From positions 11,532,001 to 11,596,000 of the forward strand of contig NC_083511.1 of assembly GCF_032362555.1 (NCBI RefSeq): DNA of 64,000 bases, in the 5' to 3' direction. This document shows, piece after piece, positions 1 to 64,000 of the stretch. Both the position numbers and the translations under genes were made by a program. Position 1 is the first letter of the stretch; the number at the start of each line of letters is the position of its first letter. Below the pieces are notes generated by a model. It made no database searches and was not told where the DNA came from. It was given only the letters and a program-made list of their open reading frames with translations. Source of the DNA: Amyelois transitella. Lineage: Eukaryota; Arthropoda; Insecta; Lepidoptera; Pyralidae.

Positions 1-12
1 TATGCTAGTGTA

Positions 13-205
13 TTTACTTGTTGTGTTGTGTTTAGAGGCGTAGCTAGGGTGGGCCTAGGGAGGGCAAACGTCTAATAATGAATTTCAGCGGTAAATAATA
101 AATGTTTTTTTTTACTTGTTGTGTTGTGTTTACAGGCGTAGCTAGGAAGGGCGTAGGGAGGGCAAACGTTTAATAATGAATTTCAACGGTAATTAATATT
201 TTTTT
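13..205. repeat. 98-bp direct duplication before the first visible exon
   Basis: Two copies of a segment starting TTTACTTGTTGTGTTGTG begin at 13 and 111. Each contains GGCGTAGCTAGG and AATAATGAATTTCA and ends in a T-run. The second copy runs into the T-rich tract and CCTAG acceptor of the exon at 217. The copies differ at a few bases, so the duplication is not brand new. Confidence 0.8.
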
Positions 206-216
206 TTATTACCTAG

Positions 217-3200
217 ACTACTGCACCTGCTGAAATGCCGACCCACGCGATTCCCGCGCCGGCTGTAGCTCGCGCTTCGACGCCGGCTACAACCGCTAAT
301 TCACATAATACCAACTCGCTAACCACTTATGCTGGTAAGTTATTCTTTCTTTACATACATATGGTCACGTCTATATCCCTTGCGGGGTAGACAGAGCCAA
401 CAGTCTTCAAAAGACTGAATGGCCACGTTCAGCTGTTTGGCTTAATGATAGAATTGAGATTTAAATAGTGACAGGTTGCTAGCCCGTCGCCTAAAAAAGA
501 ATCCCAAGTTTGTAAGCCTTTTTATTTCTACTTTACATTATATATATATATTTGTATTTGTATAAGTACTCTGCCATATACACAGCGGAAGTATTTACGT
601 TAAGATGAAGTTTACGAAAGTACAATTAGGTAATTTGTTTTACGAAACCCTTTGGTGTCATTTGTAAATAGGTTTGTCTGACGACAACTGAACGTAATGA
701 CATATCTTTTTAATTAGTAATTAATGATTTTTGAAAGTTGCTGACGTCAAATAATGCCGTGTTAATTTTGCATATGTTTTGTCTCCTGAATGTTTTGTCT
801 ATCTTTGTGCCAAAATTCATCATAATGAACCAGCAGTGAGTTTAATAGTTACAAATAAAAATACAATTTCTTTTTTTGTTGTAATAGGAATTGTTGAGTT
901 TTCTGTTTTTGCGAAACTAAGGCCTACCGATTACTCTAGAACTAAATGATATCTTGTTTTTAACCGACTTCAAAAAAAGTAGGTAGTTTTCAATTTGACC
1001 GCATTTCTTTTTTACAATTACTTTACGTTAGGCACTTTAGAATAGGATTTCTCTTCAAATGTTTCTTCTTTTTTAACTGATATACATACATACATACATA
1101 TTATCACGTCTATATCCCATGGGGGGTTAACAAAGCTAACGGTCTATAAAAAAGCTTAATAGGCCACGTTCAGCTGTATGGCTTAATGATAGAATTGAGA
1201 TTCAAAATGAATGACATTTTGCTAGCACATTGCCTACAAAGAACAAACCTGAATTTGAGAATCTTAAGCCTTGAGAAAACGAGAGATTAAGTAACTGGAA
1301 AACTGACAATAGCTGATATCTTTAGGTAAAAAAAGGTCCATTTGGTACCTGAGGTTTATTAGCTTTTTGATTTCAAAAACAAAGTTATCTTGTTTCAGTC
1401 GTAGAAACTTCAAAATTTCTATGACAAATCATCTCTAAGGCAGAAAAATATTGGCATTAGACAATGAGTAATAGGTTTCCGAAAGTCATTAAAAATATTG
1501 CAACCAGGTAACATTGTTTTTGAAAATAAATAGACCATAAACCTCAGGTACCAAATGTTTGCAATTTTATTTTTTACCTGATATCATAGTTCCGGCCGCA
1601 GTCAGAAGGGGTTTCCGTATGTACTTATCATTCGCCTGCCAGCCGTTCTAGGGAGTGGTCGTGTTCTCAAAATTTCAGTCTTCCATTTAAAAAAAAAACT
1701 GTGCCTTTGTCAAGTTTTCTTGTTCGTTTTTTTTTCTACGAAGAACCAGTATTCTCTCAGGTATGGTTCTATATAAATAATATGTTTATTTAACGTAATT
1801 CTTTTTCTTGTACTGCTTTTCTTGTATTTTATATTACTTCAACTGTGTTAAAATATTTTGCTAAGAGATTTAGATTTTTTTAATTATGGAAGTAATTAAA
1901 ATCCATGTGAGAGAGCATGGTCTATAATTTGGCAAAGTAACTTGTTAATGTCGTCATTTTGGGGTTCTTGAAAGTTGTGTGTCGTGCATTTGCATTTTCT
2001 AAAGAGTGGTTCGTAGGTATTATAATAGTAACAAGTTTAAGTTAGTATTTAGTTTACAAATAATCATATATAAAGAAAGAGGCCTGATTTTATGTGTGTA
2101 TGTATGGGATAATAAATAATACTTGTAATTGTATGAAAATGACAAGGTTTTTCCGCGGCATTGCCTATGCGAATTTATCGCCACCTACACGGGCGAATTT
2201 ATTGCCAATTACAAAAGAATACAGATTTTTGGCAAATTCCATGGGAACTATAGTTTTTACCGGGGTGAAAAGTATCACATGTTAGGAGATAACGCGTGAA
2301 GATGTAACAAACAAACTTGAATCTGTTTCTTACCTTGCTAAAAAACAGTATTTTTTTTTAGCAAGGTTAGTATCTTAATCGCCTTCAAAAAAATTGTTCT
2401 TAGTTTTATTTGTATGTTAGTCCGCGATTATCTCGGGTTTCGCTGTACAGATTTTGATGTGTTTATCAGGAAAGTGTTTTATAACACTTAGGAGAAGGTT
2501 TTTGAAATTTAACCGACTTCAACAAAGGAAGATATCGATTGTATGCTGTTCTGTTCTTTTTACAAAAGTTATTTTATATAACAATCTATTTATTTATTTA
2601 TTAAAATACACATAACAAATTGTAGTAAAACTATATACAGTAGTAAAATTATAAGGTTACGATTTACACTACAATTCAAAAACAGTGTACGATCGCGTTC
2701 ATATCTGCAGTCATAGTTTTAAAATTCTTACGGGTTAAAATAGCGTGCACTGTGGTTCCAATAGATACACACACACATGCATATTTAAAAAGAATAAATA
2801 TTCCATCAAATGAATACGGTCTTTAATACCAATGATTACCAAGTAAAACAGTTTATTATTCTATGACATATAACATAACAAAACAGAAAGAGACGGTAAT
2901 CAACGATGGCCGAACTGGGCCCGATAATTGTCGATCGAGATATCGTCGTCTCTCATTATTTACATAAGATTTGCCTATAGAGGGAAGCCTGCGACTGCCA
3001 GACTTATGACATTTCAATAAGGTTGAAAGTTTATCTGCACACGACCCTAACATAGGTAGTGGTTCCTTTGAAAGTTATTGGGTAGCAATTTTATTACTTG
3101 TGTGAGCATCTTGTGAGATCTAAGATATATTAGATAATCTCGCTTGCTCACACTCGCTTGTTCTAATTACTAGCGTTACTTGGATTTCGAAGTTATTCAA

Positions 3201-6200
3201 GGATTTTTTCTGCCTATTAAAAAAAAAATTGTGTTACTGACAATTTTTAATGTTTCAAGGTGCCATTTGAACTAAGTAACTGACTGACTAACTAACTGAT
3301 ATCTAAGAATTACAAACACGGAAAGTTGTCTTCAAACACGGAAATCAGCAAGAAATATTAAACAAGAGGGAGAAAATAAAACATTCAATAAAAGTAATTA
3401 GTAGTTTTAATATAAACTGGCAGAATAAAACATTCAATAAAAGTAATTAGTAGTTTTAATATAAACTGGCAGAACCTTTCACGCACTATATGGACTCGAT
3501 GCACAGGACACAAATGATATTGTTGGCATATCATCAATCGGATAAATATACCGCACAGTTGGTAACATGGTTTCTTCCAGCACTTGCACATAATGAGCAG
3601 CTGTAGCGCGTCCTGCTATCCACACCTGTTCCCCAGGTCCAGCAGCACTCATCCAGCCCCACATATTTACAGATATGTGTCCAGACTCCATATTTGGCAC
3701 AATATTTTTTTCTTCATACCGAGTTGCATTTCTTCGCCATAAATGAAGCCTACCGTGTAGTGATGACATAAACGAACTTTTCGTCCGTAAATATCGCTTC
3801 TTTCCAGGCAAAATCCAAATACTGCCCAGCAAATTCTAAACGTTTTTGCTTATTTATTTCGGATAAATACGGCTTTCTTGCTGGCTGTCTGTGGTGTAGT
3901 CCCTCACGATGCAAACTCAACGAACAGTAACCACTGATGTGTCGAACTGTTCCGCAAATATTCTGGTCGGTATGAAGCCATTATTTTCGTACTGTTCCAC
4001 CATGGATCTCCGCTGTGTGGCTGTCGCTGTGTTGATTATTAGCGGACGACGGTCGCTGCGCGGTCGACTTTTTACACTACCCTCTTCTTGATGACGCGTT
4101 ACCCAACGTTTCACCGCTTGTTGTTTATTGTGTTATTTGTGTGAATGTGTGAGTGATAGCAGCGGTGCAAGCTATAAAGTTTTGCGAACTATGACTGCAA
4201 TTATGAACGCGACCGTACATACGAAGACCATATAGGAAAAATGCAAACAGTTAAGATATACATACATACATGATAATGATATAGATAAATATTAACTAAG
4301 AATCATTGGCAATACATTAGGTACCATTTTTAAACACAACAATTCCCTCACCCCCTCCCAGCAATGAACCCCCCCAACAACGGCGCGCCCCCCCCCGCCG
4401 TGTACGCGGGCGCGGCGCAGTACGCGTGCGGCGTGAAGTCCGTGTTCTGGTGCGCGCCCGGCGCCGCGCCCTCGCCGCCGCCGCACGTGCTGCCCGCCGT
4501 GCCGCATGCCGGTCAGTTTGTCTGTACATGTATCTTTTATTTATATTAGAAATGTCCAGATGGTTCACTCGTATATAGGGTTGCCATCTCGAAAATTTGG
4601 AAAATCGGACAAGACGCGTGAAAACCCCGGATTTTAGAGTCCGAAAGCCGGACATGTTAACATGATCTTTTAAACATATACAATGCAATAAAAGACATTT
4701 GAATATTAAACAAGAAATCAGAACATTTTTAAAGTTTAAACCTACAGCAATGTAAGCGGCCCAAATTTTTTTTATTCATTAATATTTTAAAACCCGGTCT
4801 ACAAATGAAGCCTTCCCCGGACACTCCCCGGATGCCCTCTTAACTAGGACAAATCCGGGGAAACCCGGACGGATGGCAACCCTACTCGTATAGAAAGGAT
4901 GAATGAAAGTATGTACTTTGACTAAGAAAATATTTATATATATTTCAGGAGAAAAGCTAACTTTTTGTGACTTGTAAATTTCTTTCACAAATAAATTTCA
5001 TATTATATAAAAATTGTCCCCCCCCAGGTCCGCCCCCGCCGCTGCCGCCGGGCCCGCACGGGCCGCACGGCGCGCCGCCCGGCCCCAACGTCAACCTGCA
5101 CGTGCACAAGAGCGTGCACGCTAACGGGGCCGACCTGCCCATGCACGGTGAGTGACAGTAAACACCCCCCATACACCCCCCTGTACCCCCTCTAGGTAAT
5201 CTGCCCATGCACGGTGAGTGACAGTGGACACACCCCCCTGTACCCCCTCTAGGTAATCTGCCCATGCACGGTGAGTGACAGTGGACACACCCCCCTGTAC
5301 CCCCTCTAGGTAATCTGCCCATGCACGGTGAGTGACAGGTTACACGCCCCCCTGTACCCCCTCTAAGTAATCTGCCCATGCACGGTGAGTGACAGTGGAC
5401 ACAGCCCCCTGTACTCCCTCTAGGTAATCTGCCCATGCACGGTGAGTGACAGGTTACACGCCCCCCTGTACCCCCTCTAAGTAATCTGCCCATGCACGGT
5501 GAGTGACAGTGGACATAGCCCCCTGTACTCCCTCTAGGTAATCTGCCCGTGCACGGTGAGTGACAGGTTACACGCCCCCCTGTACCCCCTCTAAGTAATC
5601 TGCCCATGGACGGTGAGTGACAGTGGACACACCCCCCTGTACCCCCTCTAGGTAATCTACCCATGCACTGTGAATTGTGTGTCACACACCCTAGTACTAC
5701 CCTCTCTAGGTAACTGGATGCTCGATCCGAGGGTCAGGTGGTTGCTGCAAAGGTTGCGAAGGTCTGACGGGAGTCGCTTCGTGTGAATACCTGACTCATC
5801 CAATCTAGGGTCCATGGTCGAAGGCGTAATCCGAGCTCCTCTCTTAATGGTGTGGATGTACTTCCTCTAGGTACGCCACGGTGACGGATAATTAAGGACG
5901 ACGATTGCGATGGTTTACCCCCCCTTTTAGCTATAGATACGCCACTTCAAAGGGTGGTTATAAATGGTGACTGTACTCATCACGGCTTTATCCCTTGCGG
6001 GATAGACAAAGCCAACAGACAATCTTAAAAGCAATATATACGCCATTGCGAGGGACGCTCATGAACAGTGAATTTACTAGAATATTTTTTAATAGTTAAT
6101 ACATTAACATTACAACGAGAGATACCATGATCTAATACGGGTTACAGAGGGAAAACATGATGAGGAAATCTACTAATTCAGGCTACTGGATTGTAACTAT

Positions 6201-9200
6201 GATCGATCCAATACGGGTTAGGTTCCCCTGAAAAAGTTTCGGAGGTCAGACTGGAGTCGCTTCGTGTAACAACCGGACTCACCCAATCCAGGATCCATGG
6301 TCAAAGGCATACCCCGGACTCTTCTCCAGAGTGGTGAGGATGCAACCGGGACTAAAGCCGGGAGGTAGAAGAAGTACCAACTCTAGGTACGCCACGGCGA
6401 TGGATATTTTAGCGCGTCGACTGCCGATGGGTTACAAGGAAGAGAAGAGACTCTCAATTTAAACTTTCTTCTTCTTGATATAAATAAGGATTCGTATGTT
6501 TTTGTTTGTTTTAATTCAAACTTCTTGATATAAATAAAAATTCGTATGTTTCAGATATACCAACGCTCCGCTACTATTTCAACCTGGGTTTGGAGTGTAT
6601 GTGGGCCTCGTACGGACCCCCGCCCCCCATGGCCCCCCCTCGCCATTACACGCATAGGGATCTGATTCAGGTATCTATACTGTAAGATTATTTTCGTAGT
6701 TTGACATTAAAATACAGAAATTTAACGGACTTACTTTTATTCGTGCAATACAACATTACAGTTAAGGCAAGAAGACAGAGTGTAAAAGAAAGTGCTGCTA
6801 CATACGGCAAAGTATGGAACTAAAAATGGTTGCGTTTCATTTCTAACATATACTAATATTATAAAGTTGAAGAGTTTGTTTTTTTGAACGCGCTAATCTC
6901 AGGAACTACTGGTCCGACTTGGAAAATTCGTTTTGCGTCGAATATTCTATTTATCGAGGAAGGAAGGGTCAGTCGCCTTTTACGAAATCCATGGGAAACA
7001 GATGGTGTGGTCCTATTCTTTTTTGTATTGGTGCCGGGAACTACACGGCATATATATATATATATGTATACGTTTGTTATTCATAACAAAAACCAATGTT
7101 GTTACAGGAAATGCAACAGATCACAATAAACGACCGTCCCGCCGTGAACCACAACAACGAGAACCACAAACACAAGTCGAACGACAAGCAGATGAACCAG
7201 AACAAGGGGAACCCGCAGCGACCCCTGTTGGGACCCAGGTTGGTATCCTTCACGTTTACGTTTACGAGCTAACTTGGGACTCCTCTTGATGGGCTAGCGA
7301 CATCTCAATTCTAGCATTAAGCCAAATAGCTGAACGTCGCCTATCAGTTGGCTCTGTCTACCCCGCAAGGGATGAAGACGTGATTATATGTATGTATGTA
7401 CCACTCTATATCTTTGACATGGATGTAGTAATAGGCGACTAGGGTCTTATAAAGTTGGGATTCTTCATTTAGGCGATGGGCTAGCAACCTGTCACTATTT
7501 GAATCTCAATTCTATCATTAAGCCACATAGCTGAACGTTGCCTAACAGTCTTTTCAATACTGTTGGCTCTGTCTACCCTGCAAGGGATGTAGACGTGATG
7601 ATAATGTAAATATGTATGTACCGGCGATTAGGGTTTTATAAAGTTGGGATTCCTCTTTTAGGCGATGGGCTAGCAACCTGTCACTATTTGAATCTCAATT
7701 CCGTCATGAAGCCGTACAGCTGAACGTGGCCCTTCAGGCTGTTCATGATTGCTTGCTTTATATTTAGCGGGATATAGACTTGACTATATATGTTTACTAG
7801 CTGTCCCGGAAAACGTTGTTTTTCCATATAATTTCTAAGTAATTTCTGGTTAAAAAGAAATTTGAGGTCGGACAAACATTATCACTAAGGGGTATGAAGA
7901 ATAGATGTTGGCCGAATCTCAGACCTACTCAATACCTATGTGCACAAAATTTCACGAGAATCGGTCAAGCCGTTTCAGAGGAGTACGGGAACGAACATTG
8001 TGACACTCAGCTGCTTGGCTTGATGATAGAATTGAGATTCAAATAGTGACAGGTTGCTAGCCCATCGCCTAAAAAAGAATCCCAAGTTTATAAGCCTTAG
8101 TCGCCTTTTACGACATCCATGAGAGAGATATGGAGTGGTCCTATTCTTTATTCTATTGGTGCCGGGAACCACACGGCACGGCTTCTAGTATAGAATAAAT
8201 AAATGAGTTAAACATAATTGTGTGTTTGTGTGTATCAGGTTCAAGCGTGGCGGGAACAACCAAGATGGCGGGCAGAACAACAACCACAACCACAACCAGA
8301 ACAAGGGCCACAACAACAACATTCCCAACAAGGGGCCTAACAATCGGTGAGACATTTTACTTTATTTATATATAAGTATAATAAGTATATACAGAGTGAC
8401 TTTTAATTCAATTGCATAAATTTAACTGTTAAGTGTACTCATCTAAAGGATATTTAAAAACGTTAAAAGAAAAATATGGGTACATATTTCAGAAAGTACT
8501 AAAAAAATAAAAGTATCAAAATCCACGATCCTAAATACGTCATATCACCCCGGCCGGCGGAAAAGCGACGCGTAAGATTTAGAGGTCAACGACACAATTC
8601 ATTCAGCTGAGCGATAGCTCGACAACTCTGCACTTTACTTGATCTTGATACTATTTATTTATTACTTGAATTTATTTTTCAGACATTTGTTTACATGTAT
8701 AGTTATAATTTCTTTTTGTAGTATTGGTCTTTAATAAAGCGTGTGACATAGTTTTTGAGGGTTTTTTAAACGTGAAAATGATGACGTTTAATTTAAATAA
8801 AAATAAGCTCAAACGGCTCAGAAGCGTGGGTATAGTCTACATATGTTTAAAAGGATGCAGTTGTTTTTAACGTCACCCTGTATATTTTTTATATTTAACT
8901 AAAGAGTAATTTAGTACAAGGGTGTAGTAAGTAGTGACTTATAGTGCTATTTGTAGTGAAATGTTCTTTATAAATACATTTTTTAATAATATAAAGAGTT
9001 TGTATGTATGTAGGATATAAGGCGAGACGTAAGTAAGTAAGTAAGTAAATGCTTTATTGTTCACTAAAGGAGTACATTACAAATAAAATCAGTACAGAAC
9101 AAAGGCGGGCTTATCCCTAAGTGGGATCTCTTCCAGCCAACCTGACGTATTTGTTTGATATTTTCTAACGGCCCAACGTAATATATACGATAGTTTCCGC

Positions 9201-10719
9201 GCCCCCAGCCGCAGCTCGCACGCGGGCGCGGCGGCGGGCTGGGCGGAGGAGCCGGCGGAGCCCGCGCTGCCGTTCGCGCCGTACCCGCCGCCGCTGTACC
9301 CGCTGCCCGCCGTGCCCGCGCTGCCCTACTACCCCGTCGACGAGGCCGGTGAGTGCCCTTAAATACCTATATCTATACTAATATTATAAAGCTCAAGAGT
9401 TTGTTTGTTTATAACCAAAGCCGAGGTTCGTCCCGCCTGGGGACCCCTTAAAATATCTATACTAATATTATAGAGCTGAAGAGTTTGTTTGTTTGAACGC
9501 GCTAATCTCAGGTATTACTGGTTCGAATTGAAATTTTTTTTTTCGTTGAATAGACTTTTATCGGGGATGGCTTTAGGCTATATAACATCACGCTGCAACT
9601 ATAAGGAGCAACGAAATAATGGAAAATGTGAAAGAAACGAGAAAAATTATTCATCCTTGAGGGCTTCGATGATGCCCAGAATAATTTCCACCCGGACGAA
9701 GTTGAGGGCACAGCTAGTATAAATAAATGATAAGATGGTTCGGTCATGTGGAGAGGATGAATCAAAGCAGTTTGGCTAAGCAGATATACAAGGAGAGTGT
9801 GGAGGGAAAGGTCGGAGTGGGAAGACCTAGACGAACGTATCTTGATCAAATTAAGGACGTCCTGGTAAAGGGTCAGGGTACCCGAAACCGTCGAGCTTGC
9901 ATGAAGAGTTATGAATGTGGTTGAAACGAAGGAAGTATGCAGAGATCGTTGCAAGTGGAAAGAGGTGTAATTTTATGTATTGAGTTAGCCTCGAAGTAAG
10001 TTCGAGACTTGTGTTACGAGATACTAACTCAACGATACGAGAGATACCTTGCGCGCTTTTGCCGAAAAGGTTGTTAGAGAAGCGTCAGGCCCTCGACAGG
10101 CGAACTATATTCACATAGTCCAAAAAAAACTCTTTCAATATTAGGTAGACCCTCATTATTATACTAGTTGTACGCGCGACTTCGTCCGCGTGGAATTGTT
10201 ATTTTGGGCATCGTTGAAGCCCTCAAGGAGGAATAATTTTCCCCGTTTTTTTTTTCACATTTTCCATCAAAGTCCATTTTCCATAAAGTTTTTCTCGATA
10301 AATGCCTATATTCAACGCAAAAAGAATTTTTCAATTTGAACCAATAGTTCCTGAGATTAGCGGGGTCAAAACAACTCTTCAGCTTTATAAAATTAGTATC
10401 CCAAGTTTGTAAGCCTATGCCCTTAGTCGCCTTTTACGACATCCATGGGAAAGAGCCGGAGAGGTGCTATTTTGGTGCTTGTTTGTTTCCGGCAACATTT
10501 TGTGGCACGGAGATTTTATGCATGTATGTATGTATAACCTTCTTTGATTTCAATAATTGAATCATTCATGACGTATCCACAGCCATGATGGGCATGATGG
10601 GCGGCATGAGCTACGTGGGCTACGAGGACGGCATGGAGTACGGCGCCCCGCTGCAGTACTACGCGCCGCCGCCGCACTACGCGCCGCCGCCGCACCTCCC
10701 CCACCACGAACACAAGTGA
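217..10719 (+). CDS. Pro/Asn/His-rich protein, C-terminal part (possible otu/OTUD4-like)
   Basis: Eight coding exons join in one frame: 217-334, 4362-4511, 5028-5147, 6555-6670, 7108-7238, 8239-8346, 9209-9348 and 10583-10719 (stop TGA). They give 339 residues. Every junction has AG and GT and the phases agree, so the model is firm; earlier exons lie left of the window. Residues 1-129 are Pro/Ala-rich. A conserved-looking block with LRYYFNLGLECMW spans about 134-146. Residues 182-245 are Asn/His/Lys/Gly-rich, and the C-terminus is rich in Tyr, Pro and Met (MMGMMGGM). No catalytic domain is visible here. A Tyr/Phe-rich block followed by a low-complexity tail suggests the ovarian tumor deubiquitinase family, where such tails bind RNA, but this is a guess from memory. 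Exons 2, 3, 7 and 8 are extremely GC-rich, unlike their AT-rich introns. The intron after 5147 holds copies of the exon end. Confidence 0.75.
349..520 (-). repeat. SINE-A copy, head missing
   Basis: This is the first of about 40 SINE-A copies. Read on the minus strand, the family starts GTGCCGTGTGGTTCCCGGC and contains GGATGTCGTAAAAGGCGAC, GATGGGCTAGCAACCTGTC and CTCTGTCTACCCCGCAAGG. It ends in TATG repeats after ACGTGAYYATATG. Here only the tail two-thirds is present, starting at the ACATACATA tract. Confidence 0.85.
950..1020. repeat. Lepidopteran AACCGACTTCAAAAAA repeat fragment
   Basis: It contains AACCGACTTCAAAAAAAG followed by GTAGGTAGTTTTCAATT, a motif scattered through lepidopteran genomes. 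Related fragments lie at 2380-2545 and, in the opposite orientation, at 21125-21200. Confidence 0.5.
1083..1225 (-). repeat. SINE-A copy, diverged
   Basis: It begins with TACATACATACATA and TATCACGTCTATATCCCATG, then the GGCCACGTTCAGCTG block. It is more diverged than most copies and lacks the head. Confidence 0.7.
1339..1557. mobile_element. Inverted-repeat (MITE-like) element with 20-bp perfect termini
   Basis: CATTTGGTACCTGAGGTTTA at 1339-1358 is repeated exactly as its reverse complement at 1538-1557. The similarity continues imperfectly inward for another 30 bp or so (TTTGATTTCAAAAACAA against TTGTTTTTGAAAATAAA). The core is AT-rich and has no coding potential. No convincing target-site duplication was seen. 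Confidence 0.65.
2380..2545. repeat. Lepidopteran AACCGACTTCAA repeat, longer fragment
   Basis: It contains GTTAGTCCGCGATTATCTCG and ends near AACCGACTTCAACAAAGG. The family relationship is inferred from memory of common lepidopteran repeats. No coding potential. Confidence 0.4.
3375..3472. repeat. 49-bp tandem duplication beside transposase remnant
   Basis: Two nearly identical adjacent units, AATAAAACATTCAATAAAAG through ATATAAACTGGCAG, cover 3375-3423 and 3424-3472. They sit just downstream, on the minus strand, of the broken transposase. Confidence 0.85.
3479..4114 (-). pseudogene. Tc1-like DDE transposase, broken
   Basis: On the minus strand, 4114-3917 encodes a helix-turn-helix-like region (MKRWVTRHQEEGSVKSRPRS and later FDTSVVTVR). 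3832-3479 encodes part of the DDE domain, with GRLHLWRRNATRYEEKNIV, HISVNMWGWMSAAGPGE and MLPTVRYIYP. The two lie in different frames with stops between them, and the catalytic domain shifts frame after DDMPTISFV. The element is therefore inactive. It sits in an intron of the + strand gene. The family call rests on the WGWMSAAGPG and DMPTISFV signatures of insect Tc1-like elements. Confidence 0.8.
4576..4884. mobile_element. hAT-type MITE with 8-bp target-site duplication
   Basis: Terminal inverted repeats TAGGGTTGCCATC (4576-4588) and GATGGCAACCCTA (4872-4884) are exact complements. The flanks carry identical CTCGTATA at 4568-4575 and 4885-4892, the 8-bp duplication typical of hAT transposons. 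The 309-bp interior, with CCGGA-rich ends and an AT-rich middle, has no open frame, so it is non-autonomous. Confidence 0.85.
5148..5690 (+). repeat. 57-bp array of exon-end plus splice donor (micro-exon array)
   Basis: Starting at the donor of exon 5028-5147, a 57-bp unit repeats about nine times. Each unit holds CTCTAG, then GTAATCTGCCCATGCACG, then GTGAGTGACAG. Donors fall at 5214, 5271, 5328, 5385, 5442, 5499, 5556 and 5613. In units 1, 2, 3, 5 and 7 a pyrimidine-rich tract and AG precede the 18 nt, at 5196-5213, 5253-5270, 5310-5327, 5424-5441 and 5538-5555. Each is therefore a potential in-frame micro-exon adding GNLPMH (GNLPVH in unit 7). Units 4, 6 and 8 read CTCTAAGTAATCTG, which moves the AG by one base. 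The last unit is decayed. The real exon ends ADLPMHG, so the unit derives from it. Confidence 0.9.
5715..5880 (+). repeat. tRNA-derived SINE family C, 3' fragment
   Basis: It matches the body of the fuller copy at 30505-30860: GAGTCGCTTCGTGTGAA, then CTGACTCATCCAATCTAGGG, TCCATGGTC and CGAGCTCCTCTC. The tRNA-like head is missing. Confidence 0.65.
6150..6385 (+). repeat. tRNA-derived SINE family C, 3' part
   Basis: It contains ATGAGGAAATCTACTAATTC, GGAGTCGCTTCGTGTAAC, CCAATCCAGGATCCATGGTC and a GGGACTAAAGCCGGGAGGTA end. Same family as 30505-30860, without the head. Confidence 0.7.
6848..6960 (+). repeat. Helitron-like repeat H, fragment
   Basis: It begins ATACTAATATTATAAAG, then TTTTTGAACGCGCTAATCTC and GGAACTACTGG. 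It matches the start of the fuller copies at 57333-57610 and 61357-61615. It joins directly to a SINE-A fragment. Confidence 0.7.
6968..7052 (-). repeat. SINE-A head fragment
   Basis: On the minus strand it carries the element's 5' end: GCCGTGTAGTTCCCGGCACC, AATACAAAAAAGAATAGG and GGATTTCGTAAAAGGCGAC. Confidence 0.75.
7270..7790 (+). repeat. Three successive SINE-A 3' parts
   Basis: Three head-to-tail SINE-A pieces (about 7270-7402, 7434-7620 and 7621-7790) each contain ATCTCAATTC and AGCTGAACGT blocks. The first two also have the CTGTCTACCC block and TATGTATGTA tails. They may be nested insertions or a tandem expansion inside the intron between exons 7108-7238 and 8239-8346. Confidence 0.8.
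7800..8000. repeat. Lepidopteran GATGTTGGCCGA repeat
   Basis: It runs from CTAGCTGTCCCGGAAAACG through ATAGATGTTGGCCGAATCTC and TCGGTCAAGCCGTTTC to GTACGGGAACGAACATTG. A partial relative lies at 24870-24985. The exact transposon class is not clear from the sequence alone. Confidence 0.6.
8008..8180 (-). repeat. SINE-A copy lacking the tail
   Basis: The minus-strand reading starts at the GTGCCGTGTGGTTCCCGGC head (right end) and runs to the AGCTGAGTG region. The TATG tail is absent because the left end joins another repeat. Confidence 0.8.
8390..8882. mobile_element. Tc1/mariner-type MITE, copy 1
   Basis: The ends are TACAGAGTGAC and GTCACCCTGTA, flanked by TA on both sides (8388-8389 and 8883-8884). 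A second copy of the same element lies at 54714-55171. The 493-bp body contains CACGATCCTAAATACGTCAT and no intact reading frame. It sits in an intron of the otu-like candidate. Confidence 0.8.
9015..9145 (-). repeat. LINE 3' end fragment
   Basis: On the minus strand it reads GGTTGGCTGGAAGAGATCCC, then GGGATAAGCCCGCCTTTG, and ends in AATAAAGCATTTACTTACTT. That is a typical non-LTR retrotransposon 3' end with a short-repeat tail. It is too short to place in a clade with confidence. Confidence 0.65.
9370..9723 (+). repeat. Helitron-like repeat H, near-complete with extra start fragment
   Basis: A fragment at 9370-9410 repeats the element start. The main copy from about 9446 reads ATACTAATATTATAGAGCTG and GAACGCGCTAATCTCAGG, with CACGCTGCAACTATAAGGAG in the middle. 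It ends with GACGAAGTTGAGGGCACAG and CTAGTA. Confidence 0.75.
9724..9985 (+). pseudogene. LINE reverse-transcriptase C-terminal remnant
   Basis: Frame 9727 onward encodes MIRWFGHVERMNQSSLAKQ and later GRPRRTYLDQIKDVL, the C-terminal RT signature of RTE-like non-LTR elements. It is broken before the usual end. The following non-coding part (CGAGCTTGCATGAAGAG, then AGTATGCAGAGATCGT) matches the 3' ends at 20630-20912 and 63397-63522. Here it runs into a family B SINE fragment instead of the usual TATG tail. Confidence 0.75.
9975..10040 (-). repeat. tRNA-derived SINE family B, tail fragment
   Basis: It matches the tail of the copy at 59430-59660: TGAGTTAGCCTCGAAGTAAG, then GAGACTTGTGTTACGAGAT and ACTAACTCAACGAT. 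Confidence 0.7.
10165..10400 (-). repeat. Helitron-like repeat H
   Basis: It begins CTAGTTGTACGCGCGACTTC and GTCCGCGTGG and ends CAGCTTTATAAAATTAGTAT. This is the full repeat in the minus direction, next to a SINE-A fragment. Confidence 0.75.
10395..10530 (-). repeat. SINE-A head fragment
   Basis: It has CCCAAGTTTGTAAGCCTATG, CCTTTTACGACATCCATGGG and a diverged GCCGGAAACAAACAAGC head, read on the minus strand. Confidence 0.6.
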
Positions 10720-12000
10720 GGGGGGAGAGGGGGGGGGGGAGAGAACGGATGGGATATGCTTTGAGTGAGTGCACTGCTCGCAAATTGTTTGGATTCGAGA
10801 CGTTGTGTTTTAAGGAGTGCGTAGAGGAAATTTGTGTTAATTTTTTTCAGTTTTTTAGGTTTTTTTTTTCAAGTTTTCAAAAATCTCTTTTTTTTCCAGT
10901 TTTTATTTTTTTTTAGTTTTTTTTTTTCAAGTTTTCAAAAATTCTCCCAACGCTCATAGTTGTCTATGAACACGTCTTAATAATCAGTAGTTCGCAATAG
11001 TTAAATGCACATTATGAAAAGAGTTTTGTAAGAAAAATAACATGACGTTTGTTATCCCGCTAGCAAATTGTCTCATTGTTTATTTTCTTTGCCGCTTTAT
11101 GTGCAGCGGACGACACAGAGAAGTATATACTACCTTCTTACGATAGTTATAGTTTTTTTCGTGGTCAATTGTACATTAAATGATAAAAAATAATAATCGA
11201 TAAAGTTCACAATAAAATAAAAAAGAAACAATAACAACCTTAGTAACTGATTAATTAAATACAATTTCCTCTGCGACTTTGAAAATGCGCGTCTCAAGTG
11301 CGGTTAGAAATGGGTGATTTGTAAATCGGTGTTCAATTCGTTTCCTCGCTGAAAAGTAAATAATCATTTTCACACGTCATTTGCTAAACATATCTTGAAG
11401 AATGTCATCAATTAAATTTTGCAAGTTTTTAATTTTGATTGAAATAATAATAACAGCGTCAGATTTATATTTAAAAAAAAAACCAGTGGTGCTCAAATTT
11501 TAGTGCCATGTTTAAATATTGTTATTTAATTTTGTTTTATTTAAGTAATCTTAACTGTTGATAAAAATAATATTTTAGCCGCCGATGTCGATGATGAATT
11601 GAGAAGCATAATTTGGCGACCTCTGTTGCACAGCGGTGCTTGTGCTGTGGCACGCAGATCCCGGGTTCGAATCCCGGCCAGGGCATGATGAGAAACGAAC
11701 TTTTTCTAATTGGCCTGGGTCTTGGATGTTTATCTACATATAAAAGTATTTATAATTATTAAATAATATATAGCGTCGTTGAGTTATTAATTTGTTTGTA
11801 ATTGTTGTTTCGTTTTTTTTTTCAAGTAAATATATTTTTTTTTTAAATAATATTGAAGCATTTAAACCCACCAATATAAACTTAAAAAATATGCTGTTTA
11901 TAGACAAGTGGGAAGCATATTTTTTTGTTATTTTTTCTTGTTTTTGTTAGTGTTATTTTAATACAGTTTTCATTGAAATGTAAAATAAAATACTGTAACA
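10720..12000 (+). other. Probable 3' UTR of the upstream gene
   Basis: No coding potential follows the stop at 10719. The stretch is T- and A-rich. AATAAA hexamers occur near 11211 and 11984, either of which could end the transcript. A family B SINE sits at 11613-11788 between them. The true end cannot be fixed without transcript data. Confidence 0.4.
11613..11788 (+). repeat. tRNA-derived SINE family B, diverged copy
   Basis: A tRNA-like promoter block is present: CCCGGGTTCGAATCCCGG at the B box, then CCAGGGCATGATGAGAAA, CTGGGTCTTGGATGTTTATC and a GTCGTTGAGTTATTA end. The A-box half is diverged, so it is not a functional tRNA. Confidence 0.75.
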
Positions 12001-12328
12001 CCATTACAAGTCACGTCTATTCCTAACTGCTAAGACAGAGCCCGCACAAGGCTATATGTTGTCTCACTCAATGCATATCGCTTACTCCACACCACGACGT
12101 CCACTGAATAATTATTTTTACGAAAAAAAATTTATCTAAAAATATTCCAACGTAGCTAAGGTATAGTTTTATTCCCATTTCGAGTCAATTATTTGTAAAA
12201 CAGGTGTAGTTTTTAAGTTGGAAACATTAGTTTTAGGCGTCGATTGTAATGTTAAGTGAAAGATTCCAACATTCAGTGGTTTAGTCGTGCGTGTCCAAGC
12301 TGCGAATAAAAAAAGAAGAAAAAAATGT

Positions 12329-12560
12329 ATGGCAACACTGTTGCCATGTAAAAAAAAAAAATTCTTTGAGTGTATTTTTCGAAACGTTGATAAGACTATG
12401 TACTTATTGCATTCTTTTAATGGTTCCTTTGACAGTAATTTGAGAAAAAAAAAAAAAAGTATGGCAACTTGGTTGCCATGTAAAAAAAAAATTTATATTT
12501 GAGTGTATTTTCCGAAACGTTGATTGTATACTTTTAATTGTTCTTTTGACAGTAATTTGA
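12329..12560. repeat. Two tandem units with hairpins, 132-bp period
   Basis: ATGGCAACACTGTTGCCAT (12329-12347) and ATGGCAACTTGGTTGCCAT (12461-12479) are 8-bp-stem hairpins with 3-nt loops. Each is followed by an A-run, then GAGTGTATTTTYCGAAACG and GACAGTAATTTGA. The two units are about 132 bp apart. Confidence 0.8.
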
Positions 12561-13357
12561 ATAGATTGAATATTATTGCAATATTATGTCACTTACCTTA
12601 TGAAGTCAATTCAAAATTGCGTAATTTTATATCTCCAGCATTCTTCAATTCAGAAATTTCTTTCTTCTTTCTTCAGACAAAAACGAGTGTTTGGGAAAAT
12701 ATACTTAAACTAAAAAAAAAGGAATAAAAATGAAAAAAAAAAAAATATTAATTCTCGGCCGAATAACAAAGTGCCTGAATGTTCCTAGCCGGCACTGAAC
12801 TTTGACTATAAGGAACAACGACCCGCTCAACGAATAAGGGATAATGATTAAGCGCCGATTGGATTTTTTTGTATGGGACTGAGGCGACTGTGTATTGGCT
12901 ATCAATTATTATTAAAAAAGTTTTTCTCAATTTTGATAACTTAAAGTTCATAATGGCATGACTTAGATAATTCAGCTGCGTACGCGCAGCTCCTTACTTT
13001 AAAATGAAAATAATACTGGCACTTTTTCCAGTCAGAACTATTTTTGACCTTTTTCAGTCAAAAGTGGTTGTTAACTATTTGTCTATACAAATAATAAAAT
13101 TGAAGTGAATTTTAAAAATATTTGTAAGCTTAAAAAACATTTGATTTTATTGGTAGCTAATATATGAAGTCGTCATAACTGTGCTGCGTGTGGTAACAAT
13201 ATCTTTGTCAATTATTCAGAAAAGGTATTCCCTTCATTTTGAATTTTCAATGTCTCAAATATTTCTGTGTTAGTCTTTCGCCACACGCAGTGCGAAAGCT
13301 ATTTTTTTCGTAAGCAAATGTCGGAATATGTGATAATTTTATTTTAGTAGGGAGTTA

Positions 13358-13621
13358 TACAGAGCGGATAATACCACTGTTCGTTAATATTATTTTAATT
13401 TTTTTTAATAGCGGTTGCGTAATTTATTTTCAATCCAGATATGATGAGGATGGACGACATTTTGAAAAATCTTATTTATATCATGATACACTGTGTCTAT
13501 ATTAATATTTAAATTAAATCCGTTCGCATAAATTGGACGTTAAGTGTTTATATTGGAAATTTATTATTTAACTACAAAACATTTGTGCACTACAAGTGTA
13601 AATGGTATTATCCGCTCTGTA
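13358..13621. mobile_element. Tc1/mariner-type MITE, 264 bp
   Basis: Terminal inverted repeats TACAGAGCGGATAATACCA (13358-13376) and TGGTATTATCCGCTCTGTA (13603-13621) are perfect complements. TA flanks both ends. The interior is AT-rich with no coding frame. This is a different family from the TACAGAGTGAC element at 8390. Confidence 0.85.
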
Positions 13622-14084
13622 TATTTCAAAAGGAAAGGCAAAAGGAACGCGGCATATAAATTGAAAAAAATGGGTGCTACAACATTCATACCCTAAGATC
13701 AACTCACCAATCACCTATTCCGATATATGTTTAACGATATATATTATATGTAAAAGAAGACATGCCGCGGGCCATGTTCGAATTGTTGTAAATTGGCCTG
13801 TATTGTACTTAAATAAAAAAAAAGAAGTAATTAGTGTGGACTAGGCTAGGTTACGGTCGGGCTGTGACATTCCCGCACCTTAGTTTCGTTGCTCGTTCGA
13901 ATTTGTAATCTGAAATGGTCATTATGTGGCTATTTATTTGATAAATCCAAAAATTAATATTACATTTGTCACGAGTATATTTATTTAGAAGAAAATTATA
14001 AATGATGGCCTTATAGTATACAAATAGTATACAGGCTTTAATTTTTTTTTAATTTCATATCGTGAGTCATGATTTCCGTACCAT

Positions 14085-14610
14085 GCATACATACATAAAA
14101 CACGCCTCTTTCCCAAAGGGGTAGGCAGAGACCACGTCCTTCCACTTCCACGATCCCTGCACACTACTTTCGCTTCATCCACATTCTTACTCTTCATGCT
14201 TGGTCGTCGGTTTCGGGTACTCTTGACCAGACTTTTGCTAGAACGTCTTGCTTAGTCAACCTGCTTTCATTCATCCTCTCGACATGACCAAACCATCTAA
14301 GCATTCTCTTTTCTATCCCTGTCACTATATCTTCTTTCACATTCCCTTATCACGCTGTTCCTTATCCTGTCACTCAATTTTACACCTATCATACTCCTGA
14401 GCGCTCTCATTTCCACCGCGTTTGTTCTACTTGCTTTTTCTGCCACACCCAACTTTCACTACCATACATTAGTGTTGGAACCAATACGCCCCTACTGCCA
14501 AGCGAACCTTTTTGGACAACTTCTGACTGCTCATAAAGGCATGCAATGCTCCATTCACTATGTTCCCGGCATTCACTCTTGCAATATCACTATCACACTT
14601 TCCATCTGCT
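14085..14610 (-). pseudogene. LINE 3' fragment with RT C-terminal remnant
   Basis: The minus strand carries the same 3' end as 20630-20912 (CTACCCCTTTGGGAAAGAGG, then GTGTTTTATGTATGTATG). Upstream it extends about 300 bp further into the coding end, including the signature for MVWSCREDE-type RT C-termini. Several stops and frameshifts make it a remnant. It is the longest LINE piece in the window. Confidence 0.7.
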
Positions 14611-14619
14611 GAAAACATA

Positions 14620-17010
14620 TTTTTTTGTTTTTTTCCGTACCATACCGAAACAAATGGATCAGATTACAAAATCGAATGAAAAACGCCAAATCGAGTTCGG
14701 AGCGATGGCTCTGTAATCGATTGCGACTGACAAACTGTGCCCCAAGATTTACAGCGATTAAAAAATAAATCTTTTAATATTTTTTCCAAAAAAAAAACGA
14801 TCTTTTTAATTCCTAAGTGTTCATTGGTGCTGCGAAATTGTCGAAGGTGACAGGGTTTTCCAAATATTTTTGTATGGATCGAGTTTATACAACCATTTTG
14901 GTAGAAGTAGGGACGTATCATTCCTTAGGTGTTTAAGCCAATAACATAGGTGAAGTAAATTGTTAGTTTCGTTTCTATAAGTTTCTGCTTTTATGGATGC
15001 AACACTTCTTTCTTTTTATTATCCTTATGATTTGTCGATTTTGATGGGGTCTAAGGAAAAGGTAATCTTAGTTACAATACTTTAGCCAACACATTCCATT
15101 CTAAACTTTTCGTTTAATTGTAACCATGAAATGATATAACGCCATAAAAGGGAAACTGTAATGTTGCTTTTAAATTTTGTAAATATCTTTTTGACGTCAT
15201 TTTAATGGTTATAATTAAATTAATGTTCCAAGGAATTCACTTATAATTTAAATTCATATAAAAATCGAAAGTAGAAGACTGACAATTTTTTTTTTTACAT
15301 TATCCGAGCCAATTAGCAAATACGAACAATTTCTTGATTCGTTCTGATTGGCTGGATTATGTGACGTCAGATTGTGTGACTGTTACATTCGATAGAGGAC
15401 ATATTTAATTTAATTTTCCATGAAATAAACATAAAATGAAGTGTTGCATCGTAAAAACATAATTTCGGCTTACTTTAGTTTAGTTAGCGTAAGTCCGTAC
15501 GAACCTTTGTTCCGTTAAGGCTCACATGTAGGTTTACGTTAGATCTCAAGTATAATTCATTTTAGAATCTCCCATTAACTCGAGTAATCTTAGACACCTC
15601 TGTTATTTCAAGTTTTTATATTTGATTGAACTACATCATATAAAAATATCGATTTTTCGGTATAATAAAAGACAACTATCACACTAACAACTCTTAATGT
15701 TTTTTCATTTGACAAAATTTCATCGAAATTCAACGCTGAACTCGGTTGTATGAAAACTTGAGTGTACAGGGGGGTCTTCGCAAAATTAGAGGGTCCTACA
15801 ATGATCTCATTCATTCGATAACTTGGTGCTTGGGTAGTCATAGAGATACGATATTTTGAGTGGATGTAGTCGTGATTCAACAGCGATTTTCACAAGGTAA
15901 ACCTAGTCTATGCATTTACTACGATAAGTACCGAATCATTCGCATAACTGGAGCTAACAACTGAGGGATGTTTAATGTGTATATTAAACTAGTTCATATT
16001 ATAAGAGTATTAATGTCAATTTTTGGTTGTCAACTCGCGGCCGTATTTGCCGCACGTATTTACTCAATATTTTGAATGTTCTAAACGTAAATGCCGCTCG
16101 CAAGAAACCCGCCCAAAGGAATGTATTTTTGGAAAGTTTAAAAAAAAATGTTTGGCTGTGATTCGTATATGTACTGAGCTTGAGAAAGCGGGCAAAATAT
16201 CTTGTATCGGCACTCTTTAATGTTTTGGACATATATCTTACATGGTAGAATTAAATGTAACAATATTTTGTGGAGTTTAAAAAGGTATCCTTATATTCCG
16301 ACTGCTGCGGCCGGACATCGACTTTGAACTATCAATCCGCCCATAATTTTTGATCCCTATACTTTATTCCTCCTATATATTGACATATTTAGTATATATT
16401 TAACGTAACAACTACGTAACGTAAATCTGATTGTTTGTACAGAGCGTTGTTTAAAATATTAAAAGAAAAAAAAAGATGAAAAAAAAATGAGTGTACTCTT
16501 TCTATAGGTATATGTGTGATGTTTCAATGTAAAGTCATTTTTGATGTTTCAGTATTAGTTTTAAAATCACTAGGAGTAGACTTTATGTTTATAGTCGTTA
16601 ATTAATGTTTACTTAACCATAGATATAGAGTTTATTTTTAAGAATACCGTCGGTTACTTAATCTCTGGTCAGATGCGACATTTTGTTTCCTATTAGTTAT
16701 GTACCGTGTGCCAATTTATGGAATTGTTTTGATCACCAAATTGGCAGTAATCATTAGGCCAATGTATGTACTAAAACCCCCGCCAAAGAACAAAATTGTT
16801 GTTGTCATATCAGTTTAAACAATTAACAAATACAATAATTGTGTTGTGAATATATATACTATATGGATAGATGTATTACTTACGGTTGTAAAGTGCTCAA
16901 TGTTAGCGTTACGTCCGCCTTTGAGATGTTATTGTATTATTTTTTCCAAATTCCATCAAATTAAAGTCAACTGATTTTTCACTTGTTGTTTTATTGTGTA
17001 GTTTGTAAGT
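14620..17010. other. Intergenic, no feature recognised
   Basis: The stretch is AT-rich. Short open frames occur on both strands without recognisable protein motifs or supporting splice sites. A palindromic TGACGTCA-like site (GTGACGTCAGA) occurs near 15361. No gene is claimed here. Confidence 0.5.
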
Positions 17011-17014
17011 CCTA

Positions 17015-17190
17015 GGCTAATATACTTGGGATTCTTCTTTTAGGCGACAGACTAGCAACCTGTCGTTATTTGAATCTCAATTTTATCATTTTGACAAACA
17101 GCTGAATGTGGCCTATCAGTCTTTTTAGGACTGTTAGCTCTGTCTACCCCGCAAGTGATATGTACGTGATTATATGTATGTATGTATCTG
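17015..17190 (+). repeat. SINE-A 3' part
   Basis: It contains TTGGGATTCTTCTTTTAGGC, CTAGCAACCTGTCG, CTCTGTCTACCCCGCAAGTG and a TATATGTATGTATG tail. A tail-only fragment follows at 17400-17478. Confidence 0.8.
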
Positions 17191-17621
17191 TAAGTCCTAA
17201 AACGTGACGCATTAGAATATTCGGCTTATCAGATAGTGTGCACACAGAAAATTTATCGATTTGTTGGTTGATTACTTCTCCCAAGACGCCTGTCGTATCA
17301 AAATCTGATATGATATAAATAATTGATTGATGTACTGGTAGAAATAGAATTAGGAAATTAAAAAGATACTTAACAACAAACACTATCATTTAGCCAAACA
17401 AGCTAATGTGGCTTATCTTATCAAGACTGTTGGCTGTCTACCCCGCAAGAGATATAGACGTGATTATATGTATCTATGTATGAACAAAAAACTTAAAAAG
17501 TGGATAGAGAAGGGTGATTTAAACTTTATTCTTCAAAAATATGAAAAGAAAATAAAACTAGATAAAAAATGTTATCACCGCTTCTTTGACCACCCAGTGT
17601 ATGATATCATAATACGAATAA

Positions 17622-18020
17622 GTAAAAAACTGGCCAAGTGTGAGTCGGGCACATGTAAAAGCGTTCCGTACCATTATATTTTCCTTGAATTATTAATTTT
17701 TAATATTATTGGCATAATTAAGAAACTGTCTCTTAAAGCACTGCATGTACTGTCGAGGCAGATAAATTTAAAAAACCCTTACCAATTCTAAAAAGTCTAA
17801 AAAAAATTTAAAACACAAGTGAAAAGATATATGGATTGCTTAAACAAATAAAATAATAAATAAAACCAACTCTCCGTACATACCTTCCTAATTTGTATGG
17901 AGAAGGGTTTTATCAGACCCCGACTGTACCTAGTAACAAAGACACAATTATAGTTTTGCTTCCAGAAAAAAAAGCACTGTTAAACGTATGGACTGCCTAA
18001 GGACACGGAACCCTAAACCT
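17622..18020. repeat. Lepidopteran GGCCAAGTGTGAGTCGGG repeat
   Basis: It starts ACTGGCCAAGTGTGAGTCGG, continues GCGTTCCGTACCATTATA, and ends near GGACACGGAACCCTAAACC. These paired motifs are typical of a widespread insect repeat of uncertain class. An open frame spanning 17408-17791 is explained by this repeat plus a SINE-A tail. Confidence 0.6.
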
Positions 18021-18819
18021 TGTCAAGAAACCCATGCAATTAAAAGAGCCGTTGACGATGTAATTTCCTTTGCCAAAAGTACTTTATAACCAGTGCATTA
18101 TACTTAATCAGTTTTATCTTAATTAAATGGCCATACTAACAGTAGGCATTTGTTATTAGTACTCCAGGCCACTTGTAACTTTGTTGATAAAAGAAAACTT
18201 GTTCCATATAAACGTAGTCTGTTTTAAAGGTCATGACCACTCCCACAACTGGATATAAGTAAATTATAAAATGATGTTTATAGATATGCCCCAGCCCCAC
18301 TCGCCCCCTTCTATACATAGTATGAAATCTTAGAAAAATAACTCGATATAATAACATAATATAGGTAACTACTACAATTAGCGAGATGTTAAAACTCCTG
18401 TTTTAATGGTAATGAGTTTGAATTCTAAGGGAAATGCAATAATACGTTACATGGATAACTAAACAATTTTAGAAGTTTGTTGTAAAGTATCCACGCTAAG
18501 AAGATTGTCCTGAATAAATGTTATTGAATTCTGTAGTTTTAGCGACCATCTGATGGTCGGCTTGCACACTTTGAGTAATTACCTACTTGGTAAAAGTATG
18601 TTATCAAATTTTTCAAACAAAACTATATAAATTTGCTAACTGTGCAGTGAATAAATATTAATTAATAATTAATTATATGTAAAATTCAATTAATTACACG
18701 TCTAGTGTATTTAATTGAATCACTTACAATTTAAATCATTGTGAACATCCAAATGTATATTTACGGCGAACAATGTATATTTATTTATGTGAGACGTCAT
18801 TATACATTTAAAATACTTG

Positions 18820-19150
18820 CGATCTTCCTCCTGGATTAAGTCCCGGTTGCATCCTCACCACTCTGGAGATATGCCTCTGGATCCTGAATTCAGTGAGTCA
18901 GGTTTTAACCCGAAGCGACTGCCATCTGAACTCCGTAATTTTTGCAGGGAAACTTAACCCATATTCGATCGATCATGGTTACACTACCAGTTCCCTGTAG
19001 GTGCAGGTTTCCTTACTTACGTAGCTACATAGCCAAAAAAAGACAGTGGTACATGACCGAAGTAGGATTTGAACTTCTGCCCACACGCATTCCTTGCGCA
19101 TTTAGCCGGGCACTTTAACCGTTCTACCACCGACGCTCGGCAAGTAAAAA
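18820..19150 (-). repeat. tRNA-derived SINE family C, near full length
   Basis: On the minus strand the tRNA-like head (AGCGTCGGTGGTAGAACGG, then AAGTTCAAATCCTACTTCGG) is followed by CAGGTTTCC, AATTCAGG and GTTGCATCC-type blocks that match 30505-30860 in order. Confidence 0.75.
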
Positions 19151-20208
19151 ATACTTGTGATATTAATTGGTAAGCACTACTTTTGTTTCAGTTTAAGTAC
19201 CATATTTGAAGAAGCACATCTACAAATATCGGTGATAATGACAACAAGAGGACCTTAGTAATATTCCCTCAATACAATAGCTTCACTTATCTAAATAAAT
19301 AGCCGTCAAATTGGACGTATAGATAGCCGACGTATTTACCGCTGGAGTTATTCGCTGCCCGGCTTCGGACTAGCAAGGTAAGGTTATATAATTTTGAGGT
19401 TATGTTGCTTTTTAATGTTTTCCATTCACGGTCATTTGTTATTGTTATGTGTTGTGTTTCTGTGTGATAGTTATGTGGTTAGCAATTAATAATGTTAACC
19501 TGTAATTTATTTTTTGTTTATTTTTGCCCAAAAAATTGTTGCCATGATCATTTTTAAACGGTTTACCTATATTTGTCAAAAAGTTACTTTTTGCTAGGAA
19601 AACTTTTGAAAACTTTGTTTAGTAGTTTGTAGCCATGATATTATGAAAATCTACCTATTTTTCCAAATCTGAAATTTAACGAACTACATTTAGATTTAGA
19701 AAGAATCGAACAATATTACCTAATTAGGGAAGTATTATTTAAAACTTGCATTTTACAAAGAGAAAGGATTTTAACCTACATAAGTGCATACTTTTTTTTT
19801 GTAACTGTGTGATATTTCTTATTGGGAACAAAAAAATAGAAATGCAATTTAATCTCACCTGCCATAAAAAAGGGATTTCATATTCATCATCATTAAAAGT
19901 TTTTTGCTTAAGTAAAATCTACCAATTAATAATAATTACGTACCTACATATTTCGTTCAAAAATAAGAGATTAAGTATGTAAATAATAAAGAGAACTTTC
20001 AAAAAGTTTTACTTTTTTTTGTTTTCTGTGTCAGAACAAAATGCTCGAGTTTAAAATTATCATTGCATTATTTTTTTCTCTTTACAATTAAGAATAATAC
20101 ATAATGTATGTAAGTTATTCCCATTAAATAATCATTGAGAGGAGAGGTTGATGATCATGTAAGATTTTTCTAAGATACAATAAAGATAGATACGAATAGT
20201 TACAAACA

Positions 20209-20455
20209 TACTTACATATAGTTACGTCTATATCCCTTGCGGGGTAGGCAGAGCCAACAGTATTGAAAAGACTTACTACGTTCAGCTGTATGGCTTTATC
20301 ATGGAATTTAGATTCAAATAGTATCAGGTCGCAAGCCCGTTGCCTATAAGAGGAGTCCCAAGTTTACAAGCTTATCCCTTTGTCGCCTTTAACGACATCC
20401 ATGGGAAAGATATGGAGTAACTCTATTCTAAAGTGCCAAAACCACACAGCACGGA
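20209..20455 (-). repeat. SINE-A, near full length
   Basis: It starts at an ACTTACATATAGTTACGTC tail, has CTTGCGGGGTAGGCAGAGCC in the 3' block, and ends GTGCCAAAACCACACAGCAC. The head is diverged. Confidence 0.8.
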
Positions 20456-20629
20456 CGAATAGTTGGTCTCATGTTTGCATTAAAATTTACAACATCCTTA
20501 TAACGCGTCAATAACAGTTTGTTTCTCATGTCTATTGTCTCTTGCAGTCACTTGACCGTTCTAACGATTACTTATCAGTTAAGTGGAATAATCCATTCGA
20601 TTCAGTACATAAGTGTCTGACATATGGTA

Positions 20630-20912
20630 TGTTAAGATGGTTTGGTCATGTGGAGAGGATGAATGAAAGCAGGTTGACTTAGCAGATATACAGGAGAGTG
20701 TGGAGGGAAAGGTCGGAGTGAGAAGGCCTTGATGAACGTATATTGATCAAATTAAGTACGTCCTGGCAAAAGGTTAGGTCCAGAGTACCCGTAACCGCCG
20801 AGCTTGCATGAAGAGAGTTATGAATGTGGAAGTATGGAGAGATCGTGGCAAGTGGAAAGATGTAGTCTCTGCCTACCCCTCCGGGAAAGAGGCGTGATTT
20901 TATGTATGTATG
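20630..20912 (+). pseudogene. LINE 3' end with RT C-terminal remnant
   Basis: It reads TGGTTTGGTCATGTGGAGAG (the WFGHVER signature), then GGAAAGGTCGGAGTGAGAAG and TTGATCAAATTAAGTACGTC. The non-coding end is AAGTGGAAAGATGTAGTCTC, TGCCTACCCCTCCGGGAAAG, GCGTGATTTTATGTATG. Stops interrupt the frame. This is the clearest LINE 3' end in the window and shows the tail shared with SINE-A. Confidence 0.8.
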
Positions 20913-21336
20913 TGTCTAACACTTAGTGTGGATTTACCAAGTGGTAATATGGCATTTTATTGAGCTTTTTTCCAGGGCTTTGCACAGGTGTGATATTCAT
21001 AAAAAGTAGCCTATGGTTTACCTCAAATAATAATCAGTACCTGGTTGACCGAGCGATGCTTGGTAGACGTCAGAAAAACCATTTCATAATTATTGTAAAT
21101 AAAAGAGAATCGCCCCCAATCAATATCCTACTTTTTTGAAGTCGGTTAAATTTCTAAAACTCTCTCCTTAGTGTCACGAAAACTATCCTGGAAACTAATA
21201 CAGAGCTTATAATATGGTGTTCCCGAAAGGGCACTGGTTATCCATTGGCCACGGCTAGAGCAGACATTTTTCCATTCATACCTTCTGTAAATCAACTGAA
21301 ATATAATATGAAAAGTAATAAAAATTTAATAAACAG

Positions 21337-23245
21337 ATGTCATACAAAGTGCAGAAGATCACCGACCCCCTGGTCCTTGGCGAGGGACCCCACTGGGACG
21401 AACGTGCGCAGGCGCTGTATTTCGTCAGCATTCACGAGCAAACCATACATAAATACGTTCCAGAAACCGGGGAACATACCAAAACTAAAGTCAGTGAGTA
21501 TACTCCAGGGAATTGTCACATCAACCTACCTTAGTTTTACAGATTTTTGTTTTTCTTTCTATATAGTTTAATCAGTATCAGTCTTTTGAAGACAGTTGAC
21601 TCTGTCTACCCTTTGAAGGATAAATACGCGAAATGTTTGTATAATATAATTGGTATTCCTACATATAATCATGCCTGTATCCCAAACAGTCTTAAAAAGA
21701 CTGGTAGGTTCAGCTGTATAGCATTGAGATATAAATAGTGACAGGTTGCCAGCCCATCGCCTAAATGAAGAATCCCAAGTTTATAAGCCTATCCCTTTGA
21801 CGCCTACCATACCACAAGCGGATACCATGAGAATATTAAAAGAAATAACCTAATTATCTTTCACAGACGGTCGGGTAGGTTTCATCGTGCCCGTAGAAGG
21901 CAAGACAGACCAGTTTGTGGTCGGAGTGGAACGGAAGTTCATCATCATACAATGGGACGGGAAAAACAACAGCCAGGCCAAGGTTGTCCGGGAACTCTTC
22001 GAGGTGGACCAGCAGACGAAGAACAGGATCAATGATGGGAAGGCTGACCCCAGGGGGAGACTGTTTGCGGGTAATGTACTCTCCAATATAATCGCGCGAT
22101 TTTGTCTCCTCGCTGTCATTGGCTGATAGCGTCGCGTGATATTTTGTAAGTCAGGCGTAGAGAAGTCACCACATCTTAGAATATAATATCGTTTCTCAAA
22201 TAGGAAGAATTTGACTTAAATAAGTATTTGTGGAAAAGTTGTCGTTCAAACAATGTAAAAAGCCTGCTACTTATTAGTCCTGGCTCGACAACCGTCCCGG
22301 AAAATTACACTGTACTTTAAATTACATTAGGTACATCACACGGTAGTTTATAAAAATGATAAATTTCTCAGGAACCATGGGCCACGAGGATCCCCCTGGC
22401 CAATTCGTCCTGGAATCAGGATCATTATTCCGCCTGGACGGAGCCAAGAAGATCACGACTCTGGTCAACCGCGTGGGCATATCCAACGGCCTGGCCTGGG
22501 ACGAGACCAACAGGGCCATGTATTACGTGGACTCCCTGGACAAAAATATCAGGAGATTCGATTGGAATCCTGAGACTGGTGATATTTGTAAGTATAGCGT
22601 CAGACATGCGCACGTAACTTACATTTATGTTGACGAGTTTGCATAGTGATAAATTAAGATGGAAAGCATGAAGCATGCAAGGATCGAAAGAGAAGGTAGT
22701 CTCTGAAACGCTCTTATTTTACTAGGGGCGCCCAGGCTTTGCACTGGTAGCATTTATTTATACGTATAAACCTACCTCTCGAAGCAAAAAAAAAATATCA
22801 ATATCCGTTGTGTAGTTTTAAAGATATAAGCATACATACATATAGACATACACGGGAAGCGACTTTGCTTCGTACTATGTAAAGTTGATAACTTTCTTAT
22901 TATATTTCAGCAAACAACAAATCCGTTCTCGACTTCACCAAAACCGGTCTTCCCGGTCTCTTAGATGGCGGCACCATCGACACCGACGGAAACCTCTGGT
23001 GGGCGATCTTCGAAGGCTCTTGCATCGTCAAAGTGAATCCCAACACTGGAAAAATCATACTAAAAATCGACATCCCAGCCAAGCAAGTAACTTCATGCAC
23101 TTTTGGCGGGCCAAATTATGACATTTTATTTGTTACAACTGCCAGTATGACAATAACGGAAGAACAGAAGCCACCGTGTGGATCTGTCTTTATGGTTACC
23201 GGCCTTGGGGTGAAAGGGTATCCGAATGTGAATTTCAAACTTTAA
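21337..23245 (+). CDS. Regucalcin / SMP-30-like protein 1
   Basis: Four exons (21337-21493, 21867-22070, 22372-22587, 22911-23245) join in phase to give 303 residues, the usual size for regucalcin (about 300). The fold is a six-bladed SMP-30/gluconolactonase propeller binding one divalent metal. Family members act as calcium-binding lactonases or, in insects, as luciferin-regenerating-enzyme-like proteins. The metal ligands look intact: Glu16 in LGEGPHW, Asn108 in NRINDGKADPRG, Asn159 in ISNGLAWD and Asp211 in LLDGGTID. An AG dinucleotide directly precedes the ATG (AAACAG|ATG), so an upstream non-coding exon is likely. A strong donor at 19378 (GCAAG|GTAAGG) is one candidate. AATAAA at 23341 suits the 3' end. 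Its closest relative is the inverted gene at 25052-29390. The substrate is not predictable. Confidence 0.92.
21657..21800 (-). repeat. SINE-A fragment in regucalcin intron
   Basis: It contains CTACATATAATCATG, AACAGTCTTAAAAAGACTGG and CAGGTTGCCAGCCCATCGCC. A short opposite-strand fragment precedes it at about 21575-21640. Confidence 0.65.
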
Positions 23246-24089
23246 CATGGCAACACTTTTGTTTCAAATTTCGAACATTTCAAAATATTTTAAATAACGA
23301 ATACAAAAAAAAAATTAAAGCGTTATTAAACTATTAAATTAATAAAAATAAAGTTCCAATGAGTTTTTACCTAAAATGTTTTACCTTAAGTAGGTACCTA
23401 CGTAGTTTTATATCTTTAATATCGTTAAGTTAAATTTTCCATCTGCAGTGTTCGTCATTAGATTATTACGATTAGATCTATGATGTCTATGAAATAAGAC
23501 ACCTCTATCAATCTTTCTGATTTTTGATAACTACTTACGTGTATCAAATTTATTGATAAATATACATTTGAATTAACACGCTCATCGCGTGTGGATGATA
23601 GTAAGGTAGGTACTATACACAAATAACTAAAAGAGAAAATTACATTTATAATTTTGGCATAAGTATTTTAGAACGAAAGATTTAAAAAATCTTGCTGCTG
23701 CATTGGCAAAAGTACCTAGTGTATAAAAAAAATGCCATTCTTTCACCAAACTTTAAATATTTCCATTAAAACCTAAACCAAAGGTATCTATTATTTTCTT
23801 CAAATTTGTGTTATGTGTAATATTTATATTTTTAGCTTGAGATCTTGCAGTCGTTTTGAAAATGTATACTATATATCCTATTTTTTTGGAAATGTAACGA
23901 TTTTATATTTTACTTTATTGTTTATACCTATACAAGTGAAGTTAGATAATATAATCATGTAATTATTATATCATTGTTTTATCTTGTTTATATTTTCGTG
24001 AATTACGATAAGAGAGTAATAAACTGTTATACACCGTTTAAATTACGTCACTAACATATCGGTGAATTACCAATAATAGAAACATATAC
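23246..24089. other. Regucalcin-1 3' end and unannotated spacer
   Basis: The 3' UTR probably ends just past AATAAA at 23341 and AATAAAG at 23347. The rest, to 24089, is AT-rich with no recognised repeat or reading frame. Confidence 0.5.
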
Positions 24090-24260
24090 TTAGGTAATCA
24101 CGTCTTTATCACTTGCGAGGTAGACAGTCTTGAAAAGACAGAAAGGCCACGTTCGGCTGTTTGGCTAAATGTTAGAATTGACAAGTTGCTAGCCCATCGC
24201 CTACCTACAATAATCTCAAGTTTATTTGCCATTCCATTAGTCGCTTTTTACGAATAAAAT
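24090..24260 (-). repeat. SINE-A fragment
   Basis: It has TAATCACGTCTTTATCACTT, GGCCACGTTCGGCTGTTTGG and TTGCTAGCCCATCGCC, truncated near TTAGTCGCTTTTTACGA. Confidence 0.7.
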
Positions 24261-24339
24261 TATGTATTTTTATTACATAAATGCATAATTCGTGTAGGTA
24301 GTATTTACTGGCAATAAAGCTAACTATATTGTAAGGTAT

Positions 24340-24480
24340 GAGCGTCGATGGTCAAATCGGTAAGGTGCCTGGTTAAAACGCTGTTACGCATAAAGACACA
24401 GGTTCGAATCCCACCGCGGCCATGTACCAATGACTATTTTCAAAGGTATGTACATTTATTTAAAAACCAACCGATGCTCT
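24340..24480 (+). repeat. tRNA-derived SINE family C, head part
   Basis: The tRNA-like block reads GAGCGTCGATGGTCAAATCG, GTAAGGTGCCTGG and ACAGGTTCGAATCCCACCGC, followed by CATGTACCAATGACTATTTT. It matches 30505-30860. The acceptor stem halves do not pair, so it is not a tRNA gene. Confidence 0.75.
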
Positions 24481-24555
24481 TACAAATAAGAAATACAGAT
24501 AAATACATAATAATAACATATATTTAGGATAGAGTAGAAAGATACATACATACAT

Positions 24556-24725
24556 AAAATCACGCCTCTTTTCCGGAGGGGTAGGCAGAGACTACTTACC
24601 TCTTTCCACTTGCCACGATCTCTGTATATTTCCTTCGCTTCATCCACATTCATAACTCTCTTCATGCAAGCTCGGCGGTTTCGGGTACTTTTGACCTGAC
24701 CCTTTACCGAAAGTAAAGTAGTAGA
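24556..24725 (-). repeat. LINE 3' end fragment
   Basis: On the minus strand it matches the 3' end at 20630-20912: CGAGCTTGCATGAAGAG, GTGGATGAAGCGAAGGAA and TACCCCTCCGGAAAAGAGGC, with an ATGTATGTATC tail. Confidence 0.75.
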
Positions 24726-25051
24726 GAGTACCCTTTACCGAAAAGTAGAAAGACAATGAGACCTAACGAGATTTTTGAAACTAACAATAGTCTGGGCTTC
24801 GACAGGGAGAGCATTCCATAGACGATAGAAATAATTGTATAGGCATTTCAAATTAAAAAAAAATAAGGGTGGACAACCCTTATCACTAACAGATGTTGGC
24901 CGATTCTCAGACCTACTCATTTCATGAGAAATTTCATGCGAACCGGTCTTGAGTAGTACGGGAACGAACATTGCGACCCTACAATTTTATATATAACAAT
25001 AACAAACAGGTGAAATTAATAAAAAAAACAAACATCATAAAATCAACAAGT

Positions 25052-28000
25052 TTAATCCAACCTAACATTAAAACTTTCACCCCCTTTCACCCCCAACCCA
25101 GACAACTTGAAGGTGCACCCGGCCGGCGGCGGCTGCGGGGCTCCGCGGTCCACGCGCGCGGTCGTCACCAACAGATCTCGCAGGGCGGGGCCTCCGAAGG
25201 CGCACGAGGTAACTTGGAGAGCTGGCATCTTGATTTTGTCGAGGAGAGCCCCGTTATGAGGATCTATTTTCAATATCTGTAAATACATAAATATGATCAC
25301 GTTTATATCCCTTGCGGGACAGACAGAGCCGACAGTCTTGAAAAGACCGAAATGCCACGTACAGCTGCAAGGCTTTATAATGGAATTGAGATTCAAATAC
25401 TGACAGATTACTTGCTTATCGCCTACAAGAGTAATCTCAAGTTTATTATCCTATCCCTTAGTCGCTTTTTACGACATCCATGGGAAAGAGATGGAGTGGC
25501 CCTATTCTTTCCACACGGCACGAAAAACTTATTAAAGAAAAATTTAGTTGTTCATCAAATTAATACTAAATTGTTTATGGTAAATAAATATATATATATA
25601 TATATATACTTACGAGGCTATTATCAAAGTTGGCGACCCACAGATTGCCCTCCGTGTCTATGGTCATGCCGTCCGGGATGCCCTCCAGTCCGTGGTCTTT
25701 GAACACGAATATCAGTTTCGGATTAGCTGAAATAGAAATTAGTATCTTTTAAAAAAGGGGTTGTTGCTTTGTCGTAGAAGGCGACTAAAGACCAAACTTG
25801 GGGTTCTTTTTTATGCGATGGGCTAGCAACCCGTCACTAATTGAACTCAATTCTATCATTAAGCCGAACAGCTGAACGTGGCTTATCAGACTTTTTTTAA
25901 GACCGTTGGCTCTGTCCACCCCGCAAGGATATAGACGTGACCATATGTATGTATGTAAATGTAAAAAAGGCGTTGTTGCTTAGTCGTAGAAGGCGACTAA
26001 GGGATAGTCTTACATAACTTGGGGTTCTTTTTTTTATGCGATGGGCTAGCAACCTGTCGCTATTTGAATCTGAATTCTATCATTAAGCCGAACAGCTGAA
26101 CGTGGCCTATCAGTCTTTTTAAAGACTGTTGGCTCTGTCTACCCCGCAAGGGATATAGACGTGATTGTATGTATGCATGTATGTATGTAATTAACTCAGT
26201 CATTTATGTACTACTCACCTATATTCCCAGTCTCAATATCATAATCATATCTCCTTATAGCGTATTCAAACGAGTCCGCGTAGTAGAACGCCTTATTGCG
26301 GACATCCCAACATAAACCGTTAGATATGTGTATGTTTGTTTCGAGTTTACGCTGCGAACCATCGCTGTTTATCAAATACAGGCTGCCACGGCTCAGGTGA
26401 AACTTGCCAGGAGCATACTCCTCGCCCATCGTACCTGAAACATAGGTACAAGAAGTCTTTATTGGACCATAAGAAATAACAGCAAATTCCCATCTATGCT
26501 AAAAACATTACAGCAATTGGCCACCTTATCAATAAAGGCGATCGCTTACAGGTAATAAATAATATATATAAATATATAAAGGACAAATTATTGTATTGAG
26601 TTAACCTCTTAGTAAGTTAGAGACTTGTGTTACGAGATACTAACTCAACGATGATATATTTTATAATAAATACTTATATAGATAAACATCCAAGACCCAG
26701 GTCAATCAGAGAATGTTCTTTCCTCATCATGCCCTGGCCAGGATTCGAACCCGGGACCTCCGGTGTCACAGACAAGCGTACTACCGCTGCGCCACAGAGG
26801 CCGTCAAACTTAGAGGTAACTTTTAAATTATGGATAGAATTTTTTAAAAAGAGAATAGATTAGCAGATGGCGCTGAGTAAACTCATATCTATTGTCAGTT
26901 TTTTCGGTTTCCATTTTTACATACATACATATAATCACGTCTATATCCCATCACGGGGTAGACAGAGCCAACAGTCTTGAAAAGACTAACAGGCCACGTT
27001 CAGCTGTTTGGCTTAATGATTTAATTGAGATTAAAAATATTGACAGGTTACTATCCCGTTGCCCAAAAGGAGAATCCCAAGTTTATAAGCCTATCCCTTA
27101 ATCACTTTTAAATTCAAACTCAATTTTTTTTCTTTACCTATTATTGGACACTTCATATCACTACGTATTGACATAATTTGTAGAATGTGCATTCGTCCAC
27201 GATTTAGATTTAAGAGATCTATATTTGTAAATTGACGTCCGATGAAAATGCTGCAGTGTAGTTTGTTCCGCCGCTTCTTCTACACATGCGCTTTGGAAGC
27301 GGTAGTAGTTATAATTAGATTTAAGTTATGTGACGTCAATAAGTGATACTTTGTATCCTATTTTGAAAATAAATCTATTCTATTCTATTCACTTAATAAT
27401 TGTCATACCTTTTGGTTTCACAACATTGGTTGACGTCTAATAAATTACTTAAAAACTAAGTTTACTGCCGTTTCCAAGGCGTCAGGGCAAAAGAAACGAT
27501 AAGAAAGAGATGGAGTGGCCCTATTCTAAAATGTAAAAGATAATATGCACGGATCGTGGCAATTTAAAGATGTGTCTACCCCTTCAGAAAAGAGGCTTGA
27601 TTATAAGTGTCTAAGTATATGTCTAATAATACATACATACATATATTATGATCACGTATTTATCCCTTACGGGGCAGACAGAGCCAACAGTCTTGAAAAG
27701 ACTAACAGGCCACGTTCAGCTATTTGGCTTAATGATAGAATTGAGATTCAAATAGTGACAGGTTGCAAGCCCATCGCCTAAAAAAAGAATCTCAAGTTTG
27801 TAAGCCTATCCCTTAGTCGCACTTTTACGACATCCATGGGAAAGAGATAGACTGTTTTGTATTGGTTCTTTTTTGTATTGGTGCCGGGAACCACACGGCA
27901 CGGCATATATGAGTCAAAAAAACAAATTACTTACCAACAAACAACCTGCCCCTGGGGTCAGCCTTAGCATCGTTCAGTCTGTTTGTCGGTATGTCACCGT

Positions 28001-29390
28001 CTACCTCCGCAACAGTGTTCACGATCACCGCCGTCCCATCCCCACCGTCCCATTCCACCTCCAGGATCTGACGTTCCACCCCCACTGCGAAGTGGTGGGG
28101 CCTGCCTTCGATTGGTATTATGAAGGCGGTTCTACCACCTGCAGATATTATCAAGTTTTTATGTTAATAAGTATATTTATTTATTTAAATCTTATATATG
28201 TATAAAATAAAATAAAATAAAAATAATAAATAAAATAAACAATAAAAGTGCCGTGTGGTTCCCGGTACCAATAAAAAAAAAACAATAGGATCATTCCATC
28301 TCCATGCCGTGGATATTTAAATCTCAAATTCCATAATGAATCATGCTAAACAGCTAAACCTGGCCTAACAATCTTTTCAAAACTAAGTAAAAGGTAGTAG
28401 TAAAAGGTGACTAAGGAAATATGCACATTATCGCACATTCTGAGACGGACATAGCCAACAGACTTGAAAAGACTGAAAGGCCACGTTCAGCGGTACGGTA
28501 TGTAATTGAGATTCAAATAGTAATAGGTTGCTAGCCCATCGCCTAAAAGGTAATCCCAATTTTATAAACCTACACCTAAATCCCCTTTTTCATTGTTACA
28601 CATTATTCCGAACTACTCGTAGCTGTGCCCGCGACTTCGTCCGCGTGGATTAGTTATTTTGGGCATCATTGAAGCCTTCAAGGATGAATAATTTACCCCG
28701 TTGTTTTTTCACATTTTCCATTATTTATTCGCTCCTAATAGTTGCAGCGTAATGTTTATATAACATAAAGCCTTCCCCGATAAATGGTCTATTCGACGCA
28801 AAAATAATTTTTCAATTGGAACCATTAGTTCCTGAGATAAGCGCGTTTAAACAAACAAACTCTTCAGGTTTACAATATAAGTATAGATTAGAATAGAATA
28901 GATTTATTATCAAAATTAGATACAAGGTATCACTTATTGACGTCACATAACTTTAATCTAATTATAACTACTACCGCTTCCAAAGCGCACGTGTAGAAGA
29001 AGCGGCGGAACAAACTACACTTTATTAATTACTAGCGACCCGCCCCGGCTTCGCACGGGTGCAAAATTATAAATGTTATTATTATACATAAAAACCTTCC
29101 TCTTGAATCACTCTACCTGTTACAAAAAACCGCATCAAAATCCGTTGCGTAATTTTAAAGATTTGAGCATACAGACAAACAGACTAAAACAGCGACTTTG
29201 TTTTATACTATGTAGTGATCACAGTATACTGACTCATCTTACTCCTGCCGTGGGTGCCAGCGGCTGGGTGGTATCTGTGTATGGTGTGATCATATGTGCT
29301 CACGAAGTACAAAGCCTGTTCTTCCCGGGACCAGTGAGGGCCTTCGCCCAGGGTCACAGCTTCTACCACCATCTCTAGTTTTGGCGTCAT
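25052..29390 (-). CDS. Regucalcin / SMP-30-like protein 2
   Basis: Five minus-strand exons (29390-29234, 28138-27935, 26434-26219, 25726-25614, 25276-25052) join in phase to give 304 residues. The first three are 157, 204 and 216 nt, identical in length to those of the paralogue at 21337-23245, so the genes share an ancestor. Here the last exon of the paralogue is split by an extra intron after NFDNSL. The metal ligands are intact: Glu16 (LGEGPHW), NRLNDAKADPRG, ISNGLCWD and IPDGMTID. The ATG again follows an AG directly (GTACAG|ATG), implying a non-coding 5' exon upstream. Introns hold several SINE-A copies. The role is presumably calcium- or metal-dependent lactonase-type activity; the physiological substrate is unknown. 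Confidence 0.92.
25283..25525 (-). repeat. SINE-A, near full length
   Basis: It runs from AATATGATCACGTTTATATC (tail) to CTATTCTTTCCACACGGCAC (head, internally deleted), inside the last intron of regucalcin 2. Confidence 0.8.
25772..26190 (+). repeat. Two tandem SINE-A copies
   Basis: Copies at about 25772-25960 and 25975-26190 share GTCGTAGAAGGCGACTAA and CTTGGGGTTCTTTTTT, changes absent from other copies. They therefore arose from each other, as a tandem duplication, rather than by two independent insertions. Both end in TATGTATG tails. Confidence 0.85.
26581..26807 (-). repeat. tRNA-derived SINE family B, full length
   Basis: On the minus strand it reads GGCCTCTGTGGCGCAGCGGT, TGTGACACCGGAGGTCCCGG, GTTCGAATCC, CATGATGAGGAAAG, then GAGTTAGTATCTCGTAACAC to the AATTTGTCC end. 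It lies in an intron of regucalcin 2. Confidence 0.85.
26916..27112 (-). repeat. SINE-A 3' part
   Basis: It starts TACATACATACATATAATC, has the GGGGTAGACAGAGCCAACAG and GGCCACGTTCAGCTGTTTGG blocks, and fades after CCTATCCCTTAATC. Confidence 0.8.
27180..27400 (+). repeat. Repeat family T (GAAGCGG, TTCTA tail)
   Basis: It contains TGTAAATTGACGTCCGATG, TTTGTTCCGCCGCTTCTTC, GCGCTTTGGAAGCGGTAG and TGACGTCAATAAGTGATAC, and ends AAAATAAATCTATTCTATTC. Other copies lie at 28885-29025, 31540-31640, 43144-43202, 44185-44360, 54058-54280 and 56465-56600. The TTCTA-type tail suggests a retroelement. Confidence 0.75.
27630..27905 (-). repeat. SINE-A, full length
   Basis: Both ends are present: tail TACATACATACATATATT and head (minus) GTGCCGTGTGGTTCCCGGC. 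A short LINE 3' fragment (GATCGTGGCAATTTAAAG) lies just left, at 27545-27615. Confidence 0.9.
28242..28600. repeat. Two degraded SINE-A pieces, opposite orientations
   Basis: 28242-28400 reads in the + direction from GTGCCGTGTGGTTCCCGGTA. 28440-28600 reads in the - direction with GGCCACGTTCAGCGGTACGG and GTTGCTAGCCCATCGCC. Both carry many changes. Confidence 0.7.
28608..28890 (-). repeat. Helitron-like repeat H, full length
   Basis: It starts GTAGCTGTGCCCGCGACTTC and ends AACAAACTCTTCAGGTTTAC with ATAAGTATAGAT. The same order is seen in the other H copies. A family T repeat follows directly at 28885-29025. Confidence 0.8.
29028..29218. repeat. Retroelement-like repeat with CCCGCCCCGGCTTCGC
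   Basis: It runs from CTAGCGACCCGCCCCGGC through AAAATCCGTTGCGTAATTTT to GCGACTTTGTTTTATACTAT. A related diverged copy lies at about 22738-22880. It ends a few bases from the splice donor of regucalcin-2 exon 1 (exon end 29234). Confidence 0.65.
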
Positions 29391-29414
29391 CTGTACGCGA
29401 ATTGTGGGCTTTAT

Positions 29415-29755
29415 AATATACATATACATACATACATATAAACACGTCTATAATCCTTGCGGGGTAGAGCCTATAGTCTTGTAAAGATATTACAGCTAAG
29501 CTTTATAATATACTCTCTAAATATGTAAATTGTGTGCCTTGTGGTTCCCGGAACCAAAACAAAAAAAGAATAGGACCACTCCATCTCTTTCCCGTGGATG
29601 TCGTAAAAGGCGACTAAGGGATAGGTTTACAAACTTGGGATTATTTTTTAGGCGATGGGTTCGCAACCTGTCACTATTTGAATGTCAATTCTATCATTAC
29701 CTAAGACAAATAGCTGAACGCAAGGGATATAGACGTGACCATATGTATGTATGAT
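29415..29755. repeat. SINE-A tail fragment (-) followed by full SINE-A (+)
   Basis: 29415-29505 carries the tail and CTTGCGGGGTAGAGCC block on the minus strand. 29524-29755 starts GTGTGCCTTGTGGTTCCCGG and ends ACCATATGTATGTATGATG. They lie upstream of the regucalcin-2 start codon. Confidence 0.8.
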
Positions 29756-30215
29756 GTATATTCAACAACATTATAAAATAAACAGTTAACTTTATGCCGT
29801 GTTCACAGACCGAAAATAATTAACAAGTAACTGTCAAAAGAATCTAGATTTTTTTAACGAATCAAAAAAAGAATATTATTAAACAATTAATTAGATTAAT
29901 GAACAACACTCCACAGACCACGAGGTACAACAAAAAATGTTTAATCTATTCACTTATAATGTAAGTAGTAACTAGAAATAAAATTAAGATTTATTTATAA
30001 AAATCGAGAAACTGTCGCCTTCCCGTTTCATGTCATAATAAAGAAGCGAAACAGCGATAGTTGTTCGCGCGATATTAACGGCGTCGCGCGTGTCTGCTGC
30101 GGGTAGCTGGTTACAAGGTATAGCTTAATGACGTCAACATAAACAATTTTAATCATAATCATAATCATTTATTCCTCGAATATGGTTACAATGTTGGTCT
30201 TAGTAAGTTTAGTTA

Positions 30216-30475
30216 GTACATACATACATACAGTCACGTCTATATCCCTTGCGGGGTAGACAGAGCCAACAGTCTTGTAAAGACTGATAGGCCACGTTCA
30301 GCTATTTGGCTTTAAGATAGAATTGAGATTCAAATAGTGACAGGTTGCTAGCCCATCGCCTAAAAAAGAATCACAAGTATGTAAGCCTATCCCTTAGTCG
30401 CCTTTTACGACATCCATGTTAAAGAGATGGAGTGGTCCCATTCTTTTTTGTATTCGTGCCGGGAACCGGCACTTT
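30216..30475 (-). repeat. SINE-A, full length
   Basis: It runs from TACATACATACATACAGTC to GTGCCGGGAACCGGCAC, with all internal blocks present. A LINE-like AATCATTTATTCCTCG end precedes it at 30150-30210. Confidence 0.88.
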
Positions 30476-30504
30476 TTAGTTAGTAACAGTGTATATTTGT
30501 ATGT

Positions 30505-30860
30505 AGTAAAGCGTCAGTGGTTGAATTTGTAAGGTGCCCGGTTAAAATGCGTGATGCGCATAAAGGCACAGGTTCAAATCCCACCTCGGCCGTGTACTAA
30601 TGACTATTTTCAAAGTTATGTACATTAGTTTGAATACTAACTAGCTCTTACGGTGAGGGAAAATATCGTGAGGAAACCTGCACATTCAGGCAACTGGGTG
30701 TGAAACCATGGATCCAATTCGGGTTAGGTTAGGTTTGGTCGTTTCGTGTAAAAACCTGACTCACCCAATCCAGGATCCATGGTCAAAGACATACCCCGAG
30801 CTCCTCTCCAGAGAGGTGAGCATGCTACTGGAACTAAATCCAGGAGGAAGAAGTATACTT
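30505..30860 (+). repeat. tRNA-derived SINE family C, most complete copy
   Basis: The tRNA-like head (AAAGCGTCAGTGGTTGAATT, then CACAGGTTCAAATCCCACC) is followed by CGTGTACTAATGACTATTTT, GTGAGGAAACCTGCACATTC, CCCAATCCAGGATCCATGG and a CCAGGAGGAAGAAGTATA end. It serves as the reference for the other family C pieces. Confidence 0.85.
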
Positions 30861-31689
30861 GTATGTATTGAAATAGATGGTCTATTAATAAATAATTAAT
30901 AGTCTATTAAAATATACAAGATAATATAATAAAGGATAGATATCAAATGTAAAATAATAATACATATTAAAATATGCTAGATAGTCTATTAAAATATACA
31001 AGGATACTTCTTCTCTATATCTATATAAATCTATTTGACGTATCTTAAAAATTTGATTACATATATCAAAATAAACGTTAAATTTGTCAAAAATACATAT
31101 GTCGATAACTTACATTTTATTATGATATATTTAGTATTTATCTTAGTCAAAAAGATTTTAACACACTCTACTTGCGTCGTAGGTCTACGTCTACCAATCA
31201 CTGTTTCTTATTTCTGAATAATTCAAAGCGGTAATGAGTTAATCTTAAGTATGTTTACCTGTTCTGTAGTGCTTGTAAAGATATAAACCATATCTAATCT
31301 GACAAATGAATGGTTTGAGCGGCTGAGCTAAAGATGACGATGTCAAAAGTATACATACATACATAAAATCACATAACTACATTTTCTTGTTTATACACCA
31401 GCTAGATTTACGGAGGATGTTTATGTTTTTAATTCGAAATATATATATACACATTTTAATCTCTTACGGGGTAGACAGAACCAATGAAATCAGTTAAAGA
31501 GATTTGATCAAATTTTCAAAATAAATCTGAAGATAAATCATCAATTTGTAAATTGACTTTTGATGAAAATGATGCAGTTTAGTTTGTTCCGCCACTTCTT
31601 GTATACTTGCGCTTTGGGAGCGGCATTAGATTTAAAAAATAATTGTATTAGGTACTTCTAATTGAAGAAAACTATTTTTATTTATGGAC

Positions 31690-31905
31690 TTTAAATATGT
31701 TCCGTGTACCACTTTCCCATGGATGTCGTAAAAGGCGACCAAGGGGTAGGTTTATAAACTTGTAATTCCTCTTGTAGGCGATGGACTAGCAACGTCCCTA
31801 ATTAAATTTCAATTCCGTCATGAATTTTTATTACCAGTTGAACGTGGCATTTCAGTCTTTTCAAGACAACATACAGACAGACGTGTCTATATATAGATTT
31901 TAATT
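31690..31905 (+). repeat. SINE-A copy, tail degraded
   Basis: It has GTTCCGTGTACC at the head and CCATGGATGTCGTAAAAGGC, then GCGATGGACTAGCAACGTCC. It ends at AGACGTGTCTATATATAG. A family T fragment precedes it at 31540-31640. Confidence 0.7.
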
Positions 31906-31989
31906 TCTGACTTTCGCTAGCGACGAATCAGGTTTACTCCATTCCCCGAAAAAACTTACTATTAAGTAACTTACCACACATAAAAAATA

Positions 31990-32070
31990 TATTATCATTG
32001 AGTTAGTATCTCGTAACACAAGTCTCAAACTTACTTCGAGGCTAACTCAATCTGTGTAATTTGTCCCGTA
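31990..32070 (+). repeat. tRNA-derived SINE family B, tail only
   Basis: It reads ATTGAGTTAGTATCTCGTAA, CACAAGTCTC, TTCGAGGCTAACTCAATC and ATTTGTCCCGTA, matching the end of 59430-59660. A similar tail fragment lies at 46787-46865. Confidence 0.7.
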
Positions 32071-32093
32071 TATATTTATTATTATATAAAAAA

Positions 32094-32360
32094 TGTGTGT
32101 GTGGTTCCCGGCACCAATACAAAAAAGAATAGGATCACTCCATCTCTTTCCCATGGATGTCGTAAAAGGCGACTAAGGGATAGGCTGACAAAGTTGGGAT
32201 TCTATTTTAGGCGATGGGCTAGCAACCTGTCACTAGTTGAAACTCAATTCTATCATTAAGCCAAATAGCTGAACGTGGCCATTCAGTCTTTTCAAGACTG
32301 TTGGCTCTGTCTACCCTGCAAGGGATATAGACGTGACCATATGTATGTATGTATGTATAT
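32094..32360 (+). repeat. SINE-A, full length
   Basis: It starts GTGTGGTTCCCGGCACCAAT and ends GACGTGACCATATGTATG with GTATGTATGTAT. All internal blocks are intact, making it one of the best copies in the window. Confidence 0.9.
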
Positions 32361-32457
32361 AAAAAATATATAGCTGACTGTACAAGCTGAACGATAAACG
32401 AAACATGACACACCCTAACAAATATACTTCACATGATAATGATAAAAGATATGATAC

Positions 32458-32825
32458 ATACAAATAATCACGTCTATATCCCTTGCGGGATAGACAGAGC
32501 CAACAGTCTTGAAAAGACTGATAGGCCATGTTTAGCTGTAAGGCTTTATGATAGAATTGAGATTCAAACAGTGACAGGTTGTTAGCCCACCGCCTTAAAT
32601 AAGGATCCCAAGTTTTTAAGTCTATCCCTTAGTCGCCTTTAACGACATACATGGCAATTAGATGGAATGGTCCTATTCTTTTTTTATTGGTGCCAGGAAC
32701 CACACGGCACACAAAAGACATACATACATACATAAAATCACGCCTCTTTCCCGGAGGGGTAGGCAGAGACTACCTCTTTCCACTTGCCACGATCTCTGCA
32801 TACTACCTTCGCTTCATCCACATCC
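32458..32825 (-). repeat. SINE-A (full) next to LINE 3' end
   Basis: 32458-32712 is a full SINE-A on the minus strand. 32723-32825 is the LINE 3' end (TACATACATACATAAAATC, CGCCTCTTTCCCGGAGGGG). Both lie just downstream of the WDR6 stop and share the same tail type. TTTATT at 32684, which is AATAAA on the minus strand, could serve as a WDR6 poly(A) signal. Confidence 0.8.
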
Positions 32826-32921
32826 ACAAAAGACACAATGGTAACGATAAAACACACTTACTTGTACGTCAGCTATACGCGCGTGCGCAATCGGCCTCAA
32901 TAGTTTGGTCACAAGCATTTT

Positions 32922-35900
32922 TCAGCCGGGGAATGGTAATTCTATGATTTCCATTCCTTTGCCGTACACGCAGATAGTGGCTTTATTGCTGAAATAGAAA
33001 AAAAAAATACTATTTATAGAACAAAGAACTATATATTTAAAAAAAAAATAAGATCCTTTCTAAAATTACTTTTTACTAAATAAATAGCACTTTTTGTGGA
33101 AATCGTACGCCACATACATACATATAGTCACGTCTATATCCCTTGCGGGGTAGACAGAGGCAACAGTTTTCAAAGTCTGATAGGCCACATTCAGCTGTTT
33201 GGCTTTATAATACATTACAAAATGCACAAAAACTATTTTTTTATAACGTGAAAAGTGGTACTCGTACCTACATATTAAACTGCCTTTTATAAAACATGAA
33301 AAGTAGTATTAAAATGTGAAAACTAAATGTGGATTACGTATTTGTGTGCCAAAATCTGTGAATGCTATCGGACTATCTCACAACATGATGAAACAATTTA
33401 TAAATAATACAAATTGCTGAAATCTTACCTAGAAAAATCAACCAGATCTAACCCTTGTATGTCAGAAACATCGCTATAGTTTTGCAATAAAAAATCGCAT
33501 TTTATTTTGTGATCACTAAAAGACCATTTGCACATGGTCACTCTTTGATCTATCGAGGTACATAATAATATATCTTCTTTTAATACGAGTCCAGTTACTT
33601 GAGAACAATGGTACTTATCAGTAGACCATTTATCAAGAACTTTAAATTTATGTTCCTCAGTATATTCTAAAAGATTTAAATGTATAACATTGTCATCCCC
33701 TCCACTAGCAAATAAAACATGTTTATCTGATATAATTGCTATGTCAAAACTGTTGATTCCAGATTTATTTGTATGTGTCGTGAAAATTGGTTCTATATTA
33801 ATTTCATCATCTTTTATTTCCCAAAATATTACTTCACCTCTTGTTGAAGCAGTTACTAATAAATCTTTATCAACAAATTTTAAATAATGGGTTTTCAATA
33901 TACAAGTCTTGTGATGTTTCACTTCTGTGATTAATTTAAAATCTACAACATTTATATTAAGTTTGAAAATTCTAAGAACTGCATCAGAACAACCAGCAAA
34001 AATAATGAAATTGTAATCATCAATTTGAAATAAGTCTATGGCCATAATTCTTGTCTCTGGATCGAAGTCTATGGTACAGTTTTTCCATGACTGCTTCCCT
34101 TTTCTCTCCTTTTCCGGACCTTTTATCATGAAGTCTATCAAATCTTGTGATTTAACAACCAATTCCTCATTTTCTGTATAGAAATTTAATAATTTCACAC
34201 AAATTTGGGCCCTGCCGCCAGCGGATACTAAGATATATTTGTTTTCATCTAATTGTTTTGTTTTTAATGTTCTTACATTTGATAAATGTTTGAAAATTAT
34301 TTTGTCTTGTAAATCTAAACCAATCTTCAAAGATATCCTCAGTGTAGTGTCTTCACCACCAGATATGAAGAAAGTGGAACCATCTATTATTAAACTTTTC
34401 AAACAATTTATTTCTTTGTAATGGGATCCATTTACGATGTTAGTTGAAATAATTTTGCTCAAATAAAATGTATGAAGATGAATATCTGAATTCTTGACAT
34501 ACATAAATTTTATGCATTCCTCATAATTATCGTTTACTCTTTCTATATATCTGACGACATCCCATGACCTATGGCCGCCTCCGCATGCCGCTTCTACTAA
34601 CTTACTATCACTTTTCAAATCATAAACAACAAAAATTCTTTCTTGGAAGCCACAAATCATTTTTTCATTCTTATCTATAAATTTTTCTACCCAATGGAAC
34701 TCCATATCTTTACTGCTCATGTATTTAGCGTTACTCACATCTTGAACATTTAAATCGAAAAACTTAACAGTTCCATCTCGTCCGGTACTCACAAAACCAT
34801 TTTTCTTCATCACAATTGATGTAGGACCATATCTTCCATGGACCTTACTAAAACTCTTCAATGGAGTTTTGATTCCTCTTTTATAAACATGGATATTGCC
34901 ACATCTATCTCCAACTATAATGATAGCATTTGTGGAATCAATGTTAGCTGCAGTCAGCCATCTTTCCTTACAACTTGGCAGAGTAAAATTTGCAAAATCT
35001 TCTACTTTATTTGCTGAATATGCTATGACTTTAATTAATCCTTCTTCACAACCTAAAACTAGATGCCGGTTACCAGCCCAATGCAAGGATAGAACTTTAC
35101 AGAGATCTAGTTTTAAATTTACAATATTAATTAATGTCGCGTCTTCTTTACAGGTTTCTACAAAAACATCTAAATTTCCGTTCATATCAGTAACTGCTAT
35201 CATTTGTTTACATGATGATAAACTAAGAAGTTTATAAGTAGAATCATGTTTTAATTTATAAACAGCTTTGTTTTCTTTTATAACATTATAAAAAATTAGT
35301 TCATCTGTATCATTTAAAATTGCAATATTTCTTCTAGCAGTGAAGATTGTTTTCTTAGGTATCCTATCTATATTCAATACAACACTCTTTCCTTGATCTG
35401 TTGCTGAGGTCAAGGGATGAAGAATTACACTTCCATCCCCTCCACCAGTTACTAAATGATGATCATCAGCATCTACTGACCAAACACCACCATTTTGATG
35501 TGTCGCTACCTTTTTCAACAATTTTCCATCATTATTCCAATAACATATAGCTGAATCTTCCCCAACAGAAATTACCAAATCATTAATAATACAACTTCTC
35601 ATAACTCTAGCTGTGTGACCATATATTTCATGGACACGCACAATTTCAGCTTGCCGCCAGAACTCTATGGTATCATGTGCAATGTTAGCCAAAGACTTTT
35701 TGTTGTCTATGCCCCATATACAGACAGATCTATCGTCAGATGTTGTAACTATAATACCATTTTGTAAATCACAGGATATGGAGAATATTACTCCCTGAAA
35801 TATAAAATATCAGATAGAACACTTAAAATGAAATTGGAACTACATGACACAACTTTTAAGTTTCAACCTTAGATAGTAAAATTTTAAAATTCCTACAAAA

Positions 35901-36698
35901 CTTACTCTATGGCCTTTTAAGTGATGCAAAGGCATTTTAGTCTTACAGCTGTGTATAATAACTTCTGAAAATACAGTTCCTGCAAACACTAAGATATCAT
36001 CTTGCAATTTATGTAATGTTCCACTGTAGAGAATTGAATTGTCTGTGCTTATTTGTTTTGATTTTAATATTGCAAGTTGTGTATCCCAGATCTGAAAGTA
36101 TTAAGAAAAACTTACTCTAATCTTAATAAAAAAAATTAAAACAATAAATTATTATTATATACTTTAAACACACTAGCAGCTCATTAAGCTGATGCGTGTG
36201 AATTTTGATGCAATTAAAATTAGAAAAAAAACAATAATGTAACCTGTAATATGTAATTAAATCACTTGTGTAATAGGGCTTACCTGTACAACATTGTGTG
36301 CTGTCAACAGTGCTATTTCATTATCATTGATCCATATACCAGAGTGTAGCCAATCGTCACAGACTACAGGATCCAACAACCTCACAAATTCACCATGTTC
36401 TAATACCACAACAAACTGTTTACCCCCGTAAACTAAAAGTTTGTTCGATTGCAAAAGCGGTATAATTCCATATATTTTTTGACCATTTAAACAGCGAAAT
36501 CTTTGTAATAAACTATTGGAATTCTTGTTAAAAACATTCAAGTCACTTCCAATACCTGAAAGAATAATTATTGATTCGCTAAACTTGTGAAAAATTAAGT
36601 AAACTTGGGTAAGATTTTGAAGATTACTAACCGGCGATAATGTAATTTTTGTGCAACTTTACTGCAGTCACGTCTGTGCGAATCATTAGGGAGGACAT
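32922..36698 (-). CDS. WDR6: WDR6: tRNA 2'-O-methyltransferase partner, WD-repeat protein
   Basis: Five minus-strand exons (36698-36632, 36555-36284, 36091-35906, 35794-33429, 32988-32922) give 985 residues, against about 1,120 in human WDR6. WD-type repeats run throughout, including GHTARVMRSCIINDLVISVG, EDSAICYW and HQNGGVWSVDADDHHLVTGG. Family members (human WDR6, yeast Rtt10/Trm734) hold the FTSJ1/Trm7 methyltransferase that modifies nucleotide 34 of tRNA anticodons. The large exon ends CTAG|GTAAGA, and reading through gives an immediate TAA at 33427-33425. The spliced product instead continues with NKATICVYGKGMEIIELPFP and a final glycine, then stops at 32922-32924, matching a typical last WD strand. 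The start ATG at 36698 opens MSSLMIRTDVTAVKLHKNYI. BCKDHA lies upstream on the same strand, about 0.6 kb away. Confidence 0.93.
33113..33215 (-). repeat. SINE-A 3' fragment in WDR6 last intron
   Basis: It has CATACATACATATAGTCACG, CTTGCGGGGTAGACAGAGG and GGCCACATTCAGCTGTTTGG. The head is missing. Confidence 0.75.
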
Positions 36699-37323
36699 AT
36701 TGAAATGATCACTAAAAATAACAGATTAATATTTGATGTAAAACTCCAAATATCAAGAAAAATGTGGTCGCTATGTAATCACTCAGACATAAACATAACA
36801 CATAACCCCAACAAGCATGATAATTATGACTTATTGTAATATGACATTGACATGACAATCAGTCCTACAATATATTTTTAAATTCTTAAATTTGACTGAA
36901 AACTACAAATAAAAAAAAGAAATGAGAAAAAAATGGTAAAATTACAACGGCAGTATCAAAAACGACATGTGTATTTTTATTTTTACTGCTTAAATTGTTA
37001 AGTTGTTACTGTGACCGATATGATAATTATTCTTTGGCTGACTCCTCGAAGGTCGAGAGAAATCTCAAGTTAGAGCTTTTTGGCATTGTTCATTCATGAA
37101 GTGTGTGGTGGAATGATGGCCCAAATTTGTTCCACGATTGAATCAATTTGTTTAGTTGTTTTGGCTATAAATAAAAGATTCTATATCCAGTCAGTCACAT
37201 TTTCCCTTTTTAAGATGAAAATTTTCAAGGTAGAGATAAAATGTACTACACACTTAATTCATTTATTAACTAGCAATAAAACACATTAACAAAAAATTAA
37301 ATCCTCTTCTAATTTACTAAAAT
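36699..37323. other. Spacer between BCKDHA 3' end and WDR6 start
   Basis: 625 bp of AT-rich DNA with no repeats. TTTATT at 37262 (AATAAA on the minus strand) suits the BCKDHA 3' end. The rest presumably holds the WDR6 promoter; no TATA box or other site is claimed. Confidence 0.5.
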
Positions 37324-40300
37324 TTATTCGCTTTTATGTTGATCTAAGGGATAATGTTCGCCATATTTTTTCAGATGATTCTCCATTTGCTTCATTTGAT
37401 TTCTGAAACACAAAAATTATGTAGGTAACGAACAGAGTCACAAAAAAATATTAATTAAATCACTAACTCTAAGCAAAAAGAGGATCAAAAATTCTTGGTC
37501 CAACTGACAATCAGAGTTGCAAACATTTTTTACGTATGAGCTGTTTTGAACTCATTGTGTATTAAAAAGTTTAGTTTCATTTCAGTTATCTAAAATAGGA
37601 AAGTAATGATACCATCAATAGAAAAGAAAGATTCAAATATCTTACTGAATTCTGGGCGGCATGTCGTAATAAACATCCTCCAACATTTCTTTCCAATGTG
37701 GCTTCTTCTTCTTCTCGGCTTCTTGCATGGTTCTCACGACCAAGTTACGACATTCTTTCGTCCAAGTTTTATCAGTCTCTTCGTCCCAAAGGCCTGTTAG
37801 TACGAATAATTTTATTATTTTTCACAGATTTTTTCTTTTTTCTTTAGTGTGTGAATTAGAAACAGCGTCTTTTTATTAATTTCATGCTATGTTTTCGCCA
37901 TTTTTTTCCAAATGAACAATTTTATATCAAAAGTCTAAATGTGCTTGACCTCAAATTTTATGGGCAAATCGGTAGGTAAATGATTTATCATTCATCTGTT
38001 ATTAATTTGTTTGTTTACATTGTTATTTAATTATTTCCGATAGTAGTTACCTAAGTGACAAGTGATCAGTACCTATACTTTTTGTACGTGCTTTGCAAAT
38101 TACTTATAGTCTCTTACATCATATATTATGCAAATAAAAATTTGAATCTTTGACTAGACAATTAAAATAGAAGCCAAAAAATAACAGGTACCTTTGTGTT
38201 CGATGTAACGCTTGAATTTAGTTATAGGACTGTCGTCTTTTGTCCATTTATGAATTTCTTCTAAGGATCTATACGCGCTGCTGTCATCCGAAGTGGAATG
38301 ATGGCCGACTCTGAAACATGTAAGATAGTAAGATTTACCTGTGCCTCCCAAGTGACATTTTGCAACAAATATTTCTCACATTTTTTTGGGTTTGGTATGT
38401 AACTAGTAACACCCCCTACCGATTCATAGATGTAGCTAGCTTTTATCAGCAGCTTCTCCCGCGAATAAGCGCCATCTACAAAAGAATACATATTTTTTTC
38501 CAAATCCAATAGGAGCTATCCCGGTAAAAACTCTACCGGGATGAAAGACGCCAATACACTTACCTATAAGACATAGCTTCAATAAGTACAGGTTTATTAG
38601 TATCTATGGTCATCCGCCTTGCTTTGCTGACCGCGTTGTACATTGCCAACGCATCAGTGCCGTCCACGCGGATCGTTTGGAGCCCCATGGCCGGCCCTCG
38701 GGCTGCGATGCCGTCTCCTCGGTACTGCTCGTTCGTTGGGGTCGAGATTGCATAGCCGTTGTTTCTACTGCAACATTAATAGGTATTTATCTTCAAAAAT
38801 TGCCAGTTTTCAGTCTAGTTATTAGGTATGCCGTGTGGTTCCCGGCACCAATACAAAAAAGAATAGGACCACTCCATCTCTTTCCCATGGATGTCGTAAA
38901 AGGCGACTAAGGGATAGGCTTACAAACTTGGGATTCTTTTTAGGCGATGGGCCAGCAACCTGTCACTAGTTGAATCTCAATTCTATCGTTAAGCCATATA
39001 GCTGAACGTGGCCATTTGGTCTTTCAAGACTGTTGGCCCTGTCTACCCCGCAAGGGATATAGACGTGACCATATGTATGTATGTATGTTCAGTCTAGTTA
39101 ATTAGGCATATTATGTGTCTGGTTATCATTGTCCTCCGGGTTCTGGTTGCGTCCTCACTTTTGGAGAAGGTTTGACTACTATGAAGGTAACTAGTTTGGG
39201 GGTCGCAAACCAGACGAGAGATAAGTAGATTCTCATCCGCAAGCTTTGCAAGGAAACCTAGCCGATATCAGGTCGCTATTACATATTTATTTGTCTAAAT
39301 AACCAGGTTTCCTAAGACGCTATCCTTCACCGTAAGAGATCGAATAAGAAGTATATGTGTTCAAGTAGAATTTAATTTACCATAACAAAATAACAGGGCA
39401 CTCGAGGGTGGCTGCGAAGTTGAAAGCGGCATGAGCGTCGCCTTCTGACGCTGCCCCCTCTCCGAAGAAGCAGATCACACAGCTGTCGTTATCGGGTCGT
39501 CTCTTCAGGGCATATGCTGCTCCGACTGCTTGCGGCATTTGTGTTGCTGGAAGAAGAAAAAAAAAGTTACTTAGGCGAGAATATTTAAACACTTAAAAAT
39601 TTAGGAACTGCTTGAGTTTAACAAGCAGGCTAGCATTTACTCTTGTGCGAAATTATTTATTTTAATCTTGATCTAGTACCAAAGCTCCTGTTTGACTTTT
39701 ATTTTTCAGAGTGTATCATTTGTGTTTGAAGTTCTCTTAATCATTGATAAGAAAGCGTACCTAGAGGACTGGATATCGTCACAATATTATGCTGCGCGCT
39801 GCCGTAATGAACTGGCATCTGCCTCCCTCTTCCAGGGTCTTCGTCATTCCCGTAACACTGGTTGATCAGCTCCGTGATAGTCATTCCTCGATAAAGCAAC
39901 ACTCCAACTTCTCGGTATTGGGCAAATATCATGTCTTTAGGAGTGAGAGCTGCAGCGCAGCCGACGTGTATGCCCTCCTCGCCATAGTTGGTCATGTAGA
40001 AGGAAATTCGACCTTGTCTGAAAGAGACATATGATCAAGATTTTTAGTTTCCCAAGAAATGTTCAAGGAGGTTGTCGTCACAGTTAAATTCTAGGTTCTT
40101 TTCAAATGAAAATGGTCAGCAGGTGAAAAGTGATGTTTACGATTGGTTCATGAGAACTTTAAAAATGTATTTATTTAAAGTATCAATCCTGTTTGAGCAG
40201 TGTAATACTTATCAGTATTGCCACTATTAATTTTGCAGAAATAAATAGCTACAGATGCATGCTTGATGCTTAGTAATATGGATTATATACCTCTGAGACT

Positions 40301-41098
40301 CGTATAATATCTTGTCCATTTGACTAAGCTGAATCATAGTTTTATACATATACAGTAAAGTTTCCTTATCCAAGTTGGGTTCCTCTCTGCTATCGACGAT
40401 TCCTCCATTGTTATCCATCACTCGATAAATAGGAATGGGATCGTAACTGGTTTCATTGAGGAATTTCATCTCGGTAACGTAAGGAGCCTTAACTCCCGGA
40501 AATTCGGCAACTTTACCACCATTTTGTGCCACATTCGGTATGTTTTGTGTTGAAAGTAGCTGAAAACATGTAAACAAATGTTATCAGTGACGTGAGATTA
40601 AATGTATCGCGGTTACAGTTTAAATTATTTGCTTATTCTTTAGATAAAAAGTAAACATAAAAAAATAACTGCGAGTATCAAAATTATCGTCCATGTTCGT
40701 GTTAACTTTAGAATTTCGAAAAGGAATACGTTTTTATGTCCGATCCGTAATCATGTTTTAATTTAACAAAATAAATCACAGACTATGGTGTTACGAATCA
40801 TTTTTATTTCAAAGACAAAATCTAAATAGGACGTAATCGGTTGCGCCTGCACTATATAATTCACTTTTCATTTCATCCTTACAACAAATACAACATCAAT
40901 AAGAAATACCTAAGTGTCTACCTACAATATAAAATTATTTACCACAGATAACAACACCCAATAACTTCAGCTTAACATGCGTTGAACTACTTAAAATGCT
41001 ATAACTACATCATAAAACAGGTTATGTGAACGACCTACCCTAGTTCCCTGGCGCAGGGCTTGAAGCCTGAACAACTGTGCGCTGGTCCGAAGCGCCAT
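37324..41098 (-). CDS. BCKDHA: BCKDHA: branched-chain 2-oxoacid dehydrogenase E1-alpha, mitochondrial
   Basis: Eight minus-strand exons (41098-41039, 40559-40291, 40017-39761, 39546-39381, 38767-38564, 38310-38192, 37793-37646, 37402-37324) join in phase to give 433 residues (human 445). With E1-beta it decarboxylates the keto acids of Leu, Ile and Val using thiamine diphosphate, in the mitochondrial matrix. Evidence includes [27 protein letters not shown]-type [11 protein letters not shown], the ThDP-binding stretch [12 protein letters not shown] through [10 protein letters not shown], and the C-terminal [10 protein letters not shown]. The kinase-regulated serine loop [16 protein letters not shown] (residues 319-334) is conserved, so phospho-control is likely retained. 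The N-terminus ([20 protein letters not shown]) is basic and lacks acidic residues, as expected for a mitochondrial presequence. One intron carries a full SINE-A. Confidence 0.97.
38829..39088 (+). repeat. SINE-A, reference full-length copy
   Basis: All parts are present in order: head TGCCGTGTGGTTCCCGGCAC, CCATGGATGTCGTAAAAGGC, GCGATGGGCCAGCAACCTG, CTGAACGTGGCCATTTGG, CTGTCTACCCCGCAAGGG, and a CATATGTATGTATGTATG tail. It lies antisense in a BCKDHA intron. No clear tRNA, 5S or 7SL head was recognised. Confidence 0.92.
39120..39345 (-). repeat. tRNA-derived SINE family C, degraded
   Basis: On the minus strand it keeps weak matches to the family C body, such as GGTTTCCTTGCAAAGCTTGC and AACCCGGAGGACAATG. 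The tRNA-like head is absent. Confidence 0.5.
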
Positions 41099-42579
41099 AG
41101 TGTGACAGCACGACTGACGCAATGAATTGTATGTAGTTACCACCACTCCACATTTGCAAGTAAGATAAGCGCGGCCTTTCCTTCGGGTCGCCTATTATCA
41201 AACTAATCGGTATTTGATTATACGATAATACAGTTGTAGTTTCACATTTTATGGAAAACATTTCATGATGTATATATAGCGTAAAAATATTTCGTTTGTT
41301 TTAGCAACGCGTGCGTAGTATATAGGCTAGTAACAGTAACCATTTCATCGGATGGGCCGTATGCTTTGTTCCTCTGCCTATCTAGTATTTTTAAATTACT
41401 TGATAGATTAGGGAATCTTGTGGCATTGTATCCTGGATAACTTGTTTACCTTTTTTCAAACAGTTCTAAAACAATAAGTCCTATTTTTATTTTTCGTTTC
41501 TAAAATTTTCTTTATAACTACGTAAATATATAAATATTTTTTTTTATTTGGGTTAAGATGGTATTTACTCTGAACCTACGAGCTTACATGAAGATTAATG
41601 AATGCGGATGAAGTGAAGAATTATGCAGGGATTGTAACAAGTTGAAAGTCTCTGCCTACCCCTTCGGTGAAGAGGCGTCATTTTATGAATGCATTTATGT
41701 AAGAAAGACCACTTTTTGAAAATCCATGATCTTAAATAATTTACTGATAGAAGTAGACCCCTTATGAAGATGATATGATGGTGATATGCCAATAATAGTA
41801 ATAAAACTGAAATCAATAACAACAACTCTGATGATAAGATAAATAAATAGGCGTTGCATGCGATGTTATTTACACACAATTTAGATAAGAATGTATTTTG
41901 TAACGCTAACACATAATTAAAAATGAGAACATTGAGACCCAACACCAACTCTTAAAAATAAAAAATGAGACATCCACAGGATTCGGAATACTATAGAATA
42001 TAAGTACCAATCCCGATATCATCATTACAGAATGAGCCATGTGAGTTTTTTGAGATAAGCTTTGTCTACTCCACAACGGACAGACATGTGATTAATATAT
42101 TTATATGTAAAAGTGAATGTACATGAGTACTGGGAATTGCATATGTGCCGATCTGAGATGATGTCGATACGCTAATGATTGTGACACCATGTCCTTTTCA
42201 TCTTGCATCTTAGTCAGATATTATATATATGCAAGACGATGACATATTCCTACGATGGCTAAGAATAACTAGGATCTAGCGGTCTATTGGGAAAGTAGTT
42301 AGCACTGCGGCCTGTGGCAAGAAAAAATCATTTGAAACAATTGTTTATTTTTTTATTTGAAAGTTCTGAATTAAACTTAATTAAATTATGCATCGTTATA
42401 GGATTTTTAATTTTCCCTCTTCAAAATATTGTACACATCGACAACAATACCTAAATGTCATTCTGACATTTGGTCATATCTTGTCATGCTTGTCAAACAA
42501 ATTCCATCTGTCATTTCATTCATGTTAGAGGTTAGCGACCGCGTATTGATATTTTTATGATTTAGTTAGTTTTTTAATA
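41099..42579. other. Intergenic region between divergent BCKDHA and Cyclin K
   Basis: The two genes are transcribed away from each other from 41098 and 42580. A LINE 3' fragment lies at 41585-41700 (CTGCCTACCCCTTCGGTGAA). No other repeat or reading frame was recognised. Promoters of both genes must lie here, but no core element is claimed. Confidence 0.6.
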
Positions 42580-45474
42580 ATGCCTTACTGGTATTATGAC
42601 AAGAAAGATCTACAGAACACGCCGTCGTTTCGAGATGGAATTAACAACGAGACAGAGAACCGCTACCGCAAGGAGGGCGCAAGATTCATTATTGACACAG
42701 GGTCGAAGATGGACTTAGGTTATAATACAGTGGCGACTGGTGTTGTTTATTTTCATCGGTTTTACATGTTCCACTCGTTCAGGACATTCCCTAGATATAT
42801 AACCGCGTGTTGCTGTTTGTTTTTGGCGGGAAAAGTTGAGGAAACTCCGAAAAAGTGTAAAGATATAATCAAAGTGGCGAAGTCTTTGCTGACGGAGCAG
42901 AAGTTTGCGAGTTTTGGTGAGGATCCCAAAGAAGAAGTGATGACTTTGGAGCGCATTCTGCTCCAAACGATCAAGTTCGATTTGCAGGTGGAGCACCCAT
43001 ATGGGTATCTGTTGAAATATGCCAAGTGCCTGAAAGGAGATAAGGCTAAGTTACAGAAGATGGTACAAATGGCGTGGACTTTTGTGAATGACAGGTGATT
43101 TTAAAACTTTCATTTTTATCAGTAACCACATAACATCAGAATAAAATAGAATAGATTTTTTTTCAAAATTGGATACAAGGTATCACTTATTGACGTCACA
43201 ATCACGCATCAATCACGCCTCTTTTCCGGGGGGGTAGGCAGAGACTACATCTCTCTCAAGTAACCAACCAACCATGCATGATATGAAGAATTTAGTAGTA
43301 AAACTAGATGAATTTCTGTCCAGTTGTTTTAGTTTCCACCTTGAAACTCTGTATCTAATTGATTTGTTAAACTAATTCCTTGATGTTTACTACAGCCACA
43401 TTCACTGGCATTCTTTTCCAGTTGTGAAGACCTAATTTGCATATGTGTGCTGTCTTATTTGAAGAACAACATATCTTATAACTGCTCTAATTCTCATTAT
43501 GATTGTATAGATTTGCAACGTATTGGCAAAGAACATGTCATTTGGACACAAATTTTCAATCATTATTTTATATCTATTTTGAGGCATGACAAAGTGTATT
43601 CATCCACATCTTATGTTTCTGCCGACCTTTTAAGTAGCTTACCTGCCATATAATTTAGGGACGGCAGATTAAAGATTAATTCCTCTTTTAAAATTGTATC
43701 TTGTACGTATTTTGTTTGTAATGTATGTATTTTTCAGTAAGCACGTGCACTTTATTGCACCACCAAATTAAAGTTTTCTGTTTGGTCAGCTGGTAGACTG
43801 TTAGAGAATGCCAAACAGCATTAAGTCCATTGAATGTGACCTTTCAGTCTTTGTGAGACTGTTACATAGTCTTAGTTTTCGAGACTGGTTCTAATTATGT
43901 ATTTATTTTGCCTTACAAAGCCGTGATAACATTTCAGTTTATGCACAACACTGTGTTTACAATGGGAGCCTGAAGTGATAGCTGTAGCGTTGATGTTCCT
44001 CGCGGGCAAGCTCAGCAAGTTTGAGGTGGTGGACTGGAACGGACGGACCCCAAAACACACAGCATGGTGGGACATGTTTGTTGAAGATATCACTATGGAG
44101 CTGCTGGAAGATATATGCCATCAGGTACATTGATTTATAATGGTTATTAGACAATTTGTCACTATAAGGGATGACTAAAATGATGTTACAGTGCAGTTTT
44201 TTACCGCTTCTTCTGCACTGATGCTTTGGAAGTGGCAGTAAACTTAGTTTTAAGTATTTTATTTCATGTCAACCAATGTTGTGAAACCAAAAAATATATG
44301 ATAATTGTTTAGTGGTGTTTGAAATGTTCCATAATAATGTATAAAAATTTTGGATTTGAATTAGCTTAGATCCTGGTTTTTCCATTCCGCTAAAATATTA
44401 TATTGCCTTCAACATCCACGGGAGATTGGTGCAAAAAGCGAGAGATGATTGTAGTTTTAAACCACGCTTTTATGAACAGGGTTATGGTTGTAGATAAAAC
44501 AAATGAAGTTTGCAGGGACACCCGCCTCTGTCTGCCTTTTTTAAGTGAGCCTTTGCGTTTATATACATATTTGTTATTTTAGCTTGCCAATTAATTTCCA
44601 GGTGTTAGACCTGTACTCGCCACAAACGCAACCGTCGGGGGGCGACTCCCCCCCTCTGGCGAACCCCTCGAAGGCTCCAAAAAACTTGCAGAAGCCCCCG
44701 TCCGGTACACCGCCCGCTTCCGCATCGCCTGTCGCGCCTATAAGTAAGCCAGCGGTCACACCGATCAAAAATGGCGGGGACTTGAAGCCTGAGCCGCCCA
44801 AGTTGGAGCCTCCGCCGAGGTAAGTCAATTTACATACATATTCACGTCTATATATCCCTAGCGGGGTAGACAGAGTCACCAGTCTTGAAAAGACTGATAG
44901 GCCACGCTCAGCTGTTTGGCTTAGTGATAGAATTGAGATTCAAATAGTGACAGGTTGCTAACCCATCGCCTGAAAGAAGAATTCCAAGTTTATAAGCCTT
45001 AATTGCCTTTTACAACATCCGTGGGAAAGAGATGGAGTGGTCCTATACTTTTTTGTAATGGTGCCGGGAACCGTTTGGTCAACTTTGACCACACTATAGC
45101 GGTACTGGGAAATTACTGTTGATTTTATTGAGGAAAATAAAAATTTTAATATTTGCCACTATAAGTGATACCTTTTATCCAATTTTGAAAATTGGAAGAT
45201 GCAAATTTCCTGATGACGCTGCCAATTTTCCAGGTTCGGCTACGCGCCGCCGCCGTACGCGAGCATCCCCCCGCCGGCGCCGTTCCCCCCCATGCCGGCG
45301 TTCGGCGCGCCCCCGCCCCCGCTGGCGCGCCTGCCGCTGCTGTACTCGGAGCCGCCCCCCGCGGCGCCGCGCTACCCCCCGCCGCCCCCCGCACACCCGC
45401 CCGTGTCGGTGCCCCCTCCCTACTACCCCCCCATCCCCGCGCCGCCCCCGCGACCGTATTTTCCGCCGCCGTAG
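42580..45474 (+). CDS. CycK: Cyclin K
   Basis: Four exons (42580-43094, 43938-44124, 44602-44819, 45234-45474) join in phase to give 386 residues, shorter than human cyclin K (580) because the Pro-rich tail is short. Cyclin K activates CDK12/CDK13, which phosphorylate the RNA polymerase II tail and support elongation and long-gene expression in the nucleus. Evidence includes the N-terminal [15 protein letters not shown], the cyclin box with [19 protein letters not shown] and [19 protein letters not shown], then [20 protein letters not shown]. The second cyclin fold continues with [19 protein letters not shown] and [16 protein letters not shown]. The last exon is about 80% GC and encodes PPPY/PPP-rich repeats ending [16 protein letters not shown] at 45697 suits the 3' end. 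Third-intron SINE-A is noted separately. Confidence 0.97.
44832..45072 (-). repeat. SINE-A, near full length, in Cyclin K intron
   Basis: It starts 13 bp after the donor of exon 3: TACATACATATTCACGTC, then GCGGGGTAGACAGAG. It ends at ATGGTGCCGGGAACCG. Confidence 0.85.
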
Positions 45475-45715
45475 CGTTAAGATTTACAATAGTATAATTT
45501 TTTACCGAAATATAAAGTGATGGCCAATGTTTTTTGTTTCATTTTAATAATCCTGTTTTTGTCTCGTCTGGCGTTATGAATCGCAGCGGTCAATAACAAG
45601 ATGGCCGGATATCAATGTTGTATTAAGAATGTAACCTATTACAGCCAATTACATTATATACCATTGTACCTAGTTATTAAAAATATTTATTTAAAAATAA
45701 AGCAAACACAAAATA
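45475..45715 (+). other. Cyclin K 3' UTR
   Basis: Non-coding sequence from the TAG stop to just past AATAAA at 45697-45702. It abuts the predicted end of the oppositely oriented Pez transcript. Confidence 0.6.
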
Positions 45716-45719
45716 GTAA

Positions 45720-48700
45720 TTCATGTTACATTTTATTGTCGGCATAAAAAAATCACAATTTATAAAATTTACAATACCCAATCGATTTCTCGGAATAAAT
45801 ACTTAAATCGCTTCTTACATGCAGATAAAACAATTAAAATATGCTGTTTAAAAAAAATCTAAATAATCCATTTAAATATTGTAAAATAATACATGCTTTA
45901 TTCTTTTTTTTTGTAAAGAAAGAATAAAAAAAGTACAAAACTCATGAAATATTTAAAAAAAAAATCACAAAATGTTGCGCGTACATATTAGGTAATTAAA
46001 TATCGAATAATTTGTCAGCCAGGCTGAAACACAATAAATAATGTTACAAATTTATTTTTTATTAAAAAAAAAAAATCATTCAACTACCAGTATGAATAAA
46101 ACACACTGCCTTATCCTTTGGCGGGATCTTTTCACGTTGTTCATAGTGACGCCGTGTTACTACGTTTTCATACATATACCGTACAGAAAAAAACTAAAGT
46201 TCCCTTGGTTTTGCGAAAGAACTGTAGGTATTTTTTTGTAGGTGGCGCTTTTTCACGCTGACGAAGCTGTTGGTAAAAGCTATATTTTAGATATATTTTA
46301 AATCAATCTCTTTCAGCCTGGCCAAGCGAGCAAACTTACTCTAAAGAAAAATACATAGCTGCCGTTGGACTAGAAAACGATCATTTTTTAACGCGATATA
46401 AAATGAACACATACTTGCGACGATACACGGGACTTGCCCACGTCTACCCATCGACAATACGAGGACTTCTATATATCTATTTCACTAATGGCCATAAACT
46501 AATTACATTCTTAAAAAAAAACTCCAAGTGACATTTTCGGTTATATAAAAATTTTATGAATGGTAATAAATAAAAATTTAATAAGACATTTCCGATAAAA
46601 AATACTAACATTTCAATAGTTACAACGCGATTATTGTAAAACAAAATTCAAAACGAAATATAAAATATAGTTAGTCACAGGATGAAGATCATGATGTTAT
46701 ATTAATAATCCTGTAACGCGAAAGTTTATAAGTATATTGAATATTTTATTCATATATATTTTTCTATATAAGTATCATAAAAAATGGTATCGTTGAATTA
46801 GTATCTCGTAACAAAAGTCTGAACTTCGCAGCTAACTCTATCTGAGTTATTTGTCCCGTATAAATTTATTAATGCACATTTTAATCGGGCGACGCGACAG
46901 CAAGTAATCTTAAAACACACCTTCAAAAAAAATCTAACCACAAACAATATTATAAAAGGTTTCTATCAAAACAGATTAATATGTAAACAATGTAGATTTA
47001 ATTAAACTTACAATCAACATATCTTATCTCTGATAAATATTTTCAACAGTAATATTTGATATCGCTAACTGCTTCACGAACTATAAAATGCTAGTGAGTA
47101 ATTAATTTTCATTATAATATAAACTGATACTTATTGACTTTATACAGACAAATTTTCAGAGTAACTTTAGAACATCGATCTTAAAAACTTTAGAAAGAAT
47201 TTAATAGTCGTATGAGAATGTAATATTCCGACTGTCACAATTTATTTTTAACTTTATTAAGACTAACGATCTAAACTTGCTTAGAAAATTTGGCTGGTGT
47301 TTATTAGATATATGACGAGGTAAAATATGTCCAATACAAATTGATACAAAATCTCTATAATACAAGACATACGATAAAAAACATGATCAGATCGCGAATA
47401 ATCTCCAATGTAAGGCACATGATCTTAAAATCTAGGTAATGAGCACTTCAAACCACCTATACAAAAAAATAAATCACATCCATTTACAGCTAAGATAATA
47501 CTTTTAGTACGCTCGTTACACGCCGAATACTCTGTTAGTTTTAAAATGGACGAATATTTTTAATTGGGTAAAAAAAACTCCCAAATTAGAACGTTACAAT
47601 CTGAACAGACTTGCGACCCAAGTTATTGAAATTCCAAAACGAGTCTATAATTTCCTTGCAAAGCCATTTTTCTAGTAGGTCCGAGTAAGTAACCTTCGTA
47701 TATACATTATCCTATACCTACTTTTACGGCAAGGGAAAATAAATCTGTCGCAAGTGCTTTTTAGAACAAACATCCTATTGAATAAGATTATAGAAATCTA
47801 TTACAAAAAGGCACAATAATTAGTCTTTTTAATATTGATTTTAGGTTACGAAAAAGTCAGCAGCATTTAAAAATGTTTAACATTTTCGTGGCGTGCGCTA
47901 TTAACTGTTCTTATCAAAAACTTATAAAGATCTAAATGTAACGGTGTAAATTCATCTTAATATTTGACATTAATTACAAAAATGTATACACAATATATTA
48001 TAAAGTATTAAATCGAGGAAGATTGAATTTTATCAGTCAACTCTAAACCTAAATTTTTGTTATTATTAATTAAAATTAATTATGGAGTTATATAAAAGAT
48101 ATTTCCAATCTTTAACTTTTTCTTTCAATCTGCGATTTGAAAGTCAGGGTTTCCGGTTACAAGTTGACAATAATTGGTATTGTTAATAAGAAATACTATA
48201 ATTATTATTACACTTATAACTTACTTCCTCGGAAATGGTTGCCTGTTTTTGCGTATTGTAATTAATTAATAAACAAAATTGTGACAGAGAATAGTGTGCG
48301 ATATGGCAATATAGAATACTGATAAATATAAGAATTGGAATTATAAAAAACACGTAGGTAGTTAAAATGGCACGCATAAGTATATGGGAAGTAGAATATT
48401 AAGTTAATTTAACATTTCGAAATATACAATCGCAGAATTGAGCAATAGGCACAAATTGATTTAATTTATTATAATGTATATGGTAATCGACAACAGTTCA
48501 TATTTTCATTAAATATTAAAAAATATAAAAAAAACAGCGCCAAAGAGGCTTAATTTTCGTTTGGCGCCATTATCCATAATTTTTTTCTCGATCATAAATT
48601 ACTACCGGCCAGCATATCTATTTTAATATTATTTAAATTCAGAATGCTGCCGTAGGTTTCATTTTTTTTAATAGCACACATTTATATTATGACTATGTTC

Positions 48701-48794
48701 GTTTTATTATTTTATTTTTTTTCTTAATGTAAATCTCGTAAACACGACTCATAAGTTTTCCTGTGTTCCGTCATTTCTTTGGCAGTGTTTAATA
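45720..48794 (-). other. Probable long Pez 3' UTR
   Basis: About 3 kb of AT-rich sequence between the Pez stop codon (48795) and TTTATT at 45732, which is AATAAA on the minus strand. It is almost free of interspersed repeats, unlike the introns; only a family B tail fragment (46787-46865) was seen. No coding exons were recognised. The repeat depletion is the main reason for calling it UTR rather than intergenic DNA. Confidence 0.45.
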
Positions 48795-49637
48795 TTAAAT
48801 GAGCCGCGACTGTTTGAGATAATGCAGCAACACTTGATGCAGGAATTTGTATTGGTGCACATTTTCTATGAGGTTAGCCCGCTGTTGCTGGAGCAGGCTG
48901 ATTGTTCGAGGGATGTCTAATTCCTGTGCAACAAAAAAAAAAAACAAATTAATAGACAATTAGAAATGTTAGTGGCGTCAATCGATCATGAAACATTTAT
49001 TGACTCAATTTACCGCTTTATGACTGATATAAATACGTGTATTACAGAAAAGGGATTGTACGAATTTTGGTCAAAAATAGTATTAGGTTTACAAGAGAGA
49101 AGATGTGTCAGAGTGTCACCCACATGGGTGTGTGAAGGTAAAAAAAAAAGACAATAAAAGGACATACTTAGGTACCTTTCATTCCGGTAAAAATTAAAGT
49201 TCCCGTGGGATTTGAGAAAAACCCTATATTATTTTGTAGGTGGCGCTCAATTAATCTCAATTGGTCGTGGTCCGGGATATGTGACAATACCTAGACGAGG
49301 CTGTTACAGGAATACACATCATCAGAAATATTGATTCCTCTATAGCCTAGTCTCTATGATGTCGAAGCTATACGAAAAAGACTATAGTTTTGGTATGCTC
49401 GTATACATACATACATATAGTCTATATCCCTTGCAGGGTAGACAGAGCCAACAGTCATGAAAAGACTGACAGGCCACGTTCAGCTTTTGGCTTGATGATT
49501 GAACGAGATGGAGTGGTCGTGTGTGTGTGTGTGTCCGCGCGGTCACCTGGCTGTGGTCCAGGATGTGCGCCAGCAGGTGCGCGGCGAGCGCGAGCCCGGC
49601 GCGCGGCGCGGCGCCCGCCAGCAGCACGAGCGGCGCG

Positions 49638-49686
<49 letters not shown>

Positions 49687-49782
49687 GTCACCTGGCTGTG
49701 GTCCAGGATGTGCGCCAGCAGGTGCGCGGCGAGCGCGAGCCCGGCGCGCGGCGCGGCGCCCGCCAGCAGCACGAGCGGCGCG

Positions 49783-49831
<49 letters not shown>

Positions 49832-49927
49832 GTCACCTGGCTGTGGTCCAGGATGTGCGCCAGCAGGTGCGCGGCGAGCGCGAGCCCGGCGCGCGGCGCG
49901 GCGCCCGCCAGCAGCACGAGCGGCGCG

Positions 49928-49980
<53 letters not shown>

Positions 49981-50076
49981 GTCACCTGGCTGTGGTCCAG
50001 GATGTGCGCCAGCAGGTGCGCGGCGAGCGCGAGCCCGGCGCGCGGCGCGGCGCCCGCCAGCAGCACGAGCGGCGCG

Positions 50077-50125
<49 letters not shown>

Positions 50126-50221
50126 GTCACCTGGCTGTGGTCCAGGATGTGCGCCAGCAGGTGCGCGGCGAGCGCGAGCCCGGCGCGCGGCGCGGCGCCC
50201 GCCAGCAGCACGAGCGGCGCG

Positions 50222-50270
<49 letters not shown>

Positions 50271-50366
50271 GTCACCTGGCTGTGGTCCAGGATGTGCGCC
50301 AGCAGGTGCGCGGCGAGCGCGAGCCCGGCGCGCGGCGCGGCGCCCGCCAGCAGCACGAGCGGCGCG

Positions 50367-50417
<51 letters not shown>

Positions 50418-50513
50418 GTCACCTGGCTGTGGTCCAGGATGTGCGCCAGCAGGTGCGCGGCGAGCGCGAGCCCGGCGCGCGGCGCGGCGCCCGCCAGCAG
50501 CACGAGCGGCGCG

Positions 50514-50562
<49 letters not shown>

Positions 50563-50658
50563 GTCACCTGGCTGTGGTCCAGGATGTGCGCCAGCAGGTG
50601 CGCGGCGAGCGCGAGCCCGGCGCGCGGCGCGGCGCCCGCCAGCAGCACGAGCGGCGCG

Positions 50659-50707
<49 letters not shown>

Positions 50708-50803
50708 GTCACCTGGCTGTGGTCCAGGATGTGCGCCAGCAGGTGCGCGGCGAGCGCGAGCCCGGCGCGCGGCGCGGCGCCCGCCAGCAGCACGAGCGGC
50801 GCG

Positions 50804-50852
<49 letters not shown>

Positions 50853-50949
50853 GTCACCTGGCTGTGGTCCAGGATGTGCGCCAGCAGGTGCGCGGCGAGC
50901 GCGAGCCCGGCGCGCGGCGCGGCGCCCGCCAGCAGCACGAGCGGCGCGC

Positions 50950-50985
<36 letters not shown>

Positions 50986-51081
50986 GTCACCTGGCTGTGG
51001 TCCAGGATGTGCGCCAGCAGGTGCGCGGCGAGCGCGAGCCCGGCGCGCGGCGCGGCGCCCGCCAGCAGCACGAGCGGCGCG

Positions 51082-51130
<49 letters not shown>

Positions 51131-51227
51131 GTCACCTGGCTGTGGTCCAGGATGTGCGCCAGCAGGTGCGCGGCGAGCGCGAGCCCGGCGCGCGGCGCGG
51201 CGCCCGCCAGCAGCACGAGCGGCGCGC

Positions 51228-51263
<36 letters not shown>

Positions 51264-51360
51264 GTCACCTGGCTGTGGTCCAGGATGTGCGCCAGCAGGT
51301 GCGCGGCGAGCGCGAGCCCGGCGCGCGGCGCGGCGCCCGCCAGCAGCACGAGCGGCGCGC

Positions 51361-51396
<36 letters not shown>

Positions 51397-51492
51397 GTCA
51401 CCTGGCTGTGGTCCAGGATGTGCGCCAGCAGGTGCGCGGCGAGCGCGAGCCCGGCGCGCGGCGCGGCGCCCGCCAGCAGCACGAGCGGCGCG

Positions 51493-51541
<49 letters not shown>

Positions 51542-51638
51542 GTCACCTGGCTGTGGTCCAGGATGTGCGCCAGCAGGTGCGCGGCGAGCGCGAGCCCGGC
51601 GCGCGGCGCGGCGCCCGCCAGCAGCACGAGCGGCGCGC

Positions 51639-51674
<36 letters not shown>

Positions 51675-51770
51675 GTCACCTGGCTGTGGTCCAGGATGTG
51701 CGCCAGCAGGTGCGCGGCGAGCGCGAGCCCGGCGCGCGGCGCGGCGCCCGCCAGCAGCACGAGCGGCGCG

Positions 51771-51819
<49 letters not shown>

Positions 51820-51916
51820 GTCACCTGGCTGTGGTCCAGGATGTGCGCCAGCAGGTGCGCGGCGAGCGCGAGCCCGGCGCGCGGCGCGGCGCCCGCCAGC
51901 AGCACGAGCGGCGCGC

Positions 51917-51952
<36 letters not shown>

Positions 51953-52049
51953 GTCACCTGGCTGTGGTCCAGGATGTGCGCCAGCAGGTGCGCGGCGAGC
52001 GCGAGCCCGGCGCGCGGCGCGGCGCCCGCCAGCAGCACGAGCGGCGCGC

Positions 52050-52085
<36 letters not shown>

Positions 52086-52181
52086 GTCACCTGGCTGTGG
52101 TCCAGGATGTGCGCCAGCAGGTGCGCGGCGAGCGCGAGCCCGGCGCGCGGCGCGGCGCCCGCCAGCAGCACGAGCGGCGCG

Positions 52182-52230
<49 letters not shown>

Positions 52231-52327
52231 GTCACCTGGCTGTGGTCCAGGATGTGCGCCAGCAGGTGCGCGGCGAGCGCGAGCCCGGCGCGCGGCGCGG
52301 CGCCCGCCAGCAGCACGAGCGGCGCGC

Positions 52328-52363
<36 letters not shown>

Positions 52364-52460
52364 GTCACCTGGCTGTGGTCCAGGATGTGCGCCAGCAGGT
52401 GCGCGGCGAGCGCGAGCCCGGCGCGCGGCGCGGCGCCCGCCAGCAGCACGAGCGGCGCGC

Positions 52461-52496
<36 letters not shown>

Positions 52497-52593
52497 GTCA
52501 CCTGGCTGTGGTCCAGGATGTGCGCCAGCAGGTGCGCGGCGAGCGCGAGCCCGGCGCGCGGCGCGGCGCCCGCCAGCAGCACGAGCGGCGCGC

Positions 52594-52629
<36 letters not shown>

Positions 52630-55600
52630 GTCACCTGGCTGTGGTCCAGGATGTGCGCCAGCAGGTGCGCGGCGAGCGCGAGCCCGGCGCGCGGCGCGGC
52701 GCCCGCCAGCAGCACGAGCGGCGCGCTGCGCCCCGCCGCCGGCGAGCACCACTCGCCCGCCTCGCACGACAGCCGGAGCGCGTTCATTTCCGACAGGAAC
52801 TCTGGAATATATATAGGAGACATAAAAATAACTTTTACGATAAATAAATATAAACACCATTTAAGAAATACAAATAAAATAAAATTACCCACACCTAGAA
52901 CTAAATATTGAAAGAGTGATATATTATATGAAGGAGCAAAAATGTTTAATGACTTACCTAAGGACTTAAAAAACATAAAAACTTTGACTTTGTTCAAAGG
53001 AAGACTTAAAAATTATATCTACACCAAAAATTTTTCAATTACTTAACTTTTTTCGAAAACTACACTGTTTATTTGCGTCAATATTTTTAACAATTATTTA
53101 TAAATTAGTAAATTAGTATAGAGTCAATAAATATCTACTAACCGAGACATATTTAGTTCAAACAAATCAGTGAAAATCTCTAGAGCGCGTTTTAAAACCG
53201 CACAGCGCCATCTATTAGTCTAGCTCGTAAACTCACCGCGGAACGCCGCCACGTCGGCGGGGGCGGGCAGCGGCCCCCAGCTGCGGTAGTGCACGTGCCA
53301 CAGCCGCCTCGGGGCGGGGCTCCCGGCCCGGCGAATGGTGACCAGCGCGGAGCTGCCCCATGGCGCAGTCGAAGACGTGCCGCATGACACTTGGAACTGG
53401 TGGCGAGTGTTTAGTTTTGTGAGACAAAAAGGCAATATATATTCAACAAGGGAACATATTTTTTTTTTTTTTGTGTACTGGAAACAAGGGAACATATTTT
53501 TTTTTTTTTATGTACTGGTAACAAGGGAACATAATTTTTTTTTTCTATCCGGTACAAATACACAATTGAAACTTTAAGTCACGACACGTGTCTTTGTTTA
53601 TTTATGTTTATTTTTTTGTTACGTGCGCATATTGACCTTCACTAGCACCTAGGTCATAACTGAAAATCAGCGTATTGCTCTACACTAATAAATTCGTTGA
53701 GTTGTGACCTTTTTGTACTGCTGCAACTCACACCCTATTAATTTGTATTTCATATGAAATTGTAAATCGTGTGTAGCAAATCAAATAAATGAATTATCTA
53801 TCTATCAAAAAATACACTGATTGAGTTAGCCTCGAAGTGAGTTCGAGACTTGTGTTACGAGATACTAATTCAACGATACTATATTTTATTATAAATACTT
53901 ATATATATGTAGATAAACATCCAAGACCCAGGCCAATCAGAAAAAGTTCTTTTCCCATTCCATGCCGTGGGCGGGATTCGAACCCGAGACCTCCGTTGTC
54001 ACAGACAAGCGTACTACCACTGCGCCACAGAGACCATCAAATTATAGTGTAATAGTGAAGAGAATAGAATAGAACAGATTTATTTTCAAAATTGGATACG
54101 AAGTATCAATTATTGACGTCACATCACTTAAATCTAATTATAACTACCACCGCTTCCAAAACGCATGTGTAGAAGAAGCGGCGAAACGAACTATACTGCA
54201 GTATTTTTACCGGACGTCAATTTACAAACAAAAATTCAAATTCAAAATTTTTATTCATTATTATACATAGGATACTTCATATCGCTTTATAATTGTCTAA
54301 AGCCTTCCTCGATGAATGGTCTATACAAAGCAAAAAGAATTTTTCAATTCAAACCAGTAGTTCCTGATATTAGCGCGTTCACACAAACAATAATGTATGT
54401 ATGTATGTAAAATTATTAAAGTCAATATACAGACCTGTCCATATTGATGCGTCCTGTTATCCGCTGGGAGGTAGTGGGGCCTCTTCTCATCAACAAACGC
54501 CACGAGACGTGCGCCGACCTGGAAAATAATCAGTCGTTAAGTAAAAATTTACACCATGTTAAATAAGGGTCCAGGTTAAGTAAAAATATCGTGTCCTAGG
54601 CGAACTGAAAAAGAAAATTTTCTTTCTCCCTCTTACAAACTAATAACAAAGATAAAAAACCATAGCAACCGGACAATGCCATATATACATAGCTAGTATA
54701 TAAATAGTATACATACAGAGTGACTTTTAATTCAACTGCATAAATTTAACTGTTAAGTGTACTCATCTAAAGGATATTTAAAAAACGTTAAAAGAAAAAT
54801 ATCGGTTCATATTTCAGAAAGTACGAAAAAAATAAAAGTATCAAAATCCACGATCCTAAATACGTCATATCACCCCGACCGGCGGAAAAGCGACGCGTAA
54901 GATTCAGAGGTCAACGACACAATTCATTCAGCTGACCGATCTCGACAACTCTGTACTTTACTTGATTTTGGTACTAGAAAAATAATTTATATTTGAGACA
55001 TTTATTTACACGTTTTAATTTCTTTTTGTAGTATTGGTCTTTAATAAAGCGTGTGACGTAGTTTTTGAAAATGATAACGTTTAATTTAAATAAAAATAGG
55101 CTCAAACAGCTCAGAAGCATGGGTATAGTCTATGTTTAAAAGGATGCAGTTGTTTTAAATGTCACCCTGTATATAGATATACCTGCCAAGCGCACTCCCA
55201 CACCAAGGGGCAGTGTCCGCCGCACGAGCAGCCCGCGGGCGCGGCTGCGGCTGCCGGTGGGGGGTGCGGGGGGGAGGACACCTTCCCCACCACGTAGAAC
55301 TGCTGGGTGCTGCCCACCGTCATCTGTGGGGGGAACAATTGTCATTGTGATATATTTATAGATACATACATACATATAATCACGTCTATATCCCTTGCGG
55401 GGTAGACAGAGCCAACAGTCTTGTAAAGACTAATAGGCCACGTTCAGCTGTTTGGCTTCAAGATGGAATTGAGATTAAAATAGTGACAGGTTGCTAGCTT
55501 ATCGCCTAAAAGAAGAATCCCAAGTTTATAAGCCTACCCCTTAGTCGGCTTTTACGACATCCATGGGAAAGAGATGGAGTGGTTCTATTCTTTTTTCTAT

Positions 55601-58600
55601 TCGTGCCGGGAAACACACGGCAAATATTATTATATAATAATATTATTATTAATATACTTATTTATAGATATTTATAAATAATCATGCAATAAAACCACAG
55701 GATAGCTTGGACACGAATGCCATGTATTTTCAAGATGCGCGCGCATGGGACGACGCGCCACAGATAAACAAGAACATAACAAGAAAGAGTTTGTATAACA
55801 TTTCAAACTTCTTTGAACATATATATCACATTGTCAGCGTGAAAGCTCATTGCTCAATCATTAACAAAACAAGTAGAGGATGTCAATAAAAAAAATCATT
55901 TTTTTTTGGTTAATTTTTTTCTGAAGTGCCCTGTCACTATTTAAATCTCAATAGTATAGGACCACTCCATGGATGTCGTAAAAGGCGACTTAGGGATAGG
56001 CTTGTAAATTCGTGACTCCTCTTGTAGGCGACGGGCTAGCAACCTGTCACTATTTAAATCTCAATTCCATCATGAAACCTCAGCATACAGCCGAAAGTGG
56101 TCTTTATGAGACCGTTAGCTCTGTCAGCCCCGCAAGGCATACAGACGTGATCATATTTACGCGCCACAAGCAAAAACGTCGTAACATGTAAATCTCACCG
56201 TGATATGTGAAGCGTTGATATAACCGCACGGATTCTGCGGCGAGGGATGTAGCCTGACCCTGTTGTCCTCATAAGGAAGGCTGTCCAGGCTATTGCCGTT
56301 GATGGAGGCGTGTTGAGGTAGCAGGGCCGTCTTGAACTGCTCGGCCGATGCCCCTGATCGGCCTTTGGGTATCTGGTCGAAGGCGAATGACAGCTGATCG
56401 TCGGACATCTTGCGTTCGAGCAGTTGGCACTGTTGAAAAAAGATGTGCGTTTAAAATGTAAGCTACTTCGTAGTTTGTTACGCCGCTTCTTCTACACATG
56501 CGCTTTGGAAGCGGTAGAAGTTATAATTAGATTTAAGTTATGTGACGTCAATAAGTGATACCTTGTACCCAATTTTGAAAATAAATCTATACTATTAGCA
56601 TAAATTACTTTATCGTATTAAATTAAGCATCAATAAAATTGTTCTTGACCCCTAATGTTTTAAATGCATTGCCGTGTGGTTCCCGGCACCAATACAAAAA
56701 ACAATAGGACCACTTCATTTCTTTCCCATGGATGTCGTAAAAGGCGACTAAGGGATAGGCTTATAAACTTGGGATTCTTCTTTTAGGCGATGTGCTAGCA
56801 ACCTGTCACTATTTAAATCTCAATTCTATATCATTTAGCCAAATATCTGAACGTGGCCATTCAGTCTTTTCAAGACTGTTGGCTCTGTCTACCCCGCAAG
56901 GGATATGGACCTGATTAAATGTGTATGTGTGTTATTAAATTTATCGTCGATTCACTGACACACGATATGGCCATCTGTTGTGAAATAACATTTTATCAAC
57001 AATTGTACAGTTAAATTCAAATTGATTTTCATATACCTATTCGTGCTCAATTAATAAGACTCAGGTTACTACTATACATACATACATTAAGTCACGTGCA
57101 TCTCCCTTGCGGGGTAGACAGAGTTAGCAGTCTTGAAAAGTGACAGGCTGTCAACCCATCGCCTACAAGAGGAATCCCAAGTTGATAGGCCTATGCCTTA
57201 GTCGCCTTTTACAACATCCATGGGATATATATGGAGTGGTTCTATTCTTAAGTGCTGGAAACCACATGGCACCGGCAACCGAATATATATGTAATATATC
57301 TACGTATATATTTATTTGATGATGTTAATCGGTACTAATATTATAAAGCTGAAGAGTTTGTTTGTTTGTTTGTTTGAACGCGCTAATCTCAGGAACTGCT
57401 GGTTCGAATTGAAAAAAAATATTTTTGCGTTGAATACACCATTTATCGAGGAAGGCTTCAAGGCTATATAACATCACGCTGCAACTTTAAGGAGCAAAGA
57501 AATAATGGAATAATGTGAAAAAGACGAGGAAATTTATTCATCATCCTTGAAGGCTTCAATGATGCTCAAAATAACTATTCCACGCAGACGAAGTCGCGGG
57601 CACAGCTAGTAAATAAATAAAATAAATAAAAATAAAAAAAGCACTTACCAAAGTCTCTTTAGTGATGCTCGGCGGCAGGGGCTGCGCTTTCGGCAGCCCC
57701 GTGGACCAGCGGTGCGTGTGCGCAGGCCGGGGCTCCGCCCGCGCGCGGCCCAGCGTCGCGCTCTTCACCTCCTTAGCGTTCCCCCTCCCCATGAACACCC
57801 CCCACCTCCTACGCTTCTTCTCTTTCCCACTCACTGTACTCTTACTAGAATTAGCACTATCTATCTCAACCGAAGTAAACGTGGAGTTCGTCAAATTGCT
57901 AACGTCACTAACGTTTATAGACGTGACGTTGTCCGCGCTTTTAGTTATATTGTTGTTCACTTTGTGAGTCGATAAACTTTGATACGGGGTCTCGTCATTG
58001 TTATCTTCATGTTGTAACGACAGTCTATCGACGGCAAGAGTTATATTTTCGAATTCTTGCTTGTTGGAATTCAAGTCTTTGGGCACGCTGGACTCTCTAA
58101 CACCTTTGATGACTTGGGCGTTCACATAGTGGCTGTCTGGTGTTTGTATGTTGATGGAGACTTTAGGATAAGACGCGTTGTTGATGCCGTAACTGTTTAT
58201 GGTGGGGTGACTGCTATTCCGCTCGTTCAGACGCGCGATCTCGTCCGTAGTCGTAAGACTGTGCGCCCGATCCCTCATTGTGTTCTTGCTGTGATCCAGC
58301 CACGGTAAAGGAACGTTCTCATAGATCGGCTCCCGAGCGTCTGCCAGCTTGATCGGCTGTTGAGGCACGACCCTATGCCTCTGATACGGCACTCTATGCA
58401 TGGGCATAGAGTACATAATATTCCCTCTTTCGTCGTAAACTTTTTGGATACTATCAGAGATGTGGTGGGGGTCCATGATTATGTGCGGGTTGGGTTCCAC
58501 CACAGAGTTGAGGTTGTTGTAAGTGCCGTGGGTGTTGGGTAGGATGTTGGGCCGTGGGTAATTGACAACGTTATGGGTACCAGGATTGATATAGCCAAGG

Positions 58601-61600
58601 TATTGTCTGTTAATGACAGTTCTAGTGGAAACCAGGTCCGGACTGGAGCCTGAGACGTGGGAATTGATGTATCCTCTGTGATAGTTCATCGCTTGACTGG
58701 CCAAAGCTAGATCTGGCGTGGAGTTTGAGGCTAGACCGTTAGAGGGGTAAGGAGGGGGTGGTTTATAGACATTAATGTATTGTAATTTGGGATTCCTTTC
58801 AGTCTGGACGTTAGGGTTCACTGCGAAGGGCACTGGCAGGATATTGAGCCCGTAATGGTAGTCTTCGACTTGGTTCACGGATAGAGTGTGCCTGGTCACG
58901 TCCGGGTAGTGAACCCGGTGGATGTCCGGGTGGGAGCCGTATGCTAGCGGTTGGTGGGGGTGGCTTTGGTATCTGAGTTGGGCCTCCGCCCTTTGCTGTT
59001 GGTATTTTTGTTGTATTGCCGTTTCGTAGTCAGGCGCCGGGCGGTACGATGGTAGAAGGGCACTGTGGAGGCAAATATTTCGTATCTATACAAATATTAT
59101 AAAGCTGAAGAATTTGTTTGTTTGAACGCGGTAATCTCAGGAACTACTGGTTCGAATTGAAAAATTCTTTTTGCGTTAAATATATCACTTATCAAGGAAG
59201 GCTTTAGGCTATATAACAACCCGCTGGAATTATAAGGACCAAAGCTGCTGGCCAAAGCCAACGTGGCTTTTCAATATTTTCAAGACTGTTTGCTCTGTCT
59301 ACCCCGCAAGGGATAAAGACGTGATTATATGTACATAAATACATATATGACAGACATGGCGATACTATAATGATCTTTTCTTTTACTACTTAACAGAACG
59401 TTAAACAGACAATAATATTACAAAGACTTGACGGCCTCTGTGGCTCAGCGGTAGTACGCTTGTCTGGGACACCGGAGGTCCCGGGTTCGAATCCCGGCCA
59501 GGGCATGATGAGAAAAGAACTTTTTCTGATTGTGCTGGGTCTTGGATGTTTATCTATATAAGTATTTATTATAAAATATAGTATCGTTGAGTTAGTATCT
59601 CGTAACACAAGTTTCGAACTTACTTCGAGGCTAACTCAATCAGTGTAATTTGTCCCGTAGGTATATATTTATATTTATATATATATTTATTTATATATAT
59701 TTAAAGACGGTAGACAAACTTACCGATTCCTGTGTACAACTTGAGGCCTCTGTTCAGCCAGTTCTAAGCAGGACGTGGAGTGAGCCCTGTGCGCCGCCGA
59801 GAGTGGCTCGAGGCGCGCCACGGACCCCAGGGCGGAGCCCCCGGCCTCCCGAGTGTCCAGTTCTTCGCGACTATCCGATAGGCAGTGGTCTTGCTGTTTA
59901 AACGGACATTATCATTGATTTACAAATTGACTGACGTGTATGTGGTTCCCGGCACAAATAGAAAAATGAATAGGACCACTCCATCTGTTTCCCAATGGAT
60001 GTCGTAAAAGGCGACTAAGGGATAGGCTTATAAACTTGGGATCCTTTTTTTAGGCGATGGGCTGGCAACCTGTCACTATTTGAATCTCAATTCTATCATT
60101 AAGCCAAATAGCTGAACGTAGCCATTCAGTCTTTTCAAGACTGTTGGCTCTGTCTACCCCGCAGGGGATATAGTATAGACGTGACCATATGTATGTAGGT
60201 ATGTACTTATGTATATAAAAAACATCAGTATTGAAACAGTTCCTGTACCTACAGAACCATAAAAAGTTACAATACTTTCACTCCCGTCACTTAGCGTCCA
60301 ATTCATATCTTCACTAACATCACACGAACGCAATTTTTGCGATAAGCCGATAGTTAATTTATGGTTAAAAAAAACATATGATTATACACCGCGGCGCTTG
60401 CGCACGCGACCGCAAGATGGCCGATAGACGGACAGTGTATGCGATTTTTATAGCTGTATACATAAATAAAATTTATACATATTGTCACGTCCATATCCCA
60501 TGCGGGGTAGACAGAGCCAACAGTCTTGAAGACTAAATGGCCACGTTCAGCTATTTGGCTATAAAATTTATGTTTAGTGATACTAACCTAACGATACACA
60601 TACACACACAGATACACATATAATCACGTCTATATTCCCTTTAGGGTAGACAGAGCCAATAAATAGTATTGAAAAAACTGATATGCCACGTTTAGCTGTT
60701 AAGTTTATGATAGAATTGAGATTCATATAGTGACAGTCGCCTTTTACGACATCCACGGGTAAAAGATAGAGTGGTTCTATTCTTTCTATTAACATCATTA
60801 TTTTGAATTTTTCAGATTTCATTATTACTAAGACACCTTGATTAGGCTTGGCATGTCAACAATTATTACTTCTAGAAAGACCTAAGTGATACAAAATTAT
60901 TTAAATTATAATTTAGACACCGCCCGCGTCTTCGGCCGCATGGAACTTCCATCGTAATCCTTTCAGTAGTTTTTGCGTGAAAGAGTAACAAACATCCATA
61001 CACTGACATCCTGACATACTCACAAACTTTCGCATTTATAATATTAGTAGGATAACTTTTTTTATAGTAAAAGTTACGACATAGCATTATATTTTTTTTG
61101 TTAATAACAAAAATATTATAATGCACTTTACAAAACAAATTTAACTTAGCGAATCTCAATAATTACTATCAAACATTAACAACAATGAGCGTACAATTAC
61201 AATTCACACTTTCATCTGTATGTATATAAGAACATAGCGAATCACGTGGAAAATACAATGCATTGACAAAACACGCGTCAGTTGTTCAAATGTGCATATA
61301 ATTTACTGGCGGAAGACAACATGTAAAATTTCACTTCCAGTAAGGAAGTCATCTACGTATACTAATACTATAAAGCTGAAGAGTTTGTTTGTTTGGACGC
61401 GCTAATCTCAGGAACAACTGGTTCGAAAAATTATTTTTGCGTTGAATAGACCATTTATCGAGGAAGTCTTTAGGCTATATAACATCACGCTGCAACTATA
61501 AGGAGCAAAGAAATAATGGAATATGAGAACAAAACGGGAAAAATTATTCATCCTTGAGGGTTTCAATGATGCCCAAAATAACTATTCCACGCGGACGAAG

Positions 61601-63738
61601 TCGCGGGCGGAAATTACCTGCAATTTACTGGCGAGCGCTGTGTTAGGTGTTGGATGGTCGCTCAACGCCTTCTGATGTTGCATATAGAAGGTGTGTTGTT
61701 ACACGCACATTCGCCTCAAGTCTATATCGTTCTCAAGACCCTTAAATTTTCAATGATAATACTATATTTATTAGCAGAACGGCAAAAATTACCTGCAATT
61801 TACTGGCGAGCGCTGTGTTAGGTGTCGGATGGTCGCTCAACGCCTTCTGATGTTGCATATAGAAGGTGTGTTGTTACACGCACATTCGCCTCAAGCCTAT
61901 ATCGTTCTCAAGACCCTTAAATTTTCAACGATAATACCATATTTATTAGCAGAATGGCAAAAATTACCTGCAATTTACTGGCGAGCGCTGTGTTAGGTGT
62001 CTGATGGTCGCTCAACGCCTTCTGATGTTGCATATAGAAGGTGTGTTGTTACACGCACATTCGCCTCAAGTCTTTACCGTTCTCAAGACTCTTAAATTTT
62101 CAATGATATATACCATGTTATTAGCAGAACAACAAAAATTACCTGCAATTTACTGGCGAGCGCTGTGTTAGGTGTCGGATGGTCGCTCAACGCCTTCTGA
62201 TGTTGCATATAGAAGGTGTGTTGTTACACGCACATTCGCCTCAAGTCTTTATCGTTCTCAAGACTTTTAAATTTTCAATGATAATACTATATTTATTAGC
62301 AGAACGACAAAAATTACCTGCAATTTACTGGCGAGCGCTGTGTTAGGTGTCGGATGGTCGCTCAACGCCTTCTGATGTTGCATATAGAAGGTGTGTTGTT
62401 ACACGCACATTCGCCACACGTCTTTCTTTGTCCTCAGAGGCCATACATTTTTAATGAAATACAGTATTTATCAATAGATCGACAAAAATTACCTGCAATT
62501 TACTGGCGAGCGCTGTGTTAGGTGTCGGATGGTCGCTCAACGCCTTCTGATGTTGCATATAGAAGGTGTGTTGTTACACGCACATTCGCCACACGTCTTT
62601 CTTTGTCCTCAGAGGCCATACATTTTTAATGAAATACAGTATTTATCAATAGATCGACAAAAATTACCTGCAATTTACTGGCGAGCGCTGTGTTAGGTGT
62701 CGGATGGTCGCTCAACGCCTTCTGATGTTGCATATAGAAGGTGTGTTGTTACACGCACATTCGCCACACGTCTTTCTTTGTCCTCAGAGGCCATACATTT
62801 TTAATGAAATACAGTATTTATCAATAGATCGACAAAAATTACCTGCAATTTACTGGCGAGCGCTGTGTTAGGTGTCGGATGGTCGCTCAACGCCTTCTGA
62901 TGTTGCATATAGAAGGTATGTTGTTGCACGCACATTCGCCACACGTCCTTCCCGTCCTCAGGGCTCCACAGGATGAAGGAAGCTGACTCCGCTTGCTGGA
63001 GACACTCTATGCTGAATGTGCGTTTGTGGTTAATCACATTCGTTATGTCCATCCACCTGGTTTTGGAGAATAAATATTTATGGTATTGGAAGATGTATAA
63101 AGTGCCGTGTGGTTTCCGACACTTTGGAATAGAATCACTCTTTTATCTTTACCATGGATGTTGTAAAGGGCGATGAAGGGATAGGCGTATAAACTTGGGA
63201 TTCTTATTTAAGGCAATGGGCTAGCAACCTGTCACTATTTGAATTTCAATTCTATCTTTAAGCCTGAAGGTGGCCTTTTCATGACTGTTGGCTCGGTTCA
63301 AACAGCAAGAGATATAGACGTGAATAAATGTATGTTTTATTAAGACTAATATATGAATGATTTAATTACATTATTATAATTAAACATTAATTTATTCGCC
63401 GAGCTTGCATGAAGAGAGTTACGAATGTGGATGAAGCGAAGGAAGTATGCAGAGATCGTGGCAATTGGAAAGATGTAGTCTCTGCCTACCCCTCCGGGAA
63501 AGAGGCATGATTTTATGTATGTCTGTATTAATTCACTCACCACAAGGTATATAAATCAGGATAACCATTACCTATAATATCTGGTTGTGTCGGGGCTATC
63601 GGTGATGACCTTGATGCCGGTGATGGATATCGCCAGTGTGACCTCCTTCTGAGTCCTCTGATCTCGGGCGCTGAACGTCTCTTGACCGTACCCTGGTAAT
63701 TGCTGGCAGGTCGTGATGAAACCTTCTTCTGCCTGAGC
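48795..63738 (-). CDS. Pez: Pez (PTPN14/21 orthologue): FERM protein with degenerate phosphatase domain, 5' exons outside window
   Basis: Ten minus-strand exons (63738-63572, 63056-62843, 59893-59724, 59062-57649, 56429-56199, 55323-55183, 54518-54435, 53396-53237, 52801-52635, 48923-48795) join in phase to give 958 residues plus stop. The first two encode the FERM C-lobe (VWRMCVQQHTFYMQHQKAL). The long linker has LPSYRPAPDYETAIQQKY and VYKPPPPYPSN, a PPxY motif that could bind WW domains as in Hippo signalling. The phosphatase domain follows with LPYEDNRVRLHP, GYINASHIT and FQVSC. The domain ends YKFLHQVLLHYLKQSRLI, like PTPN14/21. However, the WPD loop reads YRSWGPLPAP and the P-loop reads LVLLAGAAPRAG, so the general acid Asp and the nucleophilic Cys are both gone. 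This predicts a pseudophosphatase scaffold. Two exons have tandem partial copies in their downstream introns. Confidence 0.93.
49405..49500 (-). repeat. SINE-A 3' fragment
   Basis: It has CATACATACATATAGTC, CTTGCAGGGTAGACAGAGCC and GGCCACGTTCAGCTTTTGGC. It borders the left end of the phosphatase-exon array. Confidence 0.75.
49530..52731 (-). repeat. 23-copy array of phosphatase exon end, donor and CA repeat
   Basis: The unit (minus strand) is the last 91 nt of exon 52801-52635, starting CGCGCCGCTCGTGCTGC and ending ACCACAGCCAG, then the donor GTGACCGCGCGCGC and a CA repeat. Donor motifs recur near 49542, 49686, 49831, 49980, 50125, 50270, 50417, 50562, 50707, 50852, 50986, 51130, 51264, 51397, 51541, 51675, 51819, 51952, 52085, 52230, 52363, 52497 and 52630. 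That is 23 copies counting the real exon. Spacings fall into about 133-134 and 144-149 bp classes, set by CA-repeat length. The exon part looks identical in every copy. The CA run ends CACAG before CGCGCC, so each unit has a possible acceptor and donor. Confidence 0.95.
52870..53045 (+). pseudogene. LINE reverse-transcriptase C-terminal remnant
   Basis: A single frame reads RNTNKIKLPTPRTKY, a stop, then KSDILYEGAKMFNDLPKDLK and NIKTLTLFKGRLKNYIY. This resembles the last part of CR1/Jockey-type ORF2 proteins (the FNDLPKDLK pattern). The internal stop and missing upstream part make it a relic. It lies antisense in the Pez intron between 52801 and 53237. Confidence 0.65.
53440..53560. repeat. 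Three tandem AAGGGAACATA poly-T units
   Basis: AACAAGGGAACATA followed by a T-run and a GTACTGG-like segment repeats three times, with a period of about 40-45 bp. It lies 45 bp upstream of the Pez exon 53396-53237 acceptor on the minus strand. Confidence 0.8.
53815..54040 (-). repeat. tRNA-derived SINE family B, full length
   Basis: It runs from GGTCTCTGTGGCGCAGTGGT (minus-strand head) through GGTTCGAATCCCGCC to GAGTTAGCCTCGAAGTGAG. It is inside a Pez intron. A family T repeat follows at 54058-54280. Confidence 0.85.
54290..54395 (-). repeat. Helitron-like repeat H fragment
   Basis: It contains AAGCCTTCCTCGATGAATGG, AATTTTTCAATTCAAACCAG and GATATTAGCGCGTTCACAC, a partial H copy in the minus direction. 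Confidence 0.65.
54714..55171. mobile_element. Tc1/mariner-type MITE, copy 2, next to Pez splice donor
   Basis: The ends TACAGAGTGAC and GTCACCCTGTA and the interior (CACGATCCTAAATACGTCAT) match the element at 8390-8882, with small deletions (458 against 493 bp). TA follows the right end; the left flank is CA. The right end lies only 11 bp from the end of Pez exon 55323-55183, so the element abuts the 5' splice site region. Confidence 0.8.
55362..55623 (-). repeat. SINE-A, full length
   Basis: It runs from TACATACATACATATAATC to CGTGCCGGGAAACACACGGC with all internal blocks. It lies in a Pez intron. Confidence 0.9.
55950..56155 (+). repeat. SINE-A, 5' end shortened
   Basis: It contains ACCACTCCATGGATGTCGTA, GCGACGGGCTAGCAACCTG and AGCCCCGCAAGGCATACAG. 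It ends in GTGATCATATTTAC, about 40 bp from a Pez exon. Confidence 0.8.
56465..56600 (+). repeat. Repeat family T
   Basis: It contains GTTTGTTACGCCGCTTCTTC, GCGCTTTGGAAGCGGTAGAA and AATAAGTGATACCTTGTACC, and ends AAAATAAATCTATACTATT. It matches 27180-27400. Confidence 0.75.
56671..56935 (+). repeat. SINE-A, full length
   Basis: It starts TGCCGTGTGGTTCCCGGCAC and ends GGGATATGGACCTGATTAAA with TGTGTATGTGTG as a changed tail. Confidence 0.9.
57075..57275 (-). repeat. SINE-A with internal deletion
   Basis: Tail TACATACATACATTAAGTC and block CTTGCGGGGTAGACAGAG are present. The AGCTGAACGTGGCC segment is missing, and the head is diverged (GTGCCATGTGGTTTCCAGC). Confidence 0.8.
57333..57610 (+). 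repeat. Helitron-like repeat H, full length
   Basis: It runs from TACTAATATTATAAAGCTG through GAACGCGCTAATCTCAGG and ACATCACGCTGCAACTTTAA to CACGCAGACGAAGTCGCGGG and CACAGCTAGTA. It ends 39 bp from the donor side of the largest Pez exon. A shorter copy lies at 59090-59240. Confidence 0.8.
59255..59345 (+). repeat. SINE-A tail fragment
   Basis: It contains CAAGACTGTTTGCTCTGTC, ACCCCGCAAGGGATAAAGAC and GTGATTATATGTAC. Confidence 0.7.
59430..59660 (+). repeat. tRNA-derived SINE family B, reference copy
   Basis: The A box region TGTGGCTCAGCGGTAGTACG and B box GGTTCGAATCC form a tRNA-like head. Then come CAGGGCATGATGAGAAAAG, GGTCTTGGATGTTTATC, GAGTTAGTATCTCGTAACAC, GAGGCTAACTCAATCAGTG and AATTTGTCCCGTA. 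The 5' and 3' acceptor halves do not pair, so it is a SINE rather than a tRNA gene. Confidence 0.9.
59938..60210 (+). repeat. SINE-A, full length
   Basis: It starts GTATGTGGTTCCCGGCACAA and ends GACGTGACCATATGTATG. It lies 45 bp from a Pez exon acceptor, in the intron. Confidence 0.88.
60475..60785 (-). repeat. Two adjacent SINE-A pieces
   Basis: 60475-60565 is a 3' fragment (CCCATGCGGGGTAGACAGAG). 60600-60785 is a second copy with an internal deletion, starting at an ACACACAGATACACATATAA tail. Confidence 0.75.
61357..61615 (+). repeat. Helitron-like repeat H, truncated against the FERM-exon array
   Basis: It starts TACTAATACTATAAAGCTG and runs to GCGGACGAAGTCGCGGGC, then switches directly to the array unit (GGAAATTACCTGC). 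The usual CACAGCTAGTA end is lost. Confidence 0.8.
61611..62843 (-). repeat. 175-bp array of FERM exon end plus splice donor, 8 copies
   Basis: The donor motif AAATTGCAG|GTAATTTTTG (minus strand) recurs with an ACCTG landmark on the + strand at 61616, 61791, 61966, 62141, 62316, 62491, 62666 and 62841. The period is exactly 175 bp. The copy at 62841 is the real exon (63056-62843). The other seven hold the exon's last 100-110 nt plus donor and intron. All seven change GTGCAACAACATACC to GTGTAACAACACACC, which puts an in-frame TAA where the real exon has Gln. Three right-hand copies keep GAGGACAAAGAAAGACGTG, close to the exon; the four left-hand copies form a diverged subfamily. Confidence 0.95.
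63103..63335 (+). repeat. SINE-A, diverged
   Basis: It starts GTGCCGTGTGGTTTCCGAC, has GATGTTGTAAAGGGCGATG and GCAATGGGCTAGCAACCTG, and ends GACGTGAATAAATGTATG. Confidence 0.8.
63397..63522 (+). repeat. LINE 3' end fragment
   Basis: It reads GCCGAGCTTGCATGAAGAG, GAATGTGGATGAAGCGAAGG, CTCTGCCTACCCCTCCGGG and GCATGATTTTATGTATG, the same 3' end as 20630-20912. Confidence 0.8.
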
Positions 63739-63774
63739 CTGGTACACAAATGAATATATATATATATACAATTA

Positions 63775-63996
63775 ATATATGGTCACGTCTTTATGCCTTA
63801 CGGGGTAGACAGAGCTAACAGTTTCAATGAGACTGAAAGGCCTAAGGCATGTTCAGTTGTAGATATGGTTATTGAAGGAATTAAGATGCAGATTGTGACA
63901 AGTTGCTAGCTTAATCGCCTAAAAGAAGAAGTTAATAAGTTTATAAGCCTTCCCTTTAAATAGCAAAGGGCTAGCAAACTGTCACTAATTGAATCT
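63775..63996 (-). repeat. SINE-A, cut by window edge
   Basis: It starts at TATATGGTCACGTCTTTATG and CTTACGGGGTAGACAGAGC. The minus-strand head lies beyond or near the right edge. Confidence 0.7.
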
Positions 63997-64000
63997 ATAT

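Follow-up and report, generated by a model that had tools for sequence, protein, structure and literature searches.

Three tandem arrays in the window (the whole 64-kb stretch of DNA that was analysed) straddle the 3' end of a coding exon together with its donor, and they are best explained, with a probability of about 0.7, as exon-boundary minisatellites ('mirages'), in which a tandem duplication fell by chance across a donor and was expanded, homogenised and tolerated. They were the arrays detected in the window by Tandem Repeats Finder at a period of at least 50 bp and with at least three copies, the 50-bp period limit being chosen after the fact: array 1 at 5173-5673 (57 bp x 8.8), array 2 at 49519-52728 (133/145 bp x about 23) and array 3 at 61611-62947 (175 bp x 7.6). 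The native exons end at 5147, 52635 and 62843, respectively, and copy-by-copy reading found intact donors in 9 of 10, 23 of 23 and 8 of 8 copies. The remaining window repeats with a period of at least 30 (13-212, 3375-3474, 52670-52749 and 53445-53548) comprise 2 to 2.8 copies each. The first of these was considered as an acceptor array and rejected, its 2.1 copies consisting of intron beside, not across, the acceptor.

A preliminary description had claimed three arrays of exon 3' end, donor and adjoining intron, each with a separate origin. Tandem Repeats Finder and copy-by-copy reading agree that the arrays are real and share this anatomy, and the unit sequences are unrelated, so the arrays represent independent events. 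The limits it gave did locate the three arrays, but the repeated part begins within the exon (for array 1 at 5135, not at 5148). It was also right that the copies keep the native orientation and lie immediately downstream, in the intron, but this is not a separate property, because any tandem duplication over an exon end yields it automatically; from the sequence, the copies would lie in the intron. If arrays were placed at random, the chance that three of three in the window would hold a donor is about 4e-4 with 41 donors (a rough, unvalidated hand count from the ORF list) and 2e-3 with 70, both values being inflated by selection because the arrays had been picked out beforehand.

The intron-side ends of all three arrays (61560-61611, 49390-49530 and 5700-6300) adjoin apparent dispersed repeats, and stretches similar to these recur in another locus (L033) or at other places in the window. 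Two tRNA-family matches in Rfam (26730-26801, minus strand, and 59434-59505, plus strand; 33.1 and 34.3 bits, respectively) are perhaps tRNA-derived SINEs.

Structure of the arrays and their host genes

Array 1 (5135..5720, plus strand) consists of a 57-bp unit in nine good copies and a last, degraded copy, the first spacing being 66 bp and all later ones 57 bp; it was found at one place only in the assembly. Its native coding exon (5028..5147, plus strand; open frame between an acceptor CAG at 5025-5027 and a donor GT at 5148) is proline-rich, ends in ...NVNLHVHKSVHANGADLPMHG and had no Pfam match up to an E value of 1. In each unit, 13 nt of exon end and GTGAGTGACAG are joined to a C-rich linker ending in CTCTAGGTAAT or CTCTAAGTAAT, and the linker types alternate across part of the array, giving a 114-bp higher-order unit. 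Read-through past the native donor meets an immediate stop (5153). Most units (5180-5720) hold CTCTAG/GTAAT, an acceptor-like AG directly abutting a donor-like GTAAT, which resembles a zero-length (ratchet) exon. An exon upstream of array 1 in locus L033, assumed to belong to the same gene, had a weak KOW domain match (E 0.024) and is reminiscent of a Tudor domain of an OTU-domain protein. Transposase-like open frames were noted by eye near this gene (L033 2960-4320 and window 3479-4132, both on the minus strand).

Arrays 2 and 3 had been assigned to one gene, Pez (PTPN14/21-like), an assignment borne out by matches to FERM_C and to PTPN14/PTPN21. The recognised parts of the gene all lie on the minus strand. 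The native exon of array 3 (62843..63056, its upper end placed by eye at an AG) belongs to the FERM C-terminal domain (FERM_C, 5.4e-9), and an open frame at 57556..59085, with the central linker exon, had a weak PTPN14 peptide match (6jjw, E 0.011) and no Pfam match. The N-terminal part of the phosphatase domain lies in an exon at 56157..56450 (PF00102, 2.9e-4), its P-loop region in the native exon of array 2 (52635..52801), and its C-terminal part in the next exon (48825..48926, G000:C7:11580825-11580926; PF00102 positions 200-233, 20.5 bits). The native exon of array 2 had no Pfam match by itself; joined with neighbouring exons it matched PTPN14 (6iwd, 7.5e-19), PTPN21 (2.7e-18) and Y_phosphatase (3.5e-8). 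The HCSAG signature and the WPD loop are catalytic motifs of the phosphatase domain. On alignment of 52635-52801 and 53220-53400 (minus strand) to PTPN14, LLAGA stands in place of HCSAG and WGP in place of the WPD loop, and the Pez phosphatase domain, apparently lacking both motifs, looks like a pseudophosphatase in this species.

Array 2 (49519..52728, minus strand) contains 23 copies in units of 133, 145, 147 or 149 bp, each running from 91 nt of exon end through GTGACCGCGCG into a (CA)n tract, in which CA is repeated 14 to 22 times. The exon part is a single distinct 91-nt sequence in all 23 copies and the units differ in the length of (CA)n, a combination that marks the array as very young or strongly homogenised. 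Read-through past the native donor stays open for about two further units, and use of a later donor would therefore not be immediately fatal here. Within a few bases after the donor, the units (49519-52634) carry an alternating purine-pyrimidine tract, GCGCGCG(CA)n, and an array at another locus, L013, has a similar (CA/CATA)n tract; alternating tracts of this kind are known for Z-DNA and instability.

Array 3 (61611..62947, minus strand) comprises the native exon end and seven copies of a 97-nt exon core with GTAATTTTTG, followed by about 68 bp more of linker, of which three are identical type B and four are type A. About 22 bp more exon, diverged, is taken in upstream of the core, and the last copy reads GTAATTT before passing into unrelated sequence. 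The array was found at one place only in the assembly. Its copies depart from the native exon by the same two changes. One of these converts an in-frame CAA to TAA, which is present in the native frame in all seven copies, and the copies thus are not coding cassettes in that frame. Read-through past the native donor reaches a stop after 13 codons.

A reading of the units as coding pieces or cassettes was rejected as the main one for each array. In array 1 an acceptor-like CTCTAG precedes an 18-nt in-frame piece, yet 3 of 9 linkers have CTCTAAG; in array 2 (CA)nCAG precedes the 91-nt piece, which is not a multiple of 3; and in array 3, besides the stop, units of type B have no AG at their edge. 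The arrays share no cassette design.

Turnover and probable tolerance of the repeated units

Under the explanation by chance duplication, slippage or template switching would have produced a local tandem duplication that happened to span the 3' end of an exon. As the copy patterns suggest, unequal exchange would then have expanded the unit, whence the higher-order units, the runs of identical units and the decayed copies at the edges, and conversion would have kept the best-matching part of the unit alike. Turnover of units is seen in the alternating linkers of array 1, the three identical B and four A linkers of array 3 and the (CA)n length classes of array 2. Such an array would be tolerated since neither the native exon nor its first donor is disturbed: the first donor transcribed would pair with the upstream acceptor, and the whole array would leave with the intron. 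Use of a later donor would soon reach a stop in arrays 1 and 3.

The likeness of the array 3 cores could also be ascribed to function. Variable columns number 2 of 97 in the exon core of the seven copies (4 of 97 with the native exon included) versus 36 of 79 in the seven comparable linkers (Fisher 3e-13), and 2 of 97 in the four copies beside type A linkers versus 18 of 78 in the four type A linkers (1.4e-5). These contrasts, along with the intact donors counted above, favour an array of functional donors, in which repeated U1 sites strengthen exon definition or protect the intron and selection keeps the copies alike. We nevertheless regard this as very improbable, given that nearly all 97 core positions are kept and not the donor alone, that the copies share two changes relative to the native exon, one of them a stop, and that the approximately 22 bp of copied exon directly upstream of the core has diverged (about 5 changes from the native exon in type B, counted by eye, versus 2 fixed differences in the core; p 0.002). 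Conversion among copies accounts for the likeness better. Since almost the entire core is kept, in copies unable to code in the native frame, we attribute the likeness to conversion or exchange centred on the matching core and not to functional selection. The suggestion of selection for decoy donors made in the preliminary description is unsupported, with a stop in the native frame in 7 of 7 array 3 copies, no sign of copy use and homogenisation explaining their likeness. Nothing points to a function of the arrays, which may supply material from which cryptic splicing and new introns arise.

That the arrays are false, or their copy number wrong, through misassembly is an idea to which the near perfection and long (CA)n of array 2 lend something. 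It is extremely improbable in view of the ordered variants inside all three arrays, the same anatomy at six other loci and the single place of arrays 1 and 3 in the assembly.

Donors and arrays across the genome

Six exon-end arrays were found beyond the window in the genome scanned (327 Mb in 33 contigs), which with those of the window makes nine in eight genes; four of the nine were identified by partial reading, two of these four from an open frame and splice sites alone. Around phosphatase and ABC-transporter exons, 122 kb of unique sequence was sampled without regard to repeats, taking in 49 of the 61 matches to phosphatase exons as well as 21 ABC matches. Just two arrays in this sample reached 50 bp and three copies, both across an exon end and donor of a phosphatase exon: L013 showed 10 copies of 107-113 bp in an array that continues past the end of the locus, and L027 had 3 copies of 134 bp, with a GC donor and a diverged last linker. 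No array of this size was present in ten 10-kb stretches at arbitrary places plus 20 kb of flanks. Over the window and the sampled loci (357 kb in all, overlapping loci counted in), every one of the 5 arrays that reach 50 bp and three copies holds a donor, and acceptor or plain-intron arrays of that size number 0 of 5, a small sample. Random placement does not predict such a distribution, which, like the moderate excess of donor motifs over the control described below, counts against chance duplication. Shorter-unit arrays with at least three copies fell outside the 50-bp limit (L062, 33 bp; L025/L028, 42 bp; L011, 43 bp) and by eye resemble AT-rich or dispersed-repeat sequence. A 197-bp duplication at L065, with 1.9 copies and no long open frame, was not accepted as an exon end, and a preference for weak donors was dropped, the donors being mixed among the five arrays.

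Genome-wide, AGGTRAGT triples at even spacing form 3 clusters at a gap of 45-75 (22 matches) and 8 at a gap of 107-137 (31 matches), amounting to 10 different clusters. With strong-consensus donor clusters so few in the two spacing classes, three arrays within one window is unusual, and is partly a product of window choice. The native side was read in 5 of the 10 clusters, and in four it is an open frame ending exactly at the donor. One is a coding exon end in an HSP110 gene (SSE1 3d2e, 1.5e-9), another a C1-domain-like coding exon end (C1_1, E 0.0033, under the Pfam cut-off; PKC, E 0.095), and two were recognised as exon ends by open frame and splice sites only, with no family or structure match; the cluster on C23 had no evident coding exon end on its native side. 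Candidate GGTGAGT arrays were noted by pattern at G000:C6:11825974-11827100, C7:10840442-10841542, C9:9982558-9984302, C18:8469100-8470008, C20:8651584-8652481, C26:6410562-6412392 and C21:764873-765411.

The reversed motif, of the same composition, served as control for the donor motif at gaps of 45-75 and 107-137; the acceptor motif, at 38 per 100 kb, proved too common to be used as a further control. Raw matches for donor versus reversed motif were 22 versus 32 (AGGTRAGT, gap 45-75), 31 versus 30 (AGGTRAGT, gap 107-137), 198 versus 54 (GGTGAGT, gap 45-75) and 59 versus 30 (GGTGAGT, gap 45-58). Clusters numbered 8 versus 5 for AGGTRAGT at gap 107-137, two places on C6 that lie 864 bp apart being taken as one, and 10 versus 5 for GGTGAGT at gap 45-58; C8 perhaps holds no true array, since its two matches differ in sequence. 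With clusters matched by both motifs set aside (C6 and C23; C27 and C28), the unshared clusters were 6 versus 3 at gap 107-137 and 8 versus 3 at gap 45-58, in sum 14 versus 6 (p 0.058 at equal motif frequency, 0.25 with a 60% share for the donor motif). The GGTGAGT scan at gap 45-58 recovered array 1, a positive control that is itself one of the 8, and without it the sum is 13 versus 6 (p 0.084 to 0.31). At gap 59-75 on contigs C1-C19, GGTGAGT had 4 versus 0 unshared clusters among the matches listed, and the reversed motif had further clusters on C27-C31; including C1-C19 gives 18 versus 6 among the matches listed (p 0.011 to 0.096), or 17 versus 6 without array 1 (p 0.017 to 0.124). Before the gap 45-58 scan of GGTGAGT the tally had stood at 12 versus 3, and the fuller count is weaker. 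Counts of GGTGAGT against its reverse in the sample were 30 versus 18 pooled and 4 versus 9 in 100 kb at arbitrary places. Because raw match counts and motif counts point both ways, the donor excess over the reversed motif is at most moderate and not firm. The genome scan for donors in repeats that had been proposed, run here by motif, gave more unshared clusters for the donor motif (14 versus 6, p 0.06 to 0.25) and mixed raw match counts, at best weak statistical backing for a donor-linked mechanism.

Two explanations would give donors a part of their own. In donor-linked mutation, a 5' splice site in transcribed DNA (through R-loops, U1-bound RNA or the passage from a GC-rich exon into a simple-repeat intron) favours tandem duplication, as would suit the donor in all five arrays, the unshared clusters (14 versus 6, or 18 versus 6 with gap 59-75 among the matches listed) and the alternating (CA/CATA)n tracts soon after the donor in array 2 and L013. 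It is quite unlikely, however: the p values of the 14 versus 6 comparison are those given above, the raw matches of the first two scans did not favour donors, one of the five inspected donor-motif arrays (C23) had no evident exon end, and the comparison was with the reversed motif alone, not with acceptors or exon composition. The broader proposition that donors are a real hot spot at which tandem arrays of this lineage are born or survive, with donor mirages in many genes, also appears unlikely; if it is true, the exon-intron edge is a preferred seed of minisatellites and new introns.

In selective filtering, duplications arise everywhere, those at acceptors are lost (the first acceptor would add intron to the mRNA) and those at donors are harmless, so that the pattern is survivor bias. 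This is a tentative possibility, and one that can act alongside chance duplication. The lack of an acceptor array among the five may be such a bias, and read-through from later donors hits early stops in arrays 1 and 3, where the first donor alone would therefore give normal protein. Against it, acceptor arrays are able to survive, as the acceptor-side mirage of the lancelet globin BflGb6 shows (PMC3087553), and the bias by itself leaves the missing purely intronic arrays of the sample unexplained.

Relation to mirages and other boundary repeats

The founding description of lancelet mirages is reportedly the paper on Adh. They are minisatellite-like tandem duplications of exon-intron boundaries, found in Adh and the globins BflGb6 and BflGb9 (PMC3087553), with troponin C and PGBD5 added in a second paper (PMC3902484). 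The first source has RT-PCR of Adh3 and globins suggesting regular splicing despite the mirages, a BflGb6 repeat number that differs between haplotypes, somatic instability at Adh3, and mirages at both exon boundaries, BflGb6 being affected on the acceptor side (PMC3087553). The arrays described here are alike in their tandem units of similar size (10-160 bp) across an exon-intron boundary, in concerted evolution with excluded edge units and, as in BflGb9, in repeating the 3' boundary of the exon (PMC3087553, PMC3902484). The unit spans the boundary in arrays 1 to 3, L013 and L027 (with one degraded copy in array 1); the native exons are intact and in frame, with open native frames and, for arrays 2 and 3, domain matches. 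Concerted evolution with diverged edges is seen in the degraded copy of array 1, the last linker of L027 and the homogenised core of array 3, and this reading was drawn from arrays other than L013, whose edge lies beyond its locus. Unlike the lancelet cases, the arrays are in a host that is moth-like, to judge from repeats and gene content, have up to 23 copies, are on the donor side only in the sequence examined and are known here from sequence alone.

The preliminary description had held that no described class fits these arrays, which the papers on lancelet mirages (PMC3087553, PMC3902484) and on human exon-intron boundary repeats (PMC2812944) contradict. In human segmentally duplicated genes, internal tandem repeats occur at exon-intron boundaries and, being minisatellites that alter gene structure there, resemble the present arrays; they differ in having units of about 30 bp and about 4 copies, some of which make new introns, whereas no sign of copy use was seen here (PMC2812944). 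No report of exon-end arrays in any insect was found in literature titles and abstracts, a coverage outside which most subscription papers fall.

Intron gain by tandem genomic duplication has reported cases in Drosophila and potato, and one paper reportedly ties novel Drosophila introns to tandem duplication (PMC2891723). The duplicated stretch in such cases holds AG/GT signals, as array 1 units hold CTCTAG/GTAAT and a donor; in the present arrays, by contrast, no new intron was seen. Exon-end arrays bear on the old question of the origin of new introns and cryptic exons, and a tolerated duplication of exon ends can be looked for wherever a long-read genome comes with RNA data. Mirages in the literature, as far as it was accessible, come from lancelet genes, and nine arrays in eight genes of another animal suggest a wider, tolerated class of mutation.
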